From: Chitinophaga pinensis
GTDB lineage: Bacteria; Bacteroidota; Bacteroidia; UBA7662
Direction: 5' to 3'
NCBI GenBank assembly: GCA_945874665.1
Contig: CAMCHJ010000001.1
Span: forward strand, 1-64,000
Length of the DNA: 64,000 nt
In this document: one piece after another, positions 1-64,000 of the stretch
How the letters are laid out: the number at the start of each line of letters is the position of its first letter
Position numbering within the stretch: position 1 is the first letter of the stretch
Notes under the pieces: model-generated
Seen by the model: the letters and a program-made list of their open reading frames with translations, nothing else
What the model was told of the DNA's origin: nothing
The model's database searches: none
Made by a program: the position numbers and the translations under genes

Positions 1-90
1 TAAACCCGTGCTTACGCCATTGTTTATATCTTTCAAACCCAGTGCCTGCAGCACCGATTCCATTTCTTTTCTGAGATTTTGTTTTGCCAT
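1..90 (-). CDS. Aldehyde dehydrogenase family protein, N-terminal fragment (runs off window start)
   Basis: Minus-strand reading from ATG at 90: MAKQNLRKEMESVLQALGLKDINNGVSTGL, resembling the N-terminus of ALDH7-like aldehyde dehydrogenases (LGLK-INNG-STG). Confidence 0.45.
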   Translation of the reverse strand, partial: MAKQNLRKEMESVLQALGLKDINNGVSTGL

Positions 91-93
91 GGT

Positions 94-3000
94 TTAACCC
101 AATCTTATATTTCGCACAAGATCGTAAAGATTTAACTTTTTCAGGTCAACCGACCAGCTTAAATATTCAAACCAGCGAGGGCTTTGGGCTTGGTGATAGG
201 CATTTGGGCGCAAAAACGCTGACTGTAAGACATTCGCATTGATTTTAATGGCGCCATTGGCCACCGCAAAGGCTACACCCGCTTCACCCATAAATTGGGG
301 AATGGCAAGTTGTTGAATACCCGATTCAGCATCCAGGTAAGTTACCGTTGCACTTCCCGATTGAAAGCGCGCCACGCCATTGGCATATAATTCCAAAGGA
401 AGTTTTGGCACTTTAACCGCCAAGTTGTACGCTAACAATGCATTCGCAGGCGTTTCTTGCAATTGATTCAAAATAAATGGATTCATCACTGAGCGCAAGC
501 CAGCATCGCGGTAAACTACCTGTAGGTTACGGAACGCCATCCGACCAGGAGCCTCTGTACGGTCGATGAAAACATCTTGGTAGCTGTAGTCTGAAGCGCC
601 ATTTATTGCGCCACCCTGTGAACGGAAACCAACTGGATTGTAGCGGTTATTTACAACGGCAATACCGGCGAAAATGCGCTGGTCAAGATATGAACGGCGC
701 TTTTGGGTTTGATAATACCAACGGTGACTGATTTCACCATGGATGCGGCCATTGGCACTCCGGTCACTTCCCAAAAAGCCCATTTCGGCACCCACTTGCC
801 AGCTCCATGGCGTACGCAGGTGGCGATAAGATTCTTTATATTGCCCCTCGAATAACCACAAGGGCGTTGGTTCCATTACTGGCAAGGGTGTTGGATTAGT
901 GTCGAAGAAAAAGCCCCTGCCATTCAGAGGCACCCTGGCCATGCTCAACTGCATTTCGCGGCGGCGGATGCTGCTCAACGGATCACGTAACAGTCCAGCA
1001 AGCTTAGCTCTAAACAAGGGTGCATTTGTTTGCTGTTGTGAGGCTGTAAAGTTGTCGTAATGCAGCACCTCAAGCCCACTGCTTAAGCGTCGGAAAGCCC
1101 CGTTTTCGGGATGCCAGTTGTACCGCACAAAACCTTGTCCATTCAAACTCCCTGTTTTAAAACTCCACATAGGCAACACCGCATATTCCAAATCCTGCGG
1201 TAAAGCAACTGGGCTCATCAAGCCTAAGCCGAGCATAAAACCATCGGTATAGTTAGCGCCCAAAGTAGGCACTATAAACACCCTGTTTTGGCGGGTTACC
1301 AAACCTACTACGCCCTTCACATCGGGCAAAGCAGGAATGAACTTACCTACCTTTGCCTGCGACAAACCACGGCGGTACAAAGGCATGCGCTCTTTGGCGT
1401 CGATGGCAAAGCGGTGCACAGGCTGATCAAGTTGCCAGCTGATGCGGGTGTTTTCGCTGAGGGGCTCGTACCACTCCTGGCGGATAACGCCACCTGTATC
1501 GTTTAAGGCCGCCAGCGCAAAAGGCACCGACTGTCCACGCAACTTCACAGGAATATCGTATTTATTTTCGCCTGTGGTGCGGATGCGGCCAATGCGGTAG
1601 TCTACCTTGCCGGCCGAAGCCAAGCGCTGGTCGAACCACCAGCTGATGTTTTTGCCTTTGGCTGCAGCCTGCAAGGCTCGGCGCATGTCGCTGGGTTGTG
1701 GATGTTTGAACTTCCAACCTTCGTAATACGATTGCATCATGGCGTCGAATGCCTCCGTGCCCAAATATGCCTCAAGGTATTTGAGCTCGAAAGCTGTACG
1801 CTTGTACACCAGGGTACCGTAAGTTTCACCGTCGTACCCGGTGCTGTGGGTGTGCCACAAAGACACATCCTTGCCGCGGCGCTTCGAAAGGAGGTAGGTA
1901 AGCTCGGTTTCGTTGATGTTTTTGGTGCCTAAATCTAGGCCTGCAATGCTGATGTTCAAACTTGGGCTTCCACCAGGGTAACGTGTGGCCATGTATCGGT
2001 CTTCGTAAAAGCTGTTGAAGCCTTCATCCATAAAGGGATGGTCGCGCTCGTTGCTCGCTAAAATGCCATAAAACCAGTTGTGACCCACTTCGTGGGCAAT
2101 TACCAAGTCGAGTGATCGGGCCGACCCGGCACCTGCAATCACCGTAATGGTAGGATATTCCATGCCGCCACCCGCAGTAAGGGCGCCATCCACGGCAGTA
2201 CATACATCGTACGGGTAGTCGCCGAGCCATTTGGAGTAGTAGTACACCGAGCTGTCGACATAGGTGACCGCATTTTTCCAGTATTTGGTGTCGCGACTAA
2301 AAAACACCGCCGTTTTTACTTTGCGGCCGCTGTTTGGCAGCACCACCTCACTTTGCTTCACGTAGTAGTTTTTGCCGCAAAACCAGGCAAAATCATGGGC
2401 GTTTTCGAGGCGGTAGTGCAGGGTTTTAAACTCAGGACTGCTCTCAGGAATCTCGAGGGCAGGAAAGCTGTCGATGCCCGCTGCATAAGCTGCCAGCGAA
2501 TCGAGATAAGCTATTTCCGAAGCGGTTTGCAAATTGCCGCTGGCCGCTACTTGGTAGTTGCTGGGCACATTGATGAAGACCTCAAAGTCGCCAAATTCAC
2601 TGTAAAACTCACCCATGTTGAGGTAGGGCATGTAGTGCCAGCCGTTTTGGTCGTATACCGCCGGCTTGGGATACCATTGACACAATTGGTATTGGTCGCG
2701 GGAGAAGCCCAAGCGCGAAAAATTGCCGGGTACTTTTACCCGAAAGGGCGTGCTTATTTGCAGCTGCTCGCCGGGCGCCAGCGGCTTGGCCAGCCAAAGC
2801 ACGGCCACATCGATGGTATCTGGCAAGAGCTCCCAACGCACGCTTTGGCCGTTTACTTTGAAGTCGAGACTGTCGATAAAGCCGCGTTTTTCTTCTGGGG
2901 CGCTGTAAAAATCCCAGCTGCCGCTGCGGGCTTCAGCCTTGGAAAATACGGTTTGGTTGTTTTTATAGGCGTTGGGCCAGAGGTGCATGTATATGCGGTC

Positions 3001-3180
3001 GAGGGCCACGGGCGCGTTGTTGGTGTATTGGAGGTCGATGTGCGACAGCAGCATCTGCCGGCTGTCGTCGAGCTTTACAGCGATGCGGTAATCTACTTTT
3101 TGCTGGAAGTAGGTGTCTTGGGCAGCTAAAGGCGATGCAAAAAGCAGGCACAGCGTTAAAAGGCGAATGGTTTTCAACAT
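94..3180 (-). CDS. M1 family metallopeptidase (secreted)
   Basis: HEVGHNW zinc motif with downstream E (DEGFNSFYEDRY); signal peptide if start is at 3180 (MLKTIRLLTLCLLFASPLAAQ). Confidence 0.9.
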   Translation of the reverse strand: MLKTIRLLTLCLLFASPLAAQDTYFQQKVDYRIAVKLDDSRQMLLSHIDLQYTNNAPVALDRIYMHLWPNAYKNNQTVFSKAEARSGSWDFYSAPEEKRGFIDSLDFKVNGQSVRWELLPDTIDVAVLWLAKPLAPGEQLQISTPFRVKVPGNFSRLGFSRDQYQLCQWYPKPAVYDQNGWHYMPYLNMGEFYSEFGDFEVFINVPSNYQVAASGNLQTASEIAYLDSLAAYAAGIDSFPALEIPESSPEFKTLHYRLENAHDFAWFCGKNYYVKQSEVVLPNSGRKVKTAVFFSRDTKYWKNAVTYVDSSVYYYSKWLGDYPYDVCTAVDGALTAGGGMEYPTITVIAGAGSARSLDLVIAHEVGHNWFYGILASNERDHPFMDEGFNSFYEDRYMATRYPGGSPSLNISIAGLDLGTKNINETELTYLLSKRRGKDVSLWHTHSTGYDGETYGTLVYKRTAFELKYLEAYLGTEAFDAMMQSYYEGWKFKHPQPSDMRRALQAAAKGKNISWWFDQRLASAGKVDYRIGRIRTTGENKYDIPVKLRGQSVPFALAALNDTGGVIRQEWYEPLSENTRISWQLDQPVHRFAIDAKERMPLYRRGLSQAKVGKFIPALPDVKGVVGLVTRQNRVFIVPTLGANYTDGFMLGLGLMSPVALPQDLEYAVLPMWSFKTGSLNGQGFVRYNWHPENGAFRRLSSGLEVLHYDNFTASQQQTNAPLFRAKLAGLLRDPLSSIRRREMQLSMARVPLNGRGFFFDTNPTPLPVMEPTPLWLFEGQYKESYRHLRTPWSWQVGAEMGFLGSDRSANGRIHGEISHRWYYQTQKRRSYLDQRIFAGIAVVNNRYNPVGFRSQGGAINGASDYSYQDVFIDRTEAPGRMAFRNLQVVYRDAGLRSVMNPFILNQLQETPANALLAYNLAVKVPKLPLELYANGVARFQSGSATVTYLDAESGIQQLAIPQFMGEAGVAFAVANGAIKINANVLQSAFLRPNAYHQAQSPRWFEYLSWSVDLKKLNLYDLVRNIRLG

Positions 3181-3403
3181 ATTGAAGATTTGAAATCGAA
3201 ATATATGACAGATGCATGCCACAACACAAAAATTTTGCATCTTTTAAGAGGCCAAGTCAAAAGGAGGCGGTAAAATTCCTACTAGCCGTTAACTATTCCC
3301 AAAATTCAATGGAGTCTTGAGAGCGTAAGCTGGATAATCCTTTAAAGTTTGGGTTTAACCCGCTGCCATCATAAATCTTGGTTCTTCAGCACCTTATAAC
3401 ATC

Positions 3404-4378
3404 CTAACGCTCCACTCCCTCCCAGCTCCCGTGAAAAACCAATTCGGGATGGGCGGCGAGGAGTGCTTGCAGTCCTGTTTGCTGTTGTACTACAAAATTG
3501 CGGTGGGCTTGGGTTTGAGGGAAACGTGGGCAGTGGCGGGCAGCCAAGGTAAATTTATAGGCCGTTTCGGCCAAGACCACGGTTTCAGAAGACATGCAGG
3601 CTGCGCAAAACTGCTCAAATACATATTGAGTAGCAGCGTAATTGGGATGTACCAGGTCGAGGTCGTACCAGCGGTGGTCACGGAGCACATCGATTACCCA
3701 CTCATAGGCTGGAAAATAGTAGGTTGCGGGTAGCTTTTCGCACAACTGGTGCACGGCTTCGAGCAAACGGCCTTTGGAGCGGTTGTTTTGGATGAGGCCA
3801 TCGCGACTGTGCCGCACAGGACTCACGGTAAAAAGCACCTTTAATTTGGGATTCAGCTGTCGTGCTACCTCAATGGCGGCCGTTAAACTGGCAACAATCT
3901 CCTCCACTTCCAGCAATTCCTTTCTAAAAGTAGCGGCAGGTGCACGGTGGTTGTTGGCCACAGGCTGCTCATTTTCTACCTGCACATAGCGGAAGGCCGA
4001 GCCCAGGGTGAGTACCAAATAGCTCGCTTCCCGCAAAAAGGCGTGGCCCGCTGCGGTAGCCGCGTTGATGCCTGCTACGGCCTGCGTTTGCTCTATGTGC
4101 GAAAAGTCGCTGTGGTGCTCCCAAGAATTCCACAGTTCATTAGCCAAAAACAAGTCTCCAGCGGTAATTTGACGGTTTTGACTGAGGTAGTGCAACTGCC
4201 GCGACAAAGCCGTGGGGTCGAACAAAAGTCCCGTAGGATTGTGCAGCACACCAAACATGCGCTCCGCCAAGGCTTGTCCCACATTGGCCGTAAAACACGA
4301 GCCCAGCAGTAACAATCGATCGCGGTGGGTGATGGGCGCGCCCTCAAAGGCATACACCAGCGGCAGCTGCATTTTCAT
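3404..4378 (-). CDS. GSCFA domain-containing protein
   Basis: N-terminal LLLLGSCFTANVG matches the GSCFA motif. Confidence 0.88.
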   Translation of the reverse strand: MKMQLPLVYAFEGAPITHRDRLLLLGSCFTANVGQALAERMFGVLHNPTGLLFDPTALSRQLHYLSQNRQITAGDLFLANELWNSWEHHSDFSHIEQTQAVAGINAATAAGHAFLREASYLVLTLGSAFRYVQVENEQPVANNHRAPAATFRKELLEVEEIVASLTAAIEVARQLNPKLKVLFTVSPVRHSRDGLIQNNRSKGRLLEAVHQLCEKLPATYYFPAYEWVIDVLRDHRWYDLDLVHPNYAATQYVFEQFCAACMSSETVVLAETAYKFTLAARHCPRFPQTQAHRNFVVQQQTGLQALLAAHPELVFHGSWEGVER

Positions 4379-4497
4379 AGGGCCAATTTCGGTATTTTAA
4401 GGGAATGTAGGGCACTTGGCAGCATTTGTTGCTAGAATGACCAAAACCTAGCTTCTTCTGCTAAACCACAACTGTTTTCGAATAGAATTTTTGCTTT

Positions 4498-4511
4498 GTA
4501 ACTATGGTTAC
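4498..4511. promoter_or_regulatory. Palindromic operator GTAAC-TATG-GTTAC upstream of TauE/SafE
   Basis: Perfect inverted repeat; centre about 36.5 nt upstream of the end of a -7-like TATTTCG. Confidence 0.7.
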
Positions 4512-4557
4512 GCACTGCCAAGCAAAAAACCCAGTATTTCGCCTTAAATTCAACACC

Positions 4558-5352
4558 ATGATCATAGCTGGCTACTTTGCTGCCGCCCTTATTGGGCTTT
4601 CACTCGGTCTCATTGGCGGAGGAGGCTCCATCCTCACAGTACCCGTGCTGGTATATTTATTTGGCATAGATGCGGTAACAGCCACGGCCTATTCGCTTTT
4701 TGTGGTAGGTGCCACCAGCTTGGTAGGCGCTTTCCCTAAATACAAAGAGGGCTTGGTAGACCTCAAAACAGCAGTCATTTTTGGTGCACCATCCATTTTA
4801 GCTGTTTACTTCACCCGCGCTTATCTCGTTCCATTTATACCCGATCAGGTACTTACAGTGGGAGACTTTGAACTCACCAAGCGACTGTTGCTTATGGGTT
4901 TATTTGCCTTGTTGATGGTTTTTGCCTCCATCAGCATGATTCGCAACAAAAAACCAGTGGTACAAGCCGCGGGCGGAGAACAGGGTTTTAAATACGGTTT
5001 GATTTTACTGGAAGGCGCTGTGGTTGGCGTGCTCACCGGCTTGGTGGGCGCTGGCGGCGGCTTCCTCATCATCCCTGCGCTGGTGCTATTTACCGGCTTG
5101 CCCATGAAAAAAGCGGTGGGTACTTCCCTTCTGATCATCGCCGCTAAGTCGCTCATCGGCTTCACCGGCGATTTGGGCAGCCTGCAACCCGACTGGCAAT
5201 TGCTCCTGATTGTTACCGGCATTGCCATCATCGGCATCATTGCTGGCAACCGCCTCGCCCGCCAAATCGATGGCAACAAGCTCAAAGTAGGCTTCGGCTG
5301 GTTTGTACTGGTGATGGGTATTTACATACTCATCAAAGAAAGTATGTTGTAG
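4558..5352 (+). CDS. Sulfite exporter TauE/SafE family protein
   Basis: Two repeats of G-[L/V]-GGGGS/GAGGGFL type in a polytopic membrane protein; the ORF start at 4504 falls inside the palindrome, so start chosen at MIIAGYF. Confidence 0.88.
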
Positions 5353-5385
5353 GTTTGTTCCTTTAGATGGATAGCAGGCTAACGA

Positions 5386-8300
5386 TCACAGCTCCTGCAA
5401 CCGCATACGTGCGGCCTCTGCTGACCTAATATCCGAAAATTCGATCATCACCGTGGCTTTCACTTGTTTGAGCACGGCCCGCTTGGGGTGCTGCTGCACG
5501 TACTCAAGGATAAGGCCAAAGGTTTCACTCTGGTAAAAACGCTCGTTGTTGCCGGCCACAAAGTAGCATTTCATCTGCCCTTTCTTCAACATCACCTTTT
5601 CCATGCCTAGGCGCTTGGCCTCCCAACGCAGCTGGATGAGGGTAAATAGGGTTTCGGCTTCGTATGGAATGGGACCAAAACGGTCAACCAACTCGGTGCG
5701 GAAACGCTCCAAACCTTCGGGCGTTTCGGTATTGTCGAGTTGCATGTACAGACTCAAGCGCTCGCTGGTACTGCGCACATAGCTGTCGGGTAGCAAAGCG
5801 GCCAAATCGGTGTCGAGTTGCACGTCGCGCACAAAATCAGGCTGCTCGTCGGCATCGAATAAGCCGGAAAACTGACTGTCTTTGAGCTCGCGAATGGCCT
5901 CATCAAGTATTTTCTGATACATATCGAAGCCGATTTCGGTGATAAAACCACTTTGCTCGGCCCCAAGCATATTGCCCGCACCTCGAATGTCGAGGTCGCG
6001 CATGGCAATTTGAAAACCGCTGCCCAAATCGCTGTATTCTTCTAGGGCCTTGAGTCGCTTGCGCGCTTCGTTGGTGAGAATGCTGAGCGGCGGCGTGACG
6101 AGGTAACAAAAGGCTTTGATATTGGATCGCCCCACCCTGCCGCGCATCTGGTGTAAATCGCTCAAGCCAAAATTCTGGGCTTGGTTAATGATGATGGTGT
6201 TGGCATTGGGAATGTCGAGCCCCGATTCGATGATGTTGGTGGCTACCAGCACGTCATAACGCCCGTCGATGAAATCGAGGAGGATGTCTTCGAGCTCGTC
6301 GCCTTCCATCTGGCCGTGACCTACGCAAATGCTCACGCGCGGACACAGCTTGCGAATCATGGTGGCCACGTCCTGGATGTTGCCCACCCGGTTGTGTACA
6401 AAAAATACCTGTCCGCCACGGTCTACCTCAAAATTGATGGCATCTTGAATTTTTTCTTCATCCAACACCATCAACTCGGTATGAACGGGCTGACGGTTGG
6501 GCGGTGGCGTACTAATTACACTCAAATCGCGCGCGCCCATCAACGAAAATTGCAAGGTGCGGGGAATAGGCGTTGCTGTGAGCGTAAGCGTATCTACATT
6601 TACCCGTAGCTGACGCAACTTTTCTTTAACGCCAACGCCAAATTTCTGCTCTTCATCTATTACCAAAAGCCCAATATCTTTAAACTTCACCTGCTTGCCT
6701 ACAATTTTGTGGGTGCCAATGAGGATGTCGATTTTACCTTGTTCGAGCCGCTCGAGCACGTCTTTTTGCTCCTTGGCCGACCGAAAACGGTTGAGGTAAT
6801 CGACCGTTACAGGGAATTCAGCCAAGCGTTTGCTGAAAGTTTTGTAGTGCTGCAAAGCCAAAATGGTCGTCGGCACCAGCACTGCCACTTGTTTGCCGTC
6901 GGTAGCCGCTTTAAAGGCAGCTCTAATGGCGATCTCGGTCTTGCCAAAGCCCACATCCCCGCACACCAGCCGGTCCATGGGATAGCTTTTCTGCATATCG
7001 GCCTTGGTGGCCTCGGTGGCTTTATACTGGTCGGGCGTGTCTTCGTACATAAAGCTGGCCTCGAGCTCGTTCTGGAGGTAGCTGTCGGGCGTAAAAGCAA
7101 ATCCCGCCATGGCCTTGCGCTTGGCATACAGCGCAATGAGGTCTTTGGCAATGTCTTTAACCTGACTTTTGGTTTTGCTTTTGAGCTTCTCCCAAACATC
7201 GCTACCGAGTTTGTTGATGCGCGGTGGTATGCCTTCTTTGCCGCTGTATTTGGCTATTTTATGGAGCGAATTGATGCCCACGTACAGCAAATCGCCATCG
7301 CGGTAGCTGATGCGCACGGCCTCTTGCTGCTGCCCGTTGACGTCGAGTTTCTCCATGCCGTCAAAAACCCCCACACCGTGGTCGATGTGCACCACGTGGT
7401 CGCCAGGGCGCAGGTCGCGGATTTCTTTGAGTGTAATGGCCGACCCTTTGCCTTTGTATTCACGCAGCCTGTACTTGTGGTAGCGCTCAAAAATTTGGTG
7501 ATCGGTGTACACGCTGAGCTGCAGCTGCCGGTCGATGAAGCCTTCGTGCAGACTGGTATAAATGGGGAAAAAGAGCAATCCCGCCTTTAAATCCTCAAAA
7601 ATGTGATACAGTCGCTCGATTTGTTTAGGGGTTTCGCTAAACAGCAGGTTACGGTAGCCTTGTTTTTCCTTGGCCTGCATGCCGGCAATGAGCATGTCGA
7701 AGTTCTTGCGCACCGAAGGCTGGGGTGCGGCTTCCCAAGCAATGTGCTCCACCTTGCCGGACAGGGCATCGGTGCCCCAGCTTACGAGGCGTTTGTCGAG
7801 CAACTGCGCACGAAAACTGTCGCTGGTTTCGAAGGCCTCGCCCGGGGTGAGCTCCTCGAGTCCGTCCGCCGCTTTCCAATGCTCCACGGCTTTTTCGTAG
7901 CTGTTGTTGATGCGGTCGGCCACCAATTGTACATCGCGCACCCACACCACAATGTCGGCAGGCACAAAATCGAGCATGCTCTGCCGGCTTTCTTTGAGGA
8001 GATGGGTTTGTACGTTGGGGATAAGACTGAGGTGGTGGATGGTTTTTACGCTGAGCTGGCTCTCGGGGTCGAAGGTGCGGATGCTTTCTACCTCATCGCC
8101 AAACAGCTCAATGCGGTACGGGAGGTCGTGGGCAAAGCTAAACACATCGATGATGCCGCCGCGGATGCTGAATTGGCCGGGCTCATACACAAAATCTTCG
8201 CGCTCAAAGCCGTATTCGACCAGCATCTCGGTTAAAAAATCGAGCTTGAGCACGTCTTTTACCCGTATGTCGATGGTGTTTTTGGTGATGGTGAATTTGT

Positions 8301-8757
8301 TGACCACCTTTTCGGCCAAGGCTTCGGGGTAGGTAACAATGAGCTCGCCTCTGCTTTTGGCGTGGTTGAGCTGGTTGAGCACCTCGGCCCGCTGCAGCAC
8401 ATTGCCGCTGTCGAGTCCCTCTGGATCGTAATATTTGCGGTAGCTGGCCGGAAAAAAGAGGATGTCTTTGTCGGGCAGCAAATTGCTTAAATCGTTGTAA
8501 AAATAGGCGGCTTCCTCGCGCTCATTGAACACGAGCAGCAAATGCCCGTGGTCTTGCTGCCAGCAAGCAGCCGCTAAAACCGCTGGCAGGGAACCGCTAA
8601 GGCCACTGAGCATCACACGACTGCGCTCGGGCTTGATGCTTTCACGTAGGCGCTGGTGCAGGGGATGGGCAGCGTACAGCTGTAGCAGTTGTCCTACCGA
8701 GGACTCAGGGCGTTCAGCCGGCTGATTGCTGGCGGCCAGGGGCAGCAAGCCACTCAT
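5386..8757 (-). CDS. mfd: Transcription-repair coupling factor
   Basis: 1123 aa; RecG-like helicase motifs ([35 protein letters not shown]), CarD/RID domain ([17 protein letters not shown]). Confidence 0.97.
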
Positions 8758-10004
8758 TATTCGGCGAGCAGACTTTCGATCGTGGCGGTAAATTCGGCTA
8801 CGTAGGCATTGTAGGCAGCGCCGGTGGCTGGACCGTCAAAGCCTGTATGCACTTTGCGCACGCGGCCAGTCTTATCGAGCATAAGCGTAGTTGGGAAGGC
8901 CACCAATTGGGCCATCACTGGTAAAGCGGCCATCACATCTTCGTTTTCAGGCTTACCGGCTAACACCATGGCGTACTCGGCACCAAATCGTTGCTGCAAG
9001 CGGCGCAAGTTATCGAAGGCTTTTTCGGGCATTTTGGTGCGCTCAAAGCCCATGCCGATCACTTCAAAGCCGCGGTCGCGGTTCTTTTTATGGAAATCGG
9101 CCAAGAAAGCCGTTTCGTCTAAACAATTCGGACACCAAGTGCCCAGCACCTGCAGCACCACCACTTTGCCGGCGTAGGCGGGCGATTGCGGACCAATTTT
9201 TTGGCCGTCAGGAGTTGGAAAACTGAAAGTCACCACCTCATCGCGGTTGCGCAAACTGGTTAGACTGTTGGGGTCGGGCAGGGCAAAGCCAGGGTTACGC
9301 ACCGACTTAAAGGTTCGGATGCGGCTGGCACCTGCATACAAATCTCCCGTAATGCTGCTGTCTTCATTCAAATTCGCCTTCACCAAATACGCGCCCGAGC
9401 CGTCGAAGCCGCTCAGGTAAATGCTGTCACCATCCAAAATACCCGTGAGGTAGCGATAATCGCCATAAGGTGTGCGGAAAGTGCCACTGATTTCGTTGCC
9501 GCGCTGACTAAATACGCCCAAGGCAGGGGTGGTATCGCCGTTGGGCTTGTAAAAAGTGGTTTGCCACTCGCCCGAAATATCGTCGGGCAGGCGGGTTACT
9601 TGGGCAGCAAATTTGTACTTGCCTCCGCGGGTGGCAGCAAAGGCCAGCACGCTTTCTTCGTCGTATTTTACGCGGATGAGGCGCCCTGTGAGGCTATCTC
9701 CCAAAGAAGTAATGCCCGCAATGAGGGTGCTTTCGAATACGGGGAAGCGGGCAATCAAACTATCGCCAATCACTTCCACCTCGCTGGTTTCAATAAGCTG
9801 GTCGCCATCTTGCAACACCAAGCTAAAAGTGCTGTCGGTGAGGCGGGTGAGACTAAATAAAAACGGCAGTTCACCGCCTTCAGTTGTTAGGGCACCACGC
9901 CAGTCGCCTTCTTGCAGGCGGTATTTTCCTTCGATGTTGATGCCCCATTTGCAAGCATTTAACACAAAAAGGCCCAAAAGCAGGCCGAGCAATTTTACTT
10001 TCAT
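8757..10004 (-). CDS. TlpA-like thioredoxin-fold lipoprotein
   Basis: Lipobox (LNACKWG), C-terminal thioredoxin motif WCPNC; overlaps mfd start by TAATG. Confidence 0.85.
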   Translation of the reverse strand: MKVKLLGLLLGLFVLNACKWGINIEGKYRLQEGDWRGALTTEGGELPFLFSLTRLTDSTFSLVLQDGDQLIETSEVEVIGDSLIARFPVFESTLIAGITSLGDSLTGRLIRVKYDEESVLAFAATRGGKYKFAAQVTRLPDDISGEWQTTFYKPNGDTTPALGVFSQRGNEISGTFRTPYGDYRYLTGILDGDSIYLSGFDGSGAYLVKANLNEDSSITGDLYAGASRIRTFKSVRNPGFALPDPNSLTSLRNRDEVVTFSFPTPDGQKIGPQSPAYAGKVVVLQVLGTWCPNCLDETAFLADFHKKNRDRGFEVIGMGFERTKMPEKAFDNLRRLQQRFGAEYAMVLAGKPENEDVMAALPVMAQLVAFPTTLMLDKTGRVRKVHTGFDGPATGAAYNAYVAEFTATIESLLAE

Positions 10005-10072
10005 CTTACAAAGTTAATGAAGCTTTTGGAAAGGCATCTCGTTTGGAACAAATCGGGGTTAAAATGGTTCGC

Positions 10073-10144
10073 CTGCAACGCCAGTCGCTGAGCTTTCTGC
10101 AACGCCGGTCGCTGAGCTTTCCACAACACCGGTCGCTGAGCTCC
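10073..10144. repeat. Three tandem 24-bp imperfect repeats (ctgcaacgccggtcgctgagcttt)
   Basis: Units 10073-10096, 10097-10120 and 10121-10144; the last is followed by gtcgaagcg. Confidence 0.85.
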
Positions 10145-10179
10145 GTCGAAGCGCAGGTGTTTCCATGCTTTCATTTGGC

Positions 10180-10187
10180 TATCTTTG
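10180..10187 (+). promoter_or_regulatory. Bacteroidota -7 box TATCTTTG before thiL
   Basis: Matches TAnnTTTG, 5 nt before ATG at 10192. Confidence 0.6.
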
Positions 10188-10191
10188 CGGC

Positions 10192-11241
10192 ATGACCGAC
10201 AATTTGTTCAGCGACAACCTCAAATTAACGCCCATAAGCGAGCTGGGCGAACAAGGCCTCATCGCCCTCCTCACCCAAAACATCCGCTTTCACCAGCAAA
10301 GCACCCTCCTCGGCGCTGGCGACGATGCCGCCGTGGTGGCCCTGCCCGCTGGCGAACAATTGGTGGTAAGCACCGATAGTTTGGTTGAAGGCGTGCACTT
10401 CGACATCAGCTATACGCCACTCAAACACCTCGGATACAAAGCAGTAGTGGTAGCCATCAGCGATATCCTAGCTATGAACGCCACCCCACGCCAATTGGTG
10501 GTGGCACTCGCCATCTCCGCCAAATACACAGTTGAAGCCATTGAGGAGCTGTACCGCGGCATTTTGGCGGCTTGCGAACAATATGAAGTGGACTTGGTGG
10601 GTGGCGATGTAACGGCTTCGTCGGCCGGACTCATGATCAACCTCACCGCCCTGGGTAGTGCCCCAGCCCCCAAGCTGGTAAAACGCAGCGGCGCCCAAGT
10701 CGGCGATTTGGTGTGCGTAAGCGGCGACCTCGGCGGTGCCTTCATGGGCCTCAATTTGTTGGAAAGAGAAAAGCGGATTTTCAGAGAAAGCCCCGAAATT
10801 CAGCCCGACTTTGGCGACAACGACTACCTCTTGCAGCGCCAACTGCGGCCAGAAGCGCGCAAAGACCTGCTTGATATTTTCACCAACCTCGACCTCCAGC
10901 CTACCGCCATGCTCGATGTGAGCGACGGTCTGGGCAAAGACCTCGAGCGCCTGTGCGCAGCTTCAGGCGTGGGGGCCAAATTGTACGAAGACAAACTCCC
11001 GCTCGACCCCAAAACCCTGGCACTCGCTCTGGAGTTTAGCATCGACCCAACCTTAAGTGTGCTTAGTGGAGGCGAAGATTTTGAACTGCTGTTTACCCTG
11101 CCGCAGTCGGCCTTCGACAAAATCAAAAACCATCCCGATATCTCCATCGTTGGCCACATTACCGACGCCTCAGAAGGCCTCTACCTCATCTCCAAAGCCG
11201 GTGCCGCCATAGAGCTGAAGGACAGGATGTATGTGCAGTAA
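10192..11241 (+). CDS. thiL: Thiamine-phosphate kinase
   Basis: ELGEQGLIALL, GAGDDAAVV, VSTDSLVEGVHFD, GGEDFELLFT motifs. Confidence 0.95.
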   Translation: MTDNLFSDNLKLTPISELGEQGLIALLTQNIRFHQQSTLLGAGDDAAVVALPAGEQLVVSTDSLVEGVHFDISYTPLKHLGYKAVVVAISDILAMNATPRQLVVALAISAKYTVEAIEELYRGILAACEQYEVDLVGGDVTASSAGLMINLTALGSAPAPKLVKRSGAQVGDLVCVSGDLGGAFMGLNLLEREKRIFRESPEIQPDFGDNDYLLQRQLRPEARKDLLDIFTNLDLQPTAMLDVSDGLGKDLERLCAASGVGAKLYEDKLPLDPKTLALALEFSIDPTLSVLSGGEDFELLFTLPQSAFDKIKNHPDISIVGHITDASEGLYLISKAGAAIELKDRMYVQ

Positions 11242-11254
11242 GCGCCAGTAAGAC

Positions 11255-12106
11255 TTAAGTCGACTGAATAGGAAATACCAGTACCGGCACCTCTACTTTG
11301 TATACCAAATCGTCGATCACATCAGAGCCAAACAGGGTGTCAAGAATGCCGCGGTGCTCGCGCGATAGAATAATGAGGCCTGCATTTATGTCTTTGATGG
11401 CCGTTTCGATGCCGTTATCAATGTCGGAATTGTAAAACTGCTCAAAACGAATGTCTTTGTAAGCCACTTTTTGGCGCGTCAAGGTTTCAAAACCAGCCGC
11501 GCGCAACTGCTCTTCAAAGCCTTTCTTTTTGCTGATGTGCACGATGCTCAGGGTGCTCTTTAAGTCGCTCGCCAAGGCACATACCTTGCCTAATATGCTC
11601 AAATCGCCTTCGCGGTAATCGGTACCAAACAACATACTGCCAAACTGAATGCTAGGGTGCTTGGAGGTGGTGGCTAAAACAGGACTATTGGCCAAATCGA
11701 TAACCCCGCTGGTGGTATTGTCGAACACCAAACGGCGCAAACCCGTAGTAATGCGGTTGCCCATGCAAATGAGGTCGTAGCCCCCAGCACTGGCCTCTTG
11801 CACAATGCCATGCACCGGATTACCCACTACCATTTTCTCTTTGATGTCGATTTTTAAGCGCGCCAACAGGCTTTTGACTTTCTTCACTGCTTCCTTCAAA
11901 GCAGGTTTGGCTGATTTTTCGAGTTCCTGCTTCAGCTTGGCCTTGCGTAACTCGGTGCTGTAAGGCAACTCTATCACGTGCAAAATAGTGATTGAGCATC
12001 GGGTTACGCGTGCCAATTCACACGCAATTTCTAAGGCGCGGTCGGCTTTGTCACTGAAATCGGTAGGAACCAATATCTTTTTGAGGGATGCGTTTTTTTT
12101 GGCCAT
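11255..12106 (-). CDS. Universal stress protein
   Basis: UspA-like N-terminus KKILVPTDFSDKADRALEIA; tandem Usp domains. Confidence 0.88.
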   Translation of the reverse strand: MAKKNASLKKILVPTDFSDKADRALEIACELARVTRCSITILHVIELPYSTELRKAKLKQELEKSAKPALKEAVKKVKSLLARLKIDIKEKMVVGNPVHGIVQEASAGGYDLICMGNRITTGLRRLVFDNTTSGVIDLANSPVLATTSKHPSIQFGSMLFGTDYREGDLSILGKVCALASDLKSTLSIVHISKKKGFEEQLRAAGFETLTRQKVAYKDIRFEQFYNSDIDNGIETAIKDINAGLIILSREHRGILDTLFGSDVIDDLVYKVEVPVLVFPIQST

Positions 12107-12107
12107 T

Positions 12108-12941
12108 TTAATGGGTTATGTAGGCGAATAAATTTCCTGATTTCAAAATATGATCGGCAGTACTGCCGCTGAAAAAACGGGTGAGGCCGCTGCCACCATA
12201 TGCCCCCAAAACCACCAGCATATTGCCTTTTTGGGAGGAGAAATACGGGATTTCATCTTTCGGCTTGCCAATCAAGTCTACCACTTTTAAATCGTTAAAC
12301 CGCAGCTGAAGTATTTCTAACAAAGCATCCGGTAGCGGTTCCTTTTGCGCTTCTTTTTCGAAAACGCGCACGAAATAAGTAGGCCAAGTCTTGCATTTTG
12401 GCTTAAAATCGTGGTAAAATGCCTCGATGGCTTTCAAACTGCTGTCAGAGCCATCGTAGCAGAGCACTACGCCGTCTGGATTGTAACCTTGTTCAGGCAA
12501 CAGCACCATCGGACAAAATGCCTTGCTCAGCATGTCTTTTACCAGTTGCTGGTCACCATCCATGCTCAGGGTATTGTAAGCATGGTAACCCATCAGCATG
12601 AGATCGGCATACCGACTCTCTTCTACCAATTCAGCCACAGGATCGCCTTTTTGGAAGTGTACGCGAAATCGAATGCCCGCCGATTTACACTGCTCCACAA
12701 AATAATTAATGTTTTGGACGGTCTTTTTTTCGCTTTCGTTTAAGCTTTCTTTGATGATTTCGAAAGTATGCTCGTAATACACGGGCTCACCGCCCAGTAC
12801 GGTATAATAATCTACCAAGGTAAGGTCTTGCACAAATACGCCAGTTAATACGGCATTGTGCTCGCGCGCCATGCGGAAGGCCTGTTCTAATTGGTCCCCA
12901 GCATTAATGCTTTGGTCAACAACTAATAAAATCTTATCCAT
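12108..12941 (-). CDS. Universal stress protein
   Basis: Usp fold: KILLVVDQSINAGDQLEQA, C-terminal GAYGGSGLTRFFSGSTADHIL. Confidence 0.82.
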   Translation of the reverse strand: MDKILLVVDQSINAGDQLEQAFRMAREHNAVLTGVFVQDLTLVDYYTVLGGEPVYYEHTFEIIKESLNESEKKTVQNINYFVEQCKSAGIRFRVHFQKGDPVAELVEESRYADLMLMGYHAYNTLSMDGDQQLVKDMLSKAFCPMVLLPEQGYNPDGVVLCYDGSDSSLKAIEAFYHDFKPKCKTWPTYFVRVFEKEAQKEPLPDALLEILQLRFNDLKVVDLIGKPKDEIPYFSSQKGNMLVVLGAYGGSGLTRFFSGSTADHILKSGNLFAYITH

Positions 12942-13095
12942 GAGGCTTGCTTTAGGTGCCCTATAAAGTTAGGGAATATATTACTCCATTAAAAGCATGC
13001 AGAAAGATATAATATTTCAGTAACAAAAGATTTTAAGCTCATTTATAGTCATTGAGCGCACTGTAGTTGCAACAGTTCGACTCAACAGCCCGTCA

Positions 13096-13989
13096 TCAAA
13101 TCAACGCAATGCTCGCCACTCCAGTTAAAATGAGCACTTTTAAAATGGTGTTTACCCGCACAAAATGACTGGGTTTGCTGCTTTGGTAAATCAACAGCAG
13201 GGCATAAGCCAGCATCAAGGCACAAAAACCAAAATACCACAGCAACATTTGCATCGGCAAAAGCCAATACAGCCATAAAAAGGGCAAAAACGTAAGCAAC
13301 ATCAAGCCATACAACAAACGCTTGGTGGCCTTAATGCCGTGCGCTACTGGGAAGGTTTGGTAGCCAAATACCAAATCACCTTTCATGGCTTCTAGGTCTT
13401 TTACCACCTCACGAATGAGCGTAATCAGCAAGATAAAGGTGGCATAAATGAGGATCACTTGGTTTAAAAAGCCATAATACACACATACGGCGAAAAAAGC
13501 AGCGACCGTAAGCACCGCCGCTGCAATGTTTCCAAGCAAAGGCTTCTTTTTGAGTTTGTGGGAGTAAAACCAAAGTCCGAAGGCGAATACCCCATTGAAA
13601 ATAAACAGCTCCCACTTCAGGGTGGCGCTCAACAACATGCCCACAAAATTAATAAGCATCCAAGCGCGGATGGCCTCCGATTTGGAAATGATTCGGCCCA
13701 TGATCACCTCTGAAGGGCGATTGGCCATGTCTTTTTCAATGTCGTAAAAGGCGTTGATGATGTAACCACCGGCAATCACCAAGCCCGTGCTGACCACCAC
13801 GCCAAGCAGCTTAAAATCGAGCAGTACGGTCGAGAGCGGTGGATTGTTGTGCAGTATAAAATAAGCCGCCATGTACTGCGCCACAGCCACTACGAGCAGG
13901 TTATACCAACGTATGAGCGACAAAAAAGCCAGGAAGCGAATCAATCGAATGCGCTGTGCCTGGCTAAATATTTGGATGCGCGTGGCCAC
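13096..13989 (-). CDS. UbiA-family prenyltransferase (geranylgeranylglycerol-phosphate geranylgeranyltransferase-like)
   Basis: NAFYDIEKDMANRP (NxxxDxxxD) and DLEAMKGD motifs; polytopic; next to the mevalonate operon. Confidence 0.8.
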   Translation of the reverse strand: MATRIQIFSQAQRIRLIRFLAFLSLIRWYNLLVVAVAQYMAAYFILHNNPPLSTVLLDFKLLGVVVSTGLVIAGGYIINAFYDIEKDMANRPSEVIMGRIISKSEAIRAWMLINFVGMLLSATLKWELFIFNGVFAFGLWFYSHKLKKKPLLGNIAAAVLTVAAFFAVCVYYGFLNQVILIYATFILLITLIREVVKDLEAMKGDLVFGYQTFPVAHGIKATKRLLYGLMLLTFLPFLWLYWLLPMQMLLWYFGFCALMLAYALLLIYQSSKPSHFVRVNTILKVLILTGVASIALI

Positions 13990-14927
13990 TAGAAGCGGTA
14001 AATCACCTCAAGTTTATGCTCTTTGAGAAGTTTGCTGGCCTTTTCATAGTCTTGCGTGAAGCCTAAAATATAGCCCCCACCGCCTGAGCCACACAATTTG
14101 AGGTAGTAAGCACGCGAATCGATGCCCTGTTTCCATAATTGATGGAATAAATCGGGTATCATGGGCTTAAAATTGTCGAGGGCGAGCTGCGAAAGCTTCC
14201 GTAAGCTCTTAAACAACGGCTTTACATCGCCTTGCAAGAACGAATGGATGCACTCGTCGTTGTATTTTTTGAACTCGGTGCGGATCATGTTGCGGAAACC
14301 TTCTTGCTTCAGGCGCTCTAAAAAGAGATTTACCAAGGGCTGGGTTTCGCCAGGTTCGCCGGTATTGAGTAAGAAAATGGCCCCTGCACCAGCCTTTTCA
14401 GCTGGTAAACTCACAGTGCCGAGGTCCTTTTTATTGTCAATGAGAATTGGAATCTTAAGATAACAAATCAGCGGATCCATGCCCGAAGAACGGCCGTGGA
14501 AATAGGCCTCAAGCCGACCAAAGATGGCCTTCAACTGGGCAATTTGATCGCCCGTTAACTGGTCGTTGGCGTTGATTTTGGTGCGTGCATAGCGGTCGTA
14601 AATCCCCGCCACCAAAGCCCCAGAACTGCCAATGCCAAAGCCTTGCGGGATGCTGGAGTCGAAGTACATGCCTCCTTCCAAGTCGCTCGCAAGCTGCTGC
14701 AAATTCAGGGCTACCGGCAATTCATCTTTGAGCTGCAAGTCCTGCAAATAAGCTAAATACTTACGCAAATGGCCGTTGCTTTTTACCGCAACCTCTGAAT
14801 CGGAGGTGTCGAACGAAAAATGAGCTTGGTATTGACTGTATGGAATGCTCAAACCCATGGCGTCTTCGATGATGCCATATTCTCCAAAAAGGAGGATTTT
14901 CGCGTAATAAAGCGATTCTTTTATCAT
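13989..14927 (-). CDS. Mevalonate kinase-like GHMP kinase
   Basis: YAKILLFGEYGI, GFGIGSSGALVA, C-terminal LCGSGGGGYILGF. Confidence 0.85.
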   Translation of the reverse strand: MIKESLYYAKILLFGEYGIIEDAMGLSIPYSQYQAHFSFDTSDSEVAVKSNGHLRKYLAYLQDLQLKDELPVALNLQQLASDLEGGMYFDSSIPQGFGIGSSGALVAGIYDRYARTKINANDQLTGDQIAQLKAIFGRLEAYFHGRSSGMDPLICYLKIPILIDNKKDLGTVSLPAEKAGAGAIFLLNTGEPGETQPLVNLFLERLKQEGFRNMIRTEFKKYNDECIHSFLQGDVKPLFKSLRKLSQLALDNFKPMIPDLFHQLWKQGIDSRAYYLKLCGSGGGGYILGFTQDYEKASKLLKEHKLEVIYRF

Positions 14928-16009
14928 AAGTCGGCTTCTAAAAGCACAGGGCCTTGCCCAACAGCATCACAAATATACGCCTTTTGTTCGCAATAAGCGG
15001 CCAACTCGCTGTCGATGAACTGTTTGACCACGTTTTGGTAACTTGCAGGGTATAAAAGGTGCACATTAGCGCCAGCATCAAGTGTAAAATGCACAGGTAC
15101 AGCGTTTTGTTTTCTAAAGTCCCATATTTTTTCAATGATCGCTACGGTACCTGGCTTCATGAGCAAGAAATAAGGCTCGGAAGCCATCATCAAAGCATGT
15201 AACATGAGGGCCTCCGCCTCTACCAAAGCACCAAAAGCATCTAAATCGCCACTGGCCAAGATGGCTTCCATACGCATCATGCGGCTTTGGGCCTCGGCAA
15301 AGCGCTGGCTAGCAAAGGGGTGGCCATGCATGAGTCCGTGGCCCACGCTGCTGCTCACCGATTTTTGACCGGCATGGACTAACAAAATGGTGTCTTGGTA
15401 CGTGCTGAACACGGGATTTACTGCGCCCGTCCAGCGGGTACCGTAATCCTGACTCGAGCCCGGGAGCTCCGGATGCGCGCCCCACATCACCAAACCGCCA
15501 TACAATGAACGGCAGGCCGAACCAGAGCCAATGCGGGCAAAATAGCTGGCCGCTTGGTAAAAATCGTCATCGGGCTGCACCCGCGTACCATTGGCCAACA
15601 GCTGGTCGATGCTCAACAAATTGAGCGCCATGGCACTCATGCCCGAAGCCGAAGAAGCAATGCCACTGCTGTGCGGAAAGGTGTTGTGGGTATCGATGCG
15701 CAGAAAAAAATCTTGCAACCAAGGAAAGTCAGCGGCTATTTTTTGGAAAAAAGACTGAATTTTCGGCTCAAAAGCCTCGTTCCGCTGCCCATCCAAATAA
15801 ACCTCTAAACCTCCGCCTGCGCGGGGTTCAAACTGCACCCGAGTGTCGGTTTTGCAGGCATCGAGCGTAAAACTCACAGAAGCATTGGCAGGCTGTTGAA
15901 GACCTGTTTTTCCCCAGTATTTAATGAGCGCAATGTTTGATGGACTGGTCCAGCGCACGCTGCCACTCGCGGCCTCCCAGCTGTTTAAGGGTGTAAAAAA
16001 GGGCATCAT
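14924..16009 (-). CDS. mvaD: Diphosphomevalonate decarboxylase
   Basis: SNIALIKYWGK, SSGIASSASGMSA, GSGSACRSLYGG. Confidence 0.93.
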   Translation of the reverse strand: MMPFFTPLNSWEAASGSVRWTSPSNIALIKYWGKTGLQQPANASVSFTLDACKTDTRVQFEPRAGGGLEVYLDGQRNEAFEPKIQSFFQKIAADFPWLQDFFLRIDTHNTFPHSSGIASSASGMSAMALNLLSIDQLLANGTRVQPDDDFYQAASYFARIGSGSACRSLYGGLVMWGAHPELPGSSQDYGTRWTGAVNPVFSTYQDTILLVHAGQKSVSSSVGHGLMHGHPFASQRFAEAQSRMMRMEAILASGDLDAFGALVEAEALMLHALMMASEPYFLLMKPGTVAIIEKIWDFRKQNAVPVHFTLDAGANVHLLYPASYQNVVKQFIDSELAAYCEQKAYICDAVGQGPVLLEADL

Positions 16010-16920
16010 ATCATTTGGTCGTAGGCTACTACGGTTTTAAAAGCATTGTTTTGGAGCCAAGCGAGGGCTTCGGCAGGATCGGGAGCAGTGGCCAGCACGA
16101 AGTCGCCACCCCAAGCACCCAAGCTTTTTACTTGGCCAGGATAGGTGGCAAACAGCTGCTGCTGCACGGTTGAGCGGCGCAATTCGGCACTGAGCAGGGC
16201 TTCATGGGCTTCAAGCAAACCCGCAAATTCATCCAAGCTGGCGGCTGCTACAAGGGAACGGGTGAGGTCGCTCACCTCCTGCAACAAAGCCGCATGGGGC
16301 TTACCATTGCCGAGGTAGGCCTTTACTTCGCGGTCTGAAAACTGCTTTTGTCCGAGATAAACAAAGTACAATTGCGACTGAAAAGCAGGTTGAAAACGTA
16401 CTGGCGTTATTTGTGCTTTGCCGAGCTGCAGTTCATACAAAATAGGCCCTTCGGCGGTGGCGCATGCCAAGTCATAGCCGCTACCCGTTTGGGTACGATT
16501 AAAAAGGGCGTAAGGGGGAATGTCGAACCATTGTGCCAACAACGATACCAAGGTAGAACTGCTGCCCAAGCCCCAATGCCGATCGAATTCGAGCTTTGTT
16601 TGTACTAAAAGTCCTTGCAACCCCGCCCGCATGCTGGGCTGCAATGCCAAAGCAGCTTGCAACATCTGACTAAGCTTGTTGGCCACCACAGCATCGGTGC
16701 TGCGGGTGCAGTGTAAATCTGGTAAGCGGAAATGAGCTTCAAACCACTTTTGGCCAGCTGCGTCCCAAGACTGCCACCACAAATCTTGGCCATTATTGGG
16801 GTGCAGCTCGAGCCATTGTCCTGCTCGGGTAGGCACGGCCAATGCTGTAGCCCCATGCAGCACCACATATTCGGCGGTGAGCAGCAGCTTGCCATGTGCG
16901 TAGTAGCGGGCTGTTTGCAC
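16006..16920 (-). CDS. GYDIA family GHMP kinase
   Basis: YAHGKLLLTAEYVVLHGATALAVP, GLGSSSTLVS, and GSGYDLACATAEGPILY (GYDIA motif). Confidence 0.88.
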   Translation of the reverse strand: MQTARYYAHGKLLLTAEYVVLHGATALAVPTRAGQWLELHPNNGQDLWWQSWDAAGQKWFEAHFRLPDLHCTRSTDAVVANKLSQMLQAALALQPSMRAGLQGLLVQTKLEFDRHWGLGSSSTLVSLLAQWFDIPPYALFNRTQTGSGYDLACATAEGPILYELQLGKAQITPVRFQPAFQSQLYFVYLGQKQFSDREVKAYLGNGKPHAALLQEVSDLTRSLVAAASLDEFAGLLEAHEALLSAELRRSTVQQQLFATYPGQVKSLGAWGGDFVLATAPDPAEALAWLQNNAFKTVVAYDQMI

Positions 16921-16922
16921 GC

Positions 16923-18275
16923 TTATGCTTGTTTTTTACCTGGTAAAATCTGTACAGCTGGTTCGCCGCGCAGCTTCTTTAAAAATTCAGCTACCGCTTG
17001 AAAACTCACCACTTTATCGCTGAAATAGGTCTTTGCCCGCTCCTTTTCCATATCTCCAGCTTCTAACTGGTTGAGGATGTTGAGCAGGTGCATTTTCATA
17101 TGCCCTTTTTGAATGCCTGTGGTGACGAGCGACTTTACCGCTGCAAAGTTTTGGGCCAAGCCCACCGCGGCAGTAATCATCATGAGCTCTTCGGCATTGG
17201 GATGGCCCAACAATTCATGAGAGAACTTCACCATGGGATGCAAAGTGGTTAAGCCACCCACGGTGCCCAAGGCCAGCGGCACTTCTATCCAAAAACGGAA
17301 AATACCGTCTTTTACTTCTACGTTGGTCAAGCTGCGGTACTGTCCGTCGCGCGCGGCATAGGTGTGTGCGCAAGCTTCTACGGCTCTAAAATCGTTGCCT
17401 GTGGCCAGTACCACCGAGTCGATGCCGTTCATGATGCCCTTGTTGTGGGTGGTTGCCCGATATGGCTCAATATTAGCAATGCGAATGGCGCGGGTAAACT
17501 TCTCTATAAATTCTTCGTTGGTATAATCATCGCCATCAGCTAGCTGGTCAACCGCACAGCTTACTTCGCAGTGCACCAAACACTCAGGGGTATAATTACT
17601 GAGGATGCACATGACGATGGCCACCTCCTGCTCCTCGGCGGTAAAACGGGCATCTTGCTCGAGTGAACGACGCAAAATCCTCGCAAATTCTTCGAGGTTA
17701 GAGTTGATAAAATTGGCCCCCATGGCATCACGCGTTTCGAAAGTGGCGCGGAGTTGGTAATACCCGGGCTCTTGATCTGATTTGTTAACGAGTTGGATGT
17801 CGATGATTCCGCCGCCCCGCTTGCGCATATTGGCCGTTAGTTCTTCGGTGCCAGCTAGCAGCAGCGCGCGTAATTCAGGCATGTACGCTTGCAATTTCTC
17901 CGCGTCACCGTGCCAAATAAAATGCACCTGCCCTATTTTTTTGGTGGAAACCACATGCGCCTTAAAGCCCCCGCGTCCCAACCAAAATGCCGCGCTTTTG
18001 GAAGCTGCTGCTACCACAGAGCTTTCTTCGATCACCATCGGGATGGTGTACAGGCGATCGTTCAGCAAAAAGTTAGGCGACACGCCATAGGGCATGTAAA
18101 AGTTGGTGACGGTATTTTCGATAAACTCGTCGTGTAACTTCTGCACCTGCTCGTTGCTGTGCCAATAGTGGCTCAAGAGCTCATAAGCAGCTTCTGGATC
18201 CTTGAAAAACTGATTGGTAATCCACTCAATTTTACCAGCTTTAGATAATTTCGAAAAACCTTTGATGGGTTGCAT
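16923..18275 (-). CDS. Hydroxymethylglutaryl-CoA reductase, class II-like
   Basis: TTHNKGIMNGIDSVVLATGNDFRAVEA; LGTVGGLTTLHP; start chosen at MQPIKGFSKLSK. Confidence 0.94.
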   Translation of the reverse strand: MQPIKGFSKLSKAGKIEWITNQFFKDPEAAYELLSHYWHSNEQVQKLHDEFIENTVTNFYMPYGVSPNFLLNDRLYTIPMVIEESSVVAAASKSAAFWLGRGGFKAHVVSTKKIGQVHFIWHGDAEKLQAYMPELRALLLAGTEELTANMRKRGGGIIDIQLVNKSDQEPGYYQLRATFETRDAMGANFINSNLEEFARILRRSLEQDARFTAEEQEVAIVMCILSNYTPECLVHCEVSCAVDQLADGDDYTNEEFIEKFTRAIRIANIEPYRATTHNKGIMNGIDSVVLATGNDFRAVEACAHTYAARDGQYRSLTNVEVKDGIFRFWIEVPLALGTVGGLTTLHPMVKFSHELLGHPNAEELMMITAAVGLAQNFAAVKSLVTTGIQKGHMKMHLLNILNQLEAGDMEKERAKTYFSDKVVSFQAVAEFLKKLRGEPAVQILPGKKQA

Positions 18276-18291
18276 AGGCAAATTAATGGTA

Positions 18292-18299
18292 CAAAGTTA
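18292..18299 (-). promoter_or_regulatory. -7 box TAACTTTG for the mevalonate operon
   Basis: Matches TAnnTTTG about 17 nt upstream of the HMG-CoA reductase ATG. Confidence 0.55.
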
Positions 18300-18565
18300 G
18301 TCAATACCAACGGATTGCCCGCAGCAAGTAGACCTATTACAAACTCATCACATTAAAAAATGTTTTAATGGATGCGTTAAAATTCTTTTCGATAGCAGGC
18401 CGTACCGTACAGCCTCACATCTTAATGCCGCAACCACCTATTATCTCAGGCAAGCCATGCCTAATCAGCCCTATTTTGCTGCCCATTTTCGCTCCTGCTT
18501 TTTATTCCCCATTTTTGCTCCACCAAATCATAAATCATAAATCAAACTCTTAAATCATAAATCCC

Positions 18566-19234
18566 TTGAGCAGCCACCACATCATCCGCGACAAACAAGA
18601 ACCTGCCCTGGTGGTAGCGAACGGTGCGGCTTGCAGCGAAGCGCTGTTGGGCGAACTGCTTGAGTGGAGTCCTTACATTTTGGCCCTCGACGGCGCCCTG
18701 CCCCGCCTCACAGCACTAGGAATTAAGGTAGATGCGGTACTCGGCGATTTCGACAGCATGCCGCTTTGGGAGCAGGAAACGGCCTTACAACAGCCCATTC
18801 GGGTGGTGCACGCACCTAATCAAGACAAAACAGACCTAGAAAAAGGCCTCGATTTTTTATTGGAAGAAGGCCACCAGGCCGCCAACATCGTTTGGGCTAC
18901 GGGCCGGCGCGCCGATCACCACTTTGCCAACCTCAGCAATATGGTGAAGTACACCGGTCGCCTCAACCTCAACATGATCGACGATTTTTCACGCATTTAC
19001 CCCTTACCGCGGCATTTTCGCAAGTGGTACCCCAAAGGCAGCGTGATTTCGCTCTTGCCCATGGGACGCGTAGACGGCATCCACACCCAAAACCTGCTGT
19101 ATCCTCTGCATAACGAAGCGCTCGAGCTCGGCATCCGCATCGGCACCAGCAACGAGGTGCTGGAAGAGGGCTGGGTAGAAATTACGCACAACAGCGGGCA
19201 ATTGCTGCTGATGGAGTGCTTTGACGTGCGTTAG
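18566..19234 (+). CDS. thiN: Thiamine pyrophosphokinase (diphosphokinase)
   Basis: ALDGALPRL, AVLGDFDSM, QDKTDLEKGL, TGRRADHHFANL; TTG start. Confidence 0.9.
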   Translation: MSSHHIIRDKQEPALVVANGAACSEALLGELLEWSPYILALDGALPRLTALGIKVDAVLGDFDSMPLWEQETALQQPIRVVHAPNQDKTDLEKGLDFLLEEGHQAANIVWATGRRADHHFANLSNMVKYTGRLNLNMIDDFSRIYPLPRHFRKWYPKGSVISLLPMGRVDGIHTQNLLYPLHNEALELGIRIGTSNEVLEEGWVEITHNSGQLLLMECFDVR

Positions 19235-19237
19235 GCT

Positions 19238-19777
19238 TTACTCCTTTTGATAGCCTTTAATGGTAATGCGCTTACCTTGTTCAAAAAACTGTTCCAATTG
19301 CAGCGACAAGGCCAACACCATTTCTTCCTTACTAATGTCTCTTCCATAAAGATCTTCTACGCTTTTTTCTAGATGAGCCAGCTTATCTAATACCTCCCGA
19401 TGACTTAGATAGGTTACGCGCATCCGTTGAAAAGCCCGCATGATGAAAATATGAATGTCGATGGCTACATCGCTATTTAACACACCCGAAAGCATGCCTA
19501 TACCCAATTCCGTAAACACCAATGGAGGCTTTCTCCAGCCCATCACATCAGCATTGGAAATCACAATTTGTGATTTCCAATCTGCGAATTCTTCGGGTGA
19601 CAACTGAAACATAAAATCTTCGGGGAATCGCCTGATGTGCCTGCGAACAGATTGGTTTAACACCCTTGTTTCGACGCCATATAATTTGGCTAAATCGCGG
19701 TCGAGCATCACATGCCGACCCCTAATGAGGTAAATTTGCCTTGCAATTTCACCTTCGCTGTAAATGCCTGGTAACAT
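19238..19777 (-). CDS. ORF6N domain-containing DNA-binding protein
   Basis: IRGRHVMLDRDLAKLYGVETRVLNQSVRRHIRRFPEDFMFQL matches ORF6N. Confidence 0.92.
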   Translation of the reverse strand: MLPGIYSEGEIARQIYLIRGRHVMLDRDLAKLYGVETRVLNQSVRRHIRRFPEDFMFQLSPEEFADWKSQIVISNADVMGWRKPPLVFTELGIGMLSGVLNSDVAIDIHIFIMRAFQRMRVTYLSHREVLDKLAHLEKSVEDLYGRDISKEEMVLALSLQLEQFFEQGKRITIKGYQKE

Positions 19778-19851
19778 CTCTATTTTTTTGGAAGCAAGTT
19801 ACAAGGCGCTTTTATTAAATATTCAGCGACTTCTTTCGAAAACACAACAAA

Positions 19852-19878
19852 AAAGCCGTCCTTTTTGGGGACGGCTTT
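19852..19878 (-). terminator. Rho-independent terminator of the acyl-CoA dehydrogenase gene
   Basis: aaagccgtcc/ggacggcttt hairpin with a T-run on the minus strand. Confidence 0.8.
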
Positions 19879-19896
19879 GTCTGAATTATGCTCGTA

Positions 19897-21036
19897 TTAC
19901 TTCAATACCTCGCGTGCAATTACAATTTTTTGCACCTCTGAGGTTCCTTCGTAAATCTGGGTGATTTTGGCATCACGCATCATGCGTTCTACATGGTACT
20001 CTTTCACAAAACCGTAACCGCCGTGCACCTGCACAGCTTCTGTGGTAATGCGCATAGCGACAGACGAAGCAAATAATTTAGCTTGCGCACTGGCCATGAT
20101 GTAGTCCTCGTGCTGGTCTTTAAGCCAAGCCGCCTTCAAACACAACAAACGTGCGGCTTCAATTTCGGTAGCCATGTCGGCCAACTTAAACTGAATGGCC
20201 TGGTGGTTCATAATCTCGGTACCAAAAGCCTTGCGCTCTTTCGAATATTTTACTGATAGCTCAAAAGCACCACTGGCAATGCCCAAAGCTTGGGCTGCAA
20301 TGCCGATGCGACCACCGGCTAATACCTTCATGGCAAACTTAAAACCAAAGCCATCTTCTCCAATGCGATTGGCCTTGGGCACTTTTACATTGGTGAACAT
20401 GATGCTGTGGGTATCGCTGCCGCGGATGCCCATCTTATCTTCTTTTTTACCTATTTGAAAGCCTTCCCACTCCTTCTCTACAATAAAAGCATTGATGCCG
20501 CGGTGGCCTTTTTCCACGTCGGTTTGTGCCACTACAATGTAGGTAGAGGCGCTGTTGCCATTGGTAATCCAATTTTTGGTACCATTCAACTCGTAATAAT
20601 CGCCTTTATCGATGGCCGTGGTACGCTGTGAAGTAGCGTCTGAACCAGCTTCTGGCTCCGACAAACAGAAGGCGCCGATTTTGCGACCCGCTGCCAAATC
20701 TGGCAAATACTTGCTCTTTAGCTCGTCAGAAGCGTAGGTTTCAATGCCCCAACATACCAATGAGTTGTTTACCGACATACATACCGAAGCCGATGCGTCT
20801 ACTTTTGAAATCTCCTCCATGGCAAGCACATACGAAATGGTATCCATGCCGCCACCGCCGTACTCAGGACTCACCATCATGCCCATAAAGCCCAAATCAC
20901 CCATTTTACGGATTTGTTCGGTTGGGAATTTTTGTTCGTTGTCGCGCTCAATAACGCCCGGCAATAACTCGGTTTGTGCAAAGTCTCTAGCAGCTTGACG
21001 AATCATCAAGTGCTCTTCTGAAAGATTAAATTCCAT
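19897..21036 (-). CDS. Acyl-CoA dehydrogenase
   Basis: CLSEPEAGSDA, QVHGGYGFVKEYHVERMMRDAKITQIYEGTSEVQ. Confidence 0.95.
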   Translation of the reverse strand: MEFNLSEEHLMIRQAARDFAQTELLPGVIERDNEQKFPTEQIRKMGDLGFMGMMVSPEYGGGGMDTISYVLAMEEISKVDASASVCMSVNNSLVCWGIETYASDELKSKYLPDLAAGRKIGAFCLSEPEAGSDATSQRTTAIDKGDYYELNGTKNWITNGNSASTYIVVAQTDVEKGHRGINAFIVEKEWEGFQIGKKEDKMGIRGSDTHSIMFTNVKVPKANRIGEDGFGFKFAMKVLAGGRIGIAAQALGIASGAFELSVKYSKERKAFGTEIMNHQAIQFKLADMATEIEAARLLCLKAAWLKDQHEDYIMASAQAKLFASSVAMRITTEAVQVHGGYGFVKEYHVERMMRDAKITQIYEGTSEVQKIVIAREVLK

Positions 21037-21133
21037 TTGGTTCTTTTTTACATACATCAACAGCGTGACGCATGGCTGGTTTTACAAAACGCACAAATAT
21101 ACGGCGAAGGCCTGAAGTCTCAGTCTAAAAAGC

Positions 21134-22264
21134 TTAAAACCAATTGGCCACAGCAGCAAAAACCTCCCTACGAATGTTACCGTTTACAGAGATGGCCAAA
21201 ATCATGGATACAAATAGACCCATGGTTACGTAAACGATATCCTTGCCGATGAGGCGGAATGTTTTTTTAAGCTTTACTGGTCCGTTTCGGAAACCCGAAA
21301 CCTTCATGCCAATTTCGCGACCCGCCAACAAGCCAATAAAGACCCAAGTGGTACTCATTGGTATGGTGTTGAGATTGGTGAACCACAGCAAAATAAAAGC
21401 ATACACCAAGTCGATGAGCGTGGCCGACCTCACGTCAGTAACATCAGACTTTTCATTAACAATGCCTTGGATTTTGTCGCCTTTGAGATAGAACAAAAGA
21501 CCTAATCCCGCAAAAACATACGCACAGAAAAACAAAACCTCGTTTAAAGAAAGGGAGCGCGGCAAGTAAACCGCAATGTTGGCTGCATCCTGCGCAATCC
21601 ATAAATACCACAAAGCGCCGCTGGTAACCCACTGAAAAACAGTCCATGCTGGATGCGCCGTGCCCTTAACAAGCTTTTTAATTGGCCCTGCAAACAAAAA
21701 CCAAATGGCAATGGAAACAGTGAAGGCTATAAAATATCCAGATAAACTTTTCTGGAACATGCCCGTAATGGTGCTCAAGCTTCCCGAAAAAGAAGTGAGC
21801 AGCATAAAGGTGGTGCTTACAGGGATGCGGAGGCGCGTTAGAATGAGTAAAATAATTGGCGCTGCAATCTGCAAAAACCCAAACTCTGTAGGAGTTTCTG
21901 ATAGGCCCTTGCTCTGTAAACGTTGAAAAGACACATCACCATCGTACATGGTCCAACTTGTAAAAATCGCAACCAAAAAAATCAACCCAATAAACAACCA
22001 CAACCAATACCACTTTTGCTTTTGGTTGGAGGCGATGAAGGTGCCAATGGTTTGTATGCTGTCGTTAGCAATGGCTGAATAACCTGCAAACATAAAGCCC
22101 AGCCACATGGCCACATTGGGGTAGGGGTAAGCTACAGCCGTTACCAAAAGCGCTATGGCAATGAGTACGAAAAACTTTCGCTCACGACGAGCATAAACAA
22201 GCAAAGACTTTACTGGCTGTGAACCATCAATACTGGGAGCTTCTTTCATCTTAGCTTTGCTCAT
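21134..22264 (-). CDS. Inorganic phosphate transporter (PiT)-like membrane protein
   Basis: ANDSIQTIGTF (PiT GANDxxNxxGT-like) plus RIPVSTTF and IPMSTTW repeats. Confidence 0.65.
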   Translation of the reverse strand: MSKAKMKEAPSIDGSQPVKSLLVYARRERKFFVLIAIALLVTAVAYPYPNVAMWLGFMFAGYSAIANDSIQTIGTFIASNQKQKWYWLWLFIGLIFLVAIFTSWTMYDGDVSFQRLQSKGLSETPTEFGFLQIAAPIILLILTRLRIPVSTTFMLLTSFSGSLSTITGMFQKSLSGYFIAFTVSIAIWFLFAGPIKKLVKGTAHPAWTVFQWVTSGALWYLWIAQDAANIAVYLPRSLSLNEVLFFCAYVFAGLGLLFYLKGDKIQGIVNEKSDVTDVRSATLIDLVYAFILLWFTNLNTIPMSTTWVFIGLLAGREIGMKVSGFRNGPVKLKKTFRLIGKDIVYVTMGLFVSMILAISVNGNIRREVFAAVANWF

Positions 22265-22353
22265 CTAGGTTATTGCTTGCAAAAATCAACGAAAATTTGG
22301 ACTGACCTTACTATCGGACGTTATCTTATTGTTAACAATTCCGTAATATGTAT

Positions 22354-22740
22354 TCATGATAATAGCTGCGGCAGGATCATCGTGAACAAAGGTACTTCAA
22401 TTTCTATCACATAACCATCGGTTATCCTACTGGCGTAAAACACGCCCTGCATGCTGCCAAAAGGGTGCGCGAGGTTGCAAAACGACACATAAGCATGCTG
22501 CTCCCCCGGCGCCAGCACGGGCTGCTCCCCCACAATACCCTCGCCTTTTACCTCACGCTTTTGCACAGGCCCATCCGCAATGAACCAATGCCTAGCTAAA
22601 ATCTGAATTTCTTGGGAACTGTTGTTAATGATGTGGATGTGGTACGCAAACAAAAATTCCGCACTATGGGGCACGGAATATTGCGGTTGATACTGAATGT
22701 CAACAGACACGGTAATATCGTCGGTGGTAGCATAAACCAT
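22354..22740 (-). CDS. apaG: ApaG domain protein
   Basis: YHIHIINNSSQEIQILARHWFIADGPVQKREVKGEGIVGEQPVLAPGE. Confidence 0.95.
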   Translation of the reverse strand: MVYATTDDITVSVDIQYQPQYSVPHSAEFLFAYHIHIINNSSQEIQILARHWFIADGPVQKREVKGEGIVGEQPVLAPGEQHAYVSFCNLAHPFGSMQGVFYASRITDGYVIEIEVPLFTMILPQLLS

Positions 22741-22754
22741 ATGCTACAAAAATG

Positions 22755-23252
22755 CTAAATTGGTTTGAATTGTTCAAATGCTTGCAGACAATCGTAGCAA
22801 TAATGCATCGAACGACAAAGCGTTGGACCGAATGGCGTTTTTAAGGTGGTGTTTTCGCTGTTGCAATAAGGACAAGCCGTGTGTGCCAGCAAAGCCATAT
22901 CGGGTTCGCCTTTATATTTAGGCGGCGGTGCGAGGCCAAAGTTTTTGATTATTTCACGCCCTTTTTCGCTAATCATATTGCTGTTCCAGGTAACATCGAA
23001 ATTCGTTTCCACGGTCACATGGGCATGCCCCACTCCTTCTACGGCCTCTTTTACCTGCTTTTCCATGAGCTTGATGGCGGGACAACCCGAAAAAGTGGGC
23101 GTCATAAATACCTTCACGGCAGACTGATCGTCGATTTGAACGTCGGTAATGATGCCCAAATCAACCACTGATAAAACCGGTATTTCGGGGTCCATTACCT
23201 GCGCAATGGCCTCCCATATGTGATCTGTAGCACTTATAACGGTTGTTGACAT
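22755..23252 (-). CDS. paaD: 1,2-phenylacetyl-CoA epoxidase subunit PaaD
   Basis: MIP18-like MDPEIPVLSVVDLGI, TFSGCPAI, C-terminal CPYCNSENT; in the paa cluster. Confidence 0.93.
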   Translation of the reverse strand: MSTTVISATDHIWEAIAQVMDPEIPVLSVVDLGIITDVQIDDQSAVKVFMTPTFSGCPAIKLMEKQVKEAVEGVGHAHVTVETNFDVTWNSNMISEKGREIIKNFGLAPPPKYKGEPDMALLAHTACPYCNSENTTLKTPFGPTLCRSMHYCYDCLQAFEQFKPI

Positions 23253-23292
23253 GGGGTTTTCTTAATATTTATTGTGTTCAAAACGATTGTCC

Positions 23293-24063
23293 CTACCACT
23301 CAGCCGCGGGATCCACACGAAATACCTCTGTCATTTCGTCGAGCAAGGGCTGTAAATATTCAGTATGAAAGCCTTTACGACCACCATAAACTGGCTCTAC
23401 TTTGCCTGCATCTGGCATTTTAAGGTCTGCCTCCAGCAAAACTGCCTGCAATTCTCCCAACCACGCCTCCCGAATGGCAGCCTCGCCTTTGTAAATGCCT
23501 TGATCGATGAGCAGCTTTTCGCCTTCAAACGACTCAAACATCCCCAAAGCCAAGCCAAAATTTTGGTTGATAGCAGACTGCAAACGGGCCTTGCTTTCTT
23601 CGCTACCATGGCCTAATTGTTTGATGAAGGTGTTGGCATGGAAAACGTGGTATTTGATTTCGCCTTTGACTTTACGTGCCAATTTGGCCACTGGATCGAA
23701 AGAAGAAGTCGCTAAATCTTCAAAACGAATGAGCGCCGCTGTATCAAAAAAGAGGTGCCGCACCAAGCTAAAGTCATACTCGCCGATCGGCAATTCTACC
23801 AACTGACAAGAAGTAAAATCGCTTTCATTCCGCATAAAAGCTAAGGTATCGGGTTCGGCTTCACCCAAATTTTCATTGAGAATGGTGTATAAACCGAGGG
23901 CATGTCCAATTTTGTCCTGCGCAATTGATGAAAACGCAATGTCTTCTTCCAAAATCGGGCCTAAACCCGTCCATTCGGAGTTGCGGTGCCCAATAATCAA
24001 GTGATCGTCGGCCTGAAAAAGCAGCAGTGAGCGCACTGCATCGAGGGTTTGTTTGTTAAACAT
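23293..24063 (-). CDS. paaC: 1,2-phenylacetyl-CoA epoxidase subunit PaaC
   Basis: Ferritin-like DDHLIIGHRNSEWTGLGPILEEDIAFSSIAQDKIGHA. Confidence 0.93.
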   Translation of the reverse strand: MFNKQTLDAVRSLLLFQADDHLIIGHRNSEWTGLGPILEEDIAFSSIAQDKIGHALGLYTILNENLGEAEPDTLAFMRNESDFTSCQLVELPIGEYDFSLVRHLFFDTAALIRFEDLATSSFDPVAKLARKVKGEIKYHVFHANTFIKQLGHGSEESKARLQSAINQNFGLALGMFESFEGEKLLIDQGIYKGEAAIREAWLGELQAVLLEADLKMPDAGKVEPVYGGRKGFHTEYLQPLLDEMTEVFRVDPAAEW

Positions 24064-24439
24064 GCAGGTTTGACTTTTTGAATTCAGCAATTTTATCGTT
24101 CACCTTGTAGCCAGCTGGGTCGCGGTACATTTTATCGGGCGTGGTGGCAAAAACATCGTAATCATCGTAGTCCATGGCCAATACATCGCGGGTATTTACA
24201 ATCCACATGTTCACTGTTTCGCCGCGGCGTCCGTACTGTTCTTTGGCAAATACCAAGGCCATTTCGGCGCTCGGCGCATGCACGATACCTACCGAACTGT
24301 GTTTCTCCCCGCGCTTGCGCTGGTGAAAAACTTGGTAAGTTTCCCAATGGTCTTGCACATGCAACACCGCGTCCGGCTGTTTGTCAACCACGTCGAGCTC
24401 TAAACGGCTCACTCGGGGATCAAGTGATTTAATTTTCAT
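24056..24439 (-). CDS. paaB: 1,2-phenylacetyl-CoA epoxidase subunit PaaB
   Basis: WETYQVFHQRKRGEKHSSVGIVHAPSAEMALVFAKEQYGRRGE. Confidence 0.93.
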   Translation of the reverse strand: MKIKSLDPRVSRLELDVVDKQPDAVLHVQDHWETYQVFHQRKRGEKHSSVGIVHAPSAEMALVFAKEQYGRRGETVNMWIVNTRDVLAMDYDDYDVFATTPDKMYRDPAGYKVNDKIAEFKKSNLHV

Positions 24440-24444
24440 AGGAC

Positions 24445-25434
24445 TTAAGCGAGGGGTGTAACGTACTGTTGATCGGCTTTGCGCAAAGCATCACGTACCC
24501 AAGCGCCATTGTCTTCGGCAGCACGGCGTACGGCAAGGCGTTCGGCGTTACAAGGACCGTTGCCCTTGATCACTTCGTAAAACTCGTTCCAATCGGGCTC
24601 CGTGAACTCCCACATATTGGTTTCAGGGTTTTTGTGGAGGTTAGGATCGGGAATGGTAATGCCTACTTCGCGAATTTTGGGCACGTACATGTTCAAAAAC
24701 TGCTGGCGCATATCGTCGTTTGACGCCATTTTCACTTTCCAACGCATGAGGGTTTCGGTATGCTGACTCATTTTGTCGCTCGGACCAAAGAAGTGCATAA
24801 TCGGCTGCCACCAACGGTTGAGGGCATCCTGCACCATGGCGCGCTGCGTGGGCGTGCCGGTGGCCAGGTACACAAAAATGCTATGACCTTGCTTGAGGTG
24901 GAAGCTTTCTTCGTAGCAAATCCGCTCCAAGGCCCGGCAATACGGACCATACGATCCTTTGCTGTTGGCCACTTGGTTCACAATGGCAGCTGCATCAATC
25001 AAAAAGCCAATCACGGCCACATCCGCCCAAGTTTTAGACGGATAATTAAATACATTCGAGTACTTCGATTTGCCATTGATCAGGTCGTTGATCATGTCTT
25101 CGCGGCTCTTGCCCAAGGTTTCAGCGGCGCTGTACAACAACTGAGCATGGCCCACTTCGTCTTGCACCTTCGCCATCAACGCTAATTTGCGGCGGAAGCC
25201 AGGGGCGCGGGTAATCCACGTGCCTTCGGGCAATGCACCAATGATTTCGGAATGCGCGTGCTGCTCAATCATGCGGATGAGCTGGCGGCGGTATTCGGTT
25301 GGCATCCAATCGCGGGGCTCAATTTTTTCACCGCGCGCAATGCGGGCTTCAAACTCGGCCAACAGTGCCGGATCTTCGGCGATGCTGTCCGTTTTTTTCT
25401 TCTGATCGTCGTGGATATATCCTCCTCCGTACAT
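24445..25434 (-). CDS. paaA: 1,2-phenylacetyl-CoA epoxidase subunit PaaA
   Basis: [49 protein letters not shown]. Confidence 0.95.
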
Positions 25435-25444
25435 GGTCTGAAAT

Positions 25445-26029
25445 TTATTTGTTTGTGATTAAACCGTTTAATACTTGATCGGCCAATTGCATGGCTATTT
25501 CGTGGGGCTGTAGATTGCCATCAGGTCGGTACCAGTCGTACAACCAGTTGAGCGACGATAGCAAAGTAAGCACTGTGAGTTTTTCGTTGGGGATGTTGAA
25601 TTGGCCTGCTGCCTTGCCTTCCTGCAAAATAGCGGTGAGGTATTCTTCGTATTCGCGGCGCATGCTTTTGAAGATGCTGAGCTCGGGCTCGCTTAAATGG
25701 CGCCACTCATGCAAAAACACAGCGGAGGCGTTTACATCGTTGGTTACTACTTCCACGTGTTTTTCGATGGCGAGACGAAGTTTAATGGGGGCGGGAAGTT
25801 GCAGACTGTTTACCTGATCGCGGGCGGTGAAAAAGGCCTCTGCCATCCCAAAACAAATGCGCTGCAACAGTTCTTCTTTGGAACGCAAGTGGCTGTATAA
25901 AGAGGCAGCTTCAATGCCGATAGCGGCTGCTAAATCGCGCATCGACGTGGCCGCATAGCCCCGCTCCTTGAAAAGCAAGGTGGCTTTCTCAGCTATTTGT
26001 GTTTTGCGCTCGGTAAGTAATTCCGCCAT
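25445..26029 (-). CDS. TetR/AcrR family regulator (likely paa regulator)
   Basis: [44 protein letters not shown] TetR HTH; first gene of the paa operon. Confidence 0.92.
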
Positions 26030-26036
26030 ATACTAA

Positions 26037-26050
26037 CTAACAGTCGTTAG
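26037..26050. promoter_or_regulatory. Candidate TetR operator CTAAC-AGTC-GTTAG
   Basis: Perfect palindrome directly downstream of the -7 box TATCTTTG, between it and the TetR ATG. Confidence 0.65.
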
Positions 26051-26058
26051 CAAAGATA
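26051..26058 (-). promoter_or_regulatory. -7 box TATCTTTG for TetR-paaABCD
   Basis: Matches TAnnTTTG 22 nt upstream of the TetR start. Confidence 0.6.
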
Positions 26059-26160
26059 GTTTTTGGAGTTGAATAAAAAAAATCTCCTCACAATTTGGCC
26101 ATCCATTTAAATATCTCATCAATAATACGTTCAGCCTTAGTAATTTCGTTGGCCCTAAGG

Positions 26161-27549
26161 ATGAGGTCATTTTACACACTTGCGCTCTTAGCCGTTTTGC
26201 TGCTGCCAGCTGTTTTTGGTTGTCGGCAAGACCGCTTTACTCCCAATGCCGACATTGCACTGCGTTTTGAGGCCGATAGCGTGCTTTTCGATACTGTGTT
26301 GGTGACTGCCGGCTCCATCACCAAGCGGCTGAAGGTGTTTAATCCTACCAATACCAATGTACTCATCGATGAGGTATACCTGAGCGGCAAGCGCCTCACC
26401 GGCCAATCGGCCTACCGCATTAACATCAATGGCGTGCCGAGCAACGACTTACAGGGGGTAGAGCTTCGGGCCAACGACAGCTTGTATCTCTTTATAGAAG
26501 TAACCATCGACCCCACCTCCACCAACACCCCCTTTTTGGTAACCGACTCCATTATTTTTCGTTCTGGCACCAAAACTGGCAAAGTGCAATTGGCTGCTTA
26601 TGGCCAAAATGCGGTTTTTTACAATGGGGAAGTTTTGCCGTGTAATACCATTTGGACTGCCGACAGGCCCATTGTCATTTATAATTCGATTTTAGTTGAT
26701 TCGCTTTGCAACCTTACCATTGAAGCTGGTACACGTATCTATTTCAATAAAAACTCTACCATTTTTACCCTTGGAAGTCTGCAAGTCAACGGCACGCCTG
26801 AAAACCCCGTGATTTTTAGAGGCGACCGGCTCGACCCTTTTTACCGCGACCTCGCTGGTGCTTGGAACGGCCTCCATTTTTTAATAGGCAGCACCAACAA
26901 CCACATCAGCAATGCCGAACTGCACAACGGCAACATTGCCATACGCGTTGATTCGCTACCTGTGAGCGGCACCGCACCCAATTTGGTGCTCGATAAGGTG
27001 CTCATTGATAATTTTGCCATTGTAGGCTTATTGGGATTCACTGCCCACATCCAAGCCACCAATTTGCTCATCAGCAACTGCGGGTTGTATAATTTTTTGG
27101 GAGATTTAGGGGGCAGCTATGTCTTTCGACACGCTACTTTTGCCAACATTGGCTCTGGGTTTTCGCGCAGTTTTCCGCTTTTTGTGCTCAGTAACCGCAA
27201 CAACAACGGCCTGCCCAATGCTGCCAACCTCATCCTCCAAAACAGCATTGTTTATGGTACACGGGAAGTTGAATTTGTGCTTGATACATCGGGTACAGGC
27301 GGCTTTAATGCCCAACTCAGTCATACCATCTTGCGTACCAACCGCACCCAGCTCCCCGGTACGGCGCTGCAATTTGTAAACCCGCGGTTTAAGAGTCCCG
27401 AAGACAAAAACTTCAGCATCGACACCCTTTCGCCAGCCTATCAAGCCGGTTTAAATGTAATTGGCAAATTCCCAGTTTTAACCCACGATTTGTTTGGCCA
27501 GCCACGCAGCATCATGCCTACATTGGGCGCTATCGAAAGAATTGAATAA
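26161..27549 (+). CDS. Lipoprotein with right-handed beta-helix-like repeats
   Basis: Lipoprotein signal MRSFYTLALLAVLLLPAVFGCRQD; repetitive beta-helix-like middle region. Confidence 0.65.
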   Translation: MRSFYTLALLAVLLLPAVFGCRQDRFTPNADIALRFEADSVLFDTVLVTAGSITKRLKVFNPTNTNVLIDEVYLSGKRLTGQSAYRININGVPSNDLQGVELRANDSLYLFIEVTIDPTSTNTPFLVTDSIIFRSGTKTGKVQLAAYGQNAVFYNGEVLPCNTIWTADRPIVIYNSILVDSLCNLTIEAGTRIYFNKNSTIFTLGSLQVNGTPENPVIFRGDRLDPFYRDLAGAWNGLHFLIGSTNNHISNAELHNGNIAIRVDSLPVSGTAPNLVLDKVLIDNFAIVGLLGFTAHIQATNLLISNCGLYNFLGDLGGSYVFRHATFANIGSGFSRSFPLFVLSNRNNNGLPNAANLILQNSIVYGTREVEFVLDTSGTGGFNAQLSHTILRTNRTQLPGTALQFVNPRFKSPEDKNFSIDTLSPAYQAGLNVIGKFPVLTHDLFGQPRSIMPTLGAIERIE

Positions 27550-27575
27550 ATTCAACCTCAAATCAACCTTATCTT

Positions 27576-28442
27576 ATGCAAACGAGCGAAGAAAACCTCA
27601 TTCTGGTCCCTTACGACTTCTCCCCGCCTTCTGACTGTGCCTTGCAACACGCCATTGCCATTGCCAAAGCCGCCTCCGACCGGGTGATGGTGTTGCATGT
27701 GCTCAACAGCGAAAGTAAGTCGATGATGAAAAAAGAAAAGCTATCGATCAAGGATCTCAACGATAAATTACAAATTTTGGTGGCCGACATTACCAAAAAA
27801 TCCGGCGTAACGGCCACCTATGAAATGGAAGAGGGCAGTATTTTTACCACCATTCCCGAGTACGTAGCCAGCAGCAAAGCGCGTTTGGTATTGATGGGCA
27901 CCAGCGGTAAGGTAGGCATGCAGCACATTACTGGGGCGCATGTACTCAAAATTTCGGAAAGCAGTAACGCTCCTGACATCATTGTACAAACCCGTCCCAT
28001 TAAGGCCCACGGTTATAAAACCATCGTGATGCCCGTTGACTCGACCAAAGAGAGCAAGCAAAAAACCACACAAACAGCAGCCTTAGCCCAGATTTTTGGT
28101 GGCGTAGTGCATTTGTTTATAGCTACCGAATCGGACGAGTTTTTAGCCAATAGCGTAGCTGCCAACGTGGCCTATGCCGAAAAAATGTTCAAAAACCACA
28201 ACATCAAGCATAAAGTCGCCAAGGAAAACCCCAAAGGCAAAAGTTATGTAAAGCAAATTTTGGTCTATGCCGAGAGCGTGGATGCCGATTTGTTGGTGAT
28301 CATGACGGGTGAAGACCGTGGTTTACTCGACATCATCACAGGTGGTTCGGACGAGGAGAACATCGTAAATAACAAGGCACAGATTCCAGTGATGTGCATC
28401 GACGCCATGAATGCACAGTATGGCAGCGTGTTTACCTGGTAA
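27576..28442 (+). CDS. Universal stress protein
   Basis: LILVPYDFSPPSDCALQHAIAIAK; GTSGKVGMQHITGAHV. Confidence 0.85.
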   Translation: MQTSEENLILVPYDFSPPSDCALQHAIAIAKAASDRVMVLHVLNSESKSMMKKEKLSIKDLNDKLQILVADITKKSGVTATYEMEEGSIFTTIPEYVASSKARLVLMGTSGKVGMQHITGAHVLKISESSNAPDIIVQTRPIKAHGYKTIVMPVDSTKESKQKTTQTAALAQIFGGVVHLFIATESDEFLANSVAANVAYAEKMFKNHNIKHKVAKENPKGKSYVKQILVYAESVDADLLVIMTGEDRGLLDIITGGSDEENIVNNKAQIPVMCIDAMNAQYGSVFTW

Positions 28443-28488
28443 AAGCCGAAGAAATGCCTAATTTTGCCCCAGCACAAGCTATTTAGAC

Positions 28489-29271
28489 TTGATACATTAC
28501 AAAACTTTAGAAGAAATTGAACTCATGCGCGCAGCAGCGCAGGTGGTGAGTCGTACGCTAGGCATTGTTGCAGCCGAAATTAAGCCGGGTGTAACGCCCT
28601 TGCAGCTCGATAAACTGGCAGAGACCTACATCCGCGATCAAGGAGCTGAGCCTGCTTTTTTAGGGCTCTACGGATTTCCAAACACCCTTTGCATGTCGAA
28701 AAACGAGCAGGTGGTACATGGCATTCCCGATAACCAGCCGCTGGTAGATGGCGACATCATCAGTGTTGATTGCGGGGCGAAGTTGCACGGCTTTTACGGC
28801 GACCACGCTTACACCTTTGCAGTGGGCGAGGTGAGTGCCGAGGTACAAAAATTACTGCGGGTAACTTTGGAGTCGCTGTACCTGGGCATCGAACAAGCCG
28901 TGGAGGGCAACCGCATTGGCGATATCAGCTTCGCCGTTCAGCAACATGCCGAAAAAAACGGCTATGGGGTGGTGCGTGAGTTGGTGGGCCACGGGCTCGG
29001 CCGCAAGCTGCATGAAAAGCCTGAAGTGCCCAATTACGGCAAGCGCGGCAGCGGTCCACGCATCCAAAACGGCCTCGTAATAGCCATTGAACCCATGATT
29101 AACATGGGCGTTAAAAACATTAAGCAGCTGGAAGACGGCTGGACGATCATTACCGCCGACAAAAAACCATCGGCCCATTTTGAGCACGATGTGGCCATTG
29201 TAGACGGGAAGCCCGAAATTCTCTCTACCTTTAAATACGTGGAAGAAGCATTAGCAAAAACATTAGCATAA
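28489..29271 (+). CDS. map: Type I methionyl aminopeptidase
   Basis: CMSKNEQVVHGIP, DIISVDCGAKLHGFYGDHAYTF, GHGLGRKLHEKPEVPNYG; TTG start. Confidence 0.96.
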   Translation: MIHYKTLEEIELMRAAAQVVSRTLGIVAAEIKPGVTPLQLDKLAETYIRDQGAEPAFLGLYGFPNTLCMSKNEQVVHGIPDNQPLVDGDIISVDCGAKLHGFYGDHAYTFAVGEVSAEVQKLLRVTLESLYLGIEQAVEGNRIGDISFAVQQHAEKNGYGVVRELVGHGLGRKLHEKPEVPNYGKRGSGPRIQNGLVIAIEPMINMGVKNIKQLEDGWTIITADKKPSAHFEHDVAIVDGKPEILSTFKYVEEALAKTLA

Positions 29272-29274
29272 CCT

Positions 29275-29982
29275 ATGGGACGCGCATTCGAATATAGAAA
29301 AGCCAGAAAATTTGCCCGCTGGGACAAAATGGCGCGGATTTTTCCGCGGATTGGCAAAGAGATCACCATGGCCACCAAAGCTGGCGGTCCGAACCCCGAA
29401 ACCAACCCCCGCCTCCGGGTGGCCATGCAAAACGCCAAGGGCGCCAACATGCCGAAGGACCGGGTGGAAGCCGCTATCAAGCGCGCGACCGACAAGGACG
29501 AAAAAGACTACGAAGAAGTAATCTACGAAGGATACGGTCCGCACGGAGTAGCCATCGTGGTAGAAACCGCCACCAACAACCCCACGCGTACCGTGGCCAA
29601 TGTGCGCCATTTGTTCAACAAATACGGCGGTTCACTGGGCACATCCGGTTCGCTGAGCTTTCTTTTTGAGCGCAAAGGCATTTTTAGGATCAATGGCGAA
29701 GGCTTAGACCTGGAAGAACTCGAGCTTGAGCTCATCGACCATGGCGCCGACGACATACAGCAAGAAGAGGGAGAGATTATTGTAACCGCTGCTTTTGCCG
29801 ACTTTGGCACCTTGCAGAAGGCCCTCGAAAAAATGAACATCAACGTCATCAGCTCCGAGCTGCAGCGCATTCCTGTAAGTTTTGCAGAGTTAAACGAAGC
29901 GCAAGAAGAAGAAGTGATGAAACTCATCGAGTTTTTTGAAGAAGACGACGATGTGCAGAACGTATTTTACAACCTGCCTTAG
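29275..29982 (+). CDS. YebC/PmpR family DNA-binding protein
   Basis: MGRAFEYRKARKFARWDKMARIFPRIGKEITMATK... NARLRVAMQNAKGANMPKDRVEAAIKRA-type sequence. Confidence 0.96.
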   Translation: MGRAFEYRKARKFARWDKMARIFPRIGKEITMATKAGGPNPETNPRLRVAMQNAKGANMPKDRVEAAIKRATDKDEKDYEEVIYEGYGPHGVAIVVETATNNPTRTVANVRHLFNKYGGSLGTSGSLSFLFERKGIFRINGEGLDLEELELELIDHGADDIQQEEGEIIVTAAFADFGTLQKALEKMNINVISSELQRIPVSFAELNEAQEEEVMKLIEFFEEDDDVQNVFYNLP

Positions 29983-29996
29983 TGCAGTAGCAAGCT

Positions 29997-30032
29997 AAAA
30001 AAGCCGCCTTTCGTCGTAAAGGCGGCTTTTTT
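29997..30032. terminator. Bidirectional rho-independent terminator
   Basis: aaaaaagccgccttt-cgtcgt-aaaggcggctttttt between convergent genes. Confidence 0.9.
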
Positions 30033-30042
30033 CTTTTCAGAT

Positions 30043-32070
30043 CTACCAGATCTTTACCTGCACCGCCTCTGGCGCTACCATGCCTTGGCCGGTGCTGCAG
30101 CCCCAGGCCTCCCAGAACTCTGGCATGTTGGCGAGGGGGCCACGCACGCGGTATTCGCCGGGGGAATGCGAATCAGTGATGATGCGCTTGCGGAGCTCTT
30201 TTTCGGAAATGTTTTGGGCCCAAACCTGTGCCCAACCCAAGAAAAAACGCTGCTGCCAAGTGTAGCCTTCTACTTTTAGGTTGATGTCTTGGCCTTCTTT
30301 GGCGTGGATGTAGGCATAATACGCCATGGTAAGGCCTGCCAAATCAGCTATGTTTTCACCTTGGGTGAGGCTGCCGTTGATGTTGATGCCTTCGAGTACT
30401 TCGTAACCATTGAATTGCGCTACAATTTTACCCGTACGAGCCTCAAATTGCTGACGGTCTTCCTCGGTCCACCAATTGCTGAGGTTGCCCGAAGCATCGT
30501 ATTTACTGCCCTTATCGTCAAAGCCGTGCGAAAACTCATGGCCAATCACGGCACCAATGCCGCCATAATTCACCGCGTCTTCGGCATTCGGATCGTAAAA
30601 AGGCGGCTGTAGGATGCCGGCGGGGAATACAATTTCGTTGCGACTAGGCGAATAATAGGCATTAACAGTTTGTGGTGTCATGCCCCATTCGGTTTTATCG
30701 ACGGGCTGACCAATTTTGGCAAGCATTTCGGCAAAGCCATGACGGCGGGTATTGAGTACGTTTTCGTAGAGGCGGTCGGCGCGAATATCGACCTTGCTGT
30801 AATCCTTCCATTTATCGGGATAGCCAATTTTATATTCAAAGGCTGCCAACTTCACCAAAGCCTCGGCCTTGGTGGTTTCGCTCATCCAATCGAGGGCCTC
30901 GATGCGCATTTTGAAAGCAAAGCGCAAGTGCTCTACCATTTCGCTGACCTTGGCTTTGGCATCTTTGCTGAAATGCTCTGCTACAAAAAGCTGGCCTAAC
31001 ACCTCCCCCAAACTGCCGTTGGTAAGGTTTACGGCACGTTCCCAGCGCGGCTTCATTACAGTGGTGCCGCTTAAGGTGGTTTGGTAAAAGCCGAACTGCG
31101 CCTTTTCGAAGGTACTGTTGAGGGTGCCTGCGCTGCTGTTGAGCACCGACCATTTGAGATAGTTTTTGAGGTCTGCCAAACTGCTTTGGGTAATGAGCGG
31201 CTGAAGGGCTTTGATAAAGTCGACTTGGCCCACCACCAGCTCACTAAAATCCGGCACTTTGGCTGCTTCAAAAAAGGCTTGCCAGTTGAGGGCGCCCAGA
31301 CTTGCGTCCTGACTAAATGCGGCCTTTGTAAATTTATTGTAGGTTTTATCGGGATCGCGGCGCTCTACCCGCGACATACTCGCTTGTGCCAACTGCTTTT
31401 CAAGTTCGAACACCTTATCGGCAGCCGCTGCAGCTCCATTAGGGATGCCCGCCAATACAAACAAGCGGCTGATGTAGGCTTTGTATGCCTTTTGAATGTC
31501 GAGCGAAGGGGCATCGGTTTTGAGGTAATAATCACGATCGGGCAAACCAAGGCCGCCTTGGCCGAGATTTACGATGTTCATTTGGCTGTTTTTGGCATCC
31601 AATCCCACATAAAAGCTAAAAAAGCCACCAAAACCGGCAGGACGAAGCTCTCCGAGCAGTTTCATGAGGTCTTTTTTATCCTTGAGCGCATCAATCTTTG
31701 CCAAATACGGCTGCACGGGCTTGATGCCGAGGCGGTCGAGGGTGGCGGTGTCTAGTGCGGAGCGGTAAAAATCGCCAACCAATTGAGCAGAGGAGCCTTT
31801 GGCAACAGGACTGCTGCTTTGAGCCAGTTTATCGAGGATGACTTTGATTTTTTCGTCGTTTTGTTTGGCCAGTTTGTTGAAAGAACCCCAGCGACTTTCA
31901 GTTTCGGGCATGGGATTGGCCTTCATCCAGCCGCCAGCTGCGTATTGGTAAAAGTTTTCGCAGGGGGAAGTAGACAAGTCGAGGTTAGACGGTGTAATGC
32001 CAGAAGTTAATTCTTGAGCCTGAACACCACTTGCTAGTAGCAAGAAAAGAGCAGTGTATAAATTTTGCAT
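30043..32070 (-). CDS. M13 family metallopeptidase (neprilysin/PepO-like)
   Basis: VIGHEFSHGFDDKG (HExxH), GENIADLAGL, NAYYSPSRNEIVFPAGILQPPF. Confidence 0.96.
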   Translation of the reverse strand: MQNLYTALFLLLASGVQAQELTSGITPSNLDLSTSPCENFYQYAAGGWMKANPMPETESRWGSFNKLAKQNDEKIKVILDKLAQSSSPVAKGSSAQLVGDFYRSALDTATLDRLGIKPVQPYLAKIDALKDKKDLMKLLGELRPAGFGGFFSFYVGLDAKNSQMNIVNLGQGGLGLPDRDYYLKTDAPSLDIQKAYKAYISRLFVLAGIPNGAAAAADKVFELEKQLAQASMSRVERRDPDKTYNKFTKAAFSQDASLGALNWQAFFEAAKVPDFSELVVGQVDFIKALQPLITQSSLADLKNYLKWSVLNSSAGTLNSTFEKAQFGFYQTTLSGTTVMKPRWERAVNLTNGSLGEVLGQLFVAEHFSKDAKAKVSEMVEHLRFAFKMRIEALDWMSETTKAEALVKLAAFEYKIGYPDKWKDYSKVDIRADRLYENVLNTRRHGFAEMLAKIGQPVDKTEWGMTPQTVNAYYSPSRNEIVFPAGILQPPFYDPNAEDAVNYGGIGAVIGHEFSHGFDDKGSKYDASGNLSNWWTEEDRQQFEARTGKIVAQFNGYEVLEGININGSLTQGENIADLAGLTMAYYAYIHAKEGQDINLKVEGYTWQQRFFLGWAQVWAQNISEKELRKRIITDSHSPGEYRVRGPLANMPEFWEAWGCSTGQGMVAPEAVQVKIW

Positions 32071-32150
32071 GGTTTTTTACCACAATTTAAGCACTTGACT
32101 ACAATTTTCATCAAAAAGCTGCTGATAACCGTGTAATGGCCAAATTGATT

Positions 32151-32158
32151 TATCTTTG
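32151..32158 (+). promoter_or_regulatory. -7 box TATCTTTG
   Basis: Matches TAnnTTTG 19 nt before ATG 32178. Confidence 0.6.
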
Positions 32159-32177
32159 CTTAGTAAAATCCAATCAT

Positions 32178-32588
32178 ATGAACAAAAAACAAACTTGGTT
32201 CCTGTTGCTATTGGCTGTTGGAATCACCTTCGCTTCTTGTAAGAAAGACGATCCTATTGTGCCACCAGCACCTACCAACAAAGAGTTATTATCCAAAATC
32301 TGGAAAATCGACCAAATTTTGCTCGATTCTATGGATGTAACTACCTTTTTTACAGGTTTAAGGTTTAATTTCAGAGCTGACAACCTAGCAATCATAACCA
32401 TGCCTGGCGAAAGTCCAGATACTTCTACTTGGTCGTTCAATGCTGCAGAAACACAAATTATACTCGCGCAAGATGGTGAGCTAGACACCTTGAATATTTT
32501 AGCGCTTACCGCTTTGCAACTGAGATTGCGAGGTTATGACCGCGTTGAAGAAACAGAAACGCTCATCACAATGAGCCCTGCACCTTAA
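32178..32588 (+). CDS. Small lipoprotein, lipocalin-like
   Basis: MNKKQTWFLLLLAVGITFASCKKDDP lipobox; LLSKIWKIDQI..W-F typical of Bacteroidota lipocalin-like lipoproteins. Confidence 0.6.
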   Translation: MNKKQTWFLLLLAVGITFASCKKDDPIVPPAPTNKELLSKIWKIDQILLDSMDVTTFFTGLRFNFRADNLAIITMPGESPDTSTWSFNAAETQIILAQDGELDTLNILALTALQLRLRGYDRVEETETLITMSPAP

Positions 32589-32609
32589 AGGTCTTTAAAG
32601 CCGAAATCG

Positions 32610-32638
32610 AGCCATCCCCCAAAAGGATGGCTTTTTTT
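32610..32638. terminator. Rho-independent terminator
   Basis: agccatcc/ggatggct hairpin followed by T7. Confidence 0.8.
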
Positions 32639-35159
32639 ATATGCCTAACCTGAATCGGAGGCCCCCGCGGGTAGGCTCGATGTTGTTAAACGACACGAAG
32701 AAGTCGGTGCCGATAATGCGAAACGGCCCCGATACATTGTACCCCACCTCAAAATGCCGCACCGAACCTGTAATAAGGGTGCTGGCAAAAAGCGCTTCGT
32801 CGAGTCCATACATCCGCACTTTTTCGATGCGGGTTAAGGCCAAGCGACCCATGCGCACCCTCGAAAACATGCTCAAATAAGGCCCTGAGGTGCTAAAACG
32901 GTAGAATGGCAAGTTTCGATACGACTCGGTTTCATTGCTCTGCAACAGTGATTGGAAGCCGCTGAAGTGCGTATAGTCCATAAAATAAGTGGGTTTGCGC
33001 AAAAAACTGCCTAGCTCGAGGTGGTAAAAAAGACTGTTACCTCGGTACAACTCGCGGTTTTGGTTGATGCCCACCGAAAAACTTTGAAACCAGTCGGGGG
33101 TAAATCCCGAATTAGCTTTGAAGGTAAAAAATGGCCTGTTGCGGTTCAAAACGCGTTCTTCGCCATTTATGCGCGCGGTTTCAGCCCAAGGTCGCCATTG
33201 CATATCGAGTTGCAGGCCTACATAGTTATGTGCTTGAAAGGCGGTATTGCCCATTTCTTCGTTTTGAGGATTATTAGGACTCAGTCCAGCAGGGTCGTTC
33301 CAAAAGGCGAGTCTATAGGTATTGTTTAACGGCGTGCGCTGCGCATATTCGAGCTGGCCGTTCAAGCTCAGTTTGCTGCTCAAAATCCGGGTTGCCCCCA
33401 GTTGGGCATATGCTTTCTCGTACAAAAAGAGAATGTTGTCGTTGAACAACACTGTTTGCAACAGATTTACGGAAGGCGGCACGGGGTCGATGGGGTTAAA
33501 TTGTTTGATTGCCGTTCCTCCTGCCAGCCGCAAGCTGTATTTTTCTTGGTTGTAGGTGTATTGAGCATTCAGCAACGGGCGGTTGCGTGCAATCGAATAG
33601 CGCGCCCGGAGGTCGAGCTCGGTGCTTTGCATGCGGCTTTTACGTGTGGTATAGCGCCAGCGGGAGCTGAGCACAAAGCCTTCTACCGTATTGTAAATAT
33701 CGGCCATGGGCACTATGCCGTGCACTAACCCATCGTACCGCAGCTGTTTCGAGCGCCCTACCCGGTCGATATACTCCCCCAGGCGATAGGTGTGGCCTGT
33801 AACAGGGTGGTACCAACGAAAAACGGGTAGCGACTTCAGGCTGTCTTGCCGCTCCGATATACCCCTTGCCTCATACAGCGAGTCGGCCTGGCGGTACCCC
33901 ACAATTTCCTGTTCTTCAAGCGGCAGCTGACGCAAACTCTTCCACACCGAATCGGGTTGCCGGCGAGCGAGACTATCGATTTCAAAGCTGTATTCCCGAA
34001 AGGGTTGTTCTTCTGCTACCTCCTGCGTTTCCTCTACCCGCTTTTGCAGCTTCTTGACTTCCTTTTTAACCTGTTGATTGCCGGCGGCACCCTCTTGCAG
34101 CCTTTCTGCCATGGGTTTTTGAAGCAATGCTAGCACGCGAGCATCAGACTCGATGCGGTAGTTGCGCACTGAAGTAATGTAACGTACCTCCGCTATGGCA
34201 CCGAGGTAGTTTACTTGCAGGGCTACATCTTGCTTCACCTGCATCCACAACCGATTTACCTCTTGAAATTGCTGCTGTAAGTGATAACGGATGCCGTTAT
34301 CGTCGGTAAACCGCACATCTACACTGTATAAATTAAGGTTTGGTTCCAGCAAATATAAATCACCGGCTAACAGGTATGGCCCTTTAGCCCGTGGCAACAA
34401 ACCAATGCGGATGAGCTTTTTGCCATCCTCCAGCTTCTCGCCGCGATATACAAAGCGGTAGTGTTGGAAGGCTTTGGGAGATAGCGGTGAAATGATTTCA
34501 CCTACCACCGGCCGATAAAAATTAAAATTGGCAAAGTTGATGGATGGGTTGCTGCCAGGCGGGAGGTTTGAGCGGATGGAGACCACTTTTTCTTGGAAAA
34601 AATCGGGTTGGCGGAAACTGATTTCGCTCATCGACTCAAGCAAATAAGTAGTGCCCACTTTGATGTTTGACCGATCCATGAGTTTGCGCACCGCCCACGG
34701 GGCTTTGTTGATCACAAAACTGCCTTTTACGTAGCTATTGGCTTTGTAACTGGCCACGCTGGCCAGGTGCAGGGGCGCGTTGCGGATGGCGCGGCGCATG
34801 ATGCCATAGGCCGGATCTTCGGCGCGGGCATTGATTTTGATTTCGTTGAGCTCAAACACTTGTGGCTCGAGCTTGAAGTTTTGCTGTAGTCCCCCGCTGC
34901 TCACCTCAACCGTGGTTTTGAGCGCGTTATACCCAAGGTAATGGATTTGAATTTGGTAGGCGCCGGCGGGTAAGCTCAACGCGTACTTGCCCTTTTCGTT
35001 CGATATGCTGCTGTGGTTGCCAGGATTGGCTAAAATAGACGCAAAGGGCAGCGGCTCTCCTTTGGCGTTGAGGATGAGGCCGCTGAGCTCTTGAGCAGAG
35101 CCAGGTGTACACATCAACAGTGCGCAAAGTAATAAAACTACATTCCAGCGATTCATCAA
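32637..35159 (-). CDS. DUF5686 and carboxypeptidase-like regulatory domain-containing protein
   Basis: N-terminal CarboxypepD_reg-like domain (LSGLILNAKGEPLPFASILA) and C-terminal outer membrane DUF5686-like region. Confidence 0.85.
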   Translation of the reverse strand: MMNRWNVVLLLCALLMCTPGSAQELSGLILNAKGEPLPFASILANPGNHSSISNEKGKYALSLPAGAYQIQIHYLGYNALKTTVEVSSGGLQQNFKLEPQVFELNEIKINARAEDPAYGIMRRAIRNAPLHLASVASYKANSYVKGSFVINKAPWAVRKLMDRSNIKVGTTYLLESMSEISFRQPDFFQEKVVSIRSNLPPGSNPSINFANFNFYRPVVGEIISPLSPKAFQHYRFVYRGEKLEDGKKLIRIGLLPRAKGPYLLAGDLYLLEPNLNLYSVDVRFTDDNGIRYHLQQQFQEVNRLWMQVKQDVALQVNYLGAIAEVRYITSVRNYRIESDARVLALLQKPMAERLQEGAAGNQQVKKEVKKLQKRVEETQEVAEEQPFREYSFEIDSLARRQPDSVWKSLRQLPLEEQEIVGYRQADSLYEARGISERQDSLKSLPVFRWYHPVTGHTYRLGEYIDRVGRSKQLRYDGLVHGIVPMADIYNTVEGFVLSSRWRYTTRKSRMQSTELDLRARYSIARNRPLLNAQYTYNQEKYSLRLAGGTAIKQFNPIDPVPPSVNLLQTVLFNDNILFLYEKAYAQLGATRILSSKLSLNGQLEYAQRTPLNNTYRLAFWNDPAGLSPNNPQNEEMGNTAFQAHNYVGLQLDMQWRPWAETARINGEERVLNRNRPFFTFKANSGFTPDWFQSFSVGINQNRELYRGNSLFYHLELGSFLRKPTYFMDYTHFSGFQSLLQSNETESYRNLPFYRFSTSGPYLSMFSRVRMGRLALTRIEKVRMYGLDEALFASTLITGSVRHFEVGYNVSGPFRIIGTDFFVSFNNIEPTRGGLRFRLGI

Positions 35160-35214
35160 TCACGAAGATCATGTTTGACGGCGACTTATGAAATGTTTGG
35201 CGTGTTTTATTCCT

Positions 35215-36837
35215 TCAAGGAAGCAGTAAAACTTTGTGCGTTACAAAATGCTTGTGGTCGAATACCAAGGTTAGCCACAAAAACGGATTGCCTTTATGAG
35301 GCTTTAGGTCGAATTTTATTTCGTTTTCGCCTATTTCCATGTCCTGAAACCGCCCTTTTTCAAGCACCGCTCCCGCCGCATTACTCAACAAATAGTGGAC
35401 ACTCAATAACTCGCTGAGTTCAAAATTAACTGCCACCGCGCTTTTTGTGGGATTGGGGTGTAAAGCAAAGTCGAACGTCTTTTCAGTTGCCTTGCTTGCT
35501 ACCTTTACCCCCGTGCTTTGTGGCTCCCGTACCAATTTTACTGCATACACTTGGGTAGACGCCGAAGTAACGCCGGTATTGTTATTGGTGAATGCGTTTA
35601 AAACGGGACTCACGATGCCTCCTACGATGTGACCCAAAAGCGTGGTGTCGTTTACAAAGGCTTGTAATTTAAACGTTTCGTTGGCGTAATGTGGCACCGA
35701 TAAATTGGGTATGAATTCGGCACTTGCGCCTACCAAAACGGGCATTTGCTCGGGTTGCACAAACTCTGTTAGCTGGCCGTTGGCCTCGCGCGTTACCCGA
35801 CTGATGGTTTTTACAAATGGCACATTGTTGTCTTGCACCAACAGCTCCCCATCATAATAATACTGGGCCAATCCCCCATAAAAAAGACTGTGCATGGTAT
35901 TGCTTGCGCTGTCGTAGAGCGCTGTTTTTGCACTGTGGTAATGGCTCAGCTTCTGCAGAAACTGGGTTTGCGGAAAAATTCCTGTTGCCTTAATATCTAC
36001 AGGATATAAATACGGCAAGTCGATGGTGTGCTGAAAAACGCCCGAGGAAAGGGTATAGCCGGGGGTGCCATCCGGGAAAATTTGCGGCACCAGGTTGTAG
36101 TCGCGGCGGTGCAGGTGAATAGGGTCAGTTTGCACTTGGTAATTGAGCATGGCCAACGTAGTTCCCGGGGCGCTCAGCTCAAATTTGCGGATTTGGTTGG
36201 TGTATTGTTGCACAAAGCCAGGACCATTGCTGGGACCCATGGGGTTGTATCGGCCCACAAATTTATGGCCTCCCACGAGGTAATACATCTCCCCAATTTT
36301 GCCTAGCTGTCCACCAGTTACGGCAAAGGCGCTGTCTTGCAGCTGCTCAAAAGCCCCTAAAATAGGTTGATTAACTAAAACAGCCTGTAGCAAAACGGGC
36401 ACATGGATGCGCAACAAAAACGGATAGGTGGTGTATTGGTTGGCCGTAACCGAAAAGCCATAGCCACCTGTGAGCAGCAAGTATGGACCTTCTTGGTAAA
36501 AATTAAAATTGGTGGCGCTCAGTTGCTCTTGCATGCTGGCTGGCAACGAGCCAAGTGCAACCTGCCAAGTGGTATCGGCCACATGATCAATCACGTATAA
36601 ATGGGCATTGGCTTGGGCCGTGGGGAAGGCGTTAAAAGGTTGCCGCGCGTGAATACCATCTTTTCTGCCCCCAAAAAACAGCCAATAATGGTCCGTTTGC
36701 GCAAAAGCATGCGAGTGCAACCCCGGCAAACCTGTGATTTGGCGCGACTCGAGGGTGATGGTGTAGGGGAAGTTGGTTTGGGCAGTTGCAGCAATTGCCG
36801 CAACACCCAACGTAAATAGAAGAAAAAGCTGTTTCAT
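35215..36837 (-). CDS. T9SS type A sorting domain-containing protein, kelch-like N-terminal region
   Basis: Signal peptide; kelch-like W/F-GGR-DG segments; C-terminal FALHPNPTKSAVAVNFEL...THKVLLLP. Confidence 0.75.
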   Translation of the reverse strand: MKQLFLLFTLGVAAIAATAQTNFPYTITLESRQITGLPGLHSHAFAQTDHYWLFFGGRKDGIHARQPFNAFPTAQANAHLYVIDHVADTTWQVALGSLPASMQEQLSATNFNFYQEGPYLLLTGGYGFSVTANQYTTYPFLLRIHVPVLLQAVLVNQPILGAFEQLQDSAFAVTGGQLGKIGEMYYLVGGHKFVGRYNPMGPSNGPGFVQQYTNQIRKFELSAPGTTLAMLNYQVQTDPIHLHRRDYNLVPQIFPDGTPGYTLSSGVFQHTIDLPYLYPVDIKATGIFPQTQFLQKLSHYHSAKTALYDSASNTMHSLFYGGLAQYYYDGELLVQDNNVPFVKTISRVTREANGQLTEFVQPEQMPVLVGASAEFIPNLSVPHYANETFKLQAFVNDTTLLGHIVGGIVSPVLNAFTNNNTGVTSASTQVYAVKLVREPQSTGVKVASKATEKTFDFALHPNPTKSAVAVNFELSELLSVHYLLSNAAGAVLEKGRFQDMEIGENEIKFDLKPHKGNPFLWLTLVFDHKHFVTHKVLLLP

Positions 36838-36880
36838 GCGCCAATTTTGTTAAAAGTACAGCTTTGTTTTCGCGGCACTG

Positions 36881-36894
36881 GTAACCTGCGTTAC
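36881..36894. promoter_or_regulatory. Palindromic operator GTAAC-CTGC-GTTAC upstream of the T9SS protein
   Basis: Perfect inverted repeat, centre about 35.5 nt from a -7-like TACTTTT. Confidence 0.65.
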
Positions 36895-36973
36895 AGAGCG
36901 CTAACGATTATCTTTTACAACTGCCGTTTAAATCCTCTCGATTTAGGGCAGCGACTTATTGGCCGCTTAACAC

Positions 36974-38701
36974 CTACCTAAACTCGTAATCTACCCCAAA
37001 CACCTGACTTAGCAAGGTTTGTGGGGCATCGAGCACCTTGGCATTGAGCTTTGGTTTTGGCGTAACAGGCGAATTGGCAGCGAGGTACGACAACATGATG
37101 TCGTGCAGGCTGAAGGGGGTATTCTTGGTTTCCATGACATTGCTCATGCGGCAAAGCACATCTTCGGGATCGCCGTCACGCTCGCATGCCGAAATGGTAT
37201 AGGTTTTTTGCAGGTCGAGGGGCTTTTTGCCCACTTTCACACTTTGAACACGACTGCCATCAGCGCCATGCGCGTTAAAAGTAACCGTCATGCCCTCAAA
37301 CTTGATCACCCAACCGCCAAAACGCTTGGCCGCATCCACTGCAAATACATTGTTAAGCTCCTTTTCAAGCCATTCGGCAATTTGCTTGCCAGTAACCTTG
37401 CCTGTACGCACTTGGCTATCAACCGGCAACATATCATAAATAAAACCGCGGGTGATGGGTATGTTGCCTGTATGGTCGGGTGTACTACGGGGTGGACAAA
37501 ACCTGAAGCCATTCGACAGTACAATGTCGACTTCAGGCAATTTCCACGTCAAAGCATCCAAAATAAGCGTATCGATGGTGTTTTCAACCACAAAATAGCG
37601 GTACAAAGGCAGGGTGCTGTAGCCTACCACCTTGTAAATATCTTCAGCAAAGGGTTGCTCATTGGCTTGCACCAAGGCTACAATCCCTGCATCAGCCGGG
37701 TAGGAAGCAACATCTACCTCATCTAAGGCATAAAACTCTTCGATGACCTTGCCATTTTGAACCTTTAACTGCAGCTTTCCTACAAAAGAGCCGAAAGCAC
37801 CCGGCTCAACTACCTTTGAATACTTACCAACAATGGGTTTACGAACCCTTTCATGGGTATCTCCTCCCAAAATAATGTCAACTCCCGCACAATCGGGGTT
37901 GTTTGAAAGGGCAATTTGCTGTGAAAGGCCGAGGTGGGATAACAAAATCACATACGCACAGCCTTCATGCTCGCGCAATACTTCCACATAATGCTTGAGG
38001 TTGTGCTCAGGTTTGGTATATACGATGCCTTTGCTGTAGCTTGGCGACTGCCGCTTGGGGACCAGGTGGTCGGTGTAACTCAAAAAACCAATCTTCACCC
38101 CAGCCACATTCCAGATTTTGTAGGGATGGAAGATCAACTCCCCCCTTTTCCCTTCGCCCAAATCGTGGTACATATTGGCACAAACCTTAGGGGCATTTAA
38201 GCCCCCCATCAGCGTAAGCATATTGCGTTTGTGGTACACCACCTCCCAATTGCCTGGGATGTACAAATCGTAGCCCATGTTGTTGAGGATAGGCAACATG
38301 GCCTTGCCGGTGGTTTTTACCGAAAGTTCGCTACCCTGAAACATATCACCGGTATCGATGATGAAGGTGTTGGCGTGCTTGGCTTTTTCGCGTTGAAAAT
38401 AGGTGGCCAAATGGGCATATCCGCCTGTTTTACGGAAAACCGCCTTGTTATCCTCCCAAAACAGCTCGTCGTGGGGGTGTATTTGACAATGGATATCGGT
38501 CGTTTGCAGGATATTGAGCGTCGTAATTTCGTCGGCAGCAGGCAAAGTGCCATCAGGAGTTGCGTCTTTACTGCCGGCGGTTGCCAACGCAGCTGTTTGC
38601 GTGATTATGGGCAAGCCCAAGCCTAATGCACCTACTTTTTTGAGGAAATTCCTGCGGTCGCTGCCTTGCGACACTTCTTGAGGGCGTTCATTTTCTTTCA
38701 T
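36974..38701 (-). CDS. SoxB-like metallophosphoesterase / 5'-nucleotidase superfamily, Tat-exported
   Basis: Twin-arginine signal DRRNFLKKVGALGLGLP; TTDIHCQ, DTGDMFQGS, GNWE (in place of GNHE), LSNGFRF...ITRGFIYDMLP..NNVF. Confidence 0.8.
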   Translation of the reverse strand: MKENERPQEVSQGSDRRNFLKKVGALGLGLPIITQTAALATAGSKDATPDGTLPAADEITTLNILQTTDIHCQIHPHDELFWEDNKAVFRKTGGYAHLATYFQREKAKHANTFIIDTGDMFQGSELSVKTTGKAMLPILNNMGYDLYIPGNWEVVYHKRNMLTLMGGLNAPKVCANMYHDLGEGKRGELIFHPYKIWNVAGVKIGFLSYTDHLVPKRQSPSYSKGIVYTKPEHNLKHYVEVLREHEGCAYVILLSHLGLSQQIALSNNPDCAGVDIILGGDTHERVRKPIVGKYSKVVEPGAFGSFVGKLQLKVQNGKVIEEFYALDEVDVASYPADAGIVALVQANEQPFAEDIYKVVGYSTLPLYRYFVVENTIDTLILDALTWKLPEVDIVLSNGFRFCPPRSTPDHTGNIPITRGFIYDMLPVDSQVRTGKVTGKQIAEWLEKELNNVFAVDAAKRFGGWVIKFEGMTVTFNAHGADGSRVQSVKVGKKPLDLQKTYTISACERDGDPEDVLCRMSNVMETKNTPFSLHDIMLSYLAANSPVTPKPKLNAKVLDAPQTLLSQVFGVDYEFR

Positions 38702-38802
38702 TCTACAAATTTATGTTTCGGGAAAAACAGCAAAAATTAAAGCCATCCTGCCCAAAGTGTGCTAATGAAATGGCAAACTATCGAAAATAACTATAAAGAC
38801 AA

Positions 38803-38816
38803 GTAACTTAGGTTAC
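38803..38816. promoter_or_regulatory. Palindromic operator GTAAC-TTAG-GTTAC upstream of the SoxB-like gene
   Basis: Perfect inverted repeat, centre about 35.5 nt from a -7-like ATAGTTTG. Confidence 0.7.
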
Positions 38817-38840
38817 AATTGCCCAAAAGCAGCCTTTTTC

Positions 38841-40250
38841 TTAAAAATGGTAGTTCAAAACAAGGTTCCAAAGCGACATGTTTACCCGGTTAATGGTGTA
38901 GCGGTCGGCAAGCGGCGAACCCGTAGCATTGCCTTTGTACACGTATAACAACTGTCCCGTGAGGCCTTCCATCCAGCCGCCAAAAGTATAAAAGGCGTCT
39001 ATATTGACTTGGTAATAACTAGGTAGTCCGTATTTATTGCGCGCAAAGTCGGTAGGATTGGGCATTTGATAGTAGCCCGCACCTGTACTAAACATCCAGC
39101 GCTCTTTAACTGGCTTTTTTACAACCAAGTTGATGGCATTTACATTGGCATAGCCTTCATTGCGCTCGCGGGGCAGGAAGGTAAACATGGGGTCGCGACC
39201 CCATTCGCGGGGCATGAGGTAGCGGTCGGCATCGGCAATGTGCGTATAATTGAGGTTAAACTGCCATTTTGAAGGCAGATCGAGGCCCAAGCGTGCGCCA
39301 TACAACCTTGCTTGGTGATTGGCCTTCAAATAATCGTGCGTTACAGCACTGCTACCCGTTGCGCCCTGCTGCCAAATGGCTTGTGCCGCCGCGCGCCACT
39401 GGTACCCTTGTGCAAATGTCTTTTTGTAATCGGCCTGCAGTAAGAGCGTGTTCATGAGGCGATCGACATACAAATTCGAAAACTTGAGCTCGAGTGCTTT
39501 GATAGGCTGCCATTTCCCCTCCAAAAAAGCAAGGTATTCAGCAGGAATATTGGTTGGGTGGGAAGATGCTACCCCTGAATCGTTTACACCGGCAGGATAA
39601 ACGCCGATGGATTCGCCAATTTTAAACCATTCAACGGTGCTGCGGGGCGAAATACCCACTAGCACGCCACCATCCAACTGCATTTTTTTGGCACCGCGGA
39701 GCTGAAACTGCAAGCCATCGGCCAAAGTTGGACGCATCCGGCCGTCTTGCGGATTGATGAAAGCGGTTTTGATGTGCTGCTTGCCAAGCGTGATTTGCAA
39801 ATCACGCCGACTGTACTTGATATAAAGATCTTCCAGCCTGTCCATATCGCCACGCTCCTCAGGTCGTTTGGTATCGAACAAACCTATTTCATACCTGCTC
39901 ATTTGGCTGGTGAGCACATCGCGCTCATGGAGCTGATTAGACCAGAGGTTATGATTAAAAAACCCGCTTAAACCTATCTGAAAACCACGATAAGGCGCGC
40001 TTTCATAGGCAATCCCCATCCCAAAAGCGTTAGCAAAGTAGTCTGCCAAGCCATCAGCATTGTCTGTAGCCATAAAAAAATAGCGCGCGTGGCCGTATAG
40101 CGTGCCACTTCTGAAAAACTGTTGGAAGTTTTGAGCCTCCGTGGTGTCTTTTTCGCGCTCGTTGTGGTGCTCATAAGGGTGAATGCCCTGCGCCAAAAGC
40201 TCGATGGGCAGTAGGAGCAATCCCAAAAGGACTACACGGAGGTACTTCAT
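38841..40250 (-). CDS. OprD-like outer membrane porin
   Basis: Signal peptide, beta-barrel pattern, YGHARYFFMATDNADGLADYFANAFGMGIAYESAPYRGFQIGLSG, aromatic C-terminal residue. Confidence 0.75.
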   Translation of the reverse strand: MKYLRVVLLGLLLLPIELLAQGIHPYEHHNEREKDTTEAQNFQQFFRSGTLYGHARYFFMATDNADGLADYFANAFGMGIAYESAPYRGFQIGLSGFFNHNLWSNQLHERDVLTSQMSRYEIGLFDTKRPEERGDMDRLEDLYIKYSRRDLQITLGKQHIKTAFINPQDGRMRPTLADGLQFQLRGAKKMQLDGGVLVGISPRSTVEWFKIGESIGVYPAGVNDSGVASSHPTNIPAEYLAFLEGKWQPIKALELKFSNLYVDRLMNTLLLQADYKKTFAQGYQWRAAAQAIWQQGATGSSAVTHDYLKANHQARLYGARLGLDLPSKWQFNLNYTHIADADRYLMPREWGRDPMFTFLPRERNEGYANVNAINLVVKKPVKERWMFSTGAGYYQMPNPTDFARNKYGLPSYYQVNIDAFYTFGGWMEGLTGQLLYVYKGNATGSPLADRYTINRVNMSLWNLVLNYHF

Positions 40251-40252
40251 CT

Positions 40253-40678
40253 CTAAAAACCAGCTTTGATATAACTCCAGCCTTGTTCTTGCTTGATTAC
40301 AATTTCAGCAATGCCCATCTTCACAAAGTCGAGCTGCGGCAGCAGTTCCGATTTATCGATTTTGCGCTCCTTCAGGGTGTTTTCGCAGGCCACAAAACGA
40401 ACGCCTTGCTGCTGAAACTTGGCAATATTGGCAGCTTGGGTAGATTTGGCGGTCATGAGCAGGTTCATGCCTGGACCATGACAAACCACTTCAATGGCCA
40501 CGCTATCGCCCCAGCCTTCGGTTAAGTTGCGCAATTGCACGAACAAACCTTTGTGCGCCAGTGTGTCGCCCGACACCAGCTGCATCACAATGCGATGCGG
40601 TGGTTGAGCTTGCGCATTGGCTGCGCTGCCAAGCCCAAGGCTGAGCAAAAAGGCGAAAACAAATAAGGAATTTTTCAT
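40253..40678 (-). CDS. Periplasmic DsrE family protein
   Basis: Signal peptide; VEVVCHGPGMNLL-type segment and VACENTLKERK typical of DsrE/DsrF-like proteins. Confidence 0.85.
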   Translation of the reverse strand: MKNSLFVFAFLLSLGLGSAANAQAQPPHRIVMQLVSGDTLAHKGLFVQLRNLTEGWGDSVAIEVVCHGPGMNLLMTAKSTQAANIAKFQQQGVRFVACENTLKERKIDKSELLPQLDFVKMGIAEIVIKQEQGWSYIKAGF

Positions 40679-41670
40679 GAGGGTTGCTTTTGTTGGTCGC
40701 GTGCGGCTTTAATTGGCTTAAACGGACCGTATTTGTGTTGTAATTCGGGAAAGGAGTCGCTGTACGGACCAAAAGGATGATCCACAGGCTTGCCACTTAT
40801 ATCAGGCCAATCGGCACGGAGGTCGTACTTAGGTCGTTCCTGGCTGTTTACATAAGCGGCCACATCCCAAGCTTCTTCATCGGTTAACAGCGGCTTTTCG
40901 TGTGTGGCACCGAGCGGCATGCCTTGTTTTACATAAGAAGCAAAACGTGATAAGCGGTACAAGCCGGCGGCGTGGTTGTAGCTATTTGGCCCCCACAAAG
41001 GCGGGAATGCATAACCCCCTTTCCCATTCGTAAGGCCTTGTCCATTCGGCTGGTGGCAACTTTGGCATTTTTCAACATAAACCTTGGCGCCTGCTTGTGG
41101 ATCTGCGGCCCTGTCGAGGAAATCAATCACCTCCAAACCTGCCCCCGCTGGCGTTTCGCCTTTTTGGATGCCACTTCCTACCCAAAGTACATAGGCGGCA
41201 ATGGCTTTCCCCTCGACCGATAAACTATCAGGGGCTTGACCATTCAAACTCCTTTGAAAGCAATCTGCAATTCGCTTGTGCACCGTTTCCTCAGTGCCAG
41301 AGCGGGCTCTAAAGCGCGGATACGTACTGGCCACCAAGGCATAATTATTCGTAAAAGGCCTGGTACCAGCATCTAAATGGCAGTTTTGGCAGTTCAGGCC
41401 ATTGGTTGTGCGCGCTATGCTGCCTTCAGGGCCCAAATAAGCGGCGGTGTTGGCCACCAGGTCCCGTCCGTATCGCAACTGCACAGCCTGCTCGGTTTGC
41501 GCCCAAGTATTGGTGTCGGGAGCTGCCCACACCGCGGTGTGCCCAGTTGCGGCTTCTTCCCCGGTGTTGTTCGTACTAGTCGAGTCCGGTCCACCACACG
41601 ACTGACAAAAAAATGCCAGGGTGAGCATGGCTGCACTAACAACCAAAGCTTGCATAACCTGCTTTTTCAT
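40675..41670 (-). CDS. TsdA-like diheme cytochrome c (thiosulfate dehydrogenase/tetrathionate reductase family), lipoprotein
   Basis: CQNCHLDAGTRPF and CQSCHQPNGQG heme motifs; IADCFQRSLNG (candidate Cys axial ligand); FPPLWGPNSYN; start reassigned to MKKQVMQ. Confidence 0.85.
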   Translation of the reverse strand: MKKQVMQALVVSAAMLTLAFFCQSCGGPDSTSTNNTGEEAATGHTAVWAAPDTNTWAQTEQAVQLRYGRDLVANTAAYLGPEGSIARTTNGLNCQNCHLDAGTRPFTNNYALVASTYPRFRARSGTEETVHKRIADCFQRSLNGQAPDSLSVEGKAIAAYVLWVGSGIQKGETPAGAGLEVIDFLDRAADPQAGAKVYVEKCQSCHQPNGQGLTNGKGGYAFPPLWGPNSYNHAAGLYRLSRFASYVKQGMPLGATHEKPLLTDEEAWDVAAYVNSQERPKYDLRADWPDISGKPVDHPFGPYSDSFPELQHKYGPFKPIKAARDQQKQPS

Positions 41671-41671
41671 C

Positions 41672-42082
41672 TCAATGGGGCAATTTAGGGCGGAGATAGC
41701 TGTACAACCAAGTGCCAAAAAGCGCACTAAGAATGGCGACCCAAATGGCAGGGTACCCGGCGCCAGCAAGGGCGTACAGCGGTCCTGGACAAGCGCCGCT
41801 GAGCGCCCAGCCCATCCCAAAAATTGTTCCACCGATAATGCTGCCTTTGTTAAAGATCTTGTCGGGAATGCTCACAGACTCGCCATTCACGGCTTTGACT
41901 TTAAATTTCTTGATGATCAAAATCGAAATCATACCAACCACGATGGCTGAGCCGATAATGCCATACATGTGAAAGCTCTGAAAACGGAACATTTCTTGAA
42001 TGCGGTACCAAGAAACCGCTTCTGTTTTAGTTAATATCAAGCCAAAAAGACTTCCTATCAATACAAATTTGATGTTTTTCAT
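41672..42082 (-). CDS. YeeE/YedE-type sulfur transport protein (DUF6691-like), short subunit
   Basis: GTIFGMGWALSGACPGPLYALAGAG (SGxCPG motif). Confidence 0.88.
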   Translation of the reverse strand: MKNIKFVLIGSLFGLILTKTEAVSWYRIQEMFRFQSFHMYGIIGSAIVVGMISILIIKKFKVKAVNGESVSIPDKIFNKGSIIGGTIFGMGWALSGACPGPLYALAGAGYPAIWVAILSALFGTWLYSYLRPKLPH

Positions 42083-42085
42083 GTC

Positions 42086-42661
42086 TTAAGGAATTGCGTA
42101 AAAGAAAGGAGCCAGAACATGGGTCATGAGTAACCCACCAATAAAAAAGAAAATCACTGTTACCAGAGAAGGCCACTGCAAGCTGCTGATGCCCATGATG
42201 GCGTGGCCGGAGGTACAGCCCCCAGCATAACGAGCACCAAAGCCAATCATGAAGCCCCCAAGCACCAAGATAACCCAAGCGCGCAGACTGCTAAAGGCCT
42301 CCCAGCCAAAAATAGCATCGGGCATCAGGCCGTCGGAGGGGCTCACATTCATGGCCACAATCGACTCCTTGGCCGCGTCAGTGAGTGCCACAGCTTCTGG
42401 GTTACTGAAAATGCCCCCGCCTAAAACCCCGCCTAAAAATATGCCGAAAGCGAAAAACAGGTTCCAGCTTTCTGCCTTCCAGTTGTATTTGAGGAAAGAA
42501 ATATTGCTTGGGTATACGGCTGCGCAGGTATGTCGCAGGCTCGAAGAAATACCGAGCATTTTATTGCCCACGAGCAACAGCAAAGGCACGGTAAGGCCAA
42601 TCATGGGGCCGCTTACGTACCAGGGCCAGGGCTGACTTATCCAATCTATAAAATCCTGCAT
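42086..42661 (-). CDS. YeeE/YedE family sulfur transport protein, long subunit
   Basis: [30 protein letters not shown] (GGCTSGH motif). Confidence 0.92.
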
Positions 42662-42662
42662 T

Positions 42663-43502
42663 TTAGTTGTCTTTTAATTTGAAGGTAAAAATGGGTTTCT
42701 GCACATGGTTCACCAAGTCGGCCGAAATACAGCCGTTTATAAGCTTGTTCAAACCTGTACGTTGCATGCTACCGATGGCAATGAGGTCGATGTTGTTATT
42801 AGCAGCGAAGCGTACTATGCCTTCCTCTAAGTCCTCGGCCGGGAAAATAGCGTAGGCCACATCCTCCAAGCCATTGGCCTCGGCAAAAGCTGACATTCGC
42901 TCTTGAATTTCTACTTCGCGCTTGCGTTTGCCTGGCTTTTGAATTTGCAGCAAGTACAACTGTGCTTGCAAAGCCGAGCGCAAAGCGAGTAAAAGACTGA
43001 TGTTTGTTGGCAAGATGGCTGTAAAATCAGCGGCCAAAACCATTTTTTCGATGCGCTTGCCGGCCTCGCCTTTTAGCGAAAGGATGGGCATGTCGGCATG
43101 CATGGCTAAATACTCCGCATGCGAGCCATTGAGCAGCTCACGCATGCCAAAGGCGCCGTGGGTACCCATGAGCACCATGTCGGCCTTTATTTTTTGGGCA
43201 TAATGCAGGAGGGTTTCGTTTACATGGCCGTATAGAACCTTGTTTACCACATTGGACTGTACGTTATCGATCCAAGCCATTAGTTTACGCTCTGCTTGTT
43301 CATGCTCGAGCTGCAGCTGGGTGATGTCCATTTCGTCGTCGTCGAACAACTCGCCGTCGGGAGTAAGCAAAACATGGCTTGGCAGGGTAACAATGTGCAC
43401 GAAATGTAATTCGGCTTGTAACTCGCTTTGCAGCTGTTTGCCTAATTCAAAGGCGTGCCTGGCTAGGTCACTGAAATCGACTGGAATGAGTATTTTTTTC
43501 AT
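42663..43502 (-). CDS. Universal stress protein
   Basis: MKKILIPVDFSDLARHAFELGKQ; MGTHGAFGMRELLNGSHAEYL. Confidence 0.9.
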   Translation of the reverse strand: MKKILIPVDFSDLARHAFELGKQLQSELQAELHFVHIVTLPSHVLLTPDGELFDDDEMDITQLQLEHEQAERKLMAWIDNVQSNVVNKVLYGHVNETLLHYAQKIKADMVLMGTHGAFGMRELLNGSHAEYLAMHADMPILSLKGEAGKRIEKMVLAADFTAILPTNISLLLALRSALQAQLYLLQIQKPGKRKREVEIQERMSAFAEANGLEDVAYAIFPAEDLEEGIVRFAANNNIDLIAIGSMQRTGLNKLINGCISADLVNHVQKPIFTFKLKDN

Positions 43503-43583
43503 TACATGCAGGTTTGGGAAATTGAAAAAAGCGCCGCTAACAACCTAAAAAAATGATTGTAGCGACGCTAAAAAAGCTGGTGC

Positions 43584-44999
43584 TTAGAGCATCGTAGTCG
43601 GACAAACGTAGTCGGTAATCTTAAACTTCTCCGAAGCCTTGATCGCACTGAAGCCACCTGCTACATTGATGAGGTTATCAAAACCACGTGCCTTGAGGAT
43701 GGAAGCAAAAATCATAGAACGATAGCCGCCCGCACAGTGTACGAAATAGGTTTTATCCTTATCAATGCTGGCCATGGCATCGTTGATGTTGTCTAAGGGT
43801 GCGTTTTCAGCATTTACGATGTGCTCGCTGTAATACTCACTCTTCTTACGAACGTCGAGGATGTTGATATTTGAATCAGCTACTTCTGCAGCAGCAAACT
43901 CGTCAGCGGTTACGCTTTGAATCTCATCTACTTCCATGCCGGCTGCCTTCCAAGCCTCAAATCCACCTTCTAAATAGCCAATGGCATAATCATACCCCAC
44001 ACGTGCTAAGCGTGTTACCACTTCTTCTTCACGTCCAGCGTCGGCCACGATTAAAATTTGCTGCTTGATGTCTGGAATCAGCGTGCCCACCCAAGGGGCG
44101 AAGCCACCGTCGATGCCGATGCTGATGCTGTTGGGGATGAAGCCAAGGGTAAACACCTCGGGCTTGCGGGTATCGAGGATCAAGGCAGATGTTTCGTTGG
44201 CTGCTGCTTCGAAGGCGGCGGGCGACAAAGCCCGGGTGCCGCGCTCCATTACGTCGTCAATGCTGTCGTAGCCCTGCTTATTCATCATCACATTTAACGG
44301 GAAATAGCTTGGCGGCGGCATCAGGCCTGTAGTTACTTCGGTGATGAAGTCCTCGATCGACATATCGGCTTTCAAAGCATAGTTTACTTCTTTTTGGTGT
44401 CCCAAAGTATCGAAGGTTTCTTTGCTCATGTTTTTGCCACAAGCAGAGCCTGCACCGTGAGCTGGGTAAACGATCACATCGTCGGCTAACGGCATGATTT
44501 TGTTGCGAAGCGAGTGATAGAGGTGACGAGCCAAGTCGGCTTGAGTTAAATCTGATTTTACCGCGAGGTCGGGACGGCCCACATCCCCAATAAACAAGGT
44601 ATCACCGGTAAAAATGGCGATGTCTTTGCCCTGTGGATCGCGCAGCAAATACGTGGTGCTTTCCATGGTATGGCCAGGGGTGTGCAACACAATGATTTTA
44701 AGATCACCAACTGTGAGCACCTCGCCATCAGTGGCAATGTGTGCTTCGAAAGTTGGCTTGGCGTTGGGACCAAATACAATGGCTGCGCCGGTGGCCTTAG
44801 CCAGATCGAGGTGCCCTGATACAAAATCGGCGTGAAAATGCGTTTCGAGTACGTATTTGATTTTTGCGCCGCTCTTAGCTGCACGTTCTTGGTAGGCCGT
44901 TATTTCGCGGAGTGGGTCAATAACGATGGCTTCGCCTTTCGACTCGATGTAATAGGCTCCCTGCGCCAAACAGCCCGTGTAAATTTGTTCAATGATCAT
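43584..44999 (-). CDS. MBL-fold metallohydrolase with two C-terminal rhodanese domains (persulfide dioxygenase-like)
   Basis: THFHADFVSGH, HTPGHTMESTTYLL, GDTLFIGDVGRPDL; rhodanese VHCAGGYRS; start chosen at MIIEQIYTG. Confidence 0.92.
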   Translation of the reverse strand: MIIEQIYTGCLAQGAYYIESKGEAIVIDPLREITAYQERAAKSGAKIKYVLETHFHADFVSGHLDLAKATGAAIVFGPNAKPTFEAHIATDGEVLTVGDLKIIVLHTPGHTMESTTYLLRDPQGKDIAIFTGDTLFIGDVGRPDLAVKSDLTQADLARHLYHSLRNKIMPLADDVIVYPAHGAGSACGKNMSKETFDTLGHQKEVNYALKADMSIEDFITEVTTGLMPPPSYFPLNVMMNKQGYDSIDDVMERGTRALSPAAFEAAANETSALILDTRKPEVFTLGFIPNSISIGIDGGFAPWVGTLIPDIKQQILIVADAGREEEVVTRLARVGYDYAIGYLEGGFEAWKAAGMEVDEIQSVTADEFAAAEVADSNINILDVRKKSEYYSEHIVNAENAPLDNINDAMASIDKDKTYFVHCAGGYRSMIFASILKARGFDNLINVAGGFSAIKASEKFKITDYVCPTTML

Positions 45000-45031
45000 A
45001 TGTTTCGTTTTATTTCTTTCAATCAACAAAA

Positions 45032-45039
45032 CAAATGTA
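45032..45039 (-). promoter_or_regulatory. -7 box TACATTTG for the MBL-rhodanese operon
   Basis: Matches TAnnTTTG 33 nt upstream of ATG 44999. Confidence 0.6.
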
Positions 45040-45062
45040 AGGCACAATAGGATTACTGCTCG

Positions 45063-45076
45063 GTAACCTTGGTTAC
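45063..45076. promoter_or_regulatory. Palindromic operator GTAAC-CTTG-GTTAC upstream of the MBL-rhodanese operon
   Basis: Perfect inverted repeat, centre about 37.5 nt upstream of the end of the -7 box. Confidence 0.75.
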
Positions 45077-45119
45077 ATGGTTAAAAAAATAAGGGCATTT
45101 ATTGCAAGAAGGCTCACGA

Positions 45120-45866
45120 CTAGCCTTGCTGCCGCTCTTCGCCAGCCAAAAACGCTTCAGCCGCCTTCTGCTCGGCTTGTTTTTTATTCATGTCCACACC
45201 TTTGGCCACCACCTGATCAGCTACAAGCAGGTGCACAACAAATTGCTTGTGCCTGCCCTGTTGCAAGGTATCGGCTACTTCAAAGGCAATATTTTTGCCG
45301 TTTCGGTGGCTCCACTCCACCAAGCGACTCTTGAAATTAGATTCGATGTTTACCAATTCCTCAAAATCTACAAAAACCTTCATGATGCGGTTCTGAACAA
45401 ATTTGAGGGTTTTAGCATAACCGTGATCTAAAAAAAAGGCGCCAATAAAGGCCTCAAACACATCTGCATTCATGTTTTTGCTAGGCCGCTGGTTGCGCTG
45501 GTAACCCGACACATCCTTGAGCAATTGATCGAGGCCCAGTTTGCGTGACAAGCTGTCCAAAAAAACAGCATTTACAATCTTCGAACGCATCTCGGTTAAA
45601 AAGCCTTCGTCGCGAAACGGGAATTTTTTAAACAGCAACTCCGCTACAATCAAATCCAACACCGCATCGCCTAAAAACTCAAGCCGCTCGTTGTTTTTTT
45701 TGTAGCCTATTTCGTTTTCAAGCCGCGCACTAGAATGCGTAAACGCAAGTTTGTATAAACTCACATTGTGCGGCCGACTTCCTGAAATGTTGTAGATAGC
45801 CTTGTAAAGTGGGTCTTTGCCCCTCAGCAGTGTTTGTTGAAACTTGCCAATCAAGTTACTTGCCAC
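45120..45866 (-). CDS. rnc: Ribonuclease III
   Basis: NERLEFLGDAVLDLIVAELLF; C-terminal dsRBD (KKQAEQKAAEAFL). Confidence 0.95.
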   Translation of the reverse strand: MASNLIGKFQQTLLRGKDPLYKAIYNISGSRPHNVSLYKLAFTHSSARLENEIGYKKNNERLEFLGDAVLDLIVAELLFKKFPFRDEGFLTEMRSKIVNAVFLDSLSRKLGLDQLLKDVSGYQRNQRPSKNMNADVFEAFIGAFFLDHGYAKTLKFVQNRIMKVFVDFEELVNIESNFKSRLVEWSHRNGKNIAFEVADTLQQGRHKQFVVHLLVADQVVAKGVDMNKKQAEQKAAEAFLAGEERQQG

Positions 45867-45869
45867 TGC

Positions 45870-47123
45870 TTATTTTTCGTAGGCCCTGAAAATCACAGAG
45901 GTATTGTGCCCACCAAAACCAAAGGTATTGCTCAATGCCGCCCTGATTTTTCGAGGCTGCGCCTTGTTAAAGGTGAGGTTGATTTTGGGGTCAAACAACG
46001 GATCGTCGTTAAAATGGTTGATGGTGGGTGGCACCAAACTGTGCTGCATGGCCATGATGGTGGCGACCGCCTCTGCTGCACCGGCTGCTCCGAGCAAATG
46101 CCCTGTCATGGACTTGGTAGAACTGATGTTCATTTTATAGGCGTAGTCACCAAAAACAGACTGGATGGCCTTGATTTCGCTGATATCACCTAAAGGCGTA
46201 GAAGTGCCATGCACGTTTACATAATCCACTTCTTCAGGCCTCATGCCGGCATCCAACAAAGCAGCATGCATCACATTGGTTGCGCCCAAACCCTCAGGAT
46301 GTGGGGCTGTAATGTGGTAGGCATCAGCCGACATGCCGCCGCCCGCTACTTCAGCATAAATTTTAGCGCCTCGCGCTAAGGCATGCTCTAAATCTTCTAA
46401 TATAAGCGCAGCACCCCCTTCGCCTAGCAAAAAACCGTCGCGATCCACATCAAAAGGACGAGAAGCAGTTTTGGGGTCATCGTTGCGCTCCGAGAGGGCT
46501 TTCATGGCATTAAAACCGCCCACACCCGCTTCGTTAATGGCTGCTTCCGAACCTCCTGTTATAAAGATATCGGCTTTGCCCATGCGAATGTAGTTGAAAG
46601 CATCAATTATGGCGTTGTTCGAACTGGCACAAGCGGATACCGTGGCATAATTAGGGCCACGGAATCCATACTTGATAGATATATAACCAGCCGCTATATC
46701 TCCAATCATCTTCGGTATGAAGAACGGATTGAAGCGTGGCGTGCCATCTCCTCTAATAAAACCAGCTACCTCTTCGAAGAAAGTGAGGATACCCCCAATT
46801 CCCGAACCCCATATCACACCAGCACGGTCAGTGTCGATTTTCTCTAGATTCAAGCCTGAATCCAAGAAAGCCTCCTCTGCCGTAACCAAAGCATAATGGG
46901 TGTAGGGGTCCATTTTGCGCGCCTCCTTCCGATCCATGTGCTGTAGAATGTCGAAGCCTTTGAGCTCCGCAGCAAAACGGGTTCTGAATTTGGATGCATC
47001 AAAACGGGTAATGTGGTCAGCACCGCTGACACCATTAGACAGGGATTGCCAGTACTCACCAACATTGTTGCCAATGGGGGTGAGGGCACCTAATCCTGTA
47101 ACCACTACCCTTCGTAGTTGCAT
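45870..47123 (-). CDS. fabF: Beta-ketoacyl-ACP synthase II
   Basis: RRVVVTGLGALTPIGN; SACASSNNAI; NVHGTSTPLGD; KSMTGHLLGAAGA. Confidence 0.97.
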   Translation of the reverse strand: MQLRRVVVTGLGALTPIGNNVGEYWQSLSNGVSGADHITRFDASKFRTRFAAELKGFDILQHMDRKEARKMDPYTHYALVTAEEAFLDSGLNLEKIDTDRAGVIWGSGIGGILTFFEEVAGFIRGDGTPRFNPFFIPKMIGDIAAGYISIKYGFRGPNYATVSACASSNNAIIDAFNYIRMGKADIFITGGSEAAINEAGVGGFNAMKALSERNDDPKTASRPFDVDRDGFLLGEGGAALILEDLEHALARGAKIYAEVAGGGMSADAYHITAPHPEGLGATNVMHAALLDAGMRPEEVDYVNVHGTSTPLGDISEIKAIQSVFGDYAYKMNISSTKSMTGHLLGAAGAAEAVATIMAMQHSLVPPTINHFNDDPLFDPKINLTFNKAQPRKIRAALSNTFGFGGHNTSVIFRAYEK

Positions 47124-47146
47124 GCGTTTAATTAAAGTAAATGGGC

Positions 47147-47383
47147 TTACTGGGCGTTTGCTTCCAGGTAAGTAACGGCCTGACCTACAGTCTGAATGTT
47201 TTCAGCCTGATCGTCCGGAATAGAAATGTTAAACTCCTTCTCGAACTCCATGATCAATTCTACGGTATCCAGTGAATCCGCACCGAGATCATTGGTAAAG
47301 CTCGCATCGGTGGTAACTTCGCTTTCGTCTACACCAAGCTTATCAACGATAATGGCGCGAACTTTCTTAGCTATTTCTGACAT
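47147..47383 (-). CDS. acpP: Acyl carrier protein
   Basis: [18 protein letters not shown]. Confidence 0.98.
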
Positions 47384-47618
47384 TTTTGTATTGGTTTGAG
47401 TGATAATTTCCGTGCAATATTAGTGTATTCTCAAAAAAAAGCAATGCCAATCCTTTAAAAAAGCTGAATTCCTTGGTTTCCGTGCCTGTAACGCTTTTTT
47501 GTTCGACGGCTTCTGGTTGGTAATTTACAAAAAAACCAAACACAGCCACCTCCGAAAGAAAAAAAACACCACTACAGTTTAATGTGCATCGCATTGCTGG
47601 CAAAACGATTTAATTGTG

Positions 47619-47626
47619 TATTTTTG
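47619..47626 (+). promoter_or_regulatory. -7 box TATTTTTG before the IPExxxVDY-pyk operon
   Basis: Matches TAnnTTTG about 20 nt before the TTG start at 47645. Confidence 0.5.
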
Positions 47627-47644
47627 CCATAACCACTTCAAAAA

Positions 47645-48070
47645 TTGGCAAAAAAGTTACTTCAGGCAGAACTGGAGCTAGAACAGTCGGTTCTTGGCAT
47701 CAGCACTGTACTCAAGCCTTGGCAGGTAGCCTGGCAAATGAATCAAGCTTTGGGTTTTGACTTGAAGCGCGAGGAAGACCTCCCGCTCCTGCTGGGTCGT
47801 GCTAAAACGCTGAGTTATTTTCAAAAATTTAAATATGAATTACCTGAACTTGGAAGCATGTTGCATTTAGTGGCCAATACAGGCAGTGCGGGCAAATTGC
47901 TTCCTGAATTCGGCAGTACATTCGATTATTTCATCGTGTTTGATGACATCGAAGATTTGCTGAGCGAAGAGCAACTGCTCAGAGGACTTAAAAAAATTCG
48001 TGATTTGACGGTAGTGGTTCCCATTAAAGCCGATGAAAAATTGCGATCAAAACAACATTTAGTATTTTAA
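47645..48070 (+). CDS. IPExxxVDY family protein
   Basis: Small conserved protein between acpP/fabF/rnc and pyk, with FKYELPELGSMLHLVAN; TTG start. Confidence 0.7.
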   Translation: MAKKLLQAELELEQSVLGISTVLKPWQVAWQMNQALGFDLKREEDLPLLLGRAKTLSYFQKFKYELPELGSMLHLVANTGSAGKLLPEFGSTFDYFIVFDDIEDLLSEEQLLRGLKKIRDLTVVVPIKADEKLRSKQHLVF

Positions 48071-48071
48071 A

Positions 48072-49505
48072 ATGTATTCAAACGACAAAAAAACCAAGAT
48101 TGTGGCCACCGTTGGCCCTGCTTGTAGCGAAAAAGACGTGCTCAAACGGATGGTAAAGGCCGGCGTGAACGTATTTAGACTCAATTTTTCCCACGCTGTG
48201 TACGACGTATTGCGCGAAGTGATCAAAAGCATCCGCGAAATCAACGAAGAACTGGGCACCAATGTGGCTATCCTTGGCGATTTACAAGGCCCGAAAATTC
48301 GAATTGGCGAAGTTCAGAACAATGGACTAACACTAAAAACAGGCGACCGATTAAAGCTTATTACTGAGAAATGCATGGGCAATAAAGACCGCATTTATCT
48401 CAATTACTTAGAGTTTCCATTGGATGTTGAAGAAGGTGACCAAGTGCTCCTCGACGACGGTAAAATTAAATTTGAAGTGGTCAGTACCAACCGCCTCGAC
48501 GAAGTAGAGGTTGTGGTGATTCACGGGGGGCTCCTCTCCTCCAAAAAAGGAGTTAACCTGCCCAATACTAAAGTTTCGCTGCCGTCGCTAACCGAAAAAG
48601 ACTTAGGTGATTTAGAGTTTATACTTGATCACAATCTCGACTGGGTTGCCCTTTCGTTTGTGCGTGAAGCTAAAGACATCATCGAGCTGCGCGAACGCAT
48701 CGCTGCACGTGGCAAAAACATCCACATCATCGCCAAAATCGAAAAACCACAGGCCATCGACAACATCGATGGGATTATTGCCGAAACCGATAGCATCATG
48801 GTAGCCAGAGGTGACTTAGGCGTAGAATATCCCATCGAAAAACTGCCTACCATCCAAAAACTGCTGGTACAAAAGTGCTTGAAGCAGAGCAAGCCCGTAA
48901 TCATTGCCACCCAAATGATGGAAAGCATGATTACCAGCTTCATGCCAACCCGTGCCGAAGCCAATGATGTAGCCAATGCCGTATTCGATGGTGCAGATGC
49001 GCTCATGCTGAGTGGCGAAACTTCAGTTGGCCAACACCCCGTACAGGTGGTAGAATACATGGTGCGCATCATCAAAAATGTAGAGGAGGAGGCACAGCAC
49101 ATCTACCACCGCGACAACGAAACGCCACAAGAATCCAACGATTTTATCAGCGATTCGCTCTGTTACATTGCCACCCGTGCCGCCAAATATATCAATGCCA
49201 ATGCAATTATCGGCATGACGAAGTCGGGCTACACCGCCTACCAAATTGCAAGCTACAGACCAAAAGCACCAGTTTTTATCTTCACCCCCGACAAAGCGCT
49301 GCTCACCCGCATCAGTTTGCTGTGGGGCGTTCGGGCGTTTTTCTACGACAAACTCACCACAACCGACGAAACGATTTCCGACGTTTTGAAGATTCTGAAA
49401 GAGAAAAAGTTAGTAAAGAAAGCCGATGTGGTAGTAAACACCGGGGTTATGCCTATCAAAAGCAAAAACCGCGCGAATTTTATGAAGTTTTCAGTAGTAG
49501 AATAA
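48072..49505 (+). CDS. pyk: Pyruvate kinase
   Basis: KTKIVATVGPACSEKDVL, GDLQGPKIRIGE, IIAKIEKPQAIDNI, MVARGDLGVE. Confidence 0.98.
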   Translation: MYSNDKKTKIVATVGPACSEKDVLKRMVKAGVNVFRLNFSHAVYDVLREVIKSIREINEELGTNVAILGDLQGPKIRIGEVQNNGLTLKTGDRLKLITEKCMGNKDRIYLNYLEFPLDVEEGDQVLLDDGKIKFEVVSTNRLDEVEVVVIHGGLLSSKKGVNLPNTKVSLPSLTEKDLGDLEFILDHNLDWVALSFVREAKDIIELRERIAARGKNIHIIAKIEKPQAIDNIDGIIAETDSIMVARGDLGVEYPIEKLPTIQKLLVQKCLKQSKPVIIATQMMESMITSFMPTRAEANDVANAVFDGADALMLSGETSVGQHPVQVVEYMVRIIKNVEEEAQHIYHRDNETPQESNDFISDSLCYIATRAAKYINANAIIGMTKSGYTAYQIASYRPKAPVFIFTPDKALLTRISLLWGVRAFFYDKLTTTDETISDVLKILKEKKLVKKADVVVNTGVMPIKSKNRANFMKFSVVE

Positions 49506-49542
49506 GCTCAAGCCCGTCAATTTACCCTGTTTTTCACAGATT

Positions 49543-49572
49543 AAGGCATGTTGTTACACCAGCATGCCTTTT
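49543..49572 (+). terminator. Putative terminator after pyk
   Basis: aaggcatg/catgcctt hairpin followed by a T-rich tract. Confidence 0.5.
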
Positions 49573-50189
49573 ATTTTGGCGATGGTAGGCGCCAAATCGG
49601 TATTGCCAGGATGCAACAAGGTGTGCAAGCCCTCGGCCTGGGCTCCCAATAAATGGCCCGCCGAGTCGTCAATGAAAACGGTTTGGGAAGCTACAAATCC
49701 ATGCTGTTGCAATACGTGTGCAAAAGCATCGCGGTTAGGTTTGCGTTTACCGATGCGTTGCGAATAATGCAGCTCGTCGAAAAAGCTCTCTAAACGCGCT
49801 CCAGCATGCCTATCTGCAAAATCCTGCTCCAACGCATCCACATGTAAGTCGTTGGTATTACTGAGCAGCACGATGTTAAAATCGTTGCGCAAAGGCTGCA
49901 CCAGCTCCAATTGCGACAGCTGCACCTGGCCTAGAATGACATTCCATGCGTGCGCGTAAAAATCGTGTGCCAGCGTTGCGTCGAGCTCTTGCTGCAATGC
50001 AGTTAAAAACTGGTCGGTAGCCATTCCCCCCACCTCGTAGCAATCGAATAGGCCTTGCTGTTGCAGTTTTTGGAGGGAAGTCAACCCAGCCGGCCCCAGC
50101 TTTTCGACAATACGATCGGGAAAACGTTGCATATGCACGTCTATAAACAGTCCCCCTAAATCGAAAATGATGTTTTTAATTTTGGTCAT
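49554..50189 (-). CDS. HAD family hydrolase
   Basis: NIIFDLGGLFIDV; VLLSNTNDLH; IGKRKPNRDAFAHVL; FIDDSAGHLLGA. Confidence 0.9.
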   Translation of the reverse strand: MTKIKNIIFDLGGLFIDVHMQRFPDRIVEKLGPAGLTSLQKLQQQGLFDCYEVGGMATDQFLTALQQELDATLAHDFYAHAWNVILGQVQLSQLELVQPLRNDFNIVLLSNTNDLHVDALEQDFADRHAGARLESFFDELHYSQRIGKRKPNRDAFAHVLQQHGFVASQTVFIDDSAGHLLGAQAEGLHTLLHPGNTDLAPTIAKIKGMLV

Positions 50190-50540
50190 GGCCTTCCATC
50201 TGCACCGCAAATCACGCAAAAAGCACGAGCTTTGAGTAAAATTATTTTGATGGCTACTTTATGTCATCCTTTTCACTAAAGTGTGTGAAAAGTGCCTGAA
50301 GAAAACATCCCGTGGAAAGCCTATAAAGAAGTATAAAAGCTTTGCGAAAGGCGGGTAGATCCCTTGGATATCAAACTAAAAACGAAACCTTACAAGAAAG
50401 CCTCAAAAACTATACTGAATAAAGTTCGTCCATATACGAAATGCTTCATTCGGTTCCGTTTTGCAGCTTTTTTATGCAAATTGTATGCAAATGAAAAAGG
50501 GGCTACATTCTAAAGTGAACGTAACCCCTTCAAAACTATG

Positions 50541-50614
50541 TGGGCCCTGCTGGGCTCGAACCAGCGACCCTCTGATTATGAGTCAGATGCTCTAACCAGC
50601 TGAGCTAAGGGCCC
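50541..50614 (-). tRNA. tRNA with CAT anticodon (probably tRNA-Ile2, possibly elongator Met)
   Basis: Minus strand gggcccttagctcagctggttagagcatctgactCATaatcagagggtcgctggttcgagcccagcagggccca; 7-bp acceptor stem, CTCATAA anticodon loop, no encoded CCA. Confidence 0.92.
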
Positions 50615-50685
50615 TCAAGGGGATGGCAAAAGTAGCTAATGCCAACAGATTTTGCAATGAAGATTTTTGCAGGTGTACAAATTCT

Positions 50686-51192
50686 CTACGGCGCACCAAC
50701 ATCCACCAACAACAAATTCTCAACAGGTACTGTAATAAAAATCGATTGCTGTAGTATTTCGAGGTCAACACGCACCTTTTTATCGCCGGCCTTCTCCACC
50801 AATATGCCCTGCCGGCCTGCCATGGGCCCCGTTCGAATCTCCACCCGGTCGCCAGTCTTCAAATCCAAATCGCTGCTTTCCACTTCATAGCCCGTATCAA
50901 AAATCCGGCGCAGAAAATCCATTTGATCGTCAGGAATCTGGACGGCTTTGCGCTCAAAGGTTATAAAACGCACAATGCCGTACGTATTTAAAGTATCAAA
51001 ATACTGCGCTTCGGTAATGTGCACAAAAATATAAGACTTAAATACCGGCTCCTCCACCCATTTCACGCGGTCGCTCCACTGCTTGCGCAAGCGCTGCATC
51101 GGTAACCAATTTGCTATCTCCTGCTGGTCGAGATAATGCTTAGCCTTTTTTTCATACCGCGGCTTGGTGTAAGCCGCATACCATTTTTGCAT
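50686..51192 (-). CDS. UpxY-like / NusG-like transcription antiterminator
   Basis: WYAAYTKPRYEKKAKHYLDQQEIANWLPMQ; KOW-like GDRVEIRTGPMAGRQGILVE. Confidence 0.92.
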   Translation of the reverse strand: MQKWYAAYTKPRYEKKAKHYLDQQEIANWLPMQRLRKQWSDRVKWVEEPVFKSYIFVHITEAQYFDTLNTYGIVRFITFERKAVQIPDDQMDFLRRIFDTGYEVESSDLDLKTGDRVEIRTGPMAGRQGILVEKAGDKKVRVDLEILQQSIFITVPVENLLLVDVGAP

Positions 51193-51218
51193 AGAGAAGG
51201 TGGTTCTGGTGGGGTAAG

Positions 51219-52202
51219 TTAGATCGCCCGCGGAAACGAGCGTCCGTGGGCCTCTTTGTACAGCTCTTCTTCAGGCAACGATTTAAAGTAGTCGTAAGTA
51301 ATGCGCAACCCTTCGGCACGGTTTACCTTCGGCTCCCAGCCCAACAGCTTGCGCGCTAAAGTAATATCGGGCTGCCGCTGCTTCGGATCGTCTTTCGGCA
51401 GGTCTTTGTACACGATTTTTTGACTGGTACCGGTCAGTTTGATGATCTCCTCAGCAAATTCTTTGATGGTGATTTCAATCGGATTTCCAATGTTCACTGG
51501 TCCGGCATAATCGCTCTTTAACAGCCGATAAATGCCCTCTACCAAGTCATCTACATAACAAAACGAACGGGTTTGTGAGCCGTCTCCAAAAACCGTGAGG
51601 TCCTCCCCCCGCAACGCTTGGCCGATAAAAGCTGGCAAAGCTCGGCCATCATTGAGGCGCATGCGCGGTCCGTAAGTATTAAAGATGCGGATGATGCGGG
51701 TTTCAACGCCGTGGTAAGTATGATACGCCATGGTGATGGCTTCTTGGAAGCGCTTGGCTTCGTCGTAAACGCCCCGTGGCCCAACCGGGTTTACGTTGCC
51801 CCAGTATTCCTCAGTTTGTGGGTGCACCATCGGGTCGCCATACACTTCAGAGGTAGATGCCACCAAAATGCGCGCTTTTTTATCTTTGGCCAGGCCTAAT
51901 AAGTTGTGGGTGCCCAACGAACCTACTTTGAGGGTTTGGATAGGGATTTTAAGATAGTCGATCGGACTGGCCGGCGAAGCAAAATGCAATATTTCGTCGA
52001 GCTCACCAGCCACATGCACATATTTACTCACGTCGTGGTGGTGAAATTCAAAATTAGGGAGCTGCATCAAATGCTCAATATTACGCATGTCGCCTGTAAT
52101 CAGGTTGTCCATCCCAATTACATCGTAGCCTTCTTTGATAAAACGATCGCACAAATGTGAACCCAGAAAGCCGGCCGCGCCGGTAATTAAAATCCGTGGC
52201 AT
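51219..52202 (-). CDS. UDP-glucuronic acid decarboxylase-like SDR
   Basis: [49 protein letters not shown]. Confidence 0.9.
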
Positions 52203-52260
52203 AAGTTAAATTAGAGTTCAAAGATAGCCAATCCTGCGAAAAAGACGTAGGAATGTAGTG

Positions 52261-53337
52261 CTACAGCTCGATGTACTGGACAGCAGCATTGGTGGTGCCA
52301 AAAATGGCCTCGACCCGCTTTTTGTCTGTATCGGTTAAGAATATTTGGCCAAACCGTTCTTCTTGTACCAAGCGAAGCAAACTGCTCACCCGCTGCCCGT
52401 CGAGTTTTTCGAAGATGTCGTCGAGCAATAAAAAGGGCTTTTTGCCCGTCATCTCACTTAAAAAAATGCTTTGGGCGAGCTTGAGGCTGATGAGAAAGGA
52501 CTTTTGCTGCCCCTGCGAACCAAATCGCTTTACCGGATGGCCGTTGAGGGTAAACTGCAAATCGTCGCGGTGAATGCCCACGCTGCACCGCCCACTGGCC
52601 AGGTCGTCTCTGCCTGCCTGTTGCATGGCTTTGGCGGGCTCCGCGCCGTTAAAAGCACTCTCGTAGCGAATGCCCACCTGCTCCTTATCTCCCGAAATGC
52701 TGCGGTAAAGGGCTTCAAACAAAGGATTGTACTGGTCGAGCCAAGCCAACCGCTTGCTATACAAAGCCACATTCAAGGGCAGCAGCTGCATGTCAAGCAC
52801 ATCGAGTAGTGTAACATCCACCCGGCCGTCTTGCTTGTACTGCCGCAACAACGCCTGCTTTTGCTGCAAAATTTTGTTGTACCGCATCAAGACTAATAAA
52901 TATTCGCGGTCGGTTTGCGACAACAGCATATCGGCAAAACGTCGACGCACCTCACTGCCTTCATAAATCAAATCGAGGTCGGTAGGGGCAATCATCACCA
53001 CCGGAAACAAGCCAATGTGGTCGGCTAAACGATCATACACCACCCCGTTTTTTCGCAACACCTTTTTGCCTTGCTGCCAGGCGCAAAAAAGCTGGTTTGC
53101 GGTCTCCTCCTCCACTATTTGCGCTTGTAGATTAAAAAAATCTTCTCCAAAACGCACCAGCTGCTGGTCTTGCTGGTTGAAGTAACTGCGCGTCAAGCAC
53201 ATATAATGAATGGCGTCCAAAATATTGGTTTTACCAGTACCATTGGCGCCGGTAATGCTCACCACATCGGCATCAAAACGCCAGTCTTGCCGCTCGGCAA
53301 CACGATAATTCAACAAACCCAGGGACTTCAGCTTCAT
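52261..53337 (-). CDS. recF: DNA replication/repair protein RecF
   Basis: ITGANGTGKTNILDAIHYMCLTRSYF; GSQGQQKSFLISLKLAQ; LLLDDIFEKLD. Confidence 0.96.
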   Translation of the reverse strand: MKLKSLGLLNYRVAERQDWRFDADVVSITGANGTGKTNILDAIHYMCLTRSYFNQQDQQLVRFGEDFFNLQAQIVEEETANQLFCAWQQGKKVLRKNGVVYDRLADHIGLFPVVMIAPTDLDLIYEGSEVRRRFADMLLSQTDREYLLVLMRYNKILQQKQALLRQYKQDGRVDVTLLDVLDMQLLPLNVALYSKRLAWLDQYNPLFEALYRSISGDKEQVGIRYESAFNGAEPAKAMQQAGRDDLASGRCSVGIHRDDLQFTLNGHPVKRFGSQGQQKSFLISLKLAQSIFLSEMTGKKPFLLLDDIFEKLDGQRVSSLLRLVQEERFGQIFLTDTDKKRVEAIFGTTNAAVQYIEL

Positions 53338-53398
53338 CTAATCTTGCTCGGATAATAAAATAGGCCGTATATTAGCGGCTCGTTTCGAATTCAAATAC

Positions 53399-54394
53399 AT
53401 GGCAAAGGCGAAAGTTACAAAAGAAACCTACCTGAAGTGGTATGAAAGCATGCAGTTGATCCGCCGTTTTGAAGAAAAATGTGCGCAACTGTACGGACAA
53501 CAGAAAATTAAAGGCTTTTTGCACCTTTATATAGGACAAGAGGCCATCGTGGCAGGCACCTATTCGGTGATCACGCCCGAAGATTCGGTGATTACCGCTT
53601 ACCGCGACCACGGGCACGCCCTGGCTTCGGGTATGTCGGCCGACTCGGTGATGGCTGAAATGTATGGCAAAATCACCGGCTGCTCCAAAGGCAAAGGCGG
53701 TTCGATGCACATGTTTAGCAAGGAGCACCGCAATTTTGGAGGTCATGGCATTGTAGGTGGACAAATTCCCCTCGGCGCCGGCATTGCCTTCGCTGAAAAA
53801 TACAACGGCACCAAAAATGTAAACGTATGCTATATGGGTGATGGTGCGGTGCGTCAAGGCGCTCTGCACGAAACCTTTAACATGGCCATGTTGTGGAAAC
53901 TGCCAGTGGTTTTTGTGGTAGAAAATAACTTCTACGCCATGGGTACCTCTTTGGAGCGCACCACCAACTTGCGTGATATTTATAAGATGGGCTTGGCCTA
54001 CGACATGCCTTCGAAGTGGGTTGATGGCATGAGCTGCGAGGCAGTGCATGAGGCCATGGAAGAAGCCGTTGAGCGTGCGCGCAAAGGCGACGGCCCTACC
54101 TTCCTGGAAATTCGCACCTACCGTTTCCGCGGTCACTCCATGAGCGACCCTGCGAAATACCGTAGCAAAGAGGAATTGGAAGATTACCGTGCTCAGGACC
54201 CCATCGTGGTAACCCGCGCCACCATCCTCAAAAAGAAATACGCCACCGAAGCCGAACTCGATGTCATCGACGAAAAAATCGAAGAAGTAGTGAAAGCTTC
54301 TGTGGAATTTGCAGAAAACAGTCCCATCCCTGACGAATCAGAGCTGTACACAGATGTGTATTTGCAGGAGGACTATCCATTTATAATGGACTAA
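53399..54394 (+). CDS. pdhA: Pyruvate dehydrogenase E1 component subunit alpha
   Basis: MQLIRRFEEKCAQLYGQQKIKGFLHLYIGQEA; GDGAVRQGALHETFNMAMLWKLPVVFVVENN. Confidence 0.96.
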   Translation: MAKAKVTKETYLKWYESMQLIRRFEEKCAQLYGQQKIKGFLHLYIGQEAIVAGTYSVITPEDSVITAYRDHGHALASGMSADSVMAEMYGKITGCSKGKGGSMHMFSKEHRNFGGHGIVGGQIPLGAGIAFAEKYNGTKNVNVCYMGDGAVRQGALHETFNMAMLWKLPVVFVVENNFYAMGTSLERTTNLRDIYKMGLAYDMPSKWVDGMSCEAVHEAMEEAVERARKGDGPTFLEIRTYRFRGHSMSDPAKYRSKEELEDYRAQDPIVVTRATILKKKYATEAELDVIDEKIEEVVKASVEFAENSPIPDESELYTDVYLQEDYPFIMD

Positions 54395-54428
54395 TTTATT
54401 GGCTTATTAACCTATTTATAGCAACACA

Positions 54429-55130
54429 ATGGCAAAGCAAGATCAAGGATCAGAGAATCCTTTTGATTTCGGACTCGAAAACCTCGACATCCAAAACACC
54501 CTCGGCAAATCTGAGCGGTTTTTCGAAAAGTACAAACAGCTATTAATCGGCGTATTCGGCGGTTTGATTGTTGTAATTGGCTTGGTATACTACGTAAACG
54601 CTGTTTACCTCCCCAACCAGCAAGAAGAGGCCCAAAACCTCATGTATGTAGCCGAGCGTTATTTTGAAAACGACAGTCTGAGCCTCGCTGTAAACGGCGA
54701 CGGCAACTTCCCTGGCTTCGAAGAAATAGCCGACGATTATGGCTGGACGCGCGCTGGCAAACTGGCCCATTATTATGCCGGCATCAGCTATTTGCGGATG
54801 GAGCAATTCGAAGACGCCATCGACCACCTCAAAAAATTCAGCACCAATGAGCCGATCATCGGTAGCATTGCTTTAGGTGCTACTGGAGATGCGTATTTGG
54901 AGTTAGGTGAGCAAGACAAAGCACTCGACTACTACCTCAAAGCAGCTTCAAAAGAAGAAAACGACTTCACCACGCCTGTTTACTTGATGCGTGCCGGTGA
55001 ATTAGCCGAGTCGCTTGGCAACAAGAAAAAAGCATTGGAGTTGTACGAGCAAATTTTGGCCGACTACAAGAACACTGCCGAAGGCCAAGCTGTTGAAAAG
55101 TACATTGCCCGTTTGAACGCGAGCAAATAA
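54429..55130 (+). CDS. Tetratricopeptide repeat protein, single N-terminal TM
   Basis: TM segment LLIGVFGGLIVVIGLVYYVNAV; TPR repeats (AHYYAGISYLRMEQFEDAIDHLKKF). Confidence 0.85.
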   Translation: MAKQDQGSENPFDFGLENLDIQNTLGKSERFFEKYKQLLIGVFGGLIVVIGLVYYVNAVYLPNQQEEAQNLMYVAERYFENDSLSLAVNGDGNFPGFEEIADDYGWTRAGKLAHYYAGISYLRMEQFEDAIDHLKKFSTNEPIIGSIALGATGDAYLELGEQDKALDYYLKAASKEENDFTTPVYLMRAGELAESLGNKKKALELYEQILADYKNTAEGQAVEKYIARLNASK

Positions 55131-55132
55131 AT

Positions 55133-55621
55133 ATGGCCACTGCCCTCAAAAATTTATCCGAATACGAGGCTTTTGAGCTCAAAAATGCGGCTAAATACCG
55201 CATAGGCATTGTCACCGCCGAATGGAACGAGCACATCACCAGTGCCCTCGAGCAAGGGGCACTGGAGGTGCTGCGCCAGCAAGGCATCCAGCCCAAAAAT
55301 GTTAAAGCCGTTAGCGTACCAGGCAGCTACGAACTGCCGTTAGCAGCGCAATGGCTGTGCACCGAGTTCAAAGCCGATGCCGTGATTGCCATCGGTTGCT
55401 TGATCAAGGGCGAAACACCACATTTCGAATACATCAGCGAATCAGTAGCCCATGGCCTCATGGAGCTCAACCTCAAACACAGCATTCCCTTTGCTTTTGG
55501 GGTTATTACCGTACTCACCGAGCAGCAAGCCCTAGATCGCGCTGGCGGCATCCACGGGAACAAAGGCACCGAAGCCGCGGTTACCGTACTGCGCATGTTA
55601 CAATTAAAAGAAGGTCTGTAA
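55133..55621 (+). CDS. ribH: 6,7-dimethyl-8-ribityllumazine synthase
   Basis: IGIVTAEWNEHIT; VPGSYELPLAAQ; IAIGCLIKGETPHFEYI; GNKGTEAA. Confidence 0.96.
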   Translation: MATALKNLSEYEAFELKNAAKYRIGIVTAEWNEHITSALEQGALEVLRQQGIQPKNVKAVSVPGSYELPLAAQWLCTEFKADAVIAIGCLIKGETPHFEYISESVAHGLMELNLKHSIPFAFGVITVLTEQQALDRAGGIHGNKGTEAAVTVLRMLQLKEGL

Positions 55622-55719
55622 TCAGGCCTTTTTTTAATCCTATTGACGCCAGCTATTTTGTCGTTTACGCGTATTTGCTATATTTGACCACGGCCAATTC
55701 TTAAAAGGCTCCCCTCCTC

Positions 55720-56232
55720 ATGAAAAAAAGACACATACTCTACGCCCTGTTGCTGCTCGTAGCGGCGGCCTGCGGCGGTCCCACCGAGTCGGTTGAACGC
55801 CAAACAGAGAACCTCGTGCTCACGGCAGAAGGGCCTTTGTACGATGGTTCAAATACCGCGACTTACACTTGGCCAGTTGATTTGAACGCGCTTTTGGGAG
55901 AAGGCTACACCGCTGCCGACATCGCCAAAGTACGCATTACCGGCATTCGCATCACCGCTGTTAACCCCGATAACTTGAGCCTCGTAAACGACATCACCTT
56001 TCAACTCGCTGGAAGTGGTGTAGCCATGCAAAAAGTTGGCTTTTTGAACCCCCTTCCTGCCGATGCCAACAGCATTGAGCTGGTGGTGGCCGACGAACAG
56101 GAAGGTTTAGAAGCCTTTTTTGGTTTGAATGAAATTACGCTGGTATCCGACTTAAACCTGACGCAGGAGTTTGAAGGCAACCTCGAGTTAAATGCACAAA
56201 TCACCTTTAATTTCGACCTAAAATCTAAATAA
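55720..56232 (+). CDS. Hypothetical lipoprotein
   Basis: MKKRHILYALLLLVAAACGGPTE lipobox. Confidence 0.6.
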   Translation: MKKRHILYALLLLVAAACGGPTESVERQTENLVLTAEGPLYDGSNTATYTWPVDLNALLGEGYTAADIAKVRITGIRITAVNPDNLSLVNDITFQLAGSGVAMQKVGFLNPLPADANSIELVVADEQEGLEAFFGLNEITLVSDLNLTQEFEGNLELNAQITFNFDLKSK

Positions 56233-56240
56233 AACGCATC

Positions 56241-56708
56241 ATGAAAAAGACCTTCGCCCTTTTGTTTGCGCTTACTTTTGCGCTTTTCACCCAAACCGAT
56301 TCATTACACTCACAAGATGCACAAGCAGATTTGCTGGTAGGCGTGTGGGAGCCATCACATGGCAAAGCTCGCGTTAAAATCGATAAGATTGCCGACAAAT
56401 ATTATGGCAAAATTGTATGGCTTAAAGAGCCCAACGATCCAGAAAAAGGCACGCCTAAAGTCGATAAGAACAACCCCGATGAGTCGATGCGCGCCGTGGC
56501 CCTCAAAGGCTACCGACTGTTAAAAGACTTTACCTACCAAGGCAAGCGTGAGTGGGCCGATGGCACTATTTACGACCCTGAAAACGGCAATACGTACAGC
56601 TGTGTAATCAAGGCTACCGACGACAATACCCTCGACATCCGCGGTTACATTGGCGTAAAGACCTTTGGCCGTACCGACGTTTGGAAGCGTGTAGCCATCA
56701 AAAAGTAG
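56241..56708 (+). CDS. DUF2147 domain-containing secreted protein
   Basis: Signal peptide; GVWEPSHGKARVKIDKIADKYYGKIVWLKEPND; WADGTIYDPENGNTYSC. Confidence 0.9.
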   Translation: MKKTFALLFALTFALFTQTDSLHSQDAQADLLVGVWEPSHGKARVKIDKIADKYYGKIVWLKEPNDPEKGTPKVDKNNPDESMRAVALKGYRLLKDFTYQGKREWADGTIYDPENGNTYSCVIKATDDNTLDIRGYIGVKTFGRTDVWKRVAIKK

Positions 56709-56715
56709 AAAAGAG

Positions 56716-57822
56716 ATGACGAAAAAACACTATTTACTGGCTGGATTACTGGCCTTTGCCTCGGTGGCACAGGCCCAGGTTACCGGCCAAGAGGAGGAGG
56801 ATGATACCGACTATGGCACTGTTGAGCTGGTAGACGGCGGCAAAACCAAAACCTACGCCAATTCGCGCATCGTAGGAACTGCTCCACAACGCTTTGTAAG
56901 CGTGGGTTGGGATGTACAGGGGCCCTATGACATGACTTTTTCGCCTATTGGCAGTCATCCAGAGGGCACCGAGTTTGCGGCCAACCAATTAGCCACCGGT
57001 CGCGCCCAATACACAGGTGGTTTCCGTTTAAATGCCAATATTCCCGTTATTTCGCGTAACAATTTGGTATGGCAAATGGGCGCCACCTATTGGGATACCC
57101 GCTACAACATCACCGATATTGCAGGTGACTCTACGATGGCATCTGGTAAAGATGTGCTCAACGCGCTCAACCAAAACGGCCTACGCACCGGCGGTATCAA
57201 TACCACTATTTATAAGCCTTTAGGTGAATACAGCTTTGTACTCGTGCAAGCTTCGGTAGACATGAGCGGCGATTACGGCTTGGGTTTGCAAAACGAAGTG
57301 CGCACCTCTGTTGCTGCTTTGTGGGGAAAACGCCCTAACGACCGCAAACAGTGGGCCGTGGGTTTGTCGCGCACCTACCGCGTAGGCGCCATGAACTACA
57401 TTCCGATATTTTTGTACAACTGGACCGCCCCCAACCGCAAATGGGGCATTGAAGCTTTATTGCCGGCAAGAGGTGCCGTTCGCTACAACATCGACCGCAA
57501 GAGTTTGATCATGGCCGGATTTGAGCTAGAAGGACAAAGCTATCGTTTGAACGGGTTGTCGATGATCAGATCTTCTACAGAAAGCCTCGAAATACGCCGT
57601 GGAGAACTCCGCCCGCGACTCGAATACATGCGCCAACTCACTGGCTACTTTTGGCTAGGCGTACAAGCAGGTTATCGCCTCAACTACAGCTTCGATGCCG
57701 ATTTACTTCCTAACGGTAAAGAGTTTTTTAGAGGGTTTACTGGTAAACAGCCCTTTGCTATGCTCAACAGCTTAGGCAGCGCGCCTTACGCACAAATCAC
57801 CATTAATTTTGTGAGTCCGTAA
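56716..57822 (+). CDS. Outer membrane beta-barrel protein (DUF6268-like)
   Basis: Signal peptide and beta-barrel pattern; RKWGIEALLPARGAVRYNIDRKSLIMAGFELEG. Confidence 0.65.
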   Translation: MTKKHYLLAGLLAFASVAQAQVTGQEEEDDTDYGTVELVDGGKTKTYANSRIVGTAPQRFVSVGWDVQGPYDMTFSPIGSHPEGTEFAANQLATGRAQYTGGFRLNANIPVISRNNLVWQMGATYWDTRYNITDIAGDSTMASGKDVLNALNQNGLRTGGINTTIYKPLGEYSFVLVQASVDMSGDYGLGLQNEVRTSVAALWGKRPNDRKQWAVGLSRTYRVGAMNYIPIFLYNWTAPNRKWGIEALLPARGAVRYNIDRKSLIMAGFELEGQSYRLNGLSMIRSSTESLEIRRGELRPRLEYMRQLTGYFWLGVQAGYRLNYSFDADLLPNGKEFFRGFTGKQPFAMLNSLGSAPYAQITINFVSP

Positions 57823-57841
57823 GTTAAACCCCAAACCTATG

Positions 57842-57875
57842 AGCCGCTTTTCTAACCAAAAGCGGCTTTTTTTTT
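57842..57875. terminator. Rho-independent terminator
   Basis: agccgctttt/aaaagcggct hairpin followed by a T-run. Confidence 0.9.
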
Positions 57876-57887
57876 GCACCATTGGCA

Positions 57888-59084
57888 CTAAAACCGCTGA
57901 AACTCACACACCACACAAATACCCAGCCCGCTGGCATCTTTCGTAAAAAACAAACGGGCATCATCGCCGTCTGGCATTTTTAGCACTTTGCGGATGGCCG
58001 CCACCTCCAAAAAGAAATCGCGCTTGGCCATGTGCACCTTTTTGATTCCTTGGGCTTGAAAGTAAGTCTGCAGCACCTTCGGCTTGTACGGCAAAACGGC
58101 TTTGATCACAAACTGCCGGCCAGGATAACCATCGAGCCAATACGGAAGCAAATAATACGCAGCCTGACTGTTAAACGCCTTTAAACCCGCCCTTGCGGCA
58201 TGTGCTTTGTCGAGGCGCAATTTAGTAAGTCCCGCATGCGGCTCCAGCAAATACATGCCCGGGGCAGCACCAGTGATTTCTGGCACTCCAGCTGCCGAAC
58301 TGCTGTTAAACCGATCGGCCACTGCTCCTGTTTTACCCAGCAAAACCGCCTCGTAAGTAGTTTCTCCTGCAAATCCAGGCTCAAGCTCAAAAAGCAATTC
58401 CTTCAATTCATCTTGCCAGCAAATGGCATACACTGTTTTGGGCGTGCCAAGTTGCAAGCTGCAAGCAGTTACATCGGCCATGGGCGAGGCCTTGATCCAA
58501 ACGCGACTAAATTTGCTGAGCAGCTGGGGCAGCAGGAGGTTGATATCGGGACTGCTCGCCGAAAAATCATACACCCGTTGGCCACCTGGCCGGCGATCAG
58601 GATCTAAATAAACCGTGCCCCCAGCCGCTAGCTGCTGCAAAACCTCCTCAGCTTTACCTTCAAATACCTGCACCTGTGCGTGCTGGGCAAAATTAAACCG
58701 CAGCAGGGCGGCATGTTCGGCATCGGCCTCTACCAGCTGCAGCTGCTTGGCTGCTTTGGCCATAAAATAGGCATCTACACCTGCCCCAGCCGTTAAATCG
58801 GTAAACAGCTCAGCCGCCATCAAGCCCGCCTTGAAACGCGCCACCGCTTCTGCCGTGCTCTGCTCGTAACTTTTGGTGGTAAAAAGCCACTGCTGGGCAG
58901 CTAAAGTGGGCATTTTTACCACAGTCTTTTGCTGCAACTGCATTTGCTCAAGCACATACTTAGCCTCGGTGCCAAACTCCTTGGCAGCCAGATTTATAAG
59001 CTTTGTTTCGGATGTAGCCAATTCGTTTTGCATAAAACTCTTGGCTTTTGCTGTAGATAATGTGGATATGCGATCAGTGCTCAT
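57888..59084 (-). CDS. Class I SAM-dependent methyltransferase, THUMP-like domain
   Basis: TAGAGVDAYFMAKAAKQLQLVEADAEHAALLRFNF; YLDPDRRPGGQRVYDF; C-terminal KKVHMAKRDFFLEVAAIRKVLKMPDGDDARLFF. Confidence 0.85.
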   Translation of the reverse strand: MSTDRISTLSTAKAKSFMQNELATSETKLINLAAKEFGTEAKYVLEQMQLQQKTVVKMPTLAAQQWLFTTKSYEQSTAEAVARFKAGLMAAELFTDLTAGAGVDAYFMAKAAKQLQLVEADAEHAALLRFNFAQHAQVQVFEGKAEEVLQQLAAGGTVYLDPDRRPGGQRVYDFSASSPDINLLLPQLLSKFSRVWIKASPMADVTACSLQLGTPKTVYAICWQDELKELLFELEPGFAGETTYEAVLLGKTGAVADRFNSSSAAGVPEITGAAPGMYLLEPHAGLTKLRLDKAHAARAGLKAFNSQAAYYLLPYWLDGYPGRQFVIKAVLPYKPKVLQTYFQAQGIKKVHMAKRDFFLEVAAIRKVLKMPDGDDARLFFTKDASGLGICVVCEFQRF

Positions 59085-59116
59085 GTATAATTAAAAAAAA
59101 TAGCGTTATTTGTAGG

Positions 59117-59296
59117 ATGCGATTCGCCGAAAAACGATTTTTGTGCTTCGCCCTGATTGCATGCTTGGGTTTTGCTGCTTGCCAGAAAGACACCTGCCCC
59201 GCCTTCGAAACAAACGAAAAGCGGTTCAGCAAAAAGGCGAAGGCTAAAAAAAAGTTATACTCGAAAGATCGGGACCTCTTTGGCAATAAACGATAA
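59117..59296 (+). CDS. Small lipoprotein (59 aa) with CPAF motif
   Basis: MRFAEKRFLCFALIACLGFAACQKDTCPAFETNEKRF...; lipobox GFAAC. Confidence 0.65.
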   Translation: MRFAEKRFLCFALIACLGFAACQKDTCPAFETNEKRFSKKAKAKKKLYSKDRDLFGNKR

Positions 59297-59300
59297 AGAA

Positions 59301-59420
59301 ATGAAAAAGCTAGTTTTAATCGCTGTAGTATTGTTGGCTGGTGCCGCCATGAGCGCTTGCAACCGCAATGCTTGCCCTGCTTTTACGCAGGTAGAAACTC
59401 CTGCTGAGGCACGCGCTTAA
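59301..59420 (+). CDS. Small lipoprotein (39 aa) with CPAF motif
   Basis: MKKLVLIAVVLLAGAAMSACNRNACPAFTQVETPAEARA; lipobox AMSAC; 5 nt after the upstream paralog-like ORF. Confidence 0.65.
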   Translation: MKKLVLIAVVLLAGAAMSACNRNACPAFTQVETPAEARA

Positions 59421-59770
59421 TGCCTTGGATTTCGCTCGAATCGGCCGATCAGCTTGCTGATTTGGTGGTTTTGTCGCACCAGCAACCCATCCTTTTTTTC
59501 AAGCACAGCACCCGTTGCAGCATCAGTACTGCCGCTTGGGGGCGCATGGAGCGGGGTGAATCAAAACTTCCACAGAATACCACTTGCGTTTACCTCGATT
59601 TAATTCGGTTCAGGGCATTAAGCAACCAGATCGCCGAGCTTTTTAACGTAGCGCACGAATCGCCACAGGTTTTACTCGTACACCAAGGCCAATGCGTGTA
59701 CCATGCCAGTCACTTCGACATTAGACCGGAGTATGTGCCTATTATCTCCAAAACGACTCACCCCCTATAA
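59420..59770 (+). CDS. YtxJ-like (bacillithiol system) thioredoxin-fold protein
   Basis: PILFFKHSTRCSISTAAWGRMERGE; SPQVLLVHQGQCVYHASHFDI; TAATG overlap with preceding ORF. Confidence 0.8.
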   Translation: MPWISLESADQLADLVVLSHQQPILFFKHSTRCSISTAAWGRMERGESKLPQNTTCVYLDLIRFRALSNQIAELFNVAHESPQVLLVHQGQCVYHASHFDIRPEYVPIISKTTHPL

Positions 59771-60165
59771 ACAAACGTAATGGTTTGCTGGAGGTCGGGG
59801 TGTAAACTCATAGCCACAGGACAAGTGCGTGCCGTGCGTTCGATCAATACCCGATTGTGCTCTGTGTAAGCCCGCGGAAAACGCAGCTCCACTTCAATGC
59901 CCGTAATGCGCCGGGGATTGGTACCCATGATTTTGAAGGATTCGCCCTCCATGCCACTTACATCAATGCCATGTGCGTCAGCCATGATGCCAATTACGGT
60001 CATCATGCAGCTCACCAATGCACTGCTCACCAGGTCAGTTGGCGAAAAAGCAGCGCCTTTTCCGTGATTATCGAGGGGTGCATCGGTAATAATTTCGGTG
60101 CCCGAGCGTATATGGGTAGCAGCCGTGCGCAATTCACCCAAGTATTTGATGTATGCTGTCTTCAT
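59758..60165 (-). CDS. OsmC family protein
   Basis: FSPTDLVSSALVSCMMTVIGIMA; ARTCPVAMSLHP. Confidence 0.93.
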   Translation of the reverse strand: MKTAYIKYLGELRTAATHIRSGTEIITDAPLDNHGKGAAFSPTDLVSSALVSCMMTVIGIMADAHGIDVSGMEGESFKIMGTNPRRITGIEVELRFPRAYTEHNRVLIERTARTCPVAMSLHPDLQQTITFVYRG

Positions 60166-60217
60166 ATTTGCTAATTTAGAGAACTTTTAACAGCTTCATC
60201 TGTGTTTTAATAACCTT

Positions 60218-60973
60218 ATGCAAAAGTGTTTGTTTGTGTTGATGGCCCTGCTGCTGCCGCTTTGCGGATTAAAGGCACAAGGCGGTGAGGAAATCCCAGC
60301 GGGACCTCAGCTCAACTATTTCAAATACGCCACTGGAGGTGTTGGTGTGCATAATTTTGGGTGGTACGCGGGTGGCAAGTATGGCAAAAGTAAATCACGG
60401 CTCGACGACCGCATCTGGGAATTCGACCTCTGGCGGACCCGGCATCCGAAAGAAATCCGCATCAGCAACCCTTCCTTTATCAATCCGCGGCCGTATGTTT
60501 TAGGCAAGCTCAACGACGCTTTCTTTTTGCATGTGGGCTACGGTACCCAACGGTTAATTTTTGATAAAAGCGAAAAAAGCGGGGTAGAAGTACGGTATCA
60601 ACTGAGCATAGGGCCAAGCTTCGCCTTGTTAAAGCCTATTTACCTCGACATCCTCTATCCGCTCAATCCCAACGAGCCCCGCAACCTCACCACCCGAAGT
60701 GAGCGGTATGACCCCACCCGACATTTCGAAAACAACATCTACGGCAGCTCTCGGTTTAGTACAGGATTGGATGAGCTGAACGTCCTGCCAGGCTTGTATG
60801 CCAAAGGCGGTTTTATATTCGAGTGGGGCGCATTCACCGAAGAAATTAAAATTTTAGAGGCCGGCTTGGCTGTCGATATTTTTCCACAAGGCGTGCCTGT
60901 GATGGCGTTTGTGCCAGAAAGACAATTTTTCATCTCCTTCTACCTAGGTTTCCATTTAGGGAAGCGCTGGTAA
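60218..60973 (+). CDS. Conserved hypothetical secreted protein
   Basis: Signal peptide MQKCLFVLMALLLPLCGLKAQ; beta-rich, located upstream of lipA. Confidence 0.6.
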   Translation: MQKCLFVLMALLLPLCGLKAQGGEEIPAGPQLNYFKYATGGVGVHNFGWYAGGKYGKSKSRLDDRIWEFDLWRTRHPKEIRISNPSFINPRPYVLGKLNDAFFLHVGYGTQRLIFDKSEKSGVEVRYQLSIGPSFALLKPIYLDILYPLNPNEPRNLTTRSERYDPTRHFENNIYGSSRFSTGLDELNVLPGLYAKGGFIFEWGAFTEEIKILEAGLAVDIFPQGVPVMAFVPERQFFISFYLGFHLGKRW

Positions 60974-60990
60974 TTGCTTATTTTTGACCC

Positions 60991-61863
60991 ATGCAAGATA
61001 CTTTGGTCCTAGACGTTCGCCAAGAACGACGTAAAAAGCCCAATTGGCTGCGGGTAAAACTGCCCACAGGAAAAGAATATCTCCGGGTGCGCAACCTGGT
61101 TGATCAATATAAACTGCACACCATTTGCGAAAGCGGTAGCTGTCCCAACATGGGCGAATGCTGGGGAGCCGGCACCGCCACCTTCATGATTTTGGGCAAT
61201 GTATGCACCCGCGGCTGCTCGTTTTGCGCCGTGGCTACGGGCCGGCCTACCGAGTTAGACCTCGATGAGCCTTACCGCGTAGCTGAAGCCATTAAGTTAA
61301 TGGAGGTGAAACACGCTGTGCTCACCTCGGTGAACCGCGATGAGCTCAAAGACCGTGGCGCCAGTGTTTGGGCGGCCACCGTGCGCGAAATCCGCAAGCA
61401 ATCGCCCGGCACCACTATGGAAACCCTCATACCCGATGTAAAAGCCAACTGGGAAGCCCTCGAGCTTATGATTTCGGAGCGGCCCGAAGTGGTATCGCAC
61501 AACATGGAAACGGTAAAACGCCTCTATCGCACCGTGCGCCCACAAGCCAAATACGAGCGTAGCTTGGAGCAACTCAGTCGCATCAAAGCTGCTGGTTTAC
61601 GCACCAAAACTGGCTTTATGGTAGGTTTAGGCGAAACCCCTGAAGAAGTAAACGAAATTCTCGACGACCTCAAAGCCGCCGGCGTAGATGTGGTAACCAT
61701 TGGTCAGTACCTCCAACCCACCAAAATGCACCTCGAAGTGGCGGAGTTCATCACCCCCGAGCAGTTTAAGCTGTACGAAGAAATGGGCTACGCCAAAGGC
61801 TTCAACTTTGTAGAAAGCGGTCCTTTGGTACGCTCTTCCTACCACGCAGAAAGACACATCTGA
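60991..61863 (+). CDS. lipA: Lipoyl synthase
   Basis: [13 protein letters not shown] and [13 protein letters not shown] cysteine motifs; [11 protein letters not shown]. Confidence 0.97.
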
Positions 61864-62156
61864 TGGCCATCCGCGGCAGATCACAAACGCTCGACCATGT
61901 GTTGAGCGAGCTCATCGACACTTACAAACTGCGTGGCAAACTCGACGAAGTGGAATTGCATCGCTTTTGGGCCGAATTGCTCGGACCACAAATCAACGCA
62001 CAAACCGAAGGCTTGTATTTGCAAGGCGAAAAAGTGATGGTGCGGTTGAGCAGCTCGGTGTTGCGGTCGGAACTGAGCATGGCCAAAGACAGTATTTTAG
62101 CAAAGATTAACCAGCGTTTTGGCTCAAATCGGGTCAAAGACCTTATTTTTATCTGA
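61863..62156 (+). CDS. DUF721 domain-containing protein
   Basis: [75 protein letters not shown]. Confidence 0.88.
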
Positions 62157-62169
62157 TCATTTCACTCCT

Positions 62170-62775
62170 ATGGCACAATTAGTCATCGTACGTCACGGAC
62201 AATCGCAGTGGAACCTCGAAAACCGCTTTACAGGCTGGGTCGATGTTCCCCTTTCAGAAAAAGGCATCGCAGAAGCCAAAGCGGCAGGTGCAAAACTCAA
62301 AGACTTTCGCTTTGATGAAGCCTTCACCAGCGATTTGCAACGTGCGCAACATACTTTGAATTACATACTCGAGGTAAGCAACCAAACCAACATCCCCACC
62401 ACCAAAAATGTAGCCCTCAATGAGCGCATGTATGGCGAATTGCAGGGCCTCGACAAAGCCGATACGGCTGCCAAATACGGTAACGAGCAGGTGCACATTT
62501 GGCGGCGCAGCTTTGATGTGGCTCCTCCTGGTGGCGAAAGTTTGAAGGATACAGCGGCGCGCGTGATTCCATACGTAGAGGCTGAAATTGTACCCAAGCT
62601 CAAAGCAGGCAAAAACATCATCATTGCCGCCCATGGCAACAGCTTGCGTGCCCTCGTGATGTACCTCGAGAAAATGACACCTGAAGAAATACTAAAGTTT
62701 GAAATACCTACGGGATCGCCACGTTTGTATGCGTTAGACGCTGACTTGAACATCCAAAAAGCCATGTATCTTTAA
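62170..62775 (+). CDS. gpmA: 2,3-bisphosphoglycerate-dependent phosphoglycerate mutase
   Basis: [38 protein letters not shown]. Confidence 0.96.
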
Positions 62776-62880
62776 AAACCCCGTTTGAAAGCAGCCGGTT
62801 GCGTTATACGCCTCCAAAGCTTTTGTGCTGCACGCAGTCAGCCTTCTCGCTAAAAATTGCATCTGAACATAGAAAAAAAT

Positions 62881-63849
62881 ATGGCCATTAGTTTTACATC
62901 CGACAAAGAAGCCGTCGACGCACTCGCCCAACGCTATCAACAGAGCCTGAAAGAGGTGCAGCAAGTGATTATTGGTCAGGACGAGATCGTAAAAGCCGTG
63001 CTCATCGGCGTTTTCAGTAATGGCCACTGTTTACTGGTGGGCGTGCCGGGCTTGGCTAAAACTTTGCTTGTGCAAACCATGGGCCGCGTGCTCGATTTGA
63101 GCTTTAGCAGGGTGCAGTTTACACCCGACCTCATGCCCGGCGACATAACCGGCTCCGAAATCCTAGACGACCAAAAGCAGTTTCGCTTTATTCCTGGCCC
63201 TTTGTTTGCCAACATCGTGCTCGCCGACGAAATTAACCGTACCCCGCCCAAAACCCAGAGTTCGTTGCTCGAAGCCATGCAAGAGCGGCAAGTGACCGTG
63301 GCCGGCAAAATGTACGAGCTGCCAAAGCCGTTTTTTGTGCTCGCCACCCAAAACCCCATCGAACAGGAGGGCACGTATCCGCTACCGGAGGCGCAACTCG
63401 ACCGCTTTATGTTGAATGTTTGGCTCGACTACCCTAGTTTCGAAGACGAGCTGCGCGTGGTGAAACAAACTACCACAGATAAACAACCTGTGGTAAACAA
63501 AGTCATTGGGGCTGAGGAGATTTTGTACTTCCAACAGCTGGTGCGCCGCATGCCGATTGCAGACAATGTGCTGGAATATGCTGTCAAATTGGCAAATAAA
63601 ACACGGCCGAATAGTCAGTATGCCACCGCCGACACCAATAAATACCTCAGCTGGGGGGCTGGTCCGCGTGCTTCGCAATACCTCACCATCGGAGCTAAAT
63701 GCCATGCCGCCTTGAGCAATAAATACTCTCCAGATATAGAAGACGTTCAGGCTGTGGCAGTTAACATACTTCGCCACCGCATTGTATTGAACTACAAGGC
63801 GGAAGCAGAAGGCTTAAAAGCCGACGACCTCATCAAAAAGTTGATGTAA
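62881..63849 (+). CDS. MoxR family AAA ATPase
   Basis: VGVPGLAKTLLVQTM; LADEINRTPPKTQSSLLEAMQERQVT; ATQNPIEQEGTYPLPEAQLDRFM. Confidence 0.96.
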   Translation: MAISFTSDKEAVDALAQRYQQSLKEVQQVIIGQDEIVKAVLIGVFSNGHCLLVGVPGLAKTLLVQTMGRVLDLSFSRVQFTPDLMPGDITGSEILDDQKQFRFIPGPLFANIVLADEINRTPPKTQSSLLEAMQERQVTVAGKMYELPKPFFVLATQNPIEQEGTYPLPEAQLDRFMLNVWLDYPSFEDELRVVKQTTTDKQPVVNKVIGAEEILYFQQLVRRMPIADNVLEYAVKLANKTRPNSQYATADTNKYLSWGAGPRASQYLTIGAKCHAALSNKYSPDIEDVQAVAVNILRHRIVLNYKAEAEGLKADDLIKKLM

Positions 63850-63904
63850 GCCACACAAAACTGGCACTTACTTTGTTTACAACCATGTATAAATTAGTAC
63901 AAAC

Positions 63905-64000
63905 ATGTATATAATCCTTATGATCGCCATCATGGCAGCCAGCTGGGCTGTTGGGGCTCGTTTCAAAAGTCGTTTCAAAAAGTACGCCGCTACGCCGCTG
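63905..64000 (+). CDS. Membrane zinc metallopeptidase (YugP-like), N-terminal fragment
   Basis: MYIILMIAIMAASWAVGARFKSRFKKYAATPL, resembling YugP N-termini; runs off window end. Confidence 0.55.
   Translation, partial: MYIILMIAIMAASWAVGARFKSRFKKYAATPL

Follow-up and report, generated by a model that had tools for sequence, protein, structure and literature searches.

A TGTAAC-N4-GTTAC palindrome as the putative operator of a Crp/Fnr-type activator of sulfur genes in Bacteroidota

Four perfect GTAAC-N4-GTTAC palindromes in the 64,000-nucleotide stretch of Chitinophaga pinensis DNA that was analysed (the window) are very probably operators of a Crp/Fnr-type class II activator of sulfur genes, encoded outside the window on contig C6 of the same genome (G000; 2.29 Mb in 35 contigs, 96% complete), with binding, activation and signal inferred from sequence. 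A dimer of the C6 regulator would bind TGTAAC-N4-GTTACA centred near -41 and, in the class II manner, recruit RNA polymerase to a Bacteroidetes TAnnTTTG promoter, turning on genes for sulfane sulfur and thiosulfate, i.e., TauE/SafE, the MBL-rhodanese/YeeE/cytochrome operon, the SoxB-like and YgaP-like genes and a rhodanese-thioredoxin operon. The C6 regulator would fall in the Val181 branch of a regulator found across Bacteroidota; its Glu181 relatives would, for the most part, read TGTGAC-N4-GTCACA at the same position before the same kinds of genes. The signal is presumed to be reactive sulfur acting on a conserved CxxSxxC cysteine pair of the sensor domain.

The initial annotation had placed four palindromes in the window, all in promoter regions and each preceded by T when read toward the gene, and had put the number expected by chance far below one. 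A pattern search matched all 10 fixed bases at these four places (Table 1) and nowhere else in the window; each site, oriented toward its gene, was TGTAAC-N4-GTTAC, and all four preceded sulfur-related genes. Dinucleotide-preserving shuffles gave an expectation of 0.02 palindromes for the window, none of 100 shuffles reached four and the Poisson P value was about 7e-9. The sites in the window were confirmed as real rather than chance occurrences. Genome-wide, the search found eight palindromes, half of them inside the window (P about 4e-5). Five of the eight lay in promoters, namely the four of the window and one further site (C1:359459), and three lay inside genes, so that the motif was neither abundant nor random with respect to promoters. 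The whole-genome count of the palindrome equalled that of a reversed-pattern control (8 against 16 counted per strand) and thus showed no excess; since the control was not rarer, it is placement and not genome-wide number that carries the case. A site at an adenylate kinase gene (C1:260444) and the three coding-region sites were judged to be chance.

Table 1. Predicted regulator sites, -7 elements and genes (G, genomes; L, loci).
Feature	Coordinates	Strand	Remarks
Regulator site TGTAACTATGGTTACG	4497..4512	+	Upstream of TauE/SafE; perfect sites before orthologue in G001, G002
-7-like element GTATTTCG, weak	4534..4541	+	TauE, offset 37; identical element and offset in G001 orthologue (L078)
TauE/SafE family exporter	4558..5352	+	Pfam PF01925, E 4e-44; likely start ATG 4558
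Secreted protein	35215..36837	-	Without match in Pfam or NCBIfam; C-terminus of T9SS type on visual inspection
-7 element TACTTTTA, good	36851..36858	-	Secreted T9SS gene, offset 37
Regulator site TGTAACGCAGGTTACC	36880..36895	-	Upstream of secreted kelch-like protein; homologues' sites in G018 (L061, perfect), G106 (L226)
SoxB-like metallophosphoesterase/5'-nucleotidase	36974..38701	-	Under SoxB equivalog cut-off
-7-like element TAGTTTGC, weak	38773..38780	-	SoxB-like gene, offset 37
Regulator site TGTAACCTAAGTTACT	38802..38817	-	Upstream of SoxB-like gene; perfect site before G002 orthologue (L062)
Weak OprD-like outer-membrane protein	38841..40250	-	Below Pfam cut-off; last gene of operon
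DsrE-family protein with signal peptide	40253..40678	-	PF02635
c-type cytochrome with SoxA/TsdA-like domain	40675..41832	-	PF21342, PF13442; true start probably downstream
YeeE/YedE sulfur transport protein, second half	41672..42082	-	PF04143
YeeE/YedE sulfur transport protein, first half	42086..42661	-	PF04143
Universal stress protein	42663..43502	-	Domain search
MBL fold with two rhodanese domains (persulfide-handling type)	43584..44999	-	Domain search; first gene of operon
-7 element TACATTTG, strong, exact TAnnTTTG	45032..45039	-	MBL-rhodanese, offset 38
Regulator site TGTAACCAAGGTTACC	45062..45077	-	Upstream of MBL-rhodanese operon; orthologue sites in G001, G002, G018 (perfect), G005 (near-perfect)
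Fifth promoter site	G000:C1:359459 (L005 1450)	-	Before YgaP-like 67-aa transmembrane protein; same arrangement in G001 (L067)

Domain searches fitted the genes that had been proposed behind the four sites, i.e., a TauE/SafE exporter, a T9SS-secreted protein, a SoxB-like protein and an MBL-rhodanese-led operon. The SoxB-like protein scored 223 bits against TIGR04486, for which the cut-off is 550, and is thus SoxB-like only; likewise, the SoxA/TsdA-like cytochrome fell under the SoxA cut-off. The MBL-rhodanese operon comprised seven genes, encoding the MBL-rhodanese protein, the universal stress protein, the two YeeE halves, the cytochrome, the DsrE-family protein and the OprD-like protein. The secreted protein was 44-46% identical to its homologues in G018 and G106, which likewise carried sites, and appears as a conserved, uncharacterized protein associated with sulfur genes.

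Counted from the initial T of each 16-mer, the -7-like boxes of the four window sites began at offsets of 37-38. Of the -7-like elements previously proposed behind every site, those of the MBL-rhodanese and secreted-protein genes stood up well, while those of the SoxB-like and TauE genes were weaker. The proposed class II activator position was borne out by rigid spacing between site and -7 box across the phylum. Thus, of the 72 sites located behind regulator genes, 61 had a TAnnTTTG beginning at offset 37 (shuffle maximum, 6), and in a second set of 29 sites it occurred at offset 37 in 20 and at offset 38 in 2. Given this fixed distance and the position of the Bacteroidetes -7 box (PMC7366714), the centre of the site falls near -41, as expected for the 16-bp palindromic operator of a Crp/Fnr protein with class II spacing.

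Phylogenetic footprinting in related Bacteroidota, which had been suggested as a check, showed that sites recurred before orthologues of the TauE, MBL-rhodanese and SoxB-like genes and of the gene for the secreted protein (Table 1), and also before the YgaP-like orthologue of G001; the motif was therefore conserved upstream of orthologues. When orthologous promoters were compared, the sequence of the 21-nt spacer had diverged whereas the distance between site and -7 box was kept. The whole-genome motif search, also suggested at the outset, added the YgaP-like gene as the fifth promoter target and was accompanied by the finding of a single Crp/Fnr gene. Perfect sites were also noted in G001, a genome of the same genus, before genes for a di-haem peroxidase (CCP_MauG; L058) and a multicopper oxidase (L074), which hints at a wider regulon.

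Searches of 247 genomes of the class with a pattern that combined a site with a spaced -7 box found 73 places for GTAAC versus 10 for the control (7-fold) and 29 places for GTGAC versus 1 (29-fold). Genes behind the examined places mostly encoded TauE, rhodanese, MBL-rhodanese, YgaP-like (transmembrane), thioredoxin or thioredoxin reductase, peroxiredoxin and DsbD-like proteins. The possibility that some of the palindromes arose by chance or are unrelated sequences mimicking a regulon could appeal to the ordinary genome-wide count against the reversed pattern, but it is vanishingly unlikely in view of these enrichments and the low expectation for the window, and for the window sites it was refuted by the retention of sites in orthologous promoters with diverged spacers. 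YgaP-like genes were the commonest targets of E-type sites. Two E-type sites preceded an ArsR-family gene (L224 in G072 and L240 in G140), where one sulfur regulator possibly controls another.

A Crp/Fnr-family activator encoded elsewhere than in the window had been proposed from the symmetry and position of the sites. In agreement with this, searches with PF13545 and PF00027 found exactly one Crp/Fnr protein in the genome, encoded outside the window at G000:C6:83862-84500 beside sulfurtransferase genes; a weak second match to PF13545 was a DtxR-like protein instead. Both the cNMP-binding-like sensor (PF00027) and the HTH_Crp domain (PF13545) scored above cut-off. Four nucleotides past the stop codon of this gene lay a degenerate site, TGTAACTTAGGTGACC, followed by rhodanese, thioredoxin and rhodanese genes. 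The AlphaFold2 model of the protein had the CRP fold (mean pLDDT 86, pTM 0.62) and matched PDB structures with an E value of 6e-17. In an alignment with E. coli CRP, the Val of its recognition helix, GSSRVVISR, aligned with CRP Glu181, and Thr/Ser aligned with Arg82/Ser83, the phosphate-binding pair of cAMP-CRP; since Arg82 contacts cAMP, its replacement by Thr makes cAMP an unlikely ligand. An N-terminal cysteine cluster for 4Fe-4S as in FNR was absent, the first 74 residues being free of cysteine, and the sole cysteines noted in this check were the CxxSxxC pair at 75-81. The sequence and its genomic setting support a Crp/Fnr-type class II activator of sulfur genes, with predicted binding and activation. 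Such an activator resembles E. coli CRP at class II promoters in its fold, in the TGTGA half-site read by its Glu181 relatives and in a site at about -41, and differs from it in its targets, its -7 box and the Thr in place of Arg82.

The initial annotation had called the regulon undescribed, and this stood only in part. As a sequence, the palindrome has already been published, being the HcpR2 consensus, GTAACnnnnGTTAC, found upstream of hcp (Rodionov 2005, PMC1274295), while neither a sulfur regulon of this kind nor a Crp/Fnr sulfur regulator of Bacteroidota was found in a literature search of limited coverage; the regulon, the regulator and the promoter rule thus appear to be new and the motif is not. 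HcpR2 (Bacteroides, Clostridium and Thermotogales) shares with the C6 regulator the Crp/Fnr family, this 14-bp consensus and a non-acidic residue 181, and in a different genome a GTAAC composite site preceded one hcp gene. The window sites might, on these grounds, be HcpR2 operators of a nitrosative-stress regulon that here includes sulfur genes. This is highly unlikely, however, because HcpR2 has Pro181 and controls hcp, whereas the C6 regulator has Val at this position, has sulfur genes as its predicted targets and comes from a genome in which hcp (PF03063, Prismane) gave no match; in addition, the protein resembled other Crp/Fnr structures far more than HcpR of P. gingivalis, and its gene adjoins rhodanese genes. 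Identity with HcpR2 was rejected on the missing hcp and the missing Pro181.

The 107 orthologues of the C6 regulator gathered from relatives and named Bacteroidota carried either Glu (E-type, 80) or Val (V-type, 27) at position 181. A site lay directly behind the regulator gene in 72 of the 107 loci (57/80 E-type and 15/27 V-type) and upstream of it in 9, so that autoregulation through an upstream motif was set aside and the adjacent site would serve the downstream operon. The genes next after the regulator were mainly TauE (30/44), then MBL-rhodanese (about 23/41), the same two kinds of genes that carried sites in the window. The regulon is wider than the window and extends beyond one species. 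In an initial count, exact palindromes were not enriched around six named V-type regulators, since the sites next to these genes are degenerate. At six Flavobacterium loci (L088, L091, L093, L095, L096 and L098), an asymmetric TGTGAT-N4-GTTAC(A/T) occupied the same place downstream. All 80 E-type regulators kept the CxxSxxC pair, as did 17/27 of the V-type, and it was missing in the other 10 V-type proteins.

An association between residue 181 and the operator was evident at base 4 of the left half-site. At the regulator loci this base was A in 15/15 V-type and G in 52/57 E-type cases, and in the second set, found through sites and not through regulators, it was A in 15/16 V-type and G in 9/13 E-type cases. 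Thus, V-type regulators were associated with TGTAAC and most E-type regulators with TGTGAC/T. Similarly, genomes with only GTGAC sites were E-type in 15 of 17 typed cases and those with only GTAAC sites were V-type in 17 of 23 (Fisher P 1e-4, two mixed genomes being left out). Exceptions were V-type regulators with GTGAC sites in G038, G142 and G068 and E-type regulators with GTAAC sites in G134, G202, G088, G212, G112 and G258. Countable independent switches of residue 181 numbered four (about 3.2 agreeing and 0.1 disagreeing), a small sample for which the sign test was not significant. Ebright and co-workers (1984) reportedly found that mutants of CRP with Val, Leu or Lys in place of Glu181 changed their preference from TGTGA to TGTAA; the regulators described here show the same pairing of a residue 181 change with TGTGA to TGTAA, here natural and spread over lineages. 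The coupling of residue 181 with the half-site base is in line with these classical mutants and with PMC1274295. Four E-type loci with GTAAC-like or mixed sites (L312, L315, L280 and L298) carried Thr or Tyr rather than the usual Ser or Ala at position 179 (CRP numbering); this residue may likewise influence operator specificity, a pattern spotted after the fact.

Known sulfur regulators such as CstR, SqrR and BigR are mostly repressors of other families, and none reviewed in PMC9774590 is a Crp/Fnr protein. CstR, SqrR/BigR and FisR control similar genes (persulfide dioxygenase-like, rhodanese and TauE) and sense through cysteine pairs, but they belong to the CsoR, ArsR and Fis families and the first two are repressors. 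By analogy, and given that in two genomes an E-type site precedes an ArsR gene, the palindromes could bind a repressor of the ArsR/BigR, Rrf2 or MarR type to which the Crp/Fnr gene is unrelated. This is extremely unlikely, as a repressor would not need the rigid placement near -41 before the -7 box, the site adjoins the Crp/Fnr gene across the phylum and base 4 tracks the recognition residue of the Crp/Fnr protein.

For the Crp/Fnr activator acting at these same sites, the signal could instead be the general state of the cell with respect to redox, oxygen or NO. Genes for thioredoxin reductase, AhpC-type peroxiredoxin and DsbD-like proteins are among the targets seen in other genomes, and the same-genus peroxidase and multicopper oxidase sites point the same way; a signal of this kind is nevertheless rather unlikely, given that the commonest targets were TauE, rhodanese, MBL-rhodanese, YeeE and YgaP-like genes. 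It is possible, and is put forward tentatively, that Bacteroidota have a phylum-wide, thiol-sensing Crp/Fnr activator as their master regulator of sulfane sulfur, and that its operator specificity has switched in nature several times by way of residue 181, the operators following suit. It would then fill a role for which other phyla use ArsR, CsoR and Fis-type proteins, and the Glu/Val181 contrast would offer an example from nature in which a recognition residue and its operators have changed in step. Bacteroidota would gain a candidate dedicated sulfur regulator, comprising a protein, an operator and a strict rule for promoter layout (site, 21 nt, TAnnTTTG) by which regulons could be read from the genome alone, and unannotated genes for secreted kelch-like, YgaP-like and DUF983 proteins would be tied to sulfur handling. 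At the TauE gene of the window, the longest open reading frame opens inside the site (ATG 4504) and the downstream ATG is the likelier start; automatic annotation may give a wrong start here, since this frame begins within the operator.
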